Shown in pieces: positions 1-64,000 of a DNA stretch of 64,000 nt. The notes below the pieces were generated by a model. That model was given only the letters and a program-made list of their open reading frames with translations. It did not search any database and was not told the origin of the DNA. Position numbers and translations under genes: made by a program. The stretch spans positions 6,174,231-6,238,230 of the forward strand of contig CAXIPT010000006.1 of the NCBI GenBank assembly GCA_964030475.1, in the 5' to 3' direction. The stretch comes from Tethya wilhelma (taxonomy: Eukaryota > Porifera > Demospongiae > Tethyida > Tethyidae). Each line of letters opens with the position of its first letter. The stretch's first letter is position 1.

Positions 1-136
1 CTCAACTATCCTCATATGGTTGTTTATAAACTCAAGTTTCTGCTAGCCTTAGTCCCTGAACTCCATTTGACTACACCCATGATATATAACTTTGGTGCTT
101 TCATTAATGTTGTTTTCTTTTTTTTTTTTGGTATAG

Positions 137-1668
137 ACACGCAAATTATTGTTGGATTTGTTCTTGCTGTCACAATGGTGCTGTTGGTAATTTGTACGAT
201 AGTATTGCTTGTAATGGTTTGGTGTTTCTGCAAGATACCCAATAAGGCAAGTTAATTCAGTTTGTCATCAGCCCTGAGTGTGCATGCATAATATTATGAT
301 AGTTTCTGACTCATTGTTGTGCCATGTGCCTTTTTGTACTTTCATTCACTGGCGTAAGAACCAAAGGAGAGCCTAGATTGACGATGTATTTTCATGAAGG
401 ATTCTCTCTGATCTACTGTGTACATGCATGTTTATTTTTGACTCACAATTGATTAAAGCGAGCTGTTCAAGTGTACTTTGTCCATATTGAAAAGTCCTGA
501 CCAGCCACTTTGCACCAAAAATGGTATGTAGAGTGCTGAATTTTATTATGATTTTACCATCCATATTTCCGTTTCTGCTGGGTAGCTAAATTTGGGTGGT
601 ACAGGCTGTGTGTCACTCTTTATGATTCAAAGTGAAACTACACTCGAGAAATCTACAGTTTTATTTGACTTAAAATCGTTCAGAGTGCTATATAATTATT
701 ATGCAAACTAGATTGAAGAGGCCTAGCCTTGACCATTAATTGCATGGCAACCACAAACCAGACAGGAAGGAACACGCATGACGTGATTATTCATGATGAC
801 CAGGCTCTCTGGCCTCCCAGATCCGAGGAGGTACAATAGCCACGTTTCACGCTGAGCTGGCATTTATTTTTTGTGCTGCATATGATCTTTTAAGTGTTGA
901 AAACTCCTATATATATATAGTCTCACATGCATGATATGCACATGATCATATGTAGAAAAGTATAGATCACGTGCACTAAAAATGCCAGCTCAGCATGACA
1001 CACAGCTGTCATATACCTCCTCTCCCTCCCCCTTGCTACACATGCCAAGGCTTAACAAGTATTTTTAATAACTGAAGTGGGAAAGCATTGAAGTTTCCAA
1101 AAATATTTTGATCCTAATTTTTGCTTGATACTGAGATGTATCCAAAATTATTGTAGTTTTAAAGTTTTTTGTTGTATACGATAATACATTTTGGGAAAGC
1201 CCTCTCGGACACTCCATTATTCTAGTACCATTTTTGTGATTATGATTTGGTATGATGTGACTAAATAACCATCAAGTTGATTGTAGCATTGCATGCTGAT
1301 CATGGCCGCTGAATTTGTTATTGATTTTTCCCCTGCTTTTTGTCTTATGACAGCATTACGCCCTCATTTGTTGGTAAGGGGTTATAAAGTTTGATTAATG
1401 TAATTTTGGATTACAGGAGCTGCGACAGACTCAAGAGGAGCTACAAGGGACTCAAAAGAAGCTACAAGGGACTCAAGAGGAGCTACAAGGGACTCAAAAG
1501 AAGCTACAANGAGACACACTAGAGTCTTCTCTCTTGGCCAGCTCTCACATTAGCCTGCTCCTCTCCATGGCTAGGTGCCTTCAAAGGACTACATCAGAGA
1601 TGGTCTCTTGGCAGAGGATACATGTCTGTCTAGTTCATAGAGATAAAGCTGCATCACTGTACTGGTGA
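137..1668 (+). CDS. Partial receptor: transmembrane exon plus coiled-coil tail
   Basis: This is the 3' part of a gene whose ectodomain lies off the left edge. Exon 137-246 follows a polypyrimidine/TAG acceptor, enters in phase 1 and leaves in phase 0. It encodes one strongly hydrophobic helix (about 25 residues) followed by WCFCK, so it is a single-pass membrane segment. Its donor reads AAG|GCAAGT, a GC-AG type intron start. Exon 1417-1668 (phase 0) encodes four heptads of the form [EK]LQGTQ[EK], with alternating acidic and basic ends as in a coiled coil, then DTLESSLLASS and a stop at 1666. Position 1510 is N inside the repeat, so the repeat number may be wrong. A minus-strand gene at 28.9-36 kb shows the same phases and the same TM-then-coiled-coil order. 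The ligand is unknown. Confidence 0.6.
247..1416 (+). other. Long intron of the first gene
   Basis: No coding exon is convincing here. It holds one inverted-repeat element (825-1022) and otherwise AT-rich sequence. A short exon cannot be excluded. Confidence 0.4.
825..1022. mobile_element. MITE with GAGGAGGTA terminal inverted repeats
   Basis: The left end reads GAGGAGGTACAATAGCC and continues to GCTGAGCTGGCATTT. The right end is its imperfect reverse complement (AAATGCCAGCTCAGC to ATACCTCCTC). Related copies with about 40-bp TIRs lie at 13348-13480 and 31061-31200. No coding capacity. Confidence 0.7.
1417..1509 (+). repeat. 21-bp coding minisatellite encoding heptads
   Basis: About 4.4 tandem 21-bp units, each one heptad beginning GAGCTACAAGGGACTCAA or its AAG-starting variant. 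Units alternate in the first and last codon (GAG/AAG), so neighbouring heptads alternate Glu and Lys. The array stops at N1510, which suggests a collapsed or broken repeat in the assembly. Confidence 0.85.
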
Positions 1669-2047
1669 TAACTGAAAATACTGAGACTGTTCAACACTGT
1701 TCAAGTGATGTTAAAAAGTATTAAGCTGCTAGAAATATTTAAGAAAAGTAGACTAAGCAGAGAATTCAGTAACCAGACACGTTCAGCAGCTTCAGCAGGA
1801 AAGAACTGGGTAGGAACTGAAGGAAAGCACATAATTATTTGTCTGCGTGGAAAGGGTCGACGTCGTCATAGGTGGGCCGGGCTCGCGCTATATATACAGC
1901 ACAATTACAAGCGCGCGAGCTAGGGGACGTGAACACCGGGCTTAGCCGCTAGGGCTAGGGGCCGGATGAATAACCTCAATTAACTTACCATAAAAACTTT
2001 GAACTTTTGAGGATTCCAGCGATTATCAACGGTTGGCGCAGTCAAAA

Positions 2048-4288
2048 ATGACATCAACAGTTAACAGTCTTGATCTCTACTGTGTACAAGTTCCTGAGCA
2101 GAACCGCTGGAAACTAGACAAGAAGTTGGACTTTGAACATGATGGTGTCCCCACTCACTTGGGAACTATAGCCGATGTGATCGATCAATGGGAAGGACGT
2201 GTAGCGGAATCATTGGGCCTAAGTTCTGTGGATGTGGCAGCCATCAAATACAAATACCCTGACAATCTCACCTTACAAACGTAAGTGATCTATGCTGTAC
2301 GTTTGATGGGGCTCAGTGGCTGTGTTGCATACGCATTGAGGCTGCAGAGCTTTAATTGCTGTACTTAGACACCCTTCGACCACATCAGTCCAGTGCGGTC
2401 AAATGGTCAAAGGTCTCATTATTAGTCTCATAATTAACTATGCCACAGTCCATATATAGCTAATAGCCAGCTTGCCACCAACCTCTAAATATGGGTTCAT
2501 CTGTACCTGTCTCAGCTAGTGTAGGCCTGGAGTATATATCTCCTAAGCTACTGTAGCAGCTAAAGTGGAAGAGCATAGGTATATATACAGTTTAATCACC
2601 CAAAGTTGGCCTATTTATAGGTGATTAAATAAATAGGCCAACTTTGGGTGATTAAACTGTACATATACCTTAGTCTGCCACCATCACTACGGTATAACCA
2701 TGTCTTCCACAAAAAATCTCAATTGAACCCAAACATAGCCTCGCTTCAGAATTACCATATAGGAAAGTTTCGTGGTGTTAAACTTTTGCAGATGTCAGAT
2801 GAGCTTTGTGAACCTGTATGTACCGTATAGTGGGAAATTTTTGGGGGTGTAAATTTTCGTTAAAAGCCTTGACCGTGCTTCAGAAGAAAATATTCGTGGT
2901 TTTAATTTTCGTGACTTAGTGCTTGAAGGTCTTGTGACAGTTTATCTGCTTTGGTATACTAGCAAGAGACAGAGAACTGAAATCTGACAACGTGCGTGTG
3001 GCAAGTAACGTGACCTTTGAATTTTCATGGGAAGGAAAATTTCGTGACTCATGCAGGGGTTAGTCGCGAAAATAGTGAAAGTTTGCACCCCACGGAAATT
3101 TCCCGCTATAATGGTATTTTACGGATGCCTGAGTCGTGATCCCCGAAAGTTAAACCCCTGGAAACTTTCCCGCTAAACGGTATAATAGTTATGAGGCTAA
3201 TTTCAAAACCACAGCTAGGGTAGTAAGCAAAACAACATGGTGATTTACTGACACGCTTCTCTTGACTGCATGATCAAATCTCTAATACCGTATAGCCGGA
3301 AATATTGACAGAGATTTTAATTTGACGGTTTGATGGTCAAAGTCCAAATTGTCAAATTTAAATCCGCCAATATTTTGGGTGCTGTATATAAATGTAGTAT
3401 GCGTACGTGCAAATCGTCAAATATAAATTCGTCAATATTAATTTTTTATTTTACGTTCTGCGGAGCAAACCGTCAATTCTTTGACCATCAATATTTTCGG
3501 CTATACGGTATGGCATGACTTGTGAGTTCATCATAATTATTGTTAATATCAATCTTCATAGGAGAGAGGCACTTCATTACTGGCAAGAGAAAAATGGCGT
3601 GACTGCAACTTATTGTAACCTCATTGATGTGTTTCTAAAGGCTGAAAAGACAAGCTATGCTGAAGCTGTCTGCAAAGTGCTGGGAATGGATTCTAAAAAT
3701 GGTAAACAATGCCGGCTTAAATTACAGTATTGTGTAATAATCCAGCACATAATAATTATCATTGAATAATTAATGTGAAATTCCTCATTCCTTTGTGCAG
3801 AGGATACAACCAGTGATGCTCTCAGAGGATTATCAATTGATCCTAAGCCAAGCTGCTCTACTGAAAGTCAAGGAGCACATGCACTGATGACACGAAGGAA
3901 AAGTAAGTTGGCCAACAATTATAAATAATTTATTATGATTTGATATTATGGTCCTCTTTTGTGGCCAACCCCCTATAATTATACCTTTGACAATGAATTA
4001 AGGGCAGTGGCATAGCCAGGGGGGGTGCTTTTGGTGCTCGAGCACCCCCTTTGCCGCTGACCGGCAGCGCAAAAACTATTTAATAATTGGATTTACTAAT
4101 AGGTAATCAAAAAAATTAAGCCTTTAGAATCTTTATTAATTTTCTTACTTAATTGTTTGTTGTTAGAAGACATTGCCAGAAATGGCCCATACAACGCTGG
4201 ACATGACACGGACTTCCTGTTTAATGAAACTANAACTGTCTGGGGGAGGCTACTAAATGCATTTGAAGGTTTATCTTTCTTTCCCTGA
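2048..4288 (+). CDS. Death-domain protein
   Basis: Four exons join in consistent phases: 2048-2280, 3562-3701, 3801-3902 and 4167-4288, for 198 aa. The ATG at 2048 follows an in-frame stop at 2000. Exons 1-2 encode a death-fold domain: THLGTIADVIDQWEGRVAES, then LSSVDVAAIK, then REALHYWQEK and LIDVFLKAE, ending YAEAVCKVLGM. This matches the family pattern of a helix-1/2 region, Trp, 'Lgls..di..i', then 'L..W' and a final helix. Death domains bind each other in apoptosis and innate-immune signalling. No second catalytic or receptor domain is visible, so this is a short adaptor-like protein. The last two exons are low complexity and unrecognised. N4233 lies in the last exon, so the C-terminus is uncertain. 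It neighbours a receptor cluster, but a functional link is only inferred. Confidence 0.7.
2588..2659. repeat. 72-nt near-perfect hairpin
   Basis: Arms of about 30 bp beginning CAGTTTAATCACCCAAAG are perfectly complementary around a loop of about 12 nt. Flanking TATATATA / TACATATA weakly extends the stem. It lies in intron 1 of the death-domain gene. It could be a palindromic mini-MITE or a small-RNA hairpin. Confidence 0.8.
2821..3117. mobile_element. MITE with TACCGTATAG-type TIRs
   Basis: Left end TACCGTATAGTGGGAAATTT; right end ATTTCCCGCTATAATGGTA, its imperfect inverse. Internal sequence repeats CGTGxxxTTTTCG-like motifs. It belongs to a group with 3286-3510 and 30509-30697. It lies inside intron 1 of the death-domain gene. 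Confidence 0.6.
3286..3510. mobile_element. 225-bp MITE, TA-flanked
   Basis: Left end TACCGTATAGCCGGAAATAT and right end ATATTTTCGGCTATACGGTA are inverted copies. If the outer TA is the target duplication, this is Tc1/mariner-pogo-like behaviour. Interior contains several TTTGACGGTTTGA-like subterminal repeats. Open frames here are not genes. Confidence 0.7.
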
Positions 4289-4493
4289 AAGTTTATAGAC
4301 ATGAACATTTTGTATTGTGTCAATGGGACATTTGGCCCATTCCTACTTCCGTGCGTATGATATAAAACAGGGCTACTGTTTATAAGTGTTATTATTATCT
4401 ATGGTGCATGCAAGTGGAGTGAACCGAATAATTTGCCATGACTGATTATGATCAGATACTTGAGATGATGAGTTTAAGGCAACGAGAAGAAAT

Positions 4494-5850
4494 ATGTATA
4501 GACGACTTTTGACTTCTATTCTTTCCTTGTGTCACTACCAACTTCTGCTTTTCAAAACAGGTAAACAGTTTATGTTGCCATCTGTGATTATATTGTTGCA
4601 TTAGTCAGCAAGCATCTGCCATCAAAGAAATTGGCCACTGATGGGAGCCTAGCTATTATGTTTTAATTAATCAATACCAATCACCACTTGAATAGGTTCC
4701 TGTACCCTAACATCCAACGTCACTAATGGTGCATCTTGTCTTGGAGATGTGATTGCCTTCACATGCACACAAGAACCTCAGTTACTTCGATGGAGTATTG
4801 TAAGATCGGGAACAGTACTTGGTTCAGCTCTGTTCAGTTTATCTCATGATCAACCTCCTCTTGAACGAACACTGTCAAACAGTGAAATCAGTGGAACAGC
4901 CTCCCTCATCTCCATCTCTCCCACATTGGTGTCCACTCTCACCATTACTGTTACAAGGGCACTGCAAGATAAAGATGTGGTGGAATGTGCTGGAGGCTCT
5001 CAGTCTGTGCAGACTTTAGAGATCAACATTGATACAAGTATGAACTCTAGCTAAGACTAAGTAGTAATTCATGTGGTTTCATCCTCCTGATTGTCTGCAT
5101 GTATCAGTGAAGAGAGATGGTCTCAGACCCTCAAGAAGTAGTGTGTGAAAGAGGAAACACACTGGTGTGAATAATTTGTCAGTTAAGACTGTCTATGATT
5201 CATGCTGACATAATAAATTCTCATTGCTACACATTGCAGTTGGTTGCTCTCCTCCTTCCACTCCAAGAGGTGTTGTTGTTGAAGAAGTGACTTCAACTAC
5301 CCTAATCTTTGGTTGTGATGAAGGTTATTCCCCTAATGGGACAATGGCAGCTGTGTGTGTGGCCACCGATACCTGGAGACCTGACCCTGCTACCTGGGAG
5401 TGTGTTGCCAATGCTTCTACCTCTGAAATGCCTACAGAAAATGGTGAGGCTGATAAGTTTTCACTACTACAATTAAGGGTCAGCACCATGCACATGCACA
5501 TACAGGTTATTACGGGTTCCAATTTCACTAGACTAATCATTAGTACAGTACTACCTTGATACATGTAAATAAACTGGAGTCTTACACCTAATATAGGACC
5601 TAAACTGAATGTCACATTTATTGGAGCTGGTGTTGGAACAGGAGGTGCATGTGTCTTACTAGTAGTAGTGCTGGTTGTTGTGGTGGTTTGCATTGTACTG
5701 AAGAGAAAGAAAACAAGGAAGACAATTGAAACATCAGAACAACCTGAACATTTATACAATGATATATTGACAATACAGTCTACTGAAAAGAACAATGTTA
5801 TTGAACTTGAGAAAAATGTCGCATATGGACCGATCAAAAAATGGACATAA
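4494..5850 (+). CDS. Receptor A: signal peptide-Ig-CCP-TM-tyrosine tail
   Basis: Four exons, all joined in phase 1: 4494-4560 (signal peptide starting MYRRLLTSILSLCHYQLLLF), 4696-5037 (Ig-like domain with CLGD, FTCTQ, LLRW and VVECAGG), 5240-5443 (one CCP/sushi domain: GCSPP, FGCDEGYSP, AVCVATDTW, TWEC), and 5597-5850 (glycine-rich stem, helix of V/L residues, KRKK stop-transfer, cytoplasmic tail). Total 288 aa. The tail has YNDILTI and, 23 residues later, NVAYGPIKKWT. VAYGPI fits the ITIM pattern [ILVS]xYxx[ILV]. It is thus a small type I receptor. Introns are 135, 202 and 153 bp. The whole unit is duplicated downstream as the decayed copy at 7365-8563. Ligand unknown; a recognition or adhesion role is inferred. 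Confidence 0.85.
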
Positions 5851-7364
5851 TTTCGTATAAATTCCATGCAAAATGTAAGGATACAAAACAAAGCACTGTA
5901 CAAAAGCTTATGACATAATTGGACCCTGAGTGTGAGTGAAACAACATAATACAACTTCAAAGATGTGTACAATAAACTCTACTAGAAACAGTTCAGTTTC
6001 AAAATGCATTATGTCAACAGGTTGCAAGTTTATAATAAATACTTGTATGAGAAAATGTCCACACACATTCATGATAATTATTTTATGTACACAACTTCAA
6101 ACCAGGTATACAATACAATGCAATTAGTAATAAAAACTCTGCAGAATACATGTCAACAGGTTGAAAGTTTATACACAACTAACCTCATTCCCAGGCCACT
6201 TATAATACTTAATAATAGTTTATTAATTAATCACAATGTCATGTGATTGTATGTAGTTTCACTCCAAAATGGGTATATATAGTAAATGTTGTACACAGTG
6301 TTTATGGAACCTGTTTAATTTGAAGGAAAACTTTGTGTACTATTAGCTAACAACATTTTAATTAAGATAATAATGAGTAGAGTTACTAGAGTACTGGTTG
6401 TAATTTTTATAATATAATATTATAACTACAATTTAAAGCGATGGAATCAGCTATAATATAATATTATAACTACAATTTAAAGCGATGGAATCAGCTATAA
6501 TATAATATTATAACTACAATTTAAAGCGTAATAAGTCTGAAGGAATTTGTCACCAATATGAAAACAATGTGTATACAATTATGCATAAAAAATATAAGTG
6601 TCCATCGGTTGCTGTCTGTAATCGATAAAGGGCTGAGTGCTTCTTGAATGACTGTGCATGGAATCATACAATGGCAGAAAATGATGTGAAATGGACAATG
6701 AAATTTATACATGAGCTACGTACACATAATTATACCATTTCAATGGTTTCCAATCATCACCATAGAGTGGAGGGCTACAAGGATCGAGATAAACAAACTT
6801 TCATCACATTTTGACCATAATCCTTTACAAAACTTAATTAGTGCAAGATCATCACACTATTCCATGGTGAATTAATGTTTCCTCAAATATTACATTATGT
6901 CATAACCCCCACTTCCTTCATCTTGTTTCTTGAAATCAGTCACAGTTGATTCTCCATTGGCTGAATAATCATACTACCATTGGAGGACATACCTATATAC
7001 AGATGAAAGAAAAAGTATCTTGTTTGAATCTAATTTCAAGACTATAATTAATAAGTGGCAATTGATACTAGTAATCATATAATTATGTAGTGCTGAAGTT
7101 ACATCAGTAGAGCTGTGAAGACAGTTAAGAATAGAACAAGAGACACAACAAATGCTGCTATACACAGAGTGTCTCGAAACGTTTCAAAGTCCTTTCTCTC
7201 TTCACTCTGGTTACAACGTTAGGTACATCAAGGGTTGTTTTAGACGACCTTTTACCAACTTTGACTGTTCGGCTCGAGCGCTGCGCTCTTGACCGACCGC
7301 GCGCGGTCGTGGGTACCGGGTGCATGCATAGAATCTGATGATAAACAGGGCAACGAGAAGAAAT
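5851..7364 (+). other. Intergenic spacer between A and its decayed copy
   Basis: AT-rich sequence. From about 5870 to 6200 it is the 3' flank shared with the second copy (8580-8950), which shows that the duplication unit runs past the stop codon. It holds a 44-bp tandem repeat at 6408-6529. No exon is supported. GACGACCTTTTACC at 7229-7242 resembles the block found upstream of three paralogues. Confidence 0.5.
6408..6529. repeat. 44-bp tandem repeat, about 2.7 copies
   Basis: The unit contains TATAACTACAATTTAAAGCG followed by ATGGAATCAGC and a TAATATAATAT run. Copies are spaced exactly 44 bp apart and appear identical. Confidence 0.9.
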
Positions 7365-8563
7365 ATGTATAGACGGGTGTTTCAACTTTTGACTTCTATT
7401 CTTTCTTTGTGTCACTACCAACTTCTACTTTTCAAAACAGGTAAACACTGAGCTCATGTTACCTCTGTGATTTAGTCAGCAGGCATCTACCTGGCTACCA
7501 TCAAAGCAATTAGCCACTGATGGAAGCCTAGCTATTATAAGTATATCAATCACCACTTGAATAGGTTCCTGTACCCTAACATCCAACGTCACTAATGGTG
7601 CATCTTGTCTTGGAGATGTGATCACCTTCACATGCCACACACAAGAACCTCAGTTACTTCGATGGAGTATTATAAGATTGGAAACAGTACTTGGTTCAGC
7701 TCTGTTCAGTTTCCCTCGTGATCAACCTCCTCTTGAACGGACATTGTTAAACAGTGAAATCAGTGGAACAGCCTCTCTCATCTCCATCTCTCCCACAGTG
7801 GTGTCCACTCTCACCATCACTGTCACAAGAGCACTACAAGATAAAGATGTGGTGGAATGTGCCGGAGGCTCTCAGCCTGTGCAGACTTTAGAGATCAATA
7901 TTGATACAAGTATGAACTCTAGCTAAGACTAAGTATATAATTCACTGGCCTCCCGATTCAGCCGATTGTCTGTATCAGTGAAGAGAGATGGTCTCCAGAC
8001 CCTCAAGAAATAGAGTATGGTAGAGAGGAAACGGGTTAATTGGTGTGAATAATTTGTCAGTTAAGACTGTCTATGATTCATGCTGACATAATAAATTGTC
8101 ATTGTTCTTTCAAACTTCTACTTGCAGTTCACTGCTCTCCTCCTGCCACTCCAAGAAGTGTTGTTGTTGATGAAGTGACTTCAACTACCTGGGAGTATGT
8201 TGCCAATGCTTCTACCTCTGAAATGCCTACAGAAAATTTAAATGGTGAGGCTTATAAGTTATCACAACTACAGATATCTACCTTGATACATGTAAATAAA
8301 CTGGAGTCTTACACCTATAGGACCTAAACTGAATGTCATATTTATTGGAGCTGGTGTTGGAACAGGAGGTGCATGTGTCTTACTAGTAGTAGTGCTAGTG
8401 GTTGTGGTGGTTTGCTTTGTACTAAATTAAGAGAAAGAAAACAAGGAAGACAACATCAGAACAACTTAACCTGTAAATTTAAATATAGAAATAAAAGCAT
8501 CCTGAAAAGAATATTGAACCTGAGAAAAATGTTGCATATGGACCAATCAAAAAACAGATATAA
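7365..8563 (+). pseudogene. Receptor A': truncated tandem copy of A
   Basis: Exons align with A: signal peptide 7365-7440 (three extra codons), Ig 7565-7909 (one extra codon), CCP 8128-8244, TM 8321-8430. The CCP exon has lost 31 codons between two CTACC sequences. That removes two of the four cysteines, and the last cysteine codon TGT has become TAT, so the sushi fold is destroyed in frame. After the TM helix a four-base insertion creates TAA at 8428, directly after CFVLN, and cuts off the tail. The relic tail downstream still reads NVAYGPIKKQI to a stop at 8561-8563. A 215-aa membrane-anchored stub could still be made, but decay is more likely. The neighbouring A is intact. Confidence 0.8.
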
Positions 8564-9344
8564 TTTTGTATAAGTTCGAATTCCATGCAAAATGTAAGGA
8601 TACAAAACAAAGCACGGCACAAAAGCTTAACATAAATGGACCCTGCAGTGTGAGTGAAACAACATAATACAACTTCAAAGATATGTATAATAAACTCTAC
8701 TAGTAACGAACAGTTTATTTTCAAAATGCATTATGTCAACAGGTTGCAAGTTTATAATAAAGAGTTTCATTACTTGTATGAGAAAATGTCCACACACATT
8801 CATGATAATTATTTTATGTGACACAACTTCAAACCAGGTATACAATACAATGCAATTAGTAATAAAAACTCTGCAGAATACATTATGTCAACAGGTTGAA
8901 AGTTTATACACAACTAACCTCATTCCCAGGCCACTTATATATAGTACTTAATAATTGTTTATTAATTAATCACAATGTCACTAGTCGACTTCCAAACTAG
9001 AACTGCAGCACTACCTCTGTTGTGAAATTTGACCTGGGCCAGGCCATTTCAGTTGGAGCTCTTTCTCTCTATATCATATAATAATTATTATATAGGTAGA
9101 GAAATTAAAACAAATTTTTCGCATGGATAGTTATTATTACAGCACACTTATAATGCTTAATAATTGTTTAAGATATTAGGTCATAAATTGCCAAAAAAAT
9201 TCATCTGAGTGTCAGATTTAGACTATTCAATTTTACTGTTTACTTCTTTGACGACCTCTACCCGAGAGCATATGTCATTCCACCACCACCCACAGCTATA
9301 GCCACTGGATTCCAAGAAGGAGACACGAGACTGGGTTTCCCAAC
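8564..9344 (+). other. Spacer upstream of receptor B
   Basis: The first 400 bases are the duplicated 3' flank of A. Nothing coding is visible. It carries the conserved block at 9247-9267. Confidence 0.5.
9247..9267 (+). promoter_or_regulatory. Conserved upstream block of receptor B
   Basis: TTTGACGACCTCTACCCGAG lies about 80-100 bp before the ATG of B. Near-identical blocks in the matching orientation lie upstream of K (15870-15890) and C (19341-19361), although their coding exons differ. It could be a core promoter, a 5' UTR motif or an old exon; which of these is unknown. Confidence 0.5.
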
Positions 9345-12300
9345 ATGGATGACAAGTTGGGCACGTTTGTTGCTGTAGTAAGTCTACTGTCACTGTGTTG
9401 CATATCTGTACAAGGTTTGTCTTTATCAAATTTCCTACAAACAAAGAGGAACTGCATGTGGGAATTCACTTTTTGTTGCTGTTTCAAAATACTTGGTGTC
9501 CAATGATGAGATTTGATACTCTAGCATTCTAGAGCACCTATTTGGGGCAAGCCTGAGCAAGCCCCCTTTTAGTCTTGTCAGTGGTAGCTTGCGGGGTCTG
9601 TCTGTCTGTCTGTGTTGTACTTCTTTCTGCACATTTCTGCAAATAAATTGATCATGGGTACTGAGTCCAACTGGGATAATTATACAGAGCTTAGCATATA
9701 GTTTAGCACCAGAGAAGGTGACAGCTAGTCTGGTTGACTGCTGAGCTGGCACTAATTCACAGACAGTAATTACTATGATGTCATCTCAATAAACATGTTC
9801 TATGACCTTTTGTGACATTTTTTTGTTTTGTTTCTAGCGCGATCTGGGTACCACATTTGGATACTAGCTTCATGCACGTACATGTATTGCACATTCGTCA
9901 ACAAAAAACGTCACAAAATGTCACGCATTTTATTTTTAGTAGCAAAACAGTGCTTATATAGTGACACAGTTCCTCTTTAATTGTAGGTACCAGTTCCTTA
10001 ACATCCAACATCACTAGTGGTGCAGCTTGTGCTGGAGATGTGATCACCTTCGATCACTTGCACACAAGACCTTTCTGAGAGTTTTCTTCGATGGGCAGTT
10101 GTTAGATCAAGATCAATAATTATTAGTTCAGCTCAGTTTACATTCTCCCGTGATCAACCTCCTCTTGAACGGACACTGACAGGCAGTGAAGTCAGTGGAA
10201 CAGCCTCCCTCATCTCCATCTCTCCTAGTGCGGTGTCCACTCTCACCATCACTGTTACCAGTCAACTGGATGGAGATACATTGGAGTGTGGTGGAGGTAC
10301 AGCAGGCTCTGTACAGAATTTCACTATCAATATTGCAAGTAAATATTAGAATTAATGGTGATGGGTCTATGCTCTCTCATTGTTTAATTCTTCTCCTCCT
10401 GGATCTGTTAATGTCTCTTCCATTCGTCCACTACAGCTCCTCCCTCAATGCCTCCTCTAAACCTGAGGATAGCTGCCACTGCCAATGGAACAGATTCCTC
10501 TGAAGTGACCTTCCAATGGGACCCTCCCTCAGACAATGGAGGAGATGAGGTGGACAGCTACACTCTGACTGGGACTGGGGGCATCACCACTATCAGTGGT
10601 ATCACTGACACTACAGCCTCTCTCAGTCTCTCTTACAACACTGAGTACTCTCTGAGAGTGGCAGCTGTCAACTGTGCTGGTAGTGGACCACAGGCAGTAG
10701 AACTTACATTCACGTTAATGAGAGGTAACTAGTTTCACTTTTCACTGTACCTATGTGTACAATAAATACAACTAAGTATTTTATTAGTATAATGCTTTCA
10801 ATGTTTCCCTTCAGTTGACTGTTCCTCTCCCTCTGCTGCTGATGGAGTGGTCATTGAACCATTCACTGCTACAACAGAGGGATCACTGATCTACTTCCAA
10901 TGTGGTGAGACCTTTGTACCCAACACTAGAGTAGAGGCAAGGTGTGAGGCAAGTGGTTCATGGTCTCCTGATCCTGGACAGCACAGTTGCCTGCTAGGTA
11001 TGTAGTGTGTACTTAGTCAATCAGTTACATGATAATTTTGCAATCATTATTAATCTTCATTCACATGTACAGTTGACTGTGGAGAGCCTCAGCTTCCTGA
11101 TAACAGCACTCTGATCAATAGCACTGGTACATTGAAAGGTCAAGAGGTCACATTTCAGTGTAATACAGGACCTGATACTGGACTCCTCATCACTGCTGTG
11201 TGTACCAGTGTCCCTGGTGGTAGTGAGGGAGTGTGGTCTCCAGAGCCTGGGGTGGTGGTATGTGGAGGTGAGCTCCATGGTGATATTCATGAATGTTGAA
11301 ATGTAAATTGTGTGGTAATGCAAAGTAAACTTGGTTAATGCAACACCACATTTTAGCTTGTCTGTAGTGTGCCAAAGAGAACTCTACCAAGCAATGTATT
11401 GTGTGAATATTTTGTTATTATTTTTCTTCTCCTAGTGACCTGCTCTTCTCCTGGTGCTCCTGCTAATGGTTTCCTTGGTGAAGTGACTCCAACTACCCTA
11501 ATCTTTGGTTGTGATGAAGGGTATTCCCCTCAGGAGACAGTGACAGCTGTGTGTGTGGCCACTGATACCTGGAGACCAGACCCTGCTACCTGGGAGTGTA
11601 CTCCTGTAGTGACTGTTCCAACAACTACTGATCATACTCTTCCCAGCCTTGGTAAGTCAACAGTGTGTGTGTGTGTGTGTGTAGGTGCATGTGTGGGTGT
11701 GTGGGTGTGCATGAGAAACAATTTGAATTCAACAATTCTTCCGATCAATTGATAAACAACTTTCCTCCATTCAATTTGCCCCCAGTGGACTGTGGTTCTC
11801 CCCAACCTCCTGTCAATGGCATGCTGTCTCTCTTAGCTAGTACACTAGAGGGGTCAGAGGTCAAGTACCAGTGTGGCAATGCCACTGCGACTGCCGTCTG
11901 TGGTAGTAATGGAAGGTGGTCACCTGACCCTGGACAACAAGTGTGTGGATTTCAATCAGGTATAATTATACACTATTGCTTTGTCTTTGCATGCATACAT
12001 GTAAATATGACCAATAATTATTGTTATTGAAGTATAAAGAGGTGAATACACATGTTTACAGTAAAACTCTTCCTTTTAGAAAATCAAAGTGCCATAACAA
12101 CAGCTGTCTCTAGTGCAGCAGTGCACGTGGTGTGTTCTGTTGTCTTCTTCATCGTTGGTCTTCTCTGTGGTCTCCTCCTCTACCATGGTGTCAGGAGATG
12201 TAAGGAGAGTCATGTGACCACCAGTGGGACATACAGTGAGAGACCACACCCACCAGCTCCAGTATATGAGGACATAGTACCAACTGAGAGTAGGAAACAG

Positions 12301-12351
12301 ACTGGAATTGAACTACAGGAGAATGTAGCATATGGACCAGTCAAGAAATGA
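9345..12351 (+). CDS. Receptor B: Ig-FN3-CCPx4-TM-tyrosine tail
   Basis: Eight phase-1 exons: 9345-9414 (signal peptide MDDKLGTFVAVVSLLSLCC), 9987-10338 (Ig-like), 10437-10724 (FN3, with FQWDPPSDNGG and the Tyr/Leu core YSLRVAAVN), four CCP exons (10815-10997, 11073-11267, 11436-11651, 11786-11959), and 12080-12351 (TM plus tail to the stop). Expected about 581 aa. The third CCP is closely similar to those of A and C. The tail carries VYEDIV and, 22 residues on, NVAYGPVKK at the C-terminus. The Ig exon is 352 nt, not a multiple of three: GATC appears inserted at about 10053-10056, breaking the frame. It may be a real mutation or an assembly error. Sushi domains act in binding and adhesion; the partner here is unknown. 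Confidence 0.85.
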
Positions 12352-13346
12352 TACAGGGTCTATGTAGAATTGTTGTACTGCCATGAGAATATTACTGCTT
12401 ATTCTTTAATTAGATTTACCAAGTAGTATGTTTTAGGTTCATTTATGTCTTGTGTCACATTTAGACCAAAAGTGCTCGTATGAGTTTTATTTTTTGTTGT
12501 CTGTTTATTATTGCTCAATCATTTTCAAAGAACAACAATAACATGTTTGTGTAAACTTTATTCACACAAGTTTATGATGCATGGATGGTTTCCAATAATA
12601 ATATTATTATAATAGAAAAGCAAAAAATTTCTGTGACAATAATGTTGTATTCTTATCAATTTTTTTGTTGTAAACAAGTTAAAACAACCAATTTTAAGAA
12701 GAAATTCATTTTTCTGAGAAAAATAATTATCTGATCATTAATTTGCAGCAGAGTGCTTACTCATTCTATGAATGTTTAGTACTATGGCCATGATAAGGGA
12801 GTCTATGAATATAATACGTAAAATTATTGGATGCACACCTCTCTAAACACAATGTATGCTATTAAAGCTGAGCCTGTATCATTAATATGCCCTGAGTGTA
12901 TATAAATGGAAAGTAATAAATTAAGTGTATAAAGATAACTGAGAATACTTATATAACAACAATAGCATCATGTATACTTATGTAAAATGGTTTTCTAGGC
13001 AACTGGTTTAATTAACTTGTTGACAATACGATAATCATGCCCTGCGCTAGTAATGAGTAATTTTAGATCTATGATTTTTTTCACTGACAGCTGCCAAAGG
13101 GCTTCATGTGGATCCACCCACTTTTGTGAAACTGGTAAACAAAACTATAACTTCACAAACTGAATTCAAAAAAGTTATGAATGATTCACACACCAAGGCA
13201 AAAATGATATTAAGTGATGCACAAAGTCTAAAAAACAAGTGATAGTTTGACTGAAATTTTTTTGCTGGTTTTTGCTATGTACATTCATAGTAACAATGAA
13301 AATTTATGTACACCAACAATGTACAGGTATGATAACAACTTTAACA
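12352..13346 (+). other. 3' flank of receptor B
   Basis: AT-rich sequence with no supported gene. The stretch 11298-13346, including three B exons, reappears without visible change at 26407-28455. It ends at N13347. Confidence 0.6.
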
Positions 13347-13347
13347 N

Positions 13348-13480
13348 AGTGCGCCTTTGCTGAGCTGGCAAGTCTGTTAATTACATTCCGATCATGTGAC
13401 TGCAATACTTCACAATGAGAGTTGATCACGTGCACCCCGTTTGCCAGCTCAGCAAAGGCGCACTCGTGTCGTACCTCCTC
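13348..13480. mobile_element. MITE, left end cut by an N join
   Basis: Perfect 24-bp inverted repeat: AGTGCGCCTTTGCTGAGCTG on the left and its complement on the right. The right end continues to GTACCTCCTC, as in the copies at 825 and 31061. The matching left terminus is missing at N13347, so sequence was lost or wrongly joined there. Confidence 0.75.
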
Positions 13481-13500
13481 TGGCTTTGATCGTACAGAAT

Positions 13501-13552
13501 TTGACCTTTGACCCAACTAAAATGTGCTATCTGCAGCTAATGACCTTTGACC
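13501..13552 (-). promoter_or_regulatory. Two DR1-like nuclear-receptor half-site pairs
   Basis: TTGACCTTTGACCC (13501) and TGACCTTTGACC (13541) read on the minus strand as AGGTCA-type half-sites spaced by one base. That is the DR1 arrangement used by RXR and HNF4-type receptors. Function is inferred only; short motifs like this also occur by chance and inside repeats. Confidence 0.3.
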
Positions 13553-14514
13553 ATTGATCGAAAGCGAGCAATCGAGCTTTCTTGACCCTTGATGGGGCCA
13601 ATTTTTATTGCTTTGACCCCTTGATCACATCTTGATCCCGGTAATGGGTGTTAGTACAGTGGGTATGGTCATGACCACCCCATGAATGATCTGTTGGAAT
13701 GTAATTCAAGTACATGAGATTACTTTTACTGTCCCCATCTGTGATTTTTGTAGCTACAATAATAATTATATTATCTGTTTACTGTTTCATGAATGACGAT
13801 TTTGACCTACTTGCAATGTGTATTGTTGTAGTCTCACTGGTCATGCCATTATCAAGATCCACACACCTCACTCTCACTCCTTCCAGTCTACTAGTGGCGG
13901 TGGTTGCTAGGGTGGAGATAAAGTTAGGAGGACTGATGGTGGCAGCTGCTGTGAACACACCAACACCAGGAATGTCAAGTTCTCTCGTAGATGTAATACC
14001 ACCAATAAAAGAGGTGGATTGCTGAGCCCCTGAGGTCTGTACGACAGTCCGTCTCAAGTTACCCCCAGTGATAGTGCAGGTGAAGACCACCTCCTCTTGG
14101 AGACAAGCCACACCATCATAGTTGGATGAGAGAACATGTGCAAATCCTTCTGTATAGAGTTAGAATGTACAACAGATAAAATAGTAATTTACTATGGACA
14201 TGTCATGGAAAGTTTGGTCAAGCATCTTAGCTAGCATGCCGACTTCATTTGAGGCTGAGCATCACACAGCCTGAGACATTCCTTACACAATAGTATCAAT
14301 AGTTATGACACTACGTGATGCTTAGGCTTCATAAAGTATCGATCTATTATGGTCAGAGGATGCATGCATTCCAGTCTTCTTCTTTTTTTTCCCTCCTCTG
14401 TAAGGAGATTACCTAAGGACCAGTCGCGTTAATATTGGCTCTGAATATAACTGAGTGGTCAGTACGCAAGTTTTGTCATATTCATGACATATCAAATCCA
14501 ATAATAGCCTCGTA

Positions 14515-15475
14515 CCCAGGCCCCTAGGCTCTCCCATCAAGAAGGGAGAGGGCCTGGTACATACTGTTTGCACATACACTAGGTTTTCTCTGTAATTTTC
14601 CACATATTTTCAGTATCGTTACTGTCCACGTGGACCATCATACAGAGCAAGTAAACGGTTTCCGTGTCACAACTGCTAACCACTGCACTATCATAGGCCA
14701 AAGGTGAGGAACTTTGTAATCTTTTACAGCACGAAGAAATATAAACCAGAGAGATAAACAACTACATTTACGAAGAACATATCCAAATTCCCAGGTTTTC
14801 TGGGGAAAATTGAGCATGCGTAAACAGTGTGTACCTAGTCTGGCGTATCCAGACCCTTTACACGCGCGCTAAAACTACGCGCGGGGAAAAGGGTCTGGTA
14901 CGGACCCTAGACCTTTCTTGTCGCTCTGGAATGCAATTAGTAGCCCACGTGTACGCGATTTAAATATACTCGTGCATATTAGTAAGATATTTCTTTTCTT
15001 GCTCTCTTTGTCTTAGCACTAAAACGAAGCTCAATACATAGCAAGCGAGGCAACACTTAGCTATTCTAGGCTTTAAAATTACTAGACTACGTAAATCTAG
15101 CAGAGTAGCACCTTCTCTTGTGGCTTACCACGCGCTTACTTTGACAAAAGACTGGATCTTTTTCACCACGCTGATCTCCAACAATCGTACAAAACACAGG
15201 AGAGCTTCATCTCGCTGTTTGCTAACACTTCTGTCCATAGAAAGCTGCTCTTTCAAAAACTCGCGAACACTCAAAACCACAAGAATTTAACTTTTACGTG
15301 ACGTAAGTACAGAGTGATACTAGGCCAGAATTCTGGCCTGGGCGACACGAAAGGTCTAGGGTCCGTGCCAGACCCTTTTCCCGCGCGTAGTTTTAGCGCG
15401 CGTGTAAAGGGTCTGGATACGCCAGACTAGTGTGTACCAGGCTCTCTCCTTGATGGGAGGGGCAATGGGTACGAG
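14515..15475. mobile_element. Outer MITE split by a nested MITE
   Basis: TAGCCTCGTACCCAGG at 14515 and GGGTACGAGGCTA ending near 15475 are inverted ends of the dispersed AGCCTCG hairpin family. Both flanks contain AATCCAATA. A second element (14836-15429) with its own target duplication lies inside. The boundaries of the outer element are less certain than those of the inner one. Confidence 0.5.
14836..15429. mobile_element. 594-bp MITE with 9-bp target duplication
   Basis: Termini TAGTCTGGCGTATCCAGACC and inverse, extending about 70 bp with GCGCGC-rich inner sequence. It is flanked by perfect direct repeats GTGTGTACC (14827-14835 and 15430-15438). A 9-bp duplication is typical of Mutator-like elements. 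The interior has no coding capacity. Confidence 0.9.
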
Positions 15476-15869
15476 GCTATATAATCCAATAGCAAACCTA
15501 TTTTGATCACATGATTGGTACTTGAATTTATAATTTGATGCTCTGCATGTAACTACAAATTCGACACACAAACTCTGCGACACATTATATACTGTACTAG
15601 TACTCTAGTAGTAGAATGCTATAGTTTTCAATTTGTATCACACAGTCCCCGGCTTGAAATACAAACTTCGCTTAGAAATTATGAGATATGCAATATAGTA
15701 TACTTACTGCGACAAACATGCCCAAACTCTCATCCATGTCGTAAAAAAACCCAGTATCGTGTTACTGTACCCCCTAGATGGCTGATCCTCAATGGACGTT
15801 GTTCAGTGATAGTGCATCAATCCGGGGATATCCATCCATGTGGCCCGCCATGATAGCGCCTCCATATGA

Positions 15870-15890
15870 TCTCGGGTAAAGGTCGTCAAA
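15870..15890 (-). promoter_or_regulatory. Conserved upstream block of K
   Basis: On the minus strand this reads TTTGACGACCTTTACCCGAG, about 130 bases before the ATG at 15737. It matches the blocks at 9247 and 19341. Confidence 0.45.
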
Positions 15891-15970
15891 AATGTAAAAT
15901 TAGGTTGCTCTATAACAGGATCTAGGAGTCTTCCAAGATTCCGTCATGACAAATCATCTCAAAGTTGAAA

Positions 15971-16047
15971 TAGTCTGGCGTATCCAGACCCTTTACACGC
16001 GCGCTAAAACTACGCGCGCGTGTAAAGGGTCTGGATACGCCAGACTA
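15971..16047. mobile_element. 77-bp palindromic MITE, TIRs only
   Basis: The same termini as the 594-bp element, joined almost directly: 33-bp perfect arms around CTAAAACTA. It is flanked by perfect 9-bp repeats AAGTTGAAA (15962-15970 and 16048-16056). It is an internally deleted, independently inserted relative. Confidence 0.9.
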
Positions 16048-16797
16048 AAGTTGAAATAATTATTTCTGCATGATTATCATATGTGTACGTTTCAGTGAAT
16101 ACTTCTCTCAGTTGCAGAGCATGCACTGGTGCATGCAGCTCAGGTGAGTTACTACAGCAGTACAGTAAGGTTATATGCTCATTCGTGGAAAAAATTTCGT
16201 GGTCACGTAGGCCAGCACATCATTTAACCACAGAGCGGTTGCAGGTACATCAGTCACTTCCGTGTGGCAAATGTACAGACGTCACTTGCAACCGCTCTCG
16301 ATCTCGTGGTTCGTCAGTCAACTACATACGAAAACTACGAAAATTTTACCCCACGAAAAATAAGTAGTTGTATACTACTAGTGGCCTGGGAATGTGTATA
16401 TAAGTAGTTGTATAGTGGCCTGGGAATGTATAGATAAACTTTCAACCTGTTGACTTGATGTATTCTGCAGAGTTATTATCACTAATTGCATTGTATTGTA
16501 TATCAGGTTTGAAGTTAATTTAATTTGTGTACATTATTATCATGAATGTTTGTGCACATGTAGGGGTGTTTCCTCATACAAGTAATGAAACTCTTTATTG
16601 TTACAATTATAAACTTTCAACCTGTTGACGAAACTAAACTGTAGAGCTTATTGCACTGTATTGTATACATGTTTGAAGTTATATTAATATATAAGTTACT
16701 ATAATACGGTTGTTTCACTCACACTCAGGGTCCATTTTCATTATATTAAGCTTTGCTTTGTTTTTATATCTTTACATTTTGCACAGAACATATGAAA

Positions 16798-19016
16798 CTA
16801 TAATTTGATCGGTCCATATGCAACATTTTCCTTAAGTTCAATGTTCTTTTCAGGAGGCTCTATTGTCAATATTTCATCGTATATAGGTTCAGGTTGTTTT
16901 GATGTTTCATTTGTCTTGCTTGTTGTCTTTCTCTTTAAGATTAAGCAAACCACCACAATAATCAGCACTACTACTAGTAAGACACATGCACCTCCTGTTC
17001 CAACACCAGCTCCAATAAATATGATGTACAGTTTAGGTCCTATAGGTGCTAAACAGCATTTCAGACTTCAGTGTACTTGTATAAAGGTTAATGAGTACTG
17101 TACTTATGACATAGCCTCGTGCCCAGGCTCCCCTTTTATACCTTTCACTCACGGAAAGGAAAGGTTTCCGTGAGTGAAAGGTCAAAGGGGGAGCCTGGGT
17201 ACGAGGCTACTAATGACAAGCTATTGAATAAGTCCAATACTACAGTGAAATTGGAACCATACCTTGTGCCACAAAGGTGCATGGATGCATGTGTGGTGCT
17301 GACCCTATAGCTAGTAGTAGTGATAAGTCTCACCATTTTCTGTAGGCATTTCATTTGTTTGGGTGTGCAATGTAGAATCAAATGTTACAGCGGCAACACA
17401 CTCCCAGGTAGCAGGGTCAGGACTCCAGGTACCAGTGGCCACACACACTGCTGTCACTGTCCCCTGAGGAGAATACCTTTCACCACAACCAAAGATTAGG
17501 GTAGTTGAAGTCACTTCATTAACAACAACACTTCTTGGAGTGGCAGGAGGAGAGCAGTGAACTGCATGCAATTAGATTGATAAGAACAATGACAATTATT
17601 AGCTTCATGGACAAATATTCATACCAACCTGTACACTCTATCCCCTGAGGGTCTGGGGACCATCTCTCTTCACTGGTACAGACAATGGTGATCTCATTAG
17701 AGGGAAACAGACCCTCATTACACTGGAATGTGACCTCTGATCCATTCCTCATACCATTAGTGGGCCCACTCAGGACAGTACTGTTGACAGGAAGAACAAT
17801 AGCTCCACAGTTGACTGCAATATTAAGGAATTAAATATAACCACTTGGATATAGGAAAGAATGTAACCAACATGCACTGACTATTATTTTATTTTACTTT
17901 CCACACAGTTAGGATTAGGGTTCCACCTTCCATCTCCCCCACACACAGACATCACCCTCCCCTCTGGTATGAACCCTGGTCTACACTGGTAGGAGACCAC
18001 AGAGCCGACTGATGAACTGGTATATGGTTCAAAAGTCACATTTGGATTGGATAACAGTGGACAACCAACTGAAGAGAGTCACAAAATCATAACATTATGC
18101 AGACAATAATTTATTATAGTCATATTAATTATATGTATATAGGAGGGACCCAAGACAACATACCAAACTCAACAGGTTCTGCTACAGTAGGAGCACTGTT
18201 ACCCACACAGTTCTCAGCTGTGACACTCACAGTATATCTCTTATTATAACCGAGAGATAGTGTTGCACTAGTGCCAGAGGTAACTGTGACAGGAGGCTGT
18301 GTCTTTGGTGAGGTCTCGACGGTGTATCTATGAGCATCCACAGCTCCTTTACCATTAGTTCCTGGAGGATCCCAGGCTATGTCAACGGTAACATTGGAAA
18401 TTCCATTCTGAACAATCACCACTATCACATTCTCAGGAGGAGAGGGAACAGCTACATGAGATCATGCAGGATGCGTGAATCAAGCTGCATGCAGGCAGAT
18501 GAACTGCATGGATTATTACAACTTAGCTATACACTACATACTTGTATCAATGTTGATCTGTATAGTCTGCACAGGCTGAGAGCCTCCAGCACATTCCACC
18601 ACATCTTCATCTTGCAGTGCTCTTGTGACAGTGATGGTGAGAGTGGACACCACAGTGGGAGAGATGGAGATGAGAGAGGCTGTTCCACTAACTTCTCTAC
18701 TTGTCAGTGGCTTTTCAACAGGAGAAAGATTACGACGGAACCTGAACAAAGCTGAGCCAACAACTGTTCCTGATCTTAAGATACTCCATCTAAGTAATGA
18801 GCCAGGAGGATCTTGTGTGCAGTTGAAGGTGATCACATCTCCAAGACAAGGCGTGCCATCATGATTGATGTTGGATGTTAAGGTGCTGGAACCTATTTCA
18901 GTAGAACGTCATTGATTTGCATGAAAATAGACCATCTTTTTACCTATTTTGAAAAGCAGTTGATAGTGACACAATAAGAAAAAAATACTGAAAAGATGGA
19001 AGCGTGAACTCATCAT
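16798..19016 (-). CDS. Receptor C: Ig-FN3-CCPx3-TM-tyrosine tail
   Basis: Seven exons in phase 1: 19016-18944 (signal peptide MMSSRFHLFSIFFLLCHYQL), 18892-18542 (Ig-like: CLGDVITFNC, LLRWSI, VVECAGG), 18451-18164 (FN3, with IAWDPPGTNGKG), 18068-17898, 17814-17629 and 17561-17334 (three CCPs, each with four cysteines and the Trp), and 17039-16798 (glycine-rich stem, TM, tail, stop). Total 512 aa, with no frame break. The tail reads IYDEILTI and, 21 residues later, NVAYGPIKL at the end. It is a type I surface receptor, closest to A in its Ig and TM exons and to B in layout. A MITE sits in its last intron. Ligand unknown. C is a useful intact reference for the family. Confidence 0.88.
17112..17209. 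mobile_element. 98-bp hairpin MITE in the last intron of C
   Basis: TAGCCTCGTGCCCAGGCTCC and inverse ends; nearly the whole element folds on itself. It is flanked by CTTATGACA and CTAATGACA, a 9-bp duplication with one difference. Confidence 0.85.
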
Positions 19017-19340
19017 CGTGCTGCTGTATCAACATCTTCTCTATCGAGCAGCGGTCAAGATAGATTGCGCATGCGCAAATGTATAATTACGTTGCGCTCT
19101 GCCTTTTCGTTTCAACGACCCATTAATGATTTCCTAGAAGTCAGCAGGTCGATCAGGTCTTTTCTGTTTCTGATAAGCTATATATCAAGCTTCTACTACT
19201 CCTACAATTGACTGTACATTCATTGCCATAATTTCATATAACGAACAAGTCAACAAGTCTCTTTCTTGCTACAACCTGCATAATTTATTGTGTAGTGAAA
19301 ACTTGTGCCTCCTGTCAGCTCCGCGGTGCAGCCGGGGACA

Positions 19341-19361
19341 TCTCGGGTAAAGGTCGTCAGA
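19341..19361 (-). promoter_or_regulatory. Conserved upstream block of C
   Basis: On the minus strand this is TCTGACGACCTTTACCCGAG, about 325 bases before the ATG of C. It is shared with B and K. Confidence 0.45.
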
Positions 19362-20435
19362 AATGTAAGCAACAAATTTAGCAGTACGTCACTCTTGACT
19401 GGTGGCACAATTACAAGGATCCCCTCCTCACTGACTGTGAGAGTTACCCTGTCTACAACCAGTCTAATGAAATTCTTATTGAAATAGCCAACACTTGATC
19501 TTGTTTATAGCATTCTTGATTTGACCATAAGTTCAACCAACATCACTGCTATAATTTGTCTTTCCTTTCTCTCTAAAGCAACACTTGAGCATTAGATTTT
19601 ATGTTCCTACTATGTATGTAGATGAAATTTTAAAAGCTGTGCATGGTTGCTCAAGAGATTAATGTGTTTACATGCCTTCTTTTTCCAATCTAAGATTGTG
19701 CTAATTATTGTATATATATAAACAAGCTTGGTAGGAAATTAAATTTCCAATCTTTATATATAGATATACTTCAAAAACACCCTTAAATTAATCTTGTCCC
19801 ATCAATCAATCTGCAAATTAAACACATACTAACCATGCATGCTGTAGTTATTAGTGTTGTTCCAATTAAAGGTTTTATCAGGTAAAGAGGAAGAGGAAAG
19901 TTATAATGGAGGAGGCATTTGATCTGTGCCACATATATATTAACCTCGGTAATATAACTTCTTACAACTTTAATTTGAGATCTTTACTCAATTGTGCATC
20001 ACATGAAATTCTTCTTTTCTAGCTTTCATGTCTTCATGCATGCTTATCAAAAATTTGACATATATCATGTATGCGTTTTTGTGACCTGTATATATGTGTA
20101 TATGATCTCTCGTATGCATAGTTTGACGATATATTCATGTTTTGTCAAACTTTTGCTTCTATAGACCCGTTGCACGTACAAGCATCACGTGCTCAAAAAA
20201 TAAAATCACAAAAAATTTACGGAGAAAATTTCGAGTATACGGAGATAAGCCCCGCCCGTTGGAGGACAAGAGACAAGGGGGGGGTCACAACCATACCTGC
20301 CATACGACCGTTTGCGACCGCGGTCAAGAATCTTGACCACCCAAAATCGCCCTTGACCTCTTGACCAAAGGCTAGAAACCCTCTTGACCGCTTGACTTCT
20401 TTCCAATTTACTACTTGACCACAAATAAAATGAAA
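19362..20435. other. Intergenic region, no gene seen
   Basis: AT-rich, with one stretch (20290-20422) holding many TTGACC/CTTGACC copies on the + strand. Short open frames lack splice or domain support. Confidence 0.5.
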
Positions 20436-21636
20436 GGCACTGTCACTGGAATTTTGGTCCTGAAAATTTTGGTCCCCCGGACCAAAATTTTCAAGGAATT
20501 ATCTGAAATTTTTGGTCCCGGCCCATTTTTTTCAGAATTGTTCCCTGAAAATTTTGGTCCCCCACTGAAAATTTTGGTCCTAGGTGTGCGCTACCTCGGA
20601 CCATAATTTTCAGATGTGGTCCCTGAAAAAAATTGCCCCCCTTAGCCAGAAACAGGCTATTTATACTACAGTATACTGTTGTCGGTGGGTAGGAATCAGA
20701 GTTGAGAGCTGTGTTTTTATATTAGATGCTAATGATAATTTTCATAATTATTAAACTGATAAACTATGAATGAGTAATGTAACAGTCAGAAATATAATTT
20801 AAAGAACAAAAGTAGCATAAACAATCTAAACACAATTTCAGTAGTAAACAGTATACTATGAACACAAAGCGGCAAAGCCATCTACCACTCATTACATAAT
20901 ATGGGTTTGCTGCATTGAACCATTCATTGCAATGCCCCTGATCTCTACCATTCTGGAACCACAACAAGCTAAAGCACCCTAACATATTTGCATGGATCAA
21001 TACAGAGGCTCGAGGCTGTGACCTCCAAGATTCAGAGTTTCCGACAGTGGTGCGGTAACAGCTAGACCTAGAAGATGCAGATTTAAGGAGGCTGCGGTAT
21101 GGAGCCATCTTGATCAATCACCATCTCAATGCAATCAGGCATCTGACTCAGTGGACATATTTTACTTGCATTATCATCTGTGCGTAACTATGTTATTATT
21201 TTTTGCTTTATGACTGATTTGATATGCTATTACACTAACTGGTAAACTGATTTGATTTAGATAGTAAGAATTGATTTAGCGAAAAGTTGATGTATTACTA
21301 TTAATTGTGGAAAGTTGCACTGGTAGGATCTATGATCTGAGTCCTGGAGTTGATCACGTTCACGTGGCGCGGGAGTTGATGCTCGCGTTCGCTGCCACTT
21401 GGCAGGGCCTGTGAAGGTCCAACTGAGTTTGTAGAGTTTACTTTTACATTTACTTAGGCTTGTTCTACCCAGAAGTATCTTATAACAGAGTCTACAAAGT
21501 AGCCTGTGGCTAGTGAGAACTTCTTTCTTACTCGGACCAAAATTTTCAGGGTAGGGCCGAATTTTTCGGTGATTCGCGAAAATTTTGGTCCGCCCGGACC
21601 AGAATTTTCGCCGGACCAAAATTTCCGTGACACTGC
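20436..21636. mobile_element. Foldback element with GGTCC-rich ends
   Basis: The left end begins GGCACTGTCACTGGAATTTT and the right end is its inverse (ending GTGACACTGCC). Both termini consist of many inverted and direct copies of GAAAATTTTGGTCC. The interior (about 20650-21500) is unique and holds no recognisable transposase. No clear target duplication was seen. Confidence 0.65.
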
Positions 21637-21648
21637 CATATGCATGGT

Positions 21649-22476
21649 TAGGGTGTGCAATATGAAAAATCAACTTTTGACTTTTGAACAATTAATTCAT
21701 GCAACATGTAGAGTAGGTTGGTACTTAAACCAGCGCATCTTCAATTCCTGATCTCTGTCGCTGAAGTTAAAAAAACCCCGTAAGTTTCATAATTGCATTG
21801 TCAGCAATTTTTACCGCTAAAATAGCAATTATTTGCCATTTTTGCTTACATGCAAGACAGAAGGGAACCCCGATACATTGCGTTAGTAGAGGAGGGCCTT
21901 ACCAATTCTCTGATAGAGTTGAAACAAACCTCTGTTATTGGTAACCATCTGGCTGATTCTGTTGAAAGTAGTTAAAGTACCAAAAATTTAGAAGTCATTT
22001 GTTGTAGGTTGCAATATGAAAAATCACTATCGACTTTTGAACAATTAATTCATGCAACATGTAGAGTAGGTTGGTACTTTAACCAGCGCACCTTCAATTC
22101 CTGATCTCTGTTGCTGAAGTTAAAGAAAACCGTAAGTTTCATATTGCATTGTCAGCAAAAATTTACGCATTTTTTACCGCTATAATCGCAATTTGCCATT
22201 TTTGCTTACATTCAAGAGAGAAGGGAATCCCTATACATTGCATTAGTTAGAGGAGGGCCTTGCCAATTCTCTGATAGAGTTGAAACAAGCCTCTGTTATT
22301 GGTAACCATCTGGCTGATTCGGTTGAAAGTAGTTAGTACCAAGAATTCAGAAGTCATTTGTTGATAGGAGACAACGGAGTTTGAAGGTGCGCTGGTTTAA
22401 GTTTCAACCTACTGTACATATTGCATGAATTAGTTGTTCAAAAGTCGAATGTTGATTTTTCATGTTGCACACCCTA
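21649..22476. mobile_element. 828-bp element, about 95-bp TIRs and 7-bp TSD
   Basis: Ends TAGGGTGTGCAA and inverse, with inverted similarity over about 95 bp. Perfect flanking repeats GCATGGT (21642-21648, 22477-22483). The left end and interior are internally duplicated: about 360 bp at 21655-22010 repeats at 22011-22370. Non-autonomous, no ORF. Confidence 0.85.
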
Positions 22477-22483
22477 GCATGGT

Positions 22484-23110
22484 GCACAACCCTCGGCATA
22501 TATACACTGTGATAAATGCAATACAAATATTATTTATTGCATGCATTATAATGAGGCAATGAGGAAGGATATCGAGGCATGATTGTACGTATACTGTCAG
22601 CATTGCAATCTGAGACTCATGTAAAATACATTTTCTATACTTTACTGCAGCTGTATAACATCGAGGCTGGCATTGCATGCAGACTGTACTGTGCATGGGC
22701 GTGGCTACTTAGGCAACATCACGATCATAATATTATCACAAGCTATCTTGCTGCAGAGTTTGCAAAACACAAGCGTTTGGACTAGAAATACTCTGTTACG
22801 TCTAAGCATTTATACTAGAGTCAGTGTCGCTATCTCAGACTTCCAGTGTTCTAGCGAGGTGCAGCTAGCGCACGATCAGGCAACTCTCGTTAGCTCGCTA
22901 TAATTATACGTATACGTAGTGCTATAGTGGGTGGGGCCACGTAGCCAAAATGGCCGCCCGAGCGATGGCTCGGACTGAAAATCCTGGCATAGCTCAAGAA
23001 CTATAAGCTTTTAGCTTCTGATACACATATTTTTTTTAGATGAACATCAGTGCTCCATGTTTATGTCCTTAATTTTCAGAGTAGACTTGCTGTTCTTCAG
23101 ATTAAGAGTG

Positions 23111-23153
<43 letters not shown>

Positions 23154-23347
23154 AAAACGACTACTATAACCCTTTCGGCGTGTTTCACACGCCGAGGCAG
23201 TCTGCACTAAGACCTCACTTTTACCAAGAGTATATAATAAACCAAGGAAAGAGAGTATCGAACGCGCCATTGCCCTGTACAATATGTATGCGGAAAGTAA
23301 CGTGACTTCCTGGCAACCGCACGTGATTCAATTTGCGTTTGTGCAGA
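22484..23347. other. Spacer before the 425-aa ORF
   Basis: No gene supported. Contains (CA)n at 23111-23149. A stretch near 22860-22970 (GGTGCAGCTAGCRCA, GGGGCCACGTAGCCAAAAT) is repeated at 25858-25950, on the other side of the two convergent ORFs, so those ORFs may lie within one mobile unit. Confidence 0.45.
23111..23149 (+). repeat. (CA)n microsatellite
   Basis: Uninterrupted CA dinucleotides, about 19 units. Confidence 0.95.
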
Positions 23348-24625
23348 ATGGAAAATACTGCGGCCACTGTGACTCGGAATTCCACAGCCTCCATAGCAGC
23401 AGCTACTGGGACAAAGAGAAAGCGAAAAACCATTACAGTGAACCCTGATCATAGTAAAGAAAACAAGAAGCCTAAAGTCACAAAGGGAAGACGCGCGTTA
23501 AAAAAATCACAGAAGGCTACAGTGACAGCTACTATATGGAGTCAGGCTCAGAGTAGCCACAGCGCCGCCAACTCTGAGGCTAGCTCTGGTCTCCTGCCAG
23601 CTGTGTTGGAAGAGGTGGACAATCAGCTACATGTACAATGGTATCCGTGCAGAACGGAGTTTTGGAACAAGTTAAAACTGAGTGATTTGATAGCAAATAT
23701 ATGTAAGACTCTAGGTGAGCTCTACTGTACAACTTACAAATCGAATGATAAAGGGAAAGATAAGTATATAAAGTTTCAACTGGAATGGCATAACAAATGT
23801 AGTCTCATGCTGACAGAGGATACTATTGACCAATCACATTCATTATTTACTATAATTCACCAGTGGCGTTTATTTAGAGCCAAACATAATGTAGGTTCTG
23901 TTCACGATGCTAATGCTGTGCTAATATCAATTCAGACTGCTGTGTATAATCACCTCACTAAACTTACAGCATCTGTTGCAAGTGAACTTAGTTCCACCAG
24001 TAGTGCAGATACGGCTTCAGTCAGTAAAGATGTAGAAAATTCCGAACCAGATGATGTGTACTACCGTTTTGGTGGGGCAGCGATAGCTGAAATGCTGCAC
24101 AACCGATATAAGAGAATCCACAGCTGTCCATTAGAGAAACGAGGTTCTGTTGCTGATGAAATTACTATTTTGAAGGCTATACAAACTAGTGACAAATCCC
24201 ATGTACCACAATCACTTTTGTATCGAGATCGGGGCTTCATGTATTTTCCCGACTGTGGTTTTGTGAAGTTTATTAAAATGGTTGATCAACTGGTCAAGTC
24301 TGTTGCAAACAGTGATGGAATTCAGCAGCATGGAAAAAACATCATAGCCATAGCAACGACAAAGGTAAAGAGTGATGAGGGTTTGAAGCTGCACTTTATT
24401 GAGGCACTATCCACCAAGCTTGACAGTGTCAAGGAGTTATCATTGCCTGTTGATGCAGTGTACAATGAATTTCTCAGAAAGCTATGTAATACTCGTCTTG
24501 GGGAGTTTATGGACTCTTTTAGACAGATACAAGCTTCTAAAAGTGGAACAGCTACACTTAGTGGACAGAATTTGAGAGACACTTTATTATCTGAACACAT
24601 AGCTACAAAAACACGAATTCAATGA
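23348..24625 (+). CDS. Intronless 425-aa ORF, basic N-terminus, unknown
   Basis: The longest well-behaved single-exon ORF in this part. The frame opens at 23333, but the first ATG is at 23348 (MENTAATVTRN). The N-terminal 60 residues are basic with KRKRK, a likely nuclear signal. The rest is soluble, without TM helices: YYRFGGAAIAEMLHNRYKRI, YRDRGFMYFPDCGFVKFIKM and NEFLRKLCNTRLGEFMDSF are its most distinctive segments. I do not recognise the family. It ends 73 bases from the convergent transposase-like gene on the other strand, and similar sequence flanks the pair. A partner protein of a DNA transposon is one possibility; a host nuclear protein is another. Confidence 0.6.
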   Translation: MENTAATVTRNSTASIAAATGTKRKRKTITVNPDHSKENKKPKVTKGRRALKKSQKATVTATIWSQAQSSHSAANSEASSGLLPAVLEEVDNQLHVQWYPCRTEFWNKLKLSDLIANICKTLGELYCTTYKSNDKGKDKYIKFQLEWHNKCSLMLTEDTIDQSHSLFTIIHQWRLFRAKHNVGSVHDANAVLISIQTAVYNHLTKLTASVASELSSTSSADTASVSKDVENSEPDDVYYRFGGAAIAEMLHNRYKRIHSCPLEKRGSVADEITILKAIQTSDKSHVPQSLLYRDRGFMYFPDCGFVKFIKMVDQLVKSVANSDGIQQHGKNIIAIATTKVKSDEGLKLHFIEALSTKLDSVKELSLPVDAVYNEFLRKLCNTRLGEFMDSFRQIQASKSGTATLSGQNLRDTLLSEHIATKTRIQ

Positions 24626-24698
24626 ACACATATTATTAATACAATACATTTTATCATGTTGTGAAAGTTATAAAAAATTTAATGTTACAGTACTTTGA

Positions 24699-25014
24699 TT
24701 ATGACTTTTTCTTGTTGTATTGCTTTTTCTTGAGAGTAGGACCCTGTGTATGCAGAGAGGCGTCTCGGTATCCCTTTCCACTGTGATGGCATGATGCAAC
24801 AGCTGACTTCACTAGGCAAGCAGCTCGTGCTGTTGCATAATTGGCAGCATCTAGCTTCCCACCTGAAGCATACTTGTATTGACTGAATAAGGTCTCGACT
24901 GCACTGCCAGACACTCTCAATGGAGAGATGAAATTATATGGATGTCTCTTCAAGAAGTCCTCAGTGAACTGTTTGAAACCGTATACATCAACTCTTAGAA
25001 GATCCCAAGCTATA

Positions 25015-25046
<32 letters not shown>

Positions 25047-25313
25047 NACCAAAAAGGAGGTATACCTACATATTTTTAGCTGCAAATCACTTCTACGTAT
25101 GTTTTTTACCATTTCTTGGCTGCTTCCACTGTCTTGTTCAATTTTTTTCGACACACCTACTGATCTAACCAACCAGGGACGAATAAATGGAAAAAGAATA
25201 CGTACTTCTAAAGAGCTGATGTCAGACAGTTTGTGTTCTAAATTTGGCACTCTTGCAATGATCACAAAGAGAGATTTTAGAAAAAGTGGTACATCAAAGA
25301 AGCTGCCCATTTG
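24699..25313 (-). CDS. Transposase-like protein, C-terminal part
   Basis: At least two exons on the minus strand. The 3' exon (25009-24699) begins after TTGCTTATAG and encodes WDLLRVDVYGF, then LRVSGSAVETLFSQYKY, GGKLDAANYATARA and a lysine-rich end. The pattern 'S-G-x-A-V-E-T-x-F-S ... G-G-K-L-x-x-x-N' resembles the C-terminal region of DNA transposases in which an Asn/Gly-rich dimer segment follows the catalytic core, but the exact family is not certain. The upstream exon (to about 25313, ATG in MGSFFDVPLFL) is separated by an intron with a long poly-T tract and N25047. The catalytic core is not visible, so this copy is partial or broken. Confidence 0.45.
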
Positions 25314-25535
25314 AAGTTGATTGTCTGCCAATGCAGTTTATTTAGTATTGAACGCGAGTAGATAATAATTTGTACACGTGGCAGATCAGAGTGAAATCTT
25401 TTGTGGCTGCTACAGAACGGCCAGCTGAGGTGAAATATGGTTGGTGACAAGCAGAGAAAGGGTTGAGGTATTACTGGAGGTCAGACTGGTCTACTCAAAG
25501 CTGCTAACTTCACCTCAAAGTGACTGGGTTGCGCA

Positions 25536-26405
25536 CACGAGATCAATTTTCGCGAGATCAACTCCCATGTGATCAACTTGTATTAGTTCAACTTTGCACA
25601 AGATCAATATTGTTGTCAATCAACTTCTCACTAGATCAATTCTAACCAAATCAATTTTGCTTTTGAAGTCAACTCAAATCAACTGCAAATATAGTGCTGA
25701 TCCAAAGTGTGCTACAAAACTTTTGTCTCTCTCTCTCATGCACTGAAGGCATGTTTTTTGTATGATTGTACCCTGGTACACTGAGTTTTATCTAGCTCTG
25801 TAACTTTCCAAGCGTCCTATATACAGTCAACTTCTCTTTCCCACGTTGTTGTAGCCAGGTGCAGCTAGCACATGCTCAAGCGCTTTAGATATATGTAGTG
25901 ATGCAGCTATGTAGTGTGACTGAGGGGGACCATGGGGCCACGTAGCCAAAATTGTGTTTCAGTACTGATAATGAGTAGCCACTGGCCTTAGCTCTAGTGA
26001 GTCATCTGTTCAGATGTAGCAGTGTGGGCCACCTAGTAGGTTACACTTATTAGTACTTCTCTCCAGCAGATGACGATGCTCCTGGTGAAGCTTATATCAA
26101 CTCCCATGCTCAAGTCATTTTGTGTATGTGTGTGCCGTGTGTGTCTGTTACTCAATTATCTGAATCATCTGGATCATGAACTTCTGCACATGCTGAGACT
26201 TAGTTACATCAACCAGCCAGCGCCTATGTAGGACTATGGCATTATACGGTGACACAGATAGAAGAGACAGTTTCTAATCTGAGTTGATTTGGTTAGAATT
26301 GATCTAGTGGGAAGTTGATCGACAACAAATTGATCTCATGCAAAGTTGAACTAATGGGAGTTGATTGAATGGGAGTTGATCTCGCGAAAATTGACCTCGT
26401 GTGTG
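25536..26405. mobile_element. About 870-bp element with GATCAA-rich TIRs
   Basis: Inverted repeats of about 120 bp at 25536-25665 and 26287-26405, built of GATCAACTCCCAT-like units spaced 10-14 bp apart. The right end runs straight into N26406 and the duplicated B segment, so that border is an assembly join. Confidence 0.7.
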
Positions 26406-26406
26406 N

Positions 26407-28455
26407 GAAATGTAAATTGTGTGGTAATGCAAAGTAAACTTGGTTAATGCAACACCACATTTTAGCTTGTCTGTAGTGTGCCAAAGAGAACTCTACCAAG
26501 CAATGTATTGTGTGAATATTTTGTTATTATTTTTCTTCTCCTAGTGACCTGCTCTTCTCCTGGTGCTCCTGCTAATGGTTTCCTTGGTGAAGTGACTCCA
26601 ACTACCCTAATCTTTGGTTGTGATGAAGGGTATTCCCCTCAGGAGACAGTGACAGCTGTGTGTGTGGCCACTGATACCTGGAGACCAGACCCTGCTACCT
26701 GGGAGTGTACTCCTGTAGTGACTGTTCCAACAACTACTGATCATACTCTTCCCAGCCTTGGTAAGTCAACAGTGTGTGTGTGTGTGTGTGTAGGTGCATG
26801 TGTGGGTGTGTGGGTGTGCATGAGAAACAATTTGAATTCAACAATTCTTCCGATCAATTGATAAACAACTTTCCTCCATTCAATTTGCCCCCAGTGGACT
26901 GTGGTTCTCCCCAACCTCCTGTCAATGGCATGCTGTCTCTCTTAGCTAGTACACTAGAGGGGTCAGAGGTCAAGTACCAGTGTGGCAATGCCACTGCGAC
27001 TGCCGTCTGTGGTAGTAATGGAAGGTGGTCACCTGACCCTGGACAACAAGTGTGTGGATTTCAATCAGGTATAATTATACACTATTGCTTTGTCTTTGCA
27101 TGCATACATGTAAATATGACCAATAATTATTGTTATTGAAGTATAAAGAGGTGAATACACATGTTTACAGTAAAACTCTTCCTTTTAGAAAATCAAAGTG
27201 CCATAACAACAGCTGTCTCTAGTGCAGCAGTGCACGTGGTGTGTTCTGTTGTCTTCTTCATCGTTGGTCTTCTCTGTGGTCTCCTCCTCTACCATGGTGT
27301 CAGGAGATGTAAGGAGAGTCATGTGACCACCAGTGGGACATACAGTGAGAGACCACACCCACCAGCTCCAGTATATGAGGACATAGTACCAACTGAGAGT
27401 AGGAAACAGACTGGAATTGAACTACAGGAGAATGTAGCATATGGACCAGTCAAGAAATGATACAGGGTCTATGTAGAATTGTTGTACTGCCATGAGAATA
27501 TTACTGCTTATTCTTTAATTAGATTTACCAAGTAGTATGTTTTAGGTTCATTTATGTCTTGTGTCACATTTAGACCAAAAGTGCTCGTATGAGTTTTATT
27601 TTTTGTTGTCTGTTTATTATTGCTCAATCATTTTCAAAGAACAACAATAACATGTTTGTGTAAACTTTATTCACACAAGTTTATGATGCATGGATGGTTT
27701 CCAATAATAATATTATTATAATAGAAAAGCAAAAAATTTCTGTGACAATAATGTTGTATTCTTATCAATTTTTTTGTTGTAAACAAGTTAAAACAACCAA
27801 TTTTAAGAAGAAATTCATTTTTCTGAGAAAAATAATTATCTGATCATTAATTTGCAGCAGAGTGCTTACTCATTCTATGAATGTTTAGTACTATGGCCAT
27901 GATAAGGGAGTCTATGAATATAATACGTAAAATTATTGGATGCACACCTCTCTAAACACAATGTATGCTATTAAAGCTGAGCCTGTATCATTAATATGCC
28001 CTGAGTGTATATAAATGGAAAGTAATAAATTAAGTGTATAAAGATAACTGAGAATACTTATATAACAACAATAGCATCATGTATACTTATGTAAAATGGT
28101 TTTCTAGGCAACTGGTTTAATTAACTTGTTGACAATACGATAATCATGCCCTGCGCTAGTAATGAGTAATTTTAGATCTATGATTTTTTTCACTGACAGC
28201 TGCCAAAGGGCTTCATGTGGATCCACCCACTTTTGTGAAACTGGTAAACAAAACTATAACTTCACAAACTGAATTCAAAAAAGTTATGAATGATTCACAC
28301 ACCAAGGCAAAAATGATATTAAGTGATGCACAAAGTCTAAAAAACAAGTGATAGTTTGACTGAAATTTTTTTGCTGGTTTTTGCTATGTACATTCATAGT
28401 AACAATGAAAATTTATGTACACCAACAATGTACAGGTATGATAACAACTTTAACA
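26407..28455 (+). repeat. 2,049-bp copy of 11298-13346
   Basis: The segment matches at a constant offset of 15,109 bp with no difference that I could see, introns and flank included. It starts directly after N26406. Its source segment ends directly before N13347. That pattern fits a duplicated contig or haplotype end better than a biological duplication. Confidence 0.85.
26545..27460 (+). CDS. 3' half of receptor B, duplicated
   Basis: Exons 26545-26760 (CCP), 26895-27068 (CCP) and 27189-27460 (TM plus tail ending NVAYGPVKK) repeat the last three exons of B exactly. No upstream signal peptide, Ig or FN3 exon precedes them. The sequence before 26406 is a mobile element. Treat as an artefactual or 5'-truncated copy, not as a separate gene, until the join is resolved. 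Confidence 0.6.
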
Positions 28456-28474
28456 AGTAAGCACTATTCTTTTT

Positions 28475-28767
28475 TTACTTATATGTCATAATTGGTCGAT
28501 ATGACACATTTGGCTTCACCTCTATTCCCAGTTGTGGCACACTAGGAAGTATATAATCGTACTCCTGTTCAGGGATCTTTGTGACTGGGAGATCAAAACT
28601 GCTAAGTTCTTTACTAGTCACATTCAGTTTCTTCCTGTTACATTTCTTGACAGTAATACATATTATTAGGATAATAATACATGTCAGTATTATTACAACT
28701 GTGGCTGTAGGTACCACAATGATGATTAACGTAAGTGGGAGAGTGACTTCATTTTCATCAGTGATTT
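28475..28767 (-). CDS. Receptor D: TM and tyrosine-tail exon
   Basis: A single last exon (phase-1 entry after TTCTGATTCCAG) encodes EITDENEVTLPL, a helix of about 28 I/V/L residues, KKCNRKK, and a tail with EYDYILPSV and, 20 residues on, NVSYRPIMTYK at the C-terminus. The helix sequence is unrelated to A/B/C, but the tail keeps the shared module (Y..IL, IEV, NVSYxPI). VSYRPI fits the ITIM pattern. The upstream exons are not identifiable. N28891 lies only 124 bp away, so the gene is broken by the assembly. Confidence 0.65.
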
Positions 28768-28815
28768 CTGGAATCAGAACCAAGTGTATTGTAGCCATTG
28801 AAGGAGAGTTTGAAT

Positions 28816-28846
28816 GTGTGTGTGTGTGTGTGTGTGTTTGTGTGTA
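28816..28846 (+). repeat. (TG)n microsatellite
   Basis: TG repeats interrupted by one TTTG. Confidence 0.9.
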
Positions 28847-28891
28847 TGTAAAAGTAACGCTTATACCAAGACTTTAGGTTATTTAGAGCAN

Positions 28892-31800
28892 AAAGTGAGC
28901 TTTCTGGTGTTTTTTGTAGTAGTTGTTCTTGTTGTTCACCACTGGTACCCATTTCATTCTGTATGTCTTTTTTTTGCTTTTCAATTGTTAGCATATAATT
29001 TGTCATCTTAAATAAGTCGTCTAGATCCTTCCTTTCCTCTTCAAGTGACTCTATCTGTTTCTTAGCTTCATCATGATTGTGATCTAACTCACTTCTCAAT
29101 TTTTCTTTCAGTAACTCTATCAGATAGTCCTTCTTATCCAACACTTTTTTCAAGTCTTTGATCTTCTTTTCCAGTGAACCTATATGCTTTTGCTTCCCAG
29201 CTTCTGCTACATGTGCATTTATATATATCTGTTCTCGGTACTCTCTGAAAAGCTCTTTCATCTAGAAATTAAGGTATACACACTGATAATAAGAGTGGAT
29301 CATTCACTATACAACATAATTTGCAGCACTATATTGTTCATAAATGAGAGTACAAAGCAAATTTACAAGTTGTGCATTATGTGGACATTTTTTTTTAGAA
29401 ATGATGATCTTACTTCACCTTTCCATATTTGTGGATCAGGTTGGGCAAACACTTAACTACTTGCAGCTCAAATAATGACTCCTGCCCTCAATGCTAACTC
29501 ACACACTACACAGTTACTTTTCAGGACGTTAAACAATCTATAATTTGAGACATAAGTCCACGTGCATGGACTTGGCACATGCGCACATGCACAGCAACGA
29601 CAAGTCACAAATTACTGTCCTAGCTTGCATGTGTAAATGCTGCTGGTAGTTCCTTGCAACCCTCTGTTATAATTTTGATTAAAAAACCTTAAATCCTACG
29701 ATGACAAGAAATGAAGTGCCAGAACACTCTATGGGCTTTCAAACAAATGGTGGATTGACACAGACTTGTTTCAAGATTGGTTTGTGGGCCACTTTCTCTG
29801 CTATGCTCCACCAGTAAGGCCTCTCTTACTGTTACTTGCATGATGGTCATTCGTCACATTACTCACCCGTTTTGCTGCAAAGGAAGGGGGTAATACTTTT
29901 TGTATTCCCCCCTCATACAACTCATATTATGCAGCCTTTGGACAAAATGTGTTTTGCGTCTCTGAAATCCAACTGGAAAAATGTCTGTCATAAGTTCGTT
30001 ATACAAAACTCAGGAAATATTGTAACAAGAAATGACTTTTCTGCACTTTTCTCTGAAGCATGGACACACTGAATCTATGACAATGAGAAACTTAATCGCC
30101 ATTTTTAAAATGACTGGGGTTTATCTATTTAACCCACTTATTCCAACTGTTGATGAGATTGAGTTTCAAAGTTTCAAACCCATGGCTCTGCTGGAAAAGA
30201 CTGGATTGGCTTATAGAGGGGGAAGAGCCCGAGGAACAGATCATCCAGTTCTTTGTCTGCCAGTTTTGAATATAGTCCACATTCTGAATCATCTGATGTT
30301 TATTCTCAATTGAATAATGAAGTAGCCAGTATGAAACCAATACTTCAAGTTCCTGTGCCTCCGAGCAAAGATCTACTACAGAACTGATGATTCGAACTCT
30401 AAAGTCGTTTAAGTTCTAGTTGAATGATACTCTTTAATTACTACAAAAATTCACAGTTTACTTTATTCTAATAGCTACACACATTGAAATATTCTAGGAT
30501 TCTTATAATACTGTATATAGTGGGAAAGTTTCGCGTGGTTTAACTTTCGCAGTTTTCATGAGTCACAACCCATCTGTGAAATTCTCCGTAATGTATACTG
30601 TATGGGCATTGCACTCATCCGCGAAAGTTAAAGTGCACTTTTTGACGAGAGACATCCGCGAAAGTTAGACACCACAAAACTTTCCCGCTATAAGGTATAA
30701 CACTATCATAATAATACATAATAGCTATATAGTGCCACTTACTTTAAGTTGGTATAATATTATTATGACAATCACGGTGAAGATCACAGTCACTGTGATC
30801 AAAATTACGATCGGTACAGATATCGCTGCATAAAAGTATATATAATAGACAAACATGAATCAAATTAAGTTACTGCCAGTTACTAAGTGTATCATAATGA
30901 CTGCATGCTGTAACCATCACATTAATAAATTATAATTATAAGCCTGCATAATGAGATCATGCATGCAAACAACATTATTTCTGCATTAGTGTATTATGTC
31001 ATGCAAAATCTCATATTATAGGAAAGTAAATGGATTCATGTGTTTGAGGGTCACTTCCTAGAGGAGGTAAGACATGAGTGCACCTTTACTAAGTCAGCAC
31101 CCAGGTGTACATGCTCAAATCCCATTGCAATATATTGGGTCACATATAATTGGAATGCACTTGCCAGCTAAGCAAAGGTGCACTCATGTTGTACTTCCTC
31201 TGGAGAAGGCTGAGTGTTCAACGCAGTCTAAAAGTCGATCTGCACGGTTTCCACAATTGTTACATAGAAAAGCGCTTTGTATATTAAGAAGTCTGATATT
31301 AATTTTGTTTGATGTCAAGAAGGCCCGACTGAGTGGAGTCTGGGGATGAGACTACCATGATCTTACAGGACAACTTTGCATGATTTTACAGAAAAGTATA
31401 TATGAGAAGAATTAGCCAAGGCTATCTAGGCTAATTCTGAGTGAAGCGAGGTCATGTTTGGGTCAATAAATCGAGATTTTTCGTGGATGACGTGGTCGTG
31501 ATGGTGGTGGTGGTAGACCAAAGTAAACTTTGTGGCGTATCTTTCCTGTACTTCAGTGTTTTCTCACGAAGGTAAGCAAGGCAATAAGCCTCAACATGAA
31601 CTACTCTCAGGCCAACTTGGGTGGTTAAAATGTAACTTTAAATTGTGGCAAAAAGGCCTTTGACTTTTTGGGCCAAGTTAGTTAGTAGGTTTTTACTGAG
31701 ACAATCTTTTCCCTGGTGCCCAGATGTGCAATGATCTTTGCCGGGAATGTGACATTTGAAGCATAGTGAGGTTTGCACTTAGTGTAGCCCTAGTGGTTGG

Positions 31801-34800
31801 ACCAAAGATACTGAAAAATTAGAGCTCAGTTTTGCAGAAGCTGCTACAGAGATCGTAACTTACAACTGCATGCCCATAGGCTATGGGCCTGGCCTGGGAA
31901 TGAGGCTACCTCAGTGTTATAGTGATAATTAAGTGTTCCCCCCAGTATTTGTGTTCCCTGTAAAAATAATATTGGGGCAAGCGTGAGCGAGCCCCTTCTT
32001 AGTCATGTGAATGGAAAAAAGTGGAGTACCTATCTATCTATATAATCATTACGTAATCGTACGTCTTTCCGTATTGCTCGTGTCCGTATTGCAATATAAT
32101 AACGAAATAAGTAATATTTAAATAGCACACGTGTATACTCTGATCTCCAATCAACATCTGCCTATAGAAAATTAATACGTGTGAAACCAAAGCTTGACTT
32201 GAAGAAATACTTATGAAGAAATGAGTTCCAGTTCTTCAACACCTACAGATTCTGATTTAGCTGCACAAAGACGAGAAGCTCAGCTCCAAACAAGAAGGAG
32301 CTGAAGAGAAAGAAATTAGATGGGCCAGGCGAAGAGCCAGAGATAGAGCGCGTCGTGCAGCAGAATCTAGTGCTTCACAATCATGTAATGTACAAACACA
32401 TGCAAGCAATTTGCAAGGTAAATACGTAGCTATGCATCTATCAACTAGATCTAATTTTTATAAATTATAAAATTCAGAAATCTAAATGATCCTTTATCAT
32501 GTATTAGCAGGCCAGAGCCGTGACTATAGACGACAACTGCTAGTAAATACTACTTCTGAGCAGCGATTGGAACAATTGCGATCCAGTCAACAGCGCAGAA
32601 GAGCAACAGAGACTCCTGATCAGAGAGAGCAGCGATTGGAACAATTGCGAACCAATGAACAGCGCAGAAGAGCAACAGAGACTCCTGATCTCAGAGAACA
32701 ACCAATCAACACCGCAATACATGCACGCACACACACACACACACACACACCACACACACCAACATCAATCTCAACAAAATTGTTATACTCAACCCACTGT
32801 ACATCCATACACATATCGCTCACGCTCGCCCCACACATGCTTTGCATGTTCCGTCCGTGTGTTACGGAGGGTCACCGGAAGTAATGTGACCTTGAACAAA
32901 AAGCTGCCTTTTCTCTGGACTGTGGAGAACGTAAGCTATGAAAAGTGTGCTTAGACAGCTAGCTTAGATAGTGCTAGCCTAGGATAGAACCACAGGCGCT
33001 ACAAGTATGGCTGACTGTTTTTGAGATCGCTGACATGGCTTACCAGTGGCATCGGTATCCGACAAAAAAGCGTGATAAAGCAGCCAATCTTTCACAAAAG
33101 TGAACCTCTCTCAGATTCACATGGCACTTCAAAACCCCTCTCCTGCAAAGCCTCGGAGATTTTCTCACATCCAGACTCTAACTTTTCTAACTGCCATGAT
33201 GTTGTGTATGAGAGTCATGATAGTATCCCTGGTGTGCGTTACACCACTCCAGATGGTACAAACGGATGGACACCAGTGAAAAGACGAAGAAAGACTAGAA
33301 GTATTAATCACGAGAGAGAGCTATATAGTAGTGCTAGCAGTGACAGCGAACTGGATGTCTCTTGCGCTAGAGTGGTAGAATTTGAGAAGAACAACGGAAC
33401 GCCAGGATTGAAGGTTTGCAGGAGAGGACTCAGTTCATGGATACCTATTCAGGCTACCTTTGAACAAGAACCAGTTTCTTCCAGAACTAGATCTAAGTAC
33501 AAGTCTTAACTCAATAATTTAGTTCTTCAGGCAGTTATTTGACTATAGCTGGCCTTCAATGTAGTATTAACTTGCAGTCCCACTTAGCTATTCTTCTTGA
33601 GTATCTGCATACTACATTGTAAAGCAATAATAATAATAATAATAATAAAAAGAAGAGTAGCAAGGGTAGAGCTTTCGCTTCTAGGAGTCTGCTTCTCTGT
33701 CGCTGTACACGAAACACAGCTAGCCAGATAACGAGTTTCTTTGCCAGCTGATTACAAAAATGGCGGAAGTCGGAAAAGGGTCGTCTGTGACGTCACGTAA
33801 CTAGGTAAATATTAAATTGCTGAGCTGGCCAAATTGCAATAAGGAGCACTGCATGCAGGCATTGCAGCATAGCTACCTTTCACTGCCAAATTATTAGTCT
33901 GTGCTCACATGCATCTAGCAGTAAACATCAGTATACTCCATACACAAGTAAGGAGCATGGCGAGCGAAGCGAGCCACACTCCTTGTAATATATATATTAT
34001 AATTCTTATCTGTAATAATTTCTTAAATACACGTTTTGTATGTGTTTATGTTTTTATCAAAAATTAATACCTCTATACATTGGACACAAAACTAATAGCT
34101 TTTATGTAATCTACAAGCCTTATTTGTGTGGTCTATGTTGCTTTTGGATGCTACTCACTTGCCAAACGGAAATGTTTCCCAGTTAAAAACAACCATGTTT
34201 ATATTCTCTGTTAAAGAGAGTGTAAGAGGTTCCTGCTTAAATAACTCAGACTATAAATATACAAACTAAATGACCATCTAAAACAACTAGTAGGTTAGAA
34301 GTCTTTGGAAAGAATCATTAAAGAGATATTTAAAAATTGCATCTTTCCATATAAATGGTGCACTTGCTCATGACTATATATTAATGAGAAATTATATCTT
34401 GACGTAGAAGCGTTGCCGCTGACATGTGCGTTCCGGCTGATTTGGTATACAAAACTGTTTAACACTATAGGTTACACTCTTTTATATGAATTATGTATAG
34501 TTCAAGGCTGATATTGACTACATGCAGATACTATAGTAAAAATTTTGAAAAAATAAGCAGTGTAGGAATGGGCAGTTCTGTAAAAAGGAAGGTTAGTGTA
34601 GAGACATGCAAGCCTGTAATCTGAATTGTGCTATATTTAGCTTGTATTACTAAGTTTAGTTGTCACTCACGTGTGACGCTGAATTCTGTGTGAACATGGC
34701 GTGCACTGTGTAAGTATTTCTTTTCCTTTTGTTTTCTAATTGACTTGTGTTTTGTTGTGTTACAGTGCATGGGAATAAGATTGAGTTTATAACTGAGAAT

Positions 34801-36017
34801 GTAAATTTACTGTGAGAGCAACGCTCTGCAAAGAACCTGGTCTTACACAAGGCTGTTCAGGAGCTTCTCAAATTCGGCACATGACTACTTCAATTTTTTT
34901 TCATTTTTGATTTCTCCATCTTCAAAATAATCAAGTCATAAAAATATTATTATCAATGATATAGTTCAAATTTAAATGTTAATGACTCAGTATGGTTCTA
35001 ATAATGATTTGTATATCACTGTTCAAACTCATGCCAATCAGTTGGTTAGCTAAGAGTAAAGTATAAGCTGACAACTAGCAAAACTTCAGTCTTGGATGTA
35101 AAAATGAAGTAGTCATGTGCCGAATTTGAGAACGCGGGTGGGTGTAATGACCTTTGAACCCTACTTACAGCAAGATGGCTATACAGTGAGATACAGTAGT
35201 CAGTACTATGCTAGGCTAACTTTTGTTTCTTGACATTTTGGCAGAAAGCGAGTGTAAAAGGCCCTACTCCAAATGAAATCAAGTTACTTTGCAGAGTCAA
35301 AACTAACTCAAGGCCTTTTGTTTTCCTGGAAGTCGCGTTCAAGTTTATCAGTATTAAGTGAGAACAAAACTGCGTGGGTGTAGCTAGTGAGTTTTTAGTC
35401 TGTGAGTTTTACACTATCTGTAAAGTTAGTAATCTGGTTAAGAGAGTCTCTGAGCAAATTTTAAAGGCTTAACTTTGTTTTGGTAGAATTTTGTGATGAT
35501 AAACATTTTGTATCGTGTCTATGGGGCACCCGGCCCATTCCTACTATAATACGTATGATAATTGAACCATACATATACAGGTATGAAATACAATGCAACA
35601 ATATTATACTATAATTAACACAATTACTTATCGTGACTAAGCACATACACTTACCAGCTGCAATATTAGTTTTGGAATCATTGCCTCTACTGTTAGGAAC
35701 ATGAACTGGAAAAATTTTACTTTCATTTGTGTGAGATGGTTGATTACAATTGTCAATAGTGAAGATATCAATTCTGAGCTCAAAAGTTGGTGAACTTGCA
35801 AAGTCTGAAACAGAAAATGTGACCACGTCACTGGTGGCATTATTGATTAATTTTTCTCCATTGTACAGTTCTGGACGATTGACAACAAAAACATGAATTT
35901 TGTAGACATAGAAAATATCGTCATCCGGTGCTTTCCACTGTACCTCTACAACAAATAATCCATTAGAAACAGTTCGTGGGGTATTCATTGTAATATTGCT
36001 TGGTGGTAAAGGTATTT
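28892..36017 (-). CDS. Receptor E: FN3-TM-coiled-coil (partial)
   Basis: Three exons fit in order and phase: 36017-35655 (FN3-like domain, phase 1 to 1, VQWKAPDDDIFYVYKIHVF), 30825-30743 (one TM helix, phase 1 in, 0 out, ISVPIVILITVTVIFTVIVI) and 29261-28892 (phase 0, a long charged coiled coil: KELFREYREQ, SLEKKIKDLKKVLDKKDY, KKQIESLEEERKDL, ending PESSL at N28891). The TM and coiled-coil phases match the first gene in the window exactly, and both coiled-coil exons carry ESSL near the end. The 4.8-kb intron between FN3 and TM contains a pogo fragment, MITEs and other relics. No signal peptide exon was found. The linkage of the FN3 exon is inferred from phase only. Confidence 0.5.
29700..30280 (+). 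mobile_element. Decayed pogo/Tigger-type DDE transposase fragment
   Basis: In successive frames it reads DTDLFQDWFV, CYAPPVRPLLLLL, DGHSSHYSPVLL, FPPHTTHIMQPLDKMCF, then LIAIFKMTGVYLFNP. This is the well-known signature of the DDE_1 (pogo/jerky) nuclease domain, including the Asp of LLxDGHSSH. At least two frameshifts are present (before the DGHSSH motif and after 30070), so it is dead. It lies antisense inside the proposed long intron of E. Confidence 0.8.
30509..30697. mobile_element. MITE, GTGGGAAAGTTTCG type
   Basis: Left TACTGTATATAGTGGGAAAG, right CTTTCCCGCTATAAGGTA. The interior holds direct and inverted CGCGAAAGTTAA motifs. Same group as 2821-3117. Confidence 0.65.
31061..31200. mobile_element. 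140-bp MITE, GAGGAGGTA family
   Basis: GAGGAGGTAAGACATGAGTG and inverse (CACTCATGTTGTACTTCCTC); TIRs of about 40 bp occupy over half the element. Third copy after 825 and 13348. Confidence 0.8.
31201..32221. other. Region without a supported gene
   Basis: Repeat fragments only, including a GGCCTGGGAATGAGGCTA end of the AGCCTCG family near 31890. No exon recognised. Confidence 0.45.
32222..32720 (+). pseudogene. Arg-rich repeat ORF, Helitron/PIF1-type N-terminus relic
   Basis: A start MSSSSSTPTDSDLAAQRREA (32222) runs into a stop. In another frame RWARRRARDRARRAAESS continues. After an apparent intron, two copies of SEQRLEQLR..QQRRRATETPD and QREQRLEQLR..EQRRRATETPD follow. Such Arg/Glu/Gln repeats are common at the N-terminus of Helitron-linked PIF1-like helicases in animals. 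No helicase domain follows; a (CA)n tract ends the frame. It is a frameshifted leftover of a mobile element, or less likely a broken host gene. Confidence 0.45.
33021..33509 (+). CDS. Unknown open frame, 162 codons, no internal ATG
   Basis: The frame is open from 33021 to TAA at 33507 and contains no ATG, so if real it is a last exon. It has biased, soluble composition: VRYTTPDGTNGWTPVKRRRK, a serine patch SSASSDSEL, and SSRTRSKYKS at the end. It follows the Helitron-like relic directly. I do not recognise it. A retroelement gag-like tail or host nuclear protein are possible. Confidence 0.35.
   Translation: MRSLTWLTSGIGIRQKSVIKQPIFHKSEPLSDSHGTSKPLSCKASEIFSHPDSNFSNCHDVVYESHDSIPGVRYTTPDGTNGWTPVKRRRKTRSINHERELYSSASSDSELDVSCARVVEFEKNNGTPGLKVCRRGLSSWIPIQATFEQEPVSSRTRSKYKS
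33510..34866. other. Region without a supported gene
   Basis: Contains a (TAA)n microsatellite at about 33624-33649 and AT-rich unique sequence. Confidence 0.45.
34867..35130. mobile_element. 264-bp MITE
   Basis: CTCAAATTCGGCACATGACT at the left and its inverse at the right (AGTCATGTGCCGAATTTGAG), with similarity continuing inward. A related single end is at about 47970-48000. Confidence 0.75.
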
Positions 36018-36292
36018 CTGAAGGGAAATAAAAGGGTAAGGAATAATGAGTGCTTATATATTAGGCATCATACTTAGGCCACCGTGTCCAAGTGATAATC
36101 TGGTTTCTGGTCCTCTGCCTGCATCAACAAATACACGCTCACAATTTCGCCATTATCGCTATTGTGCATGCATACGCAGTACATATACTGGACCATGTGG
36201 TGAACATTCAGGTATTATTGACATGCCTAAAATCAGGCTTATCTAATCGGTTTTTCAATGCTACCACCAAGAAGAGCAAAGGTGTTATATTA

Positions 36293-36985
36293 GACCTTTT
36301 CGTTTAACGCGGTGAGGAATGCAATTATTGCGAAATGAATTGCTGGTTACATCCGTAGTAGTTTAAGCCCCACCCACCAACTTTTGCAATAATCACGCGT
36401 GTATATGCCAGTGTATATACCGAATATTCTAAAACAGCGAATGTCACGTAAAACTGCAGTCTTTTGGCTACCTCGTGGAAGTTGTTCCGTACGATTTGAG
36501 TTATTTACCACAGAGCTATAAGCGCTTGAAGTTGAAGGCCTTCAACCAGGTAAATAATAAAGAAAAATAAGTGTTTATCGAGTGTATGCTAACAAATAAG
36601 CACTGGCAGGTAAGTTACTAAACTTCATAGTACTGAGCTTGTTTGGTGCTCTACTAGTGTCACAAACTCGAGTAGAAACACCTAAATCGCTTATTGTTTG
36701 CTTACATTTCTTGAACACTTACTTTTGTATTGATTTTACTTGGTTAGAGTCATCAGCTTCAAGCGCTTATAGCTCTGTGGTAAATAACTCAAATCGCACG
36801 GAACAACTTCCACGAGGTAGCCAAAAGACTGCAGTTTTACGTGACATTCGTTGTTTAAGAATATTCGGTATGTACACTGGCATATACACGCGTGATTATT
36901 GCAATAGGAAAAACGTTGGTAGGTGGGGCTTAAACTACTACGGATATGGATGTAGCCAGAACTAGAACGTTTAATCAATGACGCA
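36293..36985. mobile_element. About 690-bp foldback element
   Basis: Arms of over 200 bp (about 36330-36540 and 36755-36970) are inverted copies, sharing CACAGAGCTATAAGCGCTTG, CTACCTCGTGGAAGTTGTTC and GCGTGTATATGCCAGTGTA. The centre is about 200 bp of unique sequence. No transposase. Confidence 0.8.
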
Positions 36986-37624
36986 ATGCATTAATGCATT
37001 GCATAATTGCAATGGAATAACTAGTTGTACACTGAGTGCAGTTAATTGCCTCGCGCGGTTTAGAAAGGAAACCTAGTTAGACCGAAAGAAATGGACTACC
37101 ATGAATACCTGATCAGCTAACTCCATGTATTTTAAACTCTCACCTCTTGTACAGTTAGTAAGGTACCACAATGATGTCTCTGCAGTCTATGCCGGCTCAT
37201 AACACACATGATTACGTAGCACGACTCTGAGATCTCGAGCTGTGCGCGCGCACGTGTTTCGTATATTATGGTAAGGATCATCACGATCACGAGCATGCAG
37301 CTAGCTTGTTTCAAACCGGAACAATTTTTGCCAAATTGGCCCCGTTTTCATCCGGTGTTCATGACGTATAATTGGATTTTACTTCCACAATTTTTGGCCC
37401 TGCAAGATTACACTGCCTCGCGCTAAGGCGCTCAATTGCATTCCGCCGTTACAAGTCCTATATGCAATGGTGACCAGACCCCCATTTTTCGTTGGGGGTC
37501 TGGCACGCGAGACTACTCAACAGTGAGCAAGTGTAAAGCCACTCCAAGTGGTACCATGGTAGTCCGGTTTCTGGTCAGGGGACTTCCCAATCAAAAGGTG
37601 GGCGGGCGGGTTACATCATTGCCN
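36986..37624. other. Region without a supported gene, ends at an N join
   Basis: Includes a hairpin around 37469-37503 (CCAGACCCCC / GGGGGTCTGG). N37624 joins it to the retroelement, so adjacency is uncertain. Confidence 0.5.
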
Positions 37625-39416
37625 AGGATAGCAATGGTACTGTTCACACCTCCTTAGTTATGTCCAAAACTCGTGTCGCCCCCATCAAACGTGTAACAAT
37701 CCCTCGTTTGGAGTTGAATGGAGCCTTAACACTAGCTCAATTGCTCTCTCATTGCAAAGATGTCCTTGAACTGCCTGTATCTTCGATGCATGCTTGGACA
37801 GACTCAACTATTGTACTCTCATGGATCCAGGGAAACCCACGCAGATTCAAAGTGTACGTTGGGAACCGAGTCTCACAGATCTTGGACCTCACTCCAGCTG
37901 CTTGTTGGAATCATGTTGTCAGTGAAGATAACCCAGCCGATTGTGCTTCGCGTGGTACACTCCCTTCCGAGTTACTGAACCATGACCTGTGGTGGGATGG
38001 ACCCCTGTGGCTAAAACAACCTCGAACGAAGTGGCCTGCATCCACTCAACCAACACCAGTTGTAGAAGAAGAGACTGAGCTAAACACTGCTGTTTGTCAC
38101 CTGACGTCCTCCTCAGAATCACTCATACCAACTGACAAGTTTTCATCATTCAACCAGTACGTCCGAGTCACTGCCTGGGTGTTTCGATTTGTTGGAAATT
38201 GTGTGGCTAAGATCAGAAGCACTCCTACTTCATGTGGCCCCCTTGTGGTGTCTGAGATACGCCAAGCTTCCAACTATTGGTACTCCGTGATCCAGAAGGA
38301 ACATTTTCCTGATGAGATTGGTATCCTGAAGAGTGCATCTAAGAGAATTCCAACTTCAAGCAAATTGTCTGCACTCAACCCTATCCTCGACAAAGACGGG
38401 ATTGTGCGAGTTGGAGGAAGACAGCAGAAGGCGAACTTCTCGTACAACAGTAGACACCCCATCATTCTCGATGCCAAGAACCCTCTCACCAAATTGCTGA
38501 TTCGTTCGGAGCACCTTCGCCTCCTACACGCTGGTTCTCTTCTAGTCTCTTCATCACTATTTCGTAAGTACCACATCATTGGTGGTCACCGAGCCATCCG
38601 TTCGATCGTGCGTGAATGTGTGACCTGCAGACGTCACTCCCCAAAGCCAAGACCACCGGTAATGGGACAACTTCCCCCTCAGCGGCTGATGCCTGATATG
38701 GTGTTTGAAAATGTTGGCAACCACACCATGGGAATAAAGGTCTACAATGACTATAACGTAGAGATTCCAGCAGTGTATAGCGCAGCACCCCGGCGTACGG
38801 TGGACACTGGTATGATAGGAATATCTAAAAAGACTCAGTATATTGCAGACGACAATGTTATAATGTTTGGCCAGCCTAACCAATCAGCACAGGTTCTGTT
38901 TACTACTCTTGAGCCACGTGTGATATCCAGTGTGTTTGTAGTAGATGTCCAACTCTGTCCACCAGGGTTCATTCGCAAGAATTGCTCTATAAAGTCAGAG
39001 ATGGTTTGTGATTGCACGTGTGCTAATCCTGGCGATGGTCTCACCTGCAGTGATAGCTCACATGAGGTCACTCTCTTGTCCTACCAGAACCTGAATCCTA
39101 CCAGAAAATGTCCATCCTGCGTAGGTGGTATCTGTGTGAAGCTCTCACCAGACACTTCTGGGATCGATGGAGGAAGGAGTATGTTGTTGCTCTGCAGAAA
39201 CACACCAAGTGGAGGCATCCAAACCGAAATTTCGCTGTTGGTGACGTTGTGGTCCTCAAAGACGACAATATTATGCCCACACAATGGCCCATCGCCAGGA
39301 TAATTGAGACCAAGCCTGGAGCTGATGGCGTTGTTCGTGTCGTCAGGATCAAGACCCAGGATGGCATGTACAACCGACCGGTCACCAAGGTTGCCCTATT
39401 GCTCCCATGTGAGTAA
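37625..39416 (+). mobile_element. BEL/Pao retrotransposon fragment with foreign insert
   Basis: From N37624 the frame reads RNase H (TIPRLELNGALTLAQLL, WTDSTIVLSWIQG, NPADCASRG), then the integrase zinc-binding region (HLRLLHAGS, GGHRAIRSIV, CVTCRRHS), all typical of BEL/Pao pol. At about 38716, where the integrase core should start, the frame changes without a stop into unrelated Cys-rich sequence. Near 39099 it returns, in another frame, to the BEL/Pao integrase C-terminal domain (MSILRRWYLCEALTRHFW, GDVVVLKDDNI, VRVVRIKTQDG, NRPVTKVALLLP, stop 39414). Reverse transcriptase, gag and LTRs are not present. This copy cannot integrate. Confidence 0.8.
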
Positions 39417-39777
39417 CATTGACTGTTGTTGATTTTTGTTAATCTGAACTCTAGTTCTACAGTGTACTTTGGTTAAGTGTTAGTCTTTGATTAGTTGTTT
39501 TTTTTTGTTATTGTGTTAAGACTTTGGTGTCTTGGCCGGCGGAATGTTTAGGTCTGAACAATTTGTGTATTTGAAAACTGGTATAGGTCATTACTCAACT
39601 ATGTTTATTTTTGTAATGCTTAATTAGAGATGACAATTTAGTAAGTGAAGTGCATGTGGAGTGGTGCATGAGTAGTATTGAATCTTGTTGCATCTAGCAG
39701 AGAAACCACATAAACATGCATCAAATCACTGATTGTACAATTTGTCATGTGCCATATACACACATATACACACACAG

Positions 39778-39994
39778 CAAGCTCCTATGGCAAGGAGTTT
39801 GTCATAGGATTCATGCAGAATCTAGCAGGATATATACTCACGGAATTACAAGTGATTGTTGGAACTCCGTCAGCTGATTTAGTTGAATTTATCGTGGAAA
39901 CTGATGATGAGGAGATACACAGAGGGTCTGTGTCGTCCAACTCTCCAGTTGTTGTAACAATTCCAACAATTCAACTTTACTACCAAACCAGCAG
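39778..39994 (+). CDS. Exon with IgGFc-binding-like segment
   Basis: After a CACACAG acceptor (phase 1) the exon reads SSYGKEFVIGFMQNLAGYIL, then LQVIVGTPSADLVEFIVET and SPVVVTIPTIQL, up to CAG|GTGAGT in phase 2. The pattern 'G-x-E-F-x-x-x-F-M-x-N ... L-x-x-x-x-x-T' matches the start of the IgGFc-binding domain seen in mucus and adhesive proteins. Its exit phase (2) does not match the next FN3 exon (phase 1), so it is probably a separate partial gene, or an exon is missing. Partners cannot be assigned. Confidence 0.45.
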
Positions 39995-40068
39995 GTGAGT
40001 TAGAGCTAGATCTTAGATACATCATGCATTTTTAATTTATATGCAATCATGGATCTACTAAATTTCAG

Positions 40069-40867
40069 TTCCATCTGGAGCCCCTCAATTCCTCACCATC
40101 ATCACCTCCACCTCCACCAGTGTCACCATATCTTGGGACAGTGTGGAGTGTATCCATAGAAACGGACTCCTCACTCATTACCTCATCAGCTATGGTCAGG
40201 GAGGAGATGGAGAGACCAACCAGATGAATGTCACAGTGAACATCACAGACCAAGAGGAAGGAGGGAGCTACACAGCCACTGGAATTGATCCTACAAAGGA
40301 GTATCTCTTTAAAGTAGCAGCTATCAATGAAGCTGGTGTGGGGATGTTTGCTAATGTGTCTACTGTCAGAAATAATGGTTGGTATAATTATGCAATAGCA
40401 TTTGTTGTTTTAGCAAGCAGTTTTATGTGTATTTCAGTTATTGCCAAGCATGCAAGTTCTATAAACTATAGTGCAATCAAGCATTGTTAGTTTTATCGAT
40501 AAACAGCATGCATCCATTATAGAGCAATTATTGGAATCAACACCATCAACAAAATATTTGAACTCAGAAGTTGATAGTGGAAGGGAAAATATATATTTAT
40601 CTTTCTTTGTATATGCACTGCTCTACACCATTATTGCCTCTTATTATACTATTAGGTAAAAATGACCAGAGCCGTAACTCTCAGTCTGCAACAATTGCTG
40701 GACTGATAGCAATCATAGTCATATTGGCAGCAGCTTTGGTGACTAGTGTAGTCTTCAATGCCTTGGCGTAAGTTTTAAATTGACAAGTGACTTAATTTTA
40801 ATCTAAATCAGATCAAATTGCAATAATTATTATTGTAGGGTATACAAGATAAAGAGGCAATTCAAAG
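40069..40867 (+). CDS. F: FN3-TM module (partial)
   Basis: Exon 40069-40377 is an FN3 domain (SVTISWDSVECIHRNGLLTH, YLISYGQGG, EYLFKVAAINEAGVG). Exon 40656-40767 is a stem plus TM helix (ATIAGLIAIIVILAAALVTS). Exon 40839-40867 adds VYKIKRQFK and continues in phase 1, but no further tail exon is found. The FN3 is close to the last FN3 of gene G. A second copy follows after N40971. Ectodomain and tail are incomplete, so only a type I membrane protein can be claimed. Confidence 0.6.
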
Positions 40868-40971
40868 GTAATCTCTAACATAATACTGAGTCTTATATGC
40901 TTGAGTGCATACATGAGTCCCTCTAGCTAGTCTATATGTTCACGGTTCAGTATCACCAAGGTGAAGTAATN

Positions 40972-41718
40972 ACCATATCTTGGGACAGTGTGGAGTGTAT
41001 CCATAGAAACGGACTCCTCACTCATTACCTCATCAGCTATGGTCAGGGAGGAGATGGAGAGACCAACCAGATGAATGTCACAGTGAATATCACAGACCAA
41101 GAGGAAGGAGGGAGCTACACAGCCACTGGAATTGATCCTACAAAGGAGTATCTCTTTAAAGTAGCAGCTGTCAATGAAGCTGGTGTGGGGTTGTTTGCTA
41201 GTGTGGGGATGTTTGCTAGTGTGTCTACTGTCGGATACAACAATATTTGTTTTTGTAAGGAGTGTTATGTGTATTCAGTTATTGATTGCATGCCAAGCAA
41301 GTTTCCATAATATTATGATAATTATTATACTATACTGCAATCAAGCATTGTTAGTTCTATGGATAAACACAAGCATTGAATTTTGTCATAGAGCACTTAT
41401 TGCAATCAACACCATCAGCAAAACATTTGAAGTTGATAGTTCAAGGGAAAATCTTTCTTTGTATATGCGTTGCTCTACACCAATTTTGCCTCTTATTATA
41501 CTATTAGGTGAAAATGACCAGAGCGGTAACTCTCAGTCTGCAACAATTACTGGATTTATAGCGATTATAGTCATATTGGCAGCAGCTTTGGTGACTAGTG
41601 TAGTCTTCAATGCCTTGGCGTAAGTTTAAATTGACAAGTGACTTAATTTTAACCTAAACCAGGTACAATTGCAACAATTATTATTGTAGGGTATACAAGA
41701 TAAAGAGGCAATTCAAAG
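40972..41718 (+). CDS. F': second FN3-TM module
   Basis: Starts at N40971 inside the FN3 domain. It is nearly identical to F up to KVAAxNEAGVG, then carries an extra direct repeat of FASVGM-type codons (41190-41222). The TM exon 41508-41619 and short exon 41690-41718 match F in length and phase. It is either a true tandem duplicate or an allele placed in series by the assembly. Confidence 0.55.
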
Positions 41719-41774
41719 GTAATCTCTAACATAATACTGAGTCTTATGCCTGCATGAATGCTAAAGAGTGAGCT

Positions 41775-44700
41775 ATGATCAGTTCAGTTCACATGATTAT
41801 CACCATCATTGTAGTGGCTGTCTTCATCAGCAGTTGTGAGAGTCAAGGTAAGGATCAATGCTAATCTTATGTACTCAATCAGCTGCATGAGCCTAGCTAG
41901 CTCACATGGGTGAGTACATGACTATAATTATTATGATAGTCTCTACATCACACGCTATAGATGATGGTATTAGGATCAGTCTAGGAGACAGGGTGATCCC
42001 TAACCATGGACTGGTGACTACTGAGGATATTGGAATTGATCCTGATGGAAGGAATCTAATGGAGGGACTGAAATGTAGCACTACCCACAGTAGCTGCTGT
42101 CCTGGGTTTGCTCCAGTTCGTAGTACAGTTTTTGGCTGGAGTCCAAGCGGTGTTGGAAGTTGGATGTATGCTCATGTTACAAGTTATATTTCTCGACTAG
42201 GTGACAGGACTCACCACATAGCTGGAATCAGACGACATGGTCGGGCAGTTTATGCCTTTCGTAATAGAGCAACTGATAATAATCGACTTTATTTGCTAAA
42301 TGGAATCTGGAGATGTGAGATTCCTGACTCTAATGGAGTGGAGAGGACCAAGTACATAGGAGTCTATGCTAATTCAATGAGCAGTAATGGTGAGACACTA
42401 TAATTGTTTTGGGAGTGCTGGGTATACAGCAATGGATACAATACTTCACACACCACAGGTTCATTGTCAGCTAATGGTTCTATCCAGTTCTCTCTAGTGG
42501 AAGAAGACCGAGTGGAGTTCACCCTCACCTTCAGAACCACTGGAGGACCAGCTACAGTTGTCACTTGGACAAGAGATGGAGTTGACATCTCATCTCTTGG
42601 AGACTGTGATAACTACACACAGTCACAGAGGGTCAGGCCTGATAGCTCAAATCCTCGGCTATACAGAGATGGTATCTACGACAACATCCTGACAGTGAGA
42701 GGAAGACTCTCAGGAGTGTATGGAGTCAGTGTGACTAATGATAGGACAACAACACCTGTTACTGCAAGCTTTGCAGTATTAGGTATACTATTGTTTAAAA
42801 TTAATGCTTAGCTAAAATTGTGCATTCAATTCTGTAAATATTCTTAGATCACAATCAAGATATCATTGATCAAGATAGTGGCTCTGCAATGCAATCTCTC
42901 ATTACTGGAGACATAACCATTTCCTGGAGAGTTAGCAACAGTTCAAGAATCTTTGGTGGATATGAGATCCAGTATAGAGTATGCCCTCTGGGGGGACAAA
43001 CTGGGTGTGGTCAACAACAATAATTGCCAATGTTTCCTCTGCTGAATATCAACTGACAGATGTGACTCCATGGGCGACGTACGAGATAAATGTTACTTTG
43101 ATTAACAGGACAAACCATCACTATTTTGGTCCAATCAAAGGAATGAGTGTTTCTGGAATTGAAGTCTCAACAACAGGTATAAAATCCTGCTTCCCGAGGT
43201 CCATTATCTTACCTGTTATTACATAATGATCTGGTGTTGGTTGTTTATGAAGTTAAAGATAATTGACCTGGTTTTCTCCTTGACACCTATCATAGTGAAA
43301 TCGAGTTTTTACTGGTTGCCTATTGCTAGTAGAACTTACTCTCGGCAGCTGCAGCACCCGAACACTTAGCTCACTGATTCTTAGTGGCTCAAAAAAACTA
43401 TTTTGCTGTATGTTTGTATCTGCATGTGTCTTGTGCCTATACCCTCTTGTGCCTATCTATGGCATGTTCATGACAATAATAATGATTGTATAATTAAAAA
43501 TGTTTATCAGCTTTCTCAAACTACATATAGCAATAATTATCATTGACAAACTCCCCATGTCATGTACAGGTGTTCTAGGTCCTGAGACTTCTTCTGTGGT
43601 TGAACTAGCTAACATCACATCAGTCCAAGTCACCTGGAACCAACCAGAAGGAGGAGTAGCAGTTGATGAATATGTTGTGTCTTATCGTCGCTTGAATGGA
43701 AGAGATGGACAGTGTAGCTCATTTCAAGATGAAGGCAGTGTGACAGTGAGAGCTGAGGGAGAAGGACCCTATACCACCACTCTCCACTTGAAAGGGAACA
43801 GCATCTACTCTTGCAATATAACTGCTAGGAAAATTCTTAGTGCTCTGAACTACAATACCACAAGTTTCAACATCACAACCAATTTAACAGGTATATATAC
43901 ACTCTTGGTATATACAATATACATATAATTCAGCATTACTATTGTTCTGGATACATGTGGACTAGACTACAAAATTAATTCTGCACCAATTTCTGACACA
44001 AATGTTTCATTTGTAGTTCCAACTGGAGCCCCTCAAAACCTCACCATCATCACCTCCACCTCCACCAGTGTCACCATATCTTGGGACAGTGTGGAGTGTA
44101 TCCATAGAAACGGACCCATTACCCATTACATCATCAGCTATGGTCCTAAGACTTCCAACAATGATTCACTGGAATCAGATGTGACGAACATGACAACCAT
44201 TCGAGCAGCCATTGCCAACAATGAACAAGAGAATGGTAGTAGCTATACAGCTCGTAATCTCGAGCCTTCCTCCCTTTATGTGTTCAAAGTGGCTTCTGGG
44301 AATTACAATGGAGAGGGATTAGATGATGTTATTCACGGAAAAACTCTTGGAAGTAAATAAAAATCTCGATCCACTAAAAATATTATTGTTTATATGATTG
44401 TAATGCTCTGTTTACATAACATAGCACTCCCAAAACATTTTCAACTCATGATAAGCCGTACTGATGACTGCGTCACTTGGAATGTAAGTTAGTATGATGA
44501 TTATATACATGTTACTTCTAGAATAGAAACTTACAATTAATACAGGCTGACAAGGCTGAAGAAATCAGGACAAACATCCACTCAAAACTCATTGAGGTCC
44601 TTCAGGAAAGATGTCACTGCAACTTTCCTGAAGAGAATCTTCTCAGTGGAGTGTTCAGTTGTGTCCACTCTAAAGAGCAGACCACTTACAGAAGCTCCAT

Positions 44701-44956
44701 CATTGGTACACACACACACTACGACACAGAGCTGGTACAGTTCATACAAGATTGGGTAGCATCAGCTCCTACTATGACTGTCCAGTGGTACTCAGTGAAA
44801 GTGAACCCAAGTTGTCCAGTTGGTATAGCCTCATTTGATGACCCAGAGTGTGGGAAACCAGTGGCTGCTGAGAAACAATGCCTGTTTGATGAGGACAACC
44901 CTGACGTTGCTCAATGTATTGAGGTTTGCATAGCACGTCGAATTCGACCACAGTAG
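41775..44956 (+). CDS. G: secreted Ig-Ig-FN3x3 protein, Cys-rich C-terminus
   Basis: Eight exons: 41775-41847 (signal peptide MISSVHMIITIIVVAVFISS), 41961-42389 (Ig-like, CSTTHSSCCPGF ... IWRCEIPDSNGV), 42459-42782 (Ig-like, TVVTWTRDGVDI, GVYGVSVTN), 42848-43176 (FN3), 43570-43890 (FN3), 44017-44352 (FN3), 44425-44483 and 44546-44956. About 760 aa. Exon 4 is 329 nt; one base is missing near the GGGGGG run at 42990, and adding one restores the FN3 frame. The last exon is a Cys-rich domain: KLIEVLQERCHCNF, GVFSCVHSKEQTTYRSS, LVQFIQDWVAS, then several cysteines to the stop. No TM helix follows, so it is predicted secreted or matrix-bound. The C-terminal domain is unrecognised. Confidence 0.8.
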
Positions 44957-46014
44957 CCGCAATAATATTGGTTAAAGAAACTCGTTGACAGTTTAAGGAA
45001 CTGATATTGTTGTATCTTAGTAGCTAATATTTGTAGGTAATCATTAATATTTGACATAGCACTGTGTGAAGGTTAGCTTAGCTATATGCATTTGGTACTA
45101 ATCAATAAACATTTCAAGTTTGTAATTCTACAAGCTATAGCTTGTATTCAAACATGCATATTGAATATCATTACCTTAACGAGTTTTGTATGTGTTGGGA
45201 AGGATTAGACCTAGCACAGGGTCAGCCCATCAACTCCACCCACTACCATGATCACACACATCACAGTGAGCACACAGGGGAGATTTGATCCCTCAACTAC
45301 AAACCATGTGCTCACATGTACAATAGCCGAAAGAGCTACTGACACAAGACTGAATACCAAGTGTCACATGACTAGCGTGTCTCCCATGGAAACACCTCAA
45401 CAGGGTGGGCTGGTCAATTCAACACTCAAAAACATTATCATACACATTGTGCACTGTCATGGTTTGACTCAGTAACTATAGAAACCATGTGCACATTAAT
45501 TTACAATGGACCATAATAATTATCATGCTGAAACAGGAAACTCATGTTGTAATTTGACAAGCTTCACCTTGTACTTGACCCACATTCTTTGCATCTCATT
45601 AGAGTTATTGTAGCCTGCATAATTATGACCATGTGCATCCACAAGTAGCTCAGATTATGTCCCCATATGATTCCCTAAGTTACTAACAAACCATATCATC
45701 TACATTTACAAAAGAAGACACATGACAACTATTTCAATCTAAAAGAACTACAACCCATAGCTGCTTTAATAAAAAGTTCAGCTACTCCTATAAAAAAACA
45801 ATATGGGTCTATAAAACTAATTATCTACACATGTGCATGGTTCATCATGCACAAACAAAATTATACTCATGTACATTGTAACTGTACCAAACATTATAGA
45901 TTGTGAAAAGTATATCAGTCTCTATCAAATTTTTTGAAGCTTAGATAAACATTTGCAGTCAACTAAGTTAAAACAGTGTTCCAATTACACAATACAAGTT
46001 CCTTCACTTATTCA
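44957..46014. other. Intergenic, one SINE-like stretch
   Basis: No gene seen except the tRNA-like stretch at 45277-45345. The remainder is AT-rich. Confidence 0.5.
45277..45345 (-). repeat. Possible tRNA-derived SINE
   Basis: On the minus strand GTAGCTCTTTCGGCT resembles a pol III A box, and GGGATCAAATCTCC about 45 bases on resembles a B box (GGTTCGAATCC type). There is no clean cloverleaf, so this is a tRNA-like relic, not a tRNA gene. Confidence 0.35.
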
Positions 46015-47022
46015 TCACATTTCAAAACAGTACCTAAAGTAGACCTTTCCACCACACCCCCTGGCTCCACAGAGCTCAATCTCATGACATCCAGTCCTTG
46101 GATAGTATGTAGTGCTACTGGTCAGTGCATCATAACCATTAGAATCATCGTCAAAAACTTGAACGACGAACCGATTCNCTTGTCCAAGCAGAGGTTGTGT
46201 TGGCATTCTGGTCCAGCGTAGCCGTTGGTACAAGAACAGGTATAGGAGACTATTCCGTCGTGACAAATTCCACCATTTTGACAAGGTTGTGACACACACT
46301 CATCGCCATCCTTGATGAAGTAGTAGTCAAAGAGCATGTAGGCTGAGCAGCTTGAGTCCTCGCAGAGTTTAAGATTGGTGTGGTTTCCAGGTGTCACGGG
46401 AAATACTTGAGTATCTATCATTCTGTCGTCATCTCCAGTGAAACCCTTATCGTTATCCCAGACACTGATTTGCAGGGACTGAAAGTCTCCAATGCCAAAG
46501 TCCAACAACTGATTCCAGGTAGGATTTTTAGTGCCTTTTTTAGTCTTTGTACGTTCAGTTGTGGAGCTCTGATTGGCATGTAAAACGATTACCCTAACGT
46601 ATGGATCAGGTTTATTAATCCAAAGATCAGTATTCTCCAATTTACTAGCCTTCTTGATGTACACCATCAGATGGCCAAGTCCTGAACTTTCTGGGGTTGA
46701 GGAGCGAACAACCCGATCCTATCGAAGAGATGAGACAAATGAACAAAACAATGATAATGTTAAGAAGAACACAATTTTGTGCTCATTAATTGATTTGTAT
46801 ACACATTTTTTAATACATAAAAACGTATTTTAACAATTCAATAGTTTCTTTTACACTGGATATCTTTACCAAATCTAGTTTCAATTTTTCAGCAGACAAA
46901 GTCTTCTTCGCCTCACCATCACTAGAGCTGGAGGCAGGGATGACTATAGCACCAACAAACAAACCATCAAAGAGAAGGAGAAGAACTACAGCAATGGATG
47001 CAAAGTGTAGCAGCAGATTCAT
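46015..47022 (-). CDS. H1: C2-EGF...C2 secreted protein, broken at N
   Basis: Exon 1 (47022-46825) encodes [20 protein letters not shown], a signal peptide, and an acidic stretch. Its donor (GTTTTT) is weak. Exon 2 starts at 46718 ([19 protein letters not shown]), gives a full first C2 domain ([29 protein letters not shown]) and one EGF domain ([12 protein letters not shown] ... GYAGPEC). At N46178 it jumps, in another frame, to the last part of the second C2 domain (FVVQVFDDD ... [13 protein letters not shown], stop 46015). EGF2 and most of C2B are absent compared with H2-H4. Because the break is at an N, the deletion is probably an assembly collapse. It is the most divergent member and lacks the intron MITE. 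Confidence 0.65.
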
Positions 47023-48929
47023 CTTGATCAGTTTCCGATGGAGTCGCCAAATGGTAATCCTAGCTCAATTTATCCTGTAGTGACGATGATGATATTGCAG
47101 TTTGAAATATCTCCGATGATAGTGAGTGTCCTCCGAAAGTTGCTCCTTTTATACTCGTTTTTAGACCATAATGCCATGCGAGCGCTCCGTACCCTTTTCT
47201 AAGAACTACACATCAATAATTATTATTACCTAGGTGTTAGGAATATAAGAACTACGATAATGATGCCCATGAATGGCGATATGTACATATCACTTCTTCA
47301 AGGATTTCAAGTTGCAAGACTTAGTCCAATATTATGCAATATTAAATATATTCTTTGTTCTGATATTATCTCATCAGGCAGTCAGATCTCTTTCTTTTGG
47401 TGAATGAATACCCTCAATAACATATGTACAGCTATGTACTAAATGTTTGGGATTAATCATCATTCCTGTCTGGTTTGATTCATTGCTTGCAATTACTAAC
47501 GGTAAAACGATAGATTTACTGCTATTCTCAAGAGAGGGTGTGAGTAGCACTATCCAGTGATCAGATACCATATATGGGCATTTCTAAGACCATTTCCTCA
47601 TTGTTCTAACATACCATGGATATCTATAATTATGCAAAAGCGTGAGGAAGTCTGTTATAGTGTGATCAAGATGGCATGCACCAATATATCAAGTCATCAG
47701 GATCGTGACTGGTGGTGGCTTGTAGGAAGAAAACAATCAAACTTGCTAGATCACTTCCTTCACTCACACTAACTCACACCCACCATACAATTAGTTCCAC
47801 ATAAATACACTATGTCCTATACACCTTTGTCTACCTGTCTACCTACCTCAAATTCCTTCCTGATTGGTAGGAATTTGAACCAATGCAATAATAAGCTATA
47901 TATGGTACTATTGTACAGATCATTGCATTTACGACACTGAGGATCCATATGAGGGATCAAGAATAAAAATGAGGTAGTCATTTGCCGAAATTGAAAAACC
48001 ATGCCATGCTTCGTAGTGTTTAAAGAATTAGACGCATCAATGTTTTCTCGGTATTATGAATGAGAACTACGATAATCATGCCCATCACATAAATGATGAT
48101 CACTCATTCAAAGGATTTTGCAAGTCCAATGTAATAATTATGCAATATTCTTTATGTTATCTCATCAGCAGCTATATTGTGGGATAGATTTTTATTATCA
48201 TTCCTGTCTGGTTTGATTCATTGCTTGCAATTAGTAGCAATAACACCATAAATTAAATTTACTGCTATTAATATATTTTGTCAAGTACATGTGACCAACA
48301 GCCTCCAGTAATCACATTATCAAAACTTAATTTTCTTCTCATAAATTTGTATACCATATATAGGCATTCCTAAGGCCATTTCAAATTCCTCTTTATACCA
48401 TGGATATCTATTATTGTTTTTGTATTTGTCAAACACGTGAGGAAGTCTGGCATGTATAGTGTGCATGGTCAAGCTAGATGGCACCAATACATTCTTCTAT
48501 CAAGTCATTAGGATCGTGACTGGTGGTGGCTTGTAGGAAGAAAACAATCAAAAACAACCACACCCACCAATTAGTTCCACACAATTACACTGTACCCAAG
48601 CTGTGCATCAAAAATTACATTAACGACACCTTTGTCCTTTTCTCGTGATCAATGACTGCTCCTCTATTGAACGAGAAATCTCTATAATTATGATAATTTC
48701 TTTAGCCAACGTTATTCTTTTGCTGCTCATAAACACGAATCTTACGCATATATTTTGATATTAAGATTAATAGGATTGGTGAAACTGAACAGTAAATTTG
48801 GCCTACTGATCACATCCAAAATCCAACAATTTGTATATATTTCTAATTGCCAATTTTAGCTGCCACGACCTTATAAGGGTCTGGACGTTTGTTGTCTATC
48901 AAAGTAACGTTATATAGAATTATATATCG
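47023..48929. other. Spacer between H1 and H2
   Basis: No gene supported. Two diverged copies of about 700 bp of non-coding sequence (around 47230-47720 and 48050-48540, both with CTCATCAGG/C and GTCTGGTTTGATTCATTGC) point to an old tandem duplication whose coding part is lost. Confidence 0.5.
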
Positions 48930-49215
48930 GTCAATTTTCTTAATATTCTGTCAAAGTGTTCTTTAGTCATTCGTTAATACATACACAAAATTTTATCATG
49001 GGCCGATAATGGGCTCCAGTAAAAAGTGGCAATTTACTGGTTCAAGTCATGATAATTGGCTGAATAAGTGCATAGTTGGTAACCTGAACAAGTAAATCAG
49101 TGACCTAAGCAAGTATAAATTTTACTGGAGCCCACTATCGGCCTGAGATAAAATTTTATCTACGTATTAATGAATGACTAAAGAACATTTTGACAAAAAA
49201 TTAAGAAAATTAACG
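48930..49215. mobile_element. About 285-bp MITE
   Basis: Inverted arms of about 85 bp, sharing GTTCTTTAGTCATTC, AAAATTTTAT and GGGCTCCAGTAAAA, near both ends. Confidence 0.75.
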
Positions 49216-49711
49216 GAACCACACACGAAGTAAAACAAACTCGACTACATGTGCTCTGCGTAGGCGGCAAGATTCAGAGTTGCCCGTTTGCAGTTGCTTC
49301 ACCAGACCTGCATATATACGCTCAATTAAAAGTGACGTATTCCTGTGATGTTGCGTACCAGGCCCCTCTCCCTCCTTATTTTTCGAGGAGGGAGGGGTCT
49401 GGGGATGAGGCTATACTATGGCCATGTGCATCCACAAGTAGCTCAGTTTACGTCTCCATAGTTTCTGATCCCTTAGTTACTAACAATATTAATCATCTAT
49501 AATATTCACAAAAGAAGATACATGACAACCGCTCCAATCTCAAAGAACTATGATATTATATACAAGATAACTTTTTTTAAAAAGTTCAGCTAGTCTACTC
49601 CTATAAAAAAAAAACCCAACAAATACAACAAAAAAATACTGTTCTAAGAAACTAGTTCTAGTACTATTCTACAGAAATAGGGTTCACTTGGCAGCCAATA
49701 GCTACCAGGAG

Positions 49712-51178
49712 TTAACAATATGAAAAGCAGTAGTCAAAGTAGACATATCCACTACACCCCTTGGTGCCACATATCTTGATATCGTTATGGCAACCAATGG
49801 TGGGGGTATACTCTACCTTACTGGTCAGTCGGTCGTCACTGTTGTGTGGATCGTGATCATAAACTTGAACGGTGAAGTCGGTCCAAAGGCTACAACCGAA
49901 ATCCAACATTTGGTTCCATTTTGGATTTATGGTACCGATATCTTTTTTGGAATTTTTGGTTTTTGATCCAAAAAGGTGACGATTAGCTCGGACTTTAAAG
50001 TAAGGGTCAGGGTGATTGTTCCACCAATCTTCGTCCGGTAGATTGGTTCCATTGCGAGCAAAGATCTCCAGGTGAACCTGAGGGTAATAGAGGCGGCAGT
50101 TCACGTCAGTATAACCCTCAGCACAGGTGCACTGGTAGCCCAGTGCGCCAGAGGCTTCAAAATACAAGGTGATACAAGTTCCTCCGTTAAGACAAGGCTC
50201 GTCCAAGCAGAGGTTGTGTTGGCATTCTGGTCCAACATAGCCGTCAACACAAGAACAGGTGTAGGAAGCTATCCCGTCGTGACAAATTCCACCATTTTGA
50301 CAAGGTATCGATGCACACTCATCTTCATCATTTGTGAAGTAGTAGTCAAAGAGCATGTAGGTTGAGCAGCTTGAGCCCTTGCAGAGTTTAAGATCTGTGT
50401 GGTTTCCAGGTGTCACGGAAAATACTTGCGTATCTATCATTCTGTCGTCATCTCCAGTTATACCATTGTCTTTATCCCAGACACTGATTTGCAGAGATTG
50501 AAAGTCTCCAATGCCAAAATCCAACAACTGATTCCAGGTAGGATTTTCAGTGCCTTTAATATAATAAGTACGTTCAGTTCTGGAGCTGTGATCAGCACGC
50601 ACAGTGATGACTTGAACATATGGATCAGGATCATTAGGCCAAAAATCAGTATTTGGCAGATTACAGGCCTTCTTGATGAACACTTTTAGATGGCCTTGTA
50701 CAGGTATGGCATCCTCTTCAGAGGACAAATGAGCTATCCAATTCACCAACTACAATACATTTAAGAGATGAGGAACAATTCGTGACACATACATGAATCC
50801 TACAGCTGCAATCTCACTACATTTACAAGCACATGAGTAATAAGATCTTCCTAGCCTCGAAACAGGCTCTGTCCCACTAATACGTATTTTTCCCCATGCA
50901 CAAATTATTATCCACATGTGAATTATTATCCACATGCAATTAGTGGGAGAGAGCCTGGTTTGAGGCTAGCATCTCCAACTATTACTGCAACAAGTATGCC
51001 TCACCTTTTCTTTCAGTTCCTCAACTTCTGCAAATTCCAGTTCCAAGTTTTCCATATACGTGTCTCGATTTTCCCCCTCAACATCTGAAGCAGGGAGGGT
51101 TTTAGCATCGGCAAACAAGTAATTGCAGTGGAAAAGAAGAAGGGTGATCGTGACACACAACAGATTCATCTTTCCCAT
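49712..51178 (-). CDS. H2: secreted C2-EGF-EGF-C2 protein
   Basis: Two exons in phase 0: 51178-51005 (signal peptide MGKMNLLCVTITLLLFHC, acidic pro-like stretch to EELKEK) and 50749-49712. Total 403 aa. Domains in order: C2A ([46 protein letters not shown] with Asp clusters in both calcium loops), EGF1 ([25 protein letters not shown]), EGF2 (CLDEPCLNGGTC, CTCAEGYTDVNC), and C2B (PDPYFKV, NPKWNQMLDF, YDHDPHNSDDR). It ends in CSGYVYFDYCFSYC. C2 domains bind calcium and phospholipid and are normally cytosolic, yet a signal peptide and EGF domains place this outside the cell. A role in adhesion, matrix or membrane binding is inferred. Intron 1 holds an AGCCTCG-family MITE. Confidence 0.85.
50852..50968. 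mobile_element. MITE in intron 1 of H2
   Basis: TAGCCTCGAAACAGGCTCTG on the left; inverse GAGCCTGGTTTGAGGCTA on the right. The same insertion, at the same place, is in H3 and H4. Confidence 0.8.
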
Positions 51179-52484
51179 TCATTCACCATGCAGTCAGTCA
51201 GTTCTGGAAGTTCTCAAGCTTACGATTGATGATGATGATATGGTTAGTTTGAAACCTCTAACAAGTGTGTTTAAAAATGCCTCTTTTATAAAAATTGTGG
51301 TCTTGCAGCCATCACATTACGATGTGGAAACAATGATGCATGCATACGACTTCAAACCATTTCTAAGGAATAAGAACCACTCATTTCATCGGTCCTCCAT
51401 CTTCTTGGCTTCTTTCCTCCATTATAACACTCCATTCTCTACAGACAAAGTAAACATACCAATTGGGCCGATTGTTTGAACCTAGCAACGCGATTGATCT
51501 TACTGCAGCTGGTCAAAAACTATGCATGTAAAATAATAATAAAATTATATCCTTCATTTCAGTGAAACTGGAGCCACCAATTAGAAACTCAAAACACAAA
51601 CAATAACAAACTTTCAATGGCTATAATCAATACACCACTGCCGCAGATATTATTATTCTAGGAATGTGAACAAACAAGTGCAATAGATATTAATTATAAT
51701 TGTTTCCCTATATGGTATTTGTCAAGAGAGCTGTGTCTGACTGGTACTGATAGTCACCAATTATGGTGTCCAGTGATCAGATTACTAATATTGAGCATTT
51801 CCTCCCATTTTCCTCATTTCCTCTCTGTAGAATTATATTCTCTTTTTAATAATAACATTTGATTCATTCCATTTCTATCTTTGGTAACAGTTACTAATAT
51901 AATTAGTCAGTGCGTACATATGCAATGTCAACTGAATGATACTATTCTGTTAGTGTATAAGTTAGCAGTATTATAATAGCTATAGAAAAGGATCTCATGT
52001 TATTCACTGAGGAGAATACTACTTAAAATTTAATAATAATTTATATGTTTCTCAATACTTAGAGCAGTCAATGTTCGTTGGCATTGTCTGGAAAGATTTC
52101 CGGTTAGACACCAAACATGAAAAAGTTTGAAGCACCAAGAACAGTAGCCATTGCTTACTTCAACATATCAGCCTTCCTGCTCTTTGAGATATGGCCTGGG
52201 AGTACTGCTGTGGCATGCTCTTCCCAACAGAAGGTAGCTATATAGGTCACAATGATTATTGCATCTGAATGTCTATTGATTACCTTTTCATCTAAAATTA
52301 TAATGCCGTTCATTTCCTTTAATCATTTCAGTCGACTGGCAACTGTTAGTTGGCAATAATACAAACAATACATTTGCTGTACAAAATTAATGTATAATAT
52401 AAAAAATTATGTTAGCAGTACGTACACCATGTAAAACTTAGAAAAAGGCATGCTGGCAAGCACTGAGAACAAAATTACTTAAAA

Positions 52485-52566
52485 TTTATGATGTGTGTCG
52501 TCTGTTCCAGAATCTGTGCAAAATGTGAGAATATTTTGTTTCTTTCTCGGTCTTTTATCCGAAGCT
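52485..52566 (-). pseudogene. Relic of the 3' end of the 58.6-kb gene
   Basis: The minus strand reads DKRPRKKQN and then loses the frame. It aligns with the last codons (DERPRKKQKFSHLHRN) and 3' flank of the gene ending at 58614. It shows that the duplicated unit of the H array included this neighbour's end. Confidence 0.6.
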
Positions 52567-52881
52567 AACCGTCAGATCACTTTTCTGAATTTTCTCTCTA
52601 GTAAAAAATAGCTAGGTTAACATTATGGGATGAAACTTTTTATCATTCCCTAGCTGTCTCATTAATTGTTGCTTGCAATTATATGCATTTACAATAGCTA
52701 TAGAATGATAAATTTACTGCTATATACTTGCCAATTAAGAGTAGGGCTGACTAACACTTTCCAGTGATCAGTTTCTCTCATTCTTTAGATTGTATACCAT
52801 AATATTATATGGGAACTTCTAAGACCATTTCCTCTTTATTTAAGCATACTATGGATATCCATAATTATCATTATCATCAAA

Positions 52882-52979
52882 TAGCCTCGTTCCCAGGCTC
52901 CCTCTCCGTGAGTCCACGACCACCGGAAATTTACACACTTCTTTTTCATTTTCAGAGAGGGAGCCTGGGAACGAGGCAA
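52882..52979. mobile_element. 98-bp hairpin MITE with perfect 9-bp TSD
   Basis: TAGCCTCGTTCCCAGGCTCC and inverse. Flanked by ATCATCAAA at 52873-52881 and 52980-52988. Confidence 0.9.
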
Positions 52980-53522
52980 ATCATCAAAAATGTGAGGAAG
53001 TCTAGCTGGTATATCAAGATGGCACCAATACAGTCTTCTATCAAGTCATTAGGATCGTCAATGGTGGTGGCTTAATTGTAGGAAGAAGACAATCAAACTA
53101 GCTATATAGATCACTTCCCTCACTCACACCAACTCACACCCACCATACAGTTATAATATTATAGTTCCACATAAATACACTGTGCCCTTTGCATCAAAAT
53201 AACATTAACGACACCTTTGTCCTTTATTCGTTATCAATGATTGCTCCTCCATGGAACGAGAAAGATAATTTCTTTCAGCCAAAGTTATTCTTTTGCTGCT
53301 CACAAACATGCATTATCTTACGTAGGTATTTTGATAACATTACAACAGAATTGATTGATGAAGTTGTGTGGCCTAGAGTCTACATGATTCTTCAGTACAA
53401 AAATGTTTTCTAGTCAGTCTAAAATTAACCTAGATTCAGTTGATCAGTTCTTCTACTTCTCTAGCCTCTATTTCTGTACAGTTATATAAGAGTCACAACT
53501 TCTGAATCAGTTAGTAAAAATT

Positions 53523-54927
53523 TTATTCACAATCTTCAAAGCAGTAGTCAAAGATGGCATATCCACCACACCCATCAGTACCGCATATCTTGATATCGCT
53601 ATGGCAATCAGTTGCATTGGTAAGGGTAACAATCATCTTATCAGTCAATGGGCTGTCAGCATTATGAGGGTCATGATCCAAAACTTGAACGGTAAATTCG
53701 CTCCACAAACCACATCCAAAATCAAACCATTCGTTCCATTCCGGATCTCCTGTACTACCAATAATATTATGGTGGGTGTACTTGGGAATAGGAGAATTCC
53801 ATTTTGTAGTTCCAGTGACCTTCATGTAAGGCTTTGGAAGATTTGAATTGTCAGAGTGATCTTTATTCGGTAGATTAATTCCATAACGGGCAAAGAATTT
53901 TAGGTAGCCGTGTATATACTGACAAGAAATCCCACCAAAATTGTCTGGGCATTCACACTGACGATCGGCTGTGTCAGATTCTTCAGAGTACATTGTGGTA
54001 CAAGTCCCACCATTAAGACAAGGCTCGTCCAAACAGAGGTTGTATTGACATTCGGGTCCAGCATAGCTGTCAATGCAAGAACAGGTATAAGATTGAACAT
54101 CACTGTGGCAAATTCCACCATTCTGGCAAGGATTTGGACTGCACTCGTCCCTTACGAAATAGTAGTCAAAGACCATGTAGATTGAACAACTAGGATTACG
54201 ACAGAGTTTAAGATCGGTGTGGTTCCCAGGTGTCACGGGAAATGCTTGCATATCTATCATCTTGTCATCGTTTCCAGTGAAACCCTTGTCTTTATCCCAG
54301 ACACTGACCTTCAAGGACTGAAAGTCTCCAATGCCAAAATACAACCACTGATTCCAGGTAGGATTTTCAGTGCCTCTAATATGATTAGTACGTTCAGTTT
54401 TGGAGCTGTGATCAGCACGCACAGCGATGACTCGGACGTATGGATCAGGATCATTAAACCAAGGGTCAGTATCGGGCAGGTTACGAGCCTTCTTGATGAA
54501 CACTTTCAGATGGCCCTGTACAGGTGTGGCATCCTCCTCAGACGACAAATGAGCTATCCAATTCAGCAACTACAATACATTTAAGAGATGAGGAACAATT
54601 CGTGACACATACATGAATCCTACAGCTGCAATCTTACTACATTTACAAGCACATGAGTAATAGGATCTTCCTAGGATCGAACCAAATTATTATCCACATG
54701 CAATTAGTGGGAGAGAGCCTGGTTCGAGGCTAGCATCTTCCACTATTACTGTAACAAGTATGCCTCACCTTTTCTTTCAGTTCCTCAACTTCTGCAAATT
54801 CCAGTTCCAAGTTTTCCATATATGTATCTCGATACTGCCTCTCAACACCTGAAGCAGGGAGGCTTTTAGCATCGGCAAACAAGCAGTGGAAAAGAAGAAC
54901 AATGATTGTGACTGACAACAGATTCAT
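53523..54927 (-). CDS. H3: secreted C2-EGF-EGF-C2 protein
   Basis: Exons 54927-54769 and 54569-53523, phase 0, 401 aa. The signal peptide starts at MNLLSVTIIVLLFHC; the MGK- start of H2/H4 is not available here (TTGGAAAG before the ATG). C2A is closely similar to H2 with intact loops (PDPYVRV, WDKDKGFTGNDDK). EGF1 ([12 protein letters not shown]) has lost the DExD start. EGF2 is CLDEPCLNGGTC. C2B has diverged in its first loop, LPKPYMKV in place of PDPYxKV, so calcium binding by C2B is doubtful. It ends YAIFDYCFEDCE. Intron 1 has a shortened version of the shared MITE. Confidence 0.85.
54672..54731. mobile_element. Shortened MITE in intron 1 of H3
   Basis: Left inverted end is partly deleted (TAGGATCGAACCA); right end GAGCCTGGTTCGAGGCTA is intact. 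Confidence 0.65.
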
Positions 54928-56320
54928 CTTTCCAATTGGTTCACCAAGAAGTCAGTCAGTTATAGATGTTCTCAAGCTTACGATTGATGGTGATGATATG
55001 GCCAGTTTGAAACGTCTAACAACAGTGTTTATAAAAATACCTCTTTTATAAAGATCGCGGTCTTGCAGCCATCACATTACAATGTGGGAACAATGGTGCA
55101 TGCATACGACTTCAAACCATTTCTAAGGAATAAGAACCATCCTCAGTTGTTTACTCATTTCATTGGTCCTCCATCTTCTTGGCCTCTTTCCTTCATTATA
55201 ATTGCCCCATTCTCCACGGACAAGGTAAACATACCAATTGGGCCGATTGTTTGAACCTAGCAACGCAATTGATCTTACTGCAGCTGGTCAAAAACTATGC
55301 ATGTAAAATAATAATAAAATTATATCCTTCATTTCAGTGAAACTGGAGCCACCAATTAGAAATTTAAAACACAAACAATAACAAACTTTCAATGGCTATA
55401 ATCAATACACCACTGCCGCAGATATTATTATTCTAGGAATGTGAACAAACAAGTGCAATAGATATTATAATTGTTTCCCCTATATGGTATTTGTCAAGAG
55501 CTGTGTCTGACTGGTACTGATAGAGTCACCAATTATGGTGTCCAGTGATCAGATTACTAATATTGAGCATTTCCTCCCATTTTCCTCATTTCCTCGATCT
55601 CTGTAGAATTATATTCTCTTTTTAAGAACAAACATTCCATTTGTTTCTTTCTATCATTGGTAACAGTTACTGTTAGTCTGTGTGTGCATATGTAATGTCA
55701 GCTGAATGATACTATTCTGTATACGTAGCAGTAGTATTATAACAGCTCATCATCAAAAATGTGAGGAAGTCTAGCTGGTATATCAAGATGGCATCAATAA
55801 ATTCTTCTATCAAGTCATTAGGATCGTCAATGGTGGTGCACTGGCTTAATTGTAGGAAGAAGACAATCAAACTAGCTATATAGATCACTTCCCTCACTCA
55901 CACCCACCATACAATTAGTTCCACATAAATACACTGTGCCCTGTGCATCAAGATAACATTAACGACACCTTTGTCCTTTCCTCGTTATCAATGACTGCTC
56001 CTCCATGGAACAAGAATCTCTGTAATTTCTTTCAGCCAATGTTATTTATTTGCTGCTCACAAACATGCATCTTACATATTTTGATAACATTACAACAGAA
56101 TTGATTGATGAAGTTGTGTGGCCTATAATAGTCTACATGATTCTTCAGTATAAAAAAAGTTTATCATAACAAAAAGTTACATAAACTCATGTTGCTACAC
56201 ATAAGTTCCTAGTCAGTCTAAAATAATTAACCTAAGTTCAGTTCTTCTACTTCTCTAGCCTCTACTTCTGTATATACAGTTATAAAAGAGTCACAACTTC
56301 TGAATCAGTTAGTAAAAATT
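54928..56320. other. Spacer between H3 and H4
   Basis: Duplicated flank sequence, closely matching 51179-52000 and 57761-58560, with the 3' part matching 52980-53520. No independent gene. Confidence 0.6.
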
Positions 56321-57760
56321 TTATTCACAATCTTCAAAGCAGTAGTCAAAGATGGCGTATCCACCACACCCATCAGTACCGCATATCTTGATATCGCTAT
56401 GGCAATCACTGGCAATGATAGGGGTAACAGGCATCTTAGCTGTCAGTGGGTCGTCAGCATTATGAGGGTCATGATCAATAACTTGAACGGTAAATTCGCC
56501 CCAAAAATCACATCCAAAATCCAACCACTTATTCCATTTTGGATCTCGAGTGCCTTCTTTATGCTTAGTGCTCTTGGAAACAAACTCGTTGTCAATTTTA
56601 GCTGCAATGACTTTTAGATAAGGGTCTGGATGATTTGAAGCCCAATCTCTATCTGGCAGATCATCACCATACCTCGCAAAGACTTTCAGGTGACCACGTG
56701 TATACTCGCAAGAAATACCACTAGAATTGCCAGGACATTCACATTGACGATCGGCTGTGTCAGATTCTTCAGAGTACAACGTGGTACAAGTCCCACCATT
56801 AAGACAAGGCTCATCCAAACAGCTGTTGTATTGACATTCGGGTCCAGCATAGCCATCGATGCATGAACAGGTATAAGATTGAATATCACTGTGGCAAATT
56901 CCACCATTTTGGCAAGGATTTGGACTGCATTCGTCCTTTATGAAGTAGTAGTCAAAGACCATGTAGACTGAACAACTAGGATTACGACAGAGTTTAAGAT
57001 CAGTGTGGTTTCCAAGTGTCACGGGAAATTCTTTCGTACCTATCATAATGTCGTTGTTGAAAGTTAAACCCTTGTCTTTATCCCAGACACTGATCTTCAA
57101 GGACTGAAAGTCTCCAATGCCAAAATCCAACAACTGATTCCAGTTAGGATTTCTAGTGCCTTTAATATGATAAGTACGTTCAGTTTTGGAGCTGTGATCA
57201 GCACGCACAGCGATGACTCGGACATATGGATCAGGATCATTAAACAAAGGATCAGTATCGGGCAGATTACGAGCCTTCTTGATGTACACCATCAGATGGC
57301 CCTGTACAGGCATGGGGTCCTCTTGGGATGACAAATGTGCTATCCAATTCAGCAACTACAATACATTTAAGAGATGAGGAAATGATACGTACATGAATCC
57401 TATAGCTGCAATCTCACTAGATTTACAAACACATAAGCAATAGCATCTTCCTAGCCTCGAACCAGGCTCTCTCCCGCTAATTTTTTTCCGCACACAAATT
57501 ATTATCCGCAATGACATGCAATTAGTGGGAGAGAGCCTGGTTCGAGGCTAGCATCTTCAACTATTACTGTAACAAGTATGCCTCACCTTTTCTTGCAATT
57601 CCTCAACTTCTGCAATTTCCAGTTCCAAGTTTTCCATATACGTATCTTTATATTTCCTCTCAACATCTGAAGCAGGGAGGCTTTTAGCATCGGCAAACAA
57701 GCAATTGCAGTGGAAAAGAAGAATGATGATTGTGACACACAACAGATTCATCTTTCCCAT
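56321..57760 (-). CDS. H4: secreted C2-EGF-EGF-C2 protein
   Basis: Exons 57760-57587 and 57355-56321, phase 0, 402 aa. Signal peptide MGKMNLLCVTIIILLFHCN. C2A (PDPYVRV, NPNWNQLLDF, WDKDKGLTFNNDI) has lost acidic residues in the third loop (FNND instead of GDDD). EGF1 [15 protein letters not shown]2 CLDEPCLNGGTC. C2B (PDPYLKV, DPKWNKWLDF, IDHDPHNADDP) looks competent for calcium. It ends FDYCFEDCE as in H3. H3 and H4 are the closest pair. Intron 1 has the full MITE. In H3 the weakened calcium loop is in C2B, here in C2A, which suggests paralogue divergence. Confidence 0.85.
57452..57550. mobile_element. MITE in intron 1 of H4
   Basis: TAGCCTCGAACCAGGCTCTC and inverse. Flanks GCATCTTCC and GCATCTTCA, a 9-bp duplication with one difference. 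Confidence 0.85.
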
Positions 57761-58613
57761 ATATACACCAAGAAGTCAGTCAGTTCTGGAAGTTCTCAAG
57801 TTTACGATTGATGATGACGATATGGTTAGTTTGAAACCTCTAACAAGTGTGTTTAAAAATGACTCTTTTATAAAGATCGTGGTCTTGCAGCCATCACATT
57901 ACGATGTGGGAACAATGGTGCACGCATACGACTTCAAACCATTTCTAAGGAATAAGAACCATCCTCAGTTGTTTACTCATTTCATTGGTCCTCCATCTTC
58001 TTGGCCTCTTTCCTTCATTATAATTGCCCCATTCTCCGCGGACAAGGTAAACATACCAATTGGGCTGATTGTTTGAACCTAGCAACGCAATTGATCTTAC
58101 TGCAGCTGGTCAAAAACTGTACATGTAAAAAATAATATATCCTTCATTTTAGTGAAACTGGAACCACCAATTAGAAATTCAAAAACACAAACAATAACAA
58201 ACTTTCAATGGCTATAATCAATACACCACTGCCACAGACATATTGTTGGAATGTGAACAAACAAGTGCATAGATGTTTTTATAATTATAATTATTTCCCA
58301 ATATGGTATTTGCCAAGAGCTGTGTCTGACTGGTACTGATAGAGTCACCAATTATGGTGTCCAGTGATCAGATTACTAATATTGAGCATTTCCTTCCATT
58401 TTCCTCATTTCCTCTCTGTAGAATTATATTCCCTTTTTTAGAATAAACATTCCATTCATTTCTTTCTATCTTTGGTAACAGTTACTGTTAGTCTCTGTGT
58501 GTGCATATGCAATGTCAGCTGAATGATACTATTCTGTATAAGTTAGCAGTATTATAATAGCTATATATAGAAAGGATATTTCTACATTCACTGAGGACAA
58601 AATTGATTAAAAT
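57761..58613. other. Duplicated 5' flank of H4
   Basis: Matches the flanks of H2 and H3. The open frame on + that overlaps exon 1 antisense is a by-product of this conservation. Confidence 0.55.
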
Positions 58614-59528
58614 TTATGATGTGTGTCTTCTATTTCTGTGCAAATGTGAGAATTTTTGTTTCTTTCTTGGTCTTTCATCATGATCAACACTCAGTCTAGC
58701 ACCGTGCTTAGGAATATGGAAGTCCTTGTGGTGCTTCCTGTCAGGCCAATGCCAGCCCCAACTAGCTTTAACATCATTCTCATCCTTCTTCATAATCCTT
58801 GCAAAATCTTCCTCCCTCACCACTGCCACCACTTGGTACTCTATTGGAGAGACCGTGGGCTTAGAATCAGGTATAAAGATCATACCGATCGAGTTTCCGA
58901 CCTGACGCCAGTCATCAGCTACAAAGGACTCCAACACTGGGAGTGCTCTGGGCAGCTGAGAGGCAGCCATGGCAGTAGATTTTATCTTATCCCCATCAGT
59001 CATTTGATACAGGCCCACTAGTGGGTAGTCCAACCTGCTAGCACAGTCAACGTAAAACTGTACCCCTCTCTTTAGCTCCTCTCGTTTCTCGGCCTGAAAA
59101 AATTCTCGCACTTTTTTCCCGCGATGAATCAAACGATATCGCTTCTCCAGTTCACGTAGATGCTCCTCTTCTTCGCGAAGAGGATTAGCACCGAGGGACA
59201 GTTCTTTGCAAACTCTGTCCACCAAGGAAAGGAACGCCTCAGGGGTGAGGTGAGCCTTGAGGTGAAATCGTGGAAGACGCTGCCACCTTCCCATGGAGTA
59301 GCTGAAGTATACGTCAGCTCTGTATTGAGGTATGAGCTCATCTATCGTAGAGGTAAAAGTTTGTAGCATGGCTGAGAATGTATCGTCTGATATTTGTGGA
59401 CGATATTGGCCCAATCCTTCTCGGACTGTAGTGCCTATCGTTGGTCGAACCTGACAGTCAATCCAAATGTTGAAATTTCCACTCTTTGGGCCATAGCATT
59501 GGTTGAAGGCAGTATCAATGGCTTCCAT
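58614..59528 (-). CDS. Single-exon gene, 304 aa, unknown function
   Basis: ATG at 59528 (MEAIDTAFNQCYGPKSGNFN). No signal peptide or TM helix, so intracellular. The N-terminal half has a two-layer-fold look (DVYFSYSMGRWQRLPRFHLK, HLTPEAFLSLVDRVCKEL), in which FHLKAH is reminiscent of HIT-like segments, but this is weak. A charged helix (REEEEHLRELEKRYRLIHRG) follows. The C-terminal 60 residues are rich in K, H and R (KKDENDVKASWGWHWP; RPRKKQKFSHLHRN), a possible nuclear signal. A relic of its 3' end is at 52485-52566. I do not assign a function. Confidence 0.65.
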   Translation of the reverse strand: MEAIDTAFNQCYGPKSGNFNIWIDCQVRPTIGTTVREGLGQYRPQISDDTFSAMLQTFTSTIDELIPQYRADVYFSYSMGRWQRLPRFHLKAHLTPEAFLSLVDRVCKELSLGANPLREEEEHLRELEKRYRLIHRGKKVREFFQAEKREELKRGVQFYVDCASRLDYPLVGLYQMTDGDKIKSTAMAASQLPRALPVLESFVADDWRQVGNSIGMIFIPDSKPTVSPIEYQVVAVVREEDFARIMKKDENDVKASWGWHWPDRKHHKDFHIPKHGARLSVDHDERPRKKQKFSHLHRNRRHTS

Positions 59529-60733
59529 TGTAAAGGTTGGCCTTATAGGGGACCTTGTGCAATAGTCACACTAGGAAGTCAAAATTGAACGTATTGGAGA
59601 GTATATTACATGGCAAAATAAACCAGAATGAAACTAGACTGCTGACCTTACAATTCACTATATACTACAGTATTGTATGCATGCACAAAACAAGTACCAG
59701 AGTTACATACATAAAACAGTTTAATATGCATTCTATTGAATTCACATTTCAATTTCAGTATCTCCCTCATATAATATACATACCTGTTCAAGCTTTAAAA
59801 AGATGGGGCATTATTCTTCACATGCAATTATGCACATAAGCATAATATTATATAGGCTGCATGTGTGTACAGGGAAAATGGGTAAACAAATGTCATGTGA
59901 TGAATTGCATACATGAATACACTTGGGTGATTAATGGGAAACTGTGGTAATATTGTACCACAAATGTTCATGGACAGTTTAACAGCTTTTTAATGGACCC
60001 TACAAGAATATACAATAAGCAAAAACACACTAGACAAACGAGTAAAACAAGTACAGACGAGTTTAGAACCCATTTGGTAAGAAATGAGTATCAGTATCAT
60101 ACATACATGTACACTATACCACCTCAATGACAAGGGAACAAACACAGTTCTATAGCTCTGGAGCTTAAAGGGAGATAGTCTCGCGGACCAGACGTTCTTT
60201 GTGGGTGGAGTAGAGGGAGGGGGAAGGGGAGGAGAGAAAATAAAGGGAAAAAGAAGTTTAACGTCTGGCCCGTGAGACTAAAGGGAGACATTCACATACC
60301 ACACAAGTATCTACTTTTACAACAAAAGATTGTACAACTGGAAAAAAACAACAACAACAACAACATAGACATAATCTATCATTAGCCACACTTAAAGTCT
60401 CTATAAAACCACACTCATCCCTCTCTCTCTCTCTCATACTTACTTAATCGGCCATAATAATGGGTGACCCTATCATTCAAATCCAGTGATAGACTGCTGA
60501 TAGTGCACACACAAACAAAGTCATGTGATGGTTTTCCCCATGAATATAATTAGATAATAAAGGGAGGAAAGCACTATAATATCATCACTAATTTGAAGGA
60601 ATGCTCATTGCATGGATCCATGCTCACAGTAATATAATACAGCAACTATACCTACAAGTTAGCTTTTCAATAAATTATTATCACAAGTCAGATAAAAAGA
60701 AAAAAAAAGAAACAAATTAAGATCAGCAAACAA
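59529..60733. other. Intergenic, one MITE
   Basis: No gene supported. Contains the 60176-60280 element, a CT-rich stretch at 60420-60437 and several A-rich runs. Confidence 0.5.
60176..60280. mobile_element. 105-bp MITE
   Basis: TAGTCTCGCGGACCAGACGT and inverse (ACGTCTGGCCCGTGAGACTA). Flanked by AAAGGGAGA on the left and AAGGGAGA on the right, consistent with an 8-9 bp duplication. Related in termini to the TAGTCTGG elements. Confidence 0.8.
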
Positions 60734-61751
60734 TTATATATTATATGGGTGAAGTAGTTCAGTGGAACACCGCACAATAGTGACACCGCATTCTACAGAA
60801 AAATCATTTGTATTGCCATGTTCATCTACTGGTGATGATGTTCCAATGCAGCGACAGTAGACTGCACTATCAAAATACACGGGGGACGTGGCTGTTAGAG
60901 TCACATGACTGGCGCTATCCACGGGCCAAGCGTTAACAACACTGTAGCTGCACCTCACATCCAGTGTGAAGTAGCCCTGTAAGTGCATATGTGGTATTAT
61001 AATTCCATTGAAAAGAAACATTAAAAGTTGGCTGTACATAATTTATACACAATCAAAACTCCTCCAATCCCTACAAATGTACAGTGGTTAACTAACTTAC
61101 TGGTTTATTAATTTCTAGATCGTATGAAGAACAGGACCATGATGAAACAGAGCTAGATCTGCATGATCTTGTAGACCCTATGCCCTTTATGCCCTTATCC
61201 TCCAAGCAGTGCTCATAGAGGTTGGATGAAGAGTTCAGGAGAGACTTTAAATGATTTAGCCCACTCTCAAGTTGACTGATATTGCTTTTCACACTTGAAA
61301 GAATAGCTTCAATCTTGTCCACGTCTTCCTTGAGCTCAGTTTGCAAATTCTTTACAAGAACTAGTGCAGCAATAGTGATAGAAATGGCCACAATAAACAG
61401 GACAGCCAAGACAAGGATCACAAGTACTGCCTTGAAAGAAGCACACAAACAACTTTCACAAGCCAAATCTCGGCTATCAGCTTTTCTCCTCATTGACTCT
61501 GGGTCCTCCTGATGAAGTTGGGCATAAACACCAGTGCAGGGATCAAGGTTTTCTAGCTGGAGTTGTTCGTAAGGTCCCCCTCCATTGACATAACCACTTT
61601 CACTTTCCATATGAGGATCAGCAGGATTGATGTTGAGGTAGCACCTGTCACTGTTGCTGTCACTGTTGATACCAGCTGCCGAGGGTCGCTTGCCACGCCC
61701 TCTGGAAGCTTTCATTGGAACGTCGTAGCGTACTTCGTATCGTCCGTTCAT
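60734..61751 (-). CDS. I: type II membrane protein with ITAM-like tail
   Basis: Exons 61751-61101 and 60976-60734, phase 0, 297 aa. Residues 1-105 are hydrophilic and hold four spaced tyrosine motifs: YLNI (Y38), YVNG (Y54), YEQL (Y61) and YAQL (Y76). YEQL and YAQL are separated by 11 residues, which fits the ITAM spacing rule YxxL-x(6-12)-YxxL. YLNI and YVNG fit the pYxN pattern bound by Grb2-type SH2 domains. One helix follows (about 108-133, FKAVLVILVLAVLFIVAISI), then a coiled coil (LQTELKEDVDKIEAILSSVK) and a Cys-rich C-terminal domain in exon 2 (LDVRCSYSVV, VYCRCIGTS, VECGVTIVRC). No signal peptide precedes the helix, so it is predicted type II, with tyrosines inside and cysteines outside. 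Phosphorylation is inferred. Confidence 0.75.
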
Positions 61752-62978
61752 ATTCTGAGAGGCTTATAGTTTGAACTTCAATGGCTAGCAATTGCACTCA
61801 CTATAGTTAGAGTTGATAATTTGTGATACCTAAAATTTGTTGATATCTAGTTCAGGTGTAATAAAACTTGAAAACTCTTTCAAAATATTTGTACTATACA
61901 TGTGGCTTGCTTTCTTCACAAATGGCAGTTGTATACAAAATTTGCTCTTTGTGTCTTTGTCTCACATATTCCCAAAATGTCACCAATAAAATAATAAACA
62001 CAGATAAAGATCTGAATGCATGACACACATTAAGTGTGACATTATGGAACCCACACTCAAAATCTACATAACAAGTATACAGCCGCATACATCAACAAAC
62101 ACACACAATATTCAAAGCAAGCACCAGCTCAACTCGATGCCATGCAACGATAATGTATCCATGGTTAGGCTGTTGTACGACAACAATTTGATGATGTGTG
62201 GTACAACTTTACTACACCATAAACACAGCCTTGTACCCAGGCCCCTCCCTCCTTGAAAAATAAGTGAAAGGTCAAAGGAGAGAGCCTGGGTATGAGGCTA
62301 CTTGTAACATCTAAAACACATGCATGTGTAGCCTTAAAAATTCTTTTCCATCGGTCGTAATGGGAGAACTAGATGTGGATGAAGGCTTATGTTGTCACTA
62401 AATAACCAGACAGTAAACAAACATAAATGGATTCTTCCATGGTTATTAAATTAACACAGGTTAGTAGTGGCAGTTATTATTATTTATTTCTGTGTGCACC
62501 CATACTGGGAGTATAAACATTATTACTAGTGAATTGTTTTCATGGAGAGTGAATGCTGAGAATGTGCACTGATAAGTCATCACATACCATTCCAAACACA
62601 ATTACCTCAACCTATATATACACCTAACCAAATCACAGCCATCTTAGGCTACAATATTTGGTTTAGACATAATAGTAAGTCTTTGAATCATCCTTGATTG
62701 GCAAGTTTTATGTAAGATTTTGTAACACCTTTGAAGCAGACGTGTATACAGTGAGAAATTTAAAGCCATAAGAAAACAATGCAACCACACAAACCTAGCC
62801 TGACTTCCTCTGCACATCAGGGCTGCAATGGCACAGTCCACTGATAAATTTCACCATACTAGGTTAGATGCGTTCTGTGCCAGGTTTTCTCTCCTTCATC
62901 ATTTCCTCTGTTATGGCCCAAACCACTGGCACCTACAGTGAGTGGGCTATTTGAGTACGTGCTATTTAGCTCTAGTTT
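61752..62978. other. Intergenic, one MITE
   Basis: No gene recognised; includes the 62227-62300 element. Confidence 0.5.
62227..62300. mobile_element. Short AGCCTCG-family MITE
   Basis: AGCCTTGTACCCAGGCCCCT on the left, GAGCCTGGGTATGAGGCTA on the right. Confidence 0.7.
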
Positions 62979-63437
62979 ACAGCACGTAGTGAGCGTTAAA
63001 TGATACCATTGAAGAATAAGACCGAACTGCAATAGCTGGAGTAATTTTAGTTGATTTTGAGCGCTAATTTTCACAACAGCTTGATAGCCGCTACTTGCGA
63101 GTTAGGTTTAATAGTCACCAACATAATATTGACAATGGAAGGAAGACTGCTACTCAAACTAATATGGACACTGAGTGTAATGGGGTCAGTCATGATGGAC
63201 AAAACAATACAGCACGTAGTGAGCGTTAAATGATACCATTGAAGAATAAGACCGAACTGCAATAGCTGGAGTAATTTTAGTTGATTTTGAGCGCTAATTT
63301 TCACAACAGCTTGATAGCCGCTACTTGCGAGTTAGGTTTAATAGTCACCAACATAATATTGACAATGGAAGGAAGACTGCTACTCAAACTAATATGGACA
63401 CTGAGTGTAATGGGGTCAGTCATGATGGACAAAACAA
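62979..63437 (+). repeat. 230-bp direct duplication containing a first exon
   Basis: 62979-63207 and 63209-63437 appear identical and are offset by 230 bp. Each carries an ATG and the full signal peptide of gene J. Only the second copy has the GT donor (ACAA|GTGAGC), so the first ATG (63135) cannot splice. Confidence 0.9.
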
Positions 63438-63961
63438 GTGAGCAGTAAAAAATAGTGTAAAATTAATATTAAACTTTGCAAAATTTAATGATAACTTCCC
63501 AGTCAGCACAGTCCTACAAACACAGTGTTATCGTTGAACGCTTAAAATACAAAGCAATACTCAATCTCATTTTTTTTATTCTCCCGTGCTCATAATCACA
63601 GGAGGCCAGGTGACACTAAGGCAGGAGTACGTGGGAACTAACTGTCCAGGGACGCTGGTCACGTACACCTGTGTGACCTTTGGCACGGACCTACTTCAGT
63701 GGACCGTGCAGTTGTCACGGGGACAGATAAACACCAACACATTCGATAGATCAACCAATCAGCCAGGGGCTACCCAAGTGTATCAGCTGATTGAAGGTGA
63801 CAACATTGTACTGACTCTTACTGACGCCTCAGGGTTCAGTATGAGGTCAACTCTAGCAACAACACTCAGTCGAGAGCTGGACCAGGCTGAAGTGAGGTGC
63901 TCGATAATAGATGGGAACTTTGTCACAAGAGATTCAGATTCAGCAATGATCAATGTAGCAG
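63365..63961 (+). CDS. J: signal peptide-Ig gene, continues off the window
   Basis: Exon 1 (63365-63437) encodes MEGRLLLKLIWTLSVMGSVM, a signal peptide, ending in phase 1. Exon 2 (63602-63961, 360 nt, phase 1 to 1) is an Ig-like domain: TNCPGTLVTYTC, LLQWTVQLS, a TLATTLSRELDQ strand and AEVRCSII. A GTAGGG donor follows. The layout and phases are those of receptors A-C, although the sequence is distant. The rest lies beyond the window. Confidence 0.7.
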
Positions 63962-64000
63962 GTAGGGAGGGAATATCTACAGGGAGTTCATTGTTGAACT

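Follow-up and report, generated by a model that had tools for sequence, protein, structure and literature searches.

A multigene family of predicted type I receptors with exchangeable exon cassettes and a reused two-tyrosine tail in the sponge Tethya wilhelma

Receptor genes in the window

The window (the whole analysed stretch of Tethya wilhelma DNA, 64,000 nucleotides) holds two intact type I receptor genes, A and C, together with gene B, a relic (A'), a TM and tail exon (D) and a lone Ig exon (Table 1). Gene A encodes a signal peptide, a V-type Ig domain, one CCP domain and a TM segment with tail; gene C encodes a signal peptide, Ig, FN3 and three CCP domains, and a TM segment with tail. 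The internal exons of both genes are phase 1-1. Lengths divisible by 3 and GT/AG edges were found for 7/7 of these exons and for 5/6 internal exons in B. The V-type Ig exons carry the B and F cysteines and the core Trp of that fold. Both FN3 exons (B and C) scored above Pfam's cut-off for fn3, as did five of the eight CCP exons in the three genes for Sushi, while the other three were below the cut-off or unmatched. Among the CCP exons of B, the first alone passes that cut-off, and the remaining three were recognised by the family profile.

Table 1. Features of the receptor region (window coordinates)
Feature	Position	Strand	Remark
A, signal-peptide exon	4494..4560	+	phase 1 out
A, V-type Ig exon	4696..5037	+	phase 1-1
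A, CCP/Sushi exon	5240..5443	+	phase 1-1
A, TM + two-tyrosine tail exon	5597..5850	+	
A', relic	7561..8573	+	Ig exon, CCP remnants, stop-containing tail
B, signal-peptide exon	9345..9414	+	candidate; DNA 80% identical in 5647 copy
B, Ig exon	9987..10338	+	352 nt, 4-nt frameshift
B, FN3 exon	10437..10724	+	
B, four CCP exons	10815..11959	+	10815-10997, 11073-11267, 11436-11651, 11786-11959
B, TM + tail exon	12080..12351	+	
Lone Ig exon	13815..14144	-	another Ig type, just beyond contig join
C, TM + tail exon	16798..17039	-	
C, three CCP exons	17334..18068	-	17334-17561, 17629-17814, 17898-18068
C, FN3 exon	18164..18451	-	
C, V-type Ig exon	18542..18892	-	structure modelled
C, signal-peptide exon	18944..19016	-	
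Exact copy of 11298-13346	26407..28455	+	bounded by N joins
D, TM + tail exon (YDYIL...NVSYRPI)	28475..28767	-	5' edge approximate, from the preliminary description

D is a TM and tail exon alone at a contig end, and its ectodomain is absent from that contig. Its match to TMEM154 (E 1.1e-5) is below Pfam's cut-off. When the tails were compared with PDB and Pfam, no family scored above the cut-off.

We rejected a "second B" at 26407-28455, since an exact copy that ends at N joins is probably an unmerged contig overlap. Three further near-identical pairs, two of them containing tails, end at or near N joins in the cluster at 5.61-5.74 Mb. A tandem pair of TM-tail exons occurs at three places, one of which spans a contig join.

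A large receptor family in the genome

The sponge from which the window comes carries a large multigene family of predicted type I receptors, built from phase-1 exon cassettes. A silicatein-like exon, in which Ser replaces the catalytic Cys, is in keeping with the sponge origin of the DNA. The preliminary description had stated that absence of the tail from other transcripts would count against its reading. At the genome level, related tails were found at 52 places after merging (three near-identical twins at contig joins), a tally that also takes in some relics and fragments. The observation of that description was in large part borne out, and the family is bigger than it claimed. Of the 18 chains with both Ig and tail, 16 share a single Ig-FN3-CCP(3-4) layout.

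A search for relatives of C among 5.8 billion proteins, a collection apparently without sponge proteins, scored 8,000 candidates and yielded none at E <= 10. Among the titles and abstracts listed by searches of an open-licence library, none dealt with a sponge receptor family with this tail, which is not proof of its absence from print.

Independent histories of the exon cassettes

Ig, FN3 and tail exons were all present in 17 genes, and one identical twin was dropped. The 16 remaining genes gave 120 pairs for comparison (105 for CCP2 and CCP3). Relatedness of the tail was uncorrelated with that of every ectodomain exon in these complete genes (rho = -0.01, -0.01, 0.17, 0.02 and -0.05 for IG, FN3, CCP1, CCP2 and CCP3, with Mantel p = 0.48, 0.52, 0.08, 0.42 and 0.62, respectively), which indicates that cassettes have been exchanged. 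FN3, CCP1 and CCP2 were linked to one another (rho 0.64-0.81, p 0.001). In 27/120 pairs, one exon with dS < 0.15 lay alongside another with dS > 0.7 or saturated. The tails of window B and the 5721- copy are 96% identical (dS 0.03), compared with 41% for FN3 (dS 1.37) and 27% for Ig, and within the last exon (12080-12351) their DNA similarity is limited to 12102-12347. The family appears to be assembled from three exchangeable kinds of phase-1 cassette, namely the V-type Ig exon, the FN3-CCP block and the exon for TM and tail. Tails of four B-type genes are 94-98% identical (dS 0-0.09), and this near-identity is a result of recent exchange, not of selection.

Constraint on the two tyrosine motifs

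Around the first tyrosine (Y1) the tails follow P-[VIL]-Y-[ED]-[ED]-[IV], with I or V at +3 in 32/32 distinct tails, D or E at +1 in 31 and acidic residues at both +1 and +2 in 25; because the tails share descent, such motif counts are not independent events. The second tyrosine (Y2) ends a core, [IVF]-x-[LMVF]-x-x-N-x-[AS]-Y, that is found in 39 of 41 rows and combines Asn at -3 with hydrophobic upstream positions, as expected of a PTB ligand; G-P usually comes next. Entropy at Y2 was 0 at -3, 0.46 at -1, 0.93 at -8 and 2.43 at +3, the most variable position between -8 and +3. Some Y2 rows were found by a pattern that itself contains the Asn, although it lost 0/35 of the kept profile-found tails; four rows that one search had missed keep the Asn on reading, and the nine extra rows among the 41 were our choice. 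Position -2 is V, L, M, A, S, I or K, and because Pro is missing there we call the site NxxY-like, not NPxY. The tyrosines are 18-26 residues apart, with 14-22 residues between the motifs in 32/32 distinct tails.

The tail counts exclude the twin of B, two inner repeats in L052, tail exon C5:1444532, which has no second motif, and three rows of another tail type (C6:5714634, 5714790 and 5740517). In two C5 tails neither pattern holds (Y1 reads YEEP, and -6 of Y2 is T). The Y1 tyrosine is replaced by Ser in the last repeat of L052 (one gene) and by His in L059 (one copy).

Both tyrosine motifs are under stronger constraint than other parts of the tail. Over the 496 pairs of 32 distinct nucleotide tails (pS 0.57-0.71), pN/pS was 0.25 around Y2 and 0.46 around Y1, compared with 0.85 in the linker and 0.89 in the juxtamembrane part. 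A tail diverging as fast as the ectodomains had been named as evidence against a conserved signalling module. Pooled over all pairs, this is the case for the whole tail (pN/pS 0.60 versus 0.56-0.74 in ectodomain exons) but not for the motifs. The median dN/dS of the whole tail was 0.46 versus 0.38 to 0.62 for ectodomain exons, and it exceeds that of CCP1 and CCP2. At the level of sequence, these comparisons establish the exon structure, the independent cassette histories and the constraint on the two tail motifs. The Y2 core resembles an NxxY/PTB docking site, and Y1 resembles a Src-type SH2 site.

Possible signalling through the tail

In the account of PMC3507883, v-Src SH2 is depicted with pYEEI, and PTB domains read chiefly the residues N-terminal of the tyrosine, most often as NPXY. 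Positions -9 to -7 affect how the IRS PTB domain recognises the IL-4R NPXY (PMC5962649). Possible partners in the sponge genome include 16 matches to IRS-type PTB domains and, at C2:18.979-18.993 Mb, five predicted SH2-kinase genes, each with its SH2 and kinase matches in one frame and the frames of the same length.

We give an even chance to the reading that exchangeable-cassette receptors bear a Src-type SH2 site at Y1 and a PTB-type site at Y2. At the tip of the receptor, the V-type Ig domain would bind a ligand on a cell surface or a microbe, and receptor clustering would lead to phosphorylation of the tail by Src-family kinases. A Src-type SH2 domain could then dock at the first site, Pro-rich and then Y[ED][ED][IV], and an IRS/Dok-type adaptor with a PTB domain at the second, for which SHP2 is the main alternative. 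Cassette swapping would allow many recognition surfaces to feed one signalling module.

An inhibitory receptor, with the distal tyrosine as an ITIM and both tyrosines recruiting SHP2 via its tandem SH2 domains, is a real possibility, though not a probable one. The preliminary description had labelled the second tyrosine an ITIM, and [ILVS]xYxx[ILV] does fit 28/41 rows. The label is weak in that -8 and -3, not what SH2 domains chiefly read, are far more conserved than the ITIM-defining +3, which is T, S, W, N, A or R in 13/41 rows, and Y1 fits the ITIM pattern in 2/32 distinct tails only. What survives of that description is a multigene family of sponge receptors, with a reused tail that has moved separately from the ectodomain. 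The genome encodes a clear SHP2 relative (SH2, SH2 and PTP matches in that order), and its tandem SH2 domains gave PTPN11 (best E 2.2e-75) and then PTPN6 (1e-56) as best PDB matches. The tyrosine spacing resembles that of PD-1 Y223/Y248, as given in PMC7078208. Gly at +1, usual here, lowered the binding of SHP1 by PD-1 (PMC8631942); PD-1 still uses SHP2.

We consider a trafficking or adhesion receptor unlikely. Y1 would be a YxxPhi signal for AP-2 and Y2 an NxxY for non-phosphorylated PTB adaptors (Dab/talin-like), with endocytosis or cytoskeletal linkage as the outcome. The acidic +1/+2 and Pro-rich approach at Y1 better suit the consensus for Src-type SH2/SH3 domains, and the -2 Pro is absent at Y2; on the other hand, YxxI/V at Y1 is found in 32/32 distinct tails and NxxY at Y2 in 41/41 rows, and most PTB domains prefer an unphosphorylated tyrosine in the account of PMC3507883. 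It is very improbable that the tail similarity reflects recent duplication and gene conversion alone, with no selective meaning: the B-type tails fit this and the near-identical twins include probable assembly artefacts, but over the 32 distinct tails the motifs are constrained and the linker and juxtamembrane part are not. Least probable of all, and already disfavoured, is an ITAM-type activating receptor using a Syk-like kinase, for although 23/32 tails have two Yxx[ILV] motifs, +3 of Y2 is frequently non-aliphatic, and we rejected it on spacing, 14-22 residues against 6-12 in the ITAM consensus YxxI/L-x(6-12)-YxxI/L.

Relation to known recognition systems

Graft rejection occurs in sponges, and we know of no established recognition receptors in them. 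The receptor family described here is a good candidate for a system that tells self from non-self or recognises microbes.

As described in PMC12065747, the fester (FF) and fester co-receptor (FcoR) families of Botryllus schlosseri are type I receptors encoded by linked, polygenic loci. The FcoRs comprise a signal sequence, a variable-type Ig domain, sushi, two C2 Ig domains, a TM segment and a long tail bearing an ITIM, hemITAM or core Yxx[ILV], and uncle fester has 3' exons in common with fester and an unrelated N-terminal half. By that description the sponge family is alike in its type I form, V-type Ig and sushi domains, TM segment and tyrosine-motif tail. It differs in having FN3 and mostly 3-4 CCP domains where FcoRs have C2 Ig domains, and a single two-tyrosine tail with constant NxxY. 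In the Hydractinia Alr complex there are 41 IgSF genes, which encode V-set and I-set domains (PMC11999971), and ITAM and ITIM motifs are reported for Alr (PMC12065747); the portions of these papers cited here mention no CCP or FN3-CCP stalk for Alr, and the sponge tail is not a clean ITIM. The I4R motif of IL-4R and the insulin receptor, an IRS PTB site, shares Asn at -3 and contributing upstream positions as outlined in PMC5962649, whereas the sponge tail is without the -2 Pro and the downstream SxSD and usually has G-P after the tyrosine. In the sponge Halichondria panicea, the SRCR and cytokine-type surface receptors are diverse and domain-shuffled, with Sushi, Ig and FN3 (PMC8242945). Their classes are set by SRCR or kinase domains, and the cited portion of that paper mentions no such tail.

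Our analysis provides concrete loci, a searchable tail motif and a proposed signalling route, and shows that an animal of an early-branching lineage has exchanged exon cassettes, with lost ectodomain-tail correlation. Should PTB domains read the tail, tyrosine-tail recognition receptors of animals arose beyond the ITIM/ITAM route alone. A bolder proposal, which we regard as doubtful, is a sponge recognition complex with its own bidentate Src-SH2 and NxxY/PTB tail, read by multi-PTB adaptors, in which Ig, stalk and tail cassettes are freely exchanged and the tandem TM-tail exons possibly serve as alternative last exons. If true, one ectodomain could be wired to different outputs, and the complex would be a third way in which animals tell self from non-self, alongside Hydractinia Alr and Botryllus FF/FcoR.

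Gene structure and exon phase

The window contains two intact type I receptor genes, A and C, together with gene B, the relic A' and the isolated exon D. Gene B is out of frame here because its 352-nt Ig exon carries a 4-nt insertion. A second copy of B (26407-28455) was treated as unmerged contig overlap rather than a separate gene, since it is an exact 2,049-nt repeat bounded by two N joins; a recent real duplication is a less likely alternative. In the exon models of A, B and C, which rest on splice signals, the signal-peptide exon (a candidate exon in B) ended in phase 1. The internal exons encoding Ig, FN3 and each CCP were phase 1-1 in 7/7 cases in A and C and 5/6 in B, the Ig exon of B being the sole exception, and a single last exon held the TM segment and the entire tail. 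This arrangement makes the exons exchangeable with the frame kept.

Features in the window (C6:6174231-6238230) and elsewhere in the same genome (C1, C2, C5, C6, C9)
Feature	Position	Strand	Description
Gene A	window 4494-5850	+	intact type I receptor gene
Gene B	window 9345-12351	+	out of frame in this assembly
Gene C	window 16798-19016	-	intact type I receptor gene
D	window 28475 to about 28767	-	single TM+tail exon at contig end
Pao-type remnant	window 37537-39300	+	retrotransposon; Peptidase_A17 passes the cut-off, integrase zinc-binding narrowly misses it
C2 + EGF domain genes	window 46125-57355	-	tandem, 67-98% identical in parts (Pfam on one copy)
Type II TM open frame	window 61098-61763	-	coiled-coil stalk; Lectin_N match weak, below cut-off
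Paired TM-tail exons	C6:5656538-5658169	-	tandem; separated by an N join
Paired TM-tail exons	C5:1442828 and 1444532	-	tandem; upstream exon without second motif
Paired TM-tail exons	L070 (C5) 46-396 and 794-1147	-	tandem
Different tail type	C6:5714634-5714858 and 5740517		ENxxY[GA]P, twice in the first
Repeated Y1 block	L052 6129-6506 (C6:6170.4 kb)		three times, last with Ser replacing Tyr
SH2, SH2, PTP	C9:1427138-1429062		matches in that order
L069	C1:341101-342400		one open frame, three tandem IRS-type PTB domains
Silicatein-like exon	C2:20687341-20687466		reads DCGASYAFSA; Ser at cathepsin Cys position

Once the overlap is removed, the ends of B and D (12351 and 28475) lie about 1 kb apart and converge. 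The same convergent pairing of a B-type with a D-type gene or tail exon is repeated at C6:5656.1/5656.5, 5690.4/5690.9 and 5720.7/5721.2 kb.

Family size and architecture

Searches of the 124.6-Mb genome with single tails found 37 and 36 matches. Once exon profiles had been applied to the fetched sequence, the tail places merged to 52, among them three near-identical twins at N joins, A', and some fragments or frameshifted copies. The family clusters at C6:5.61-5.74 and C6:6.14-6.32 Mb, with further members on C5, C2 and C1. Architectures are known for the part of the family covered by the fetched loci, which comprise 130 kb of the C6:5.61-5.74 cluster, the 10 kb preceding the window, about 3 kb around each single match, and short segments at other sites. 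Within these stretches, 16 of the 18 chains holding both Ig and tail had the layout Ig-FN3-CCP(3 or 4)-TM/tail. The two genes of L070, a C5 stretch, combine a related tail with a different ectodomain, in which Sushi alone exceeds the Pfam cut-off and the family Ig profile gives weak matches, the best at E 3e-5.

At the three places with paired TM-tail exons, no family ectodomain exon was found between the pair, and these may be alternative last exons. An extra Cys lies nine residues N-terminal to the Ig B-strand Cys (22/22 in one set, 15/17 in its column in another), and an FN3 Cys is invariant in 17/17 family exons; the two perhaps form an interdomain disulfide.

Independent histories of tail and ectodomain exons

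We compared pairwise exon identities in 16 complete genes (17 minus one identical twin; 120 pairs). Identities of FN3, CCP1 and CCP2 were mutually correlated (rho 0.64-0.81), Ig was tied more loosely to these and to CCP3 (rho 0.24-0.59), and tail identity correlated with no ectodomain exon (rho between -0.05 and 0.17, with Mantel p between 0.08 and 0.62). Near-identical exons were combined with saturated ones in 27/120 pairs. Gene B and the 5647+ copy from the C6:5.61-5.74 cluster had dS of 0.03-0.19 from FN3 through the tail and 1.48 in Ig; against 5621+, dS was 0.12 in FN3, 1.31 in Ig and 1.45 in the tail, and against 5721- it was 0.03 in the tail and 1.37 in FN3.

In these three comparisons DNA similarity started or stopped near exon edges: edges at 10431 and 10433 lie 6 and 4 nt upstream of the B FN3 exon, a block at 9336-9417 surrounds the signal exon, and one at 12102-12347 falls inside the TM/tail exon (12080-12351). 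Breakpoints are not all at exon edges, because in other copies similarity stops at 11906 (inside CCP4) or 11052 (before CCP2).

Constraint on the tail motifs

The preliminary description set a conserved tail against diverse ectodomains. For the whole tail the figures went against this in its simple form: pooled pN/pS was 0.60, not below the ectodomain (0.56-0.74), and median dN/dS for unsaturated pairs was 0.46, inside the ectodomain range (0.38-0.62). It did hold for the motifs around the first and second tyrosines, Y1 and Y2. In an alignment anchored on both tyrosines (32 distinct nucleotide tails, 496 pairs), pN/pS was 0.46 for Y1 -4..+3 and 0.25 for Y2 -8..+2, compared to 0.89 for the juxtamembrane part and 0.85 for the linker, whose alignment is crude because its length varies.

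Y1 was counted in 32 distinct tails, from 38 having both tyrosines. Position +3 was I (25) or V (7) and +1 was E (17), D (14) or N (1). Pro occurred at -2 in 22/32, anywhere in -6..-1 in 32/32, and as PxxP in 18/32. Exceptions were Ser in the last repeat of L052, His in L059, and the L070 tails, which have YEEP at Y1 and T at -6 of Y2. Further exceptional tails are L065 (stop), L062 (frameshift) and C5:1444532 (no second motif).

The last motif had been described as an ITIM. That pattern fits 28 of 41 rows (32 distinct tails plus nine exceptions, not all separate genes), whereas a PTB-like pattern fits 39. Upstream of Y2, I/F/V at -8, N at -3 and A/S at -1 each occurred in 41/41 rows and L/M/V/F at -6 in 39/41; downstream, G at +1 occurred in 34/41, P at +2 in 35/41 and I/L/V at +3 in 28/41. 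Part of the rows were located by an Asn-containing pattern, which lost 0/35 kept profile-found tails, and Asn was retained in all four tails missed by an earlier search. According to a review (PMC3507883), PTB domains take their specificity mainly from residues on the N-terminal side of the tyrosine, and SH2 domains from those on its C-terminal side. Mainly because the conserved residues are largely N-terminal, we prefer to read Y2 as a putative PTB-type rather than SH2/ITIM site, a reading that leaves the conserved G-P unaccounted for.

Candidate partners and likeness to known systems

The tandem SH2 letters on C9 matched PTPN11 best. Five tandem SH2 and kinase pairs on C2, each pair in a shared frame, are putative Src-type genes. 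IRS-type PTB gave 16 matches in the genome, three of them in one frame. The presence of such genes makes partnership possible, and does not imply their use by the tails.

Linkage, high number, V-type Ig tips and tyrosine tails are common to this family and the Botryllus FF/FcoR and Hydractinia Alr complexes. By analogy, the sponge family would work most like these complexes, a likeness and not membership. Allorecognition, microbe sensing and plain adhesion are all candidate functions, and we rank recognition (of self or microbe) above adhesion or clearance.

The cytosolic part of the type II open frame reads YEQL-x11-YAQL, a spacing compatible with an ITAM. The silicatein-like exon on C2, with 88% identity to a silicatein stretch, supports a sponge source for this DNA.
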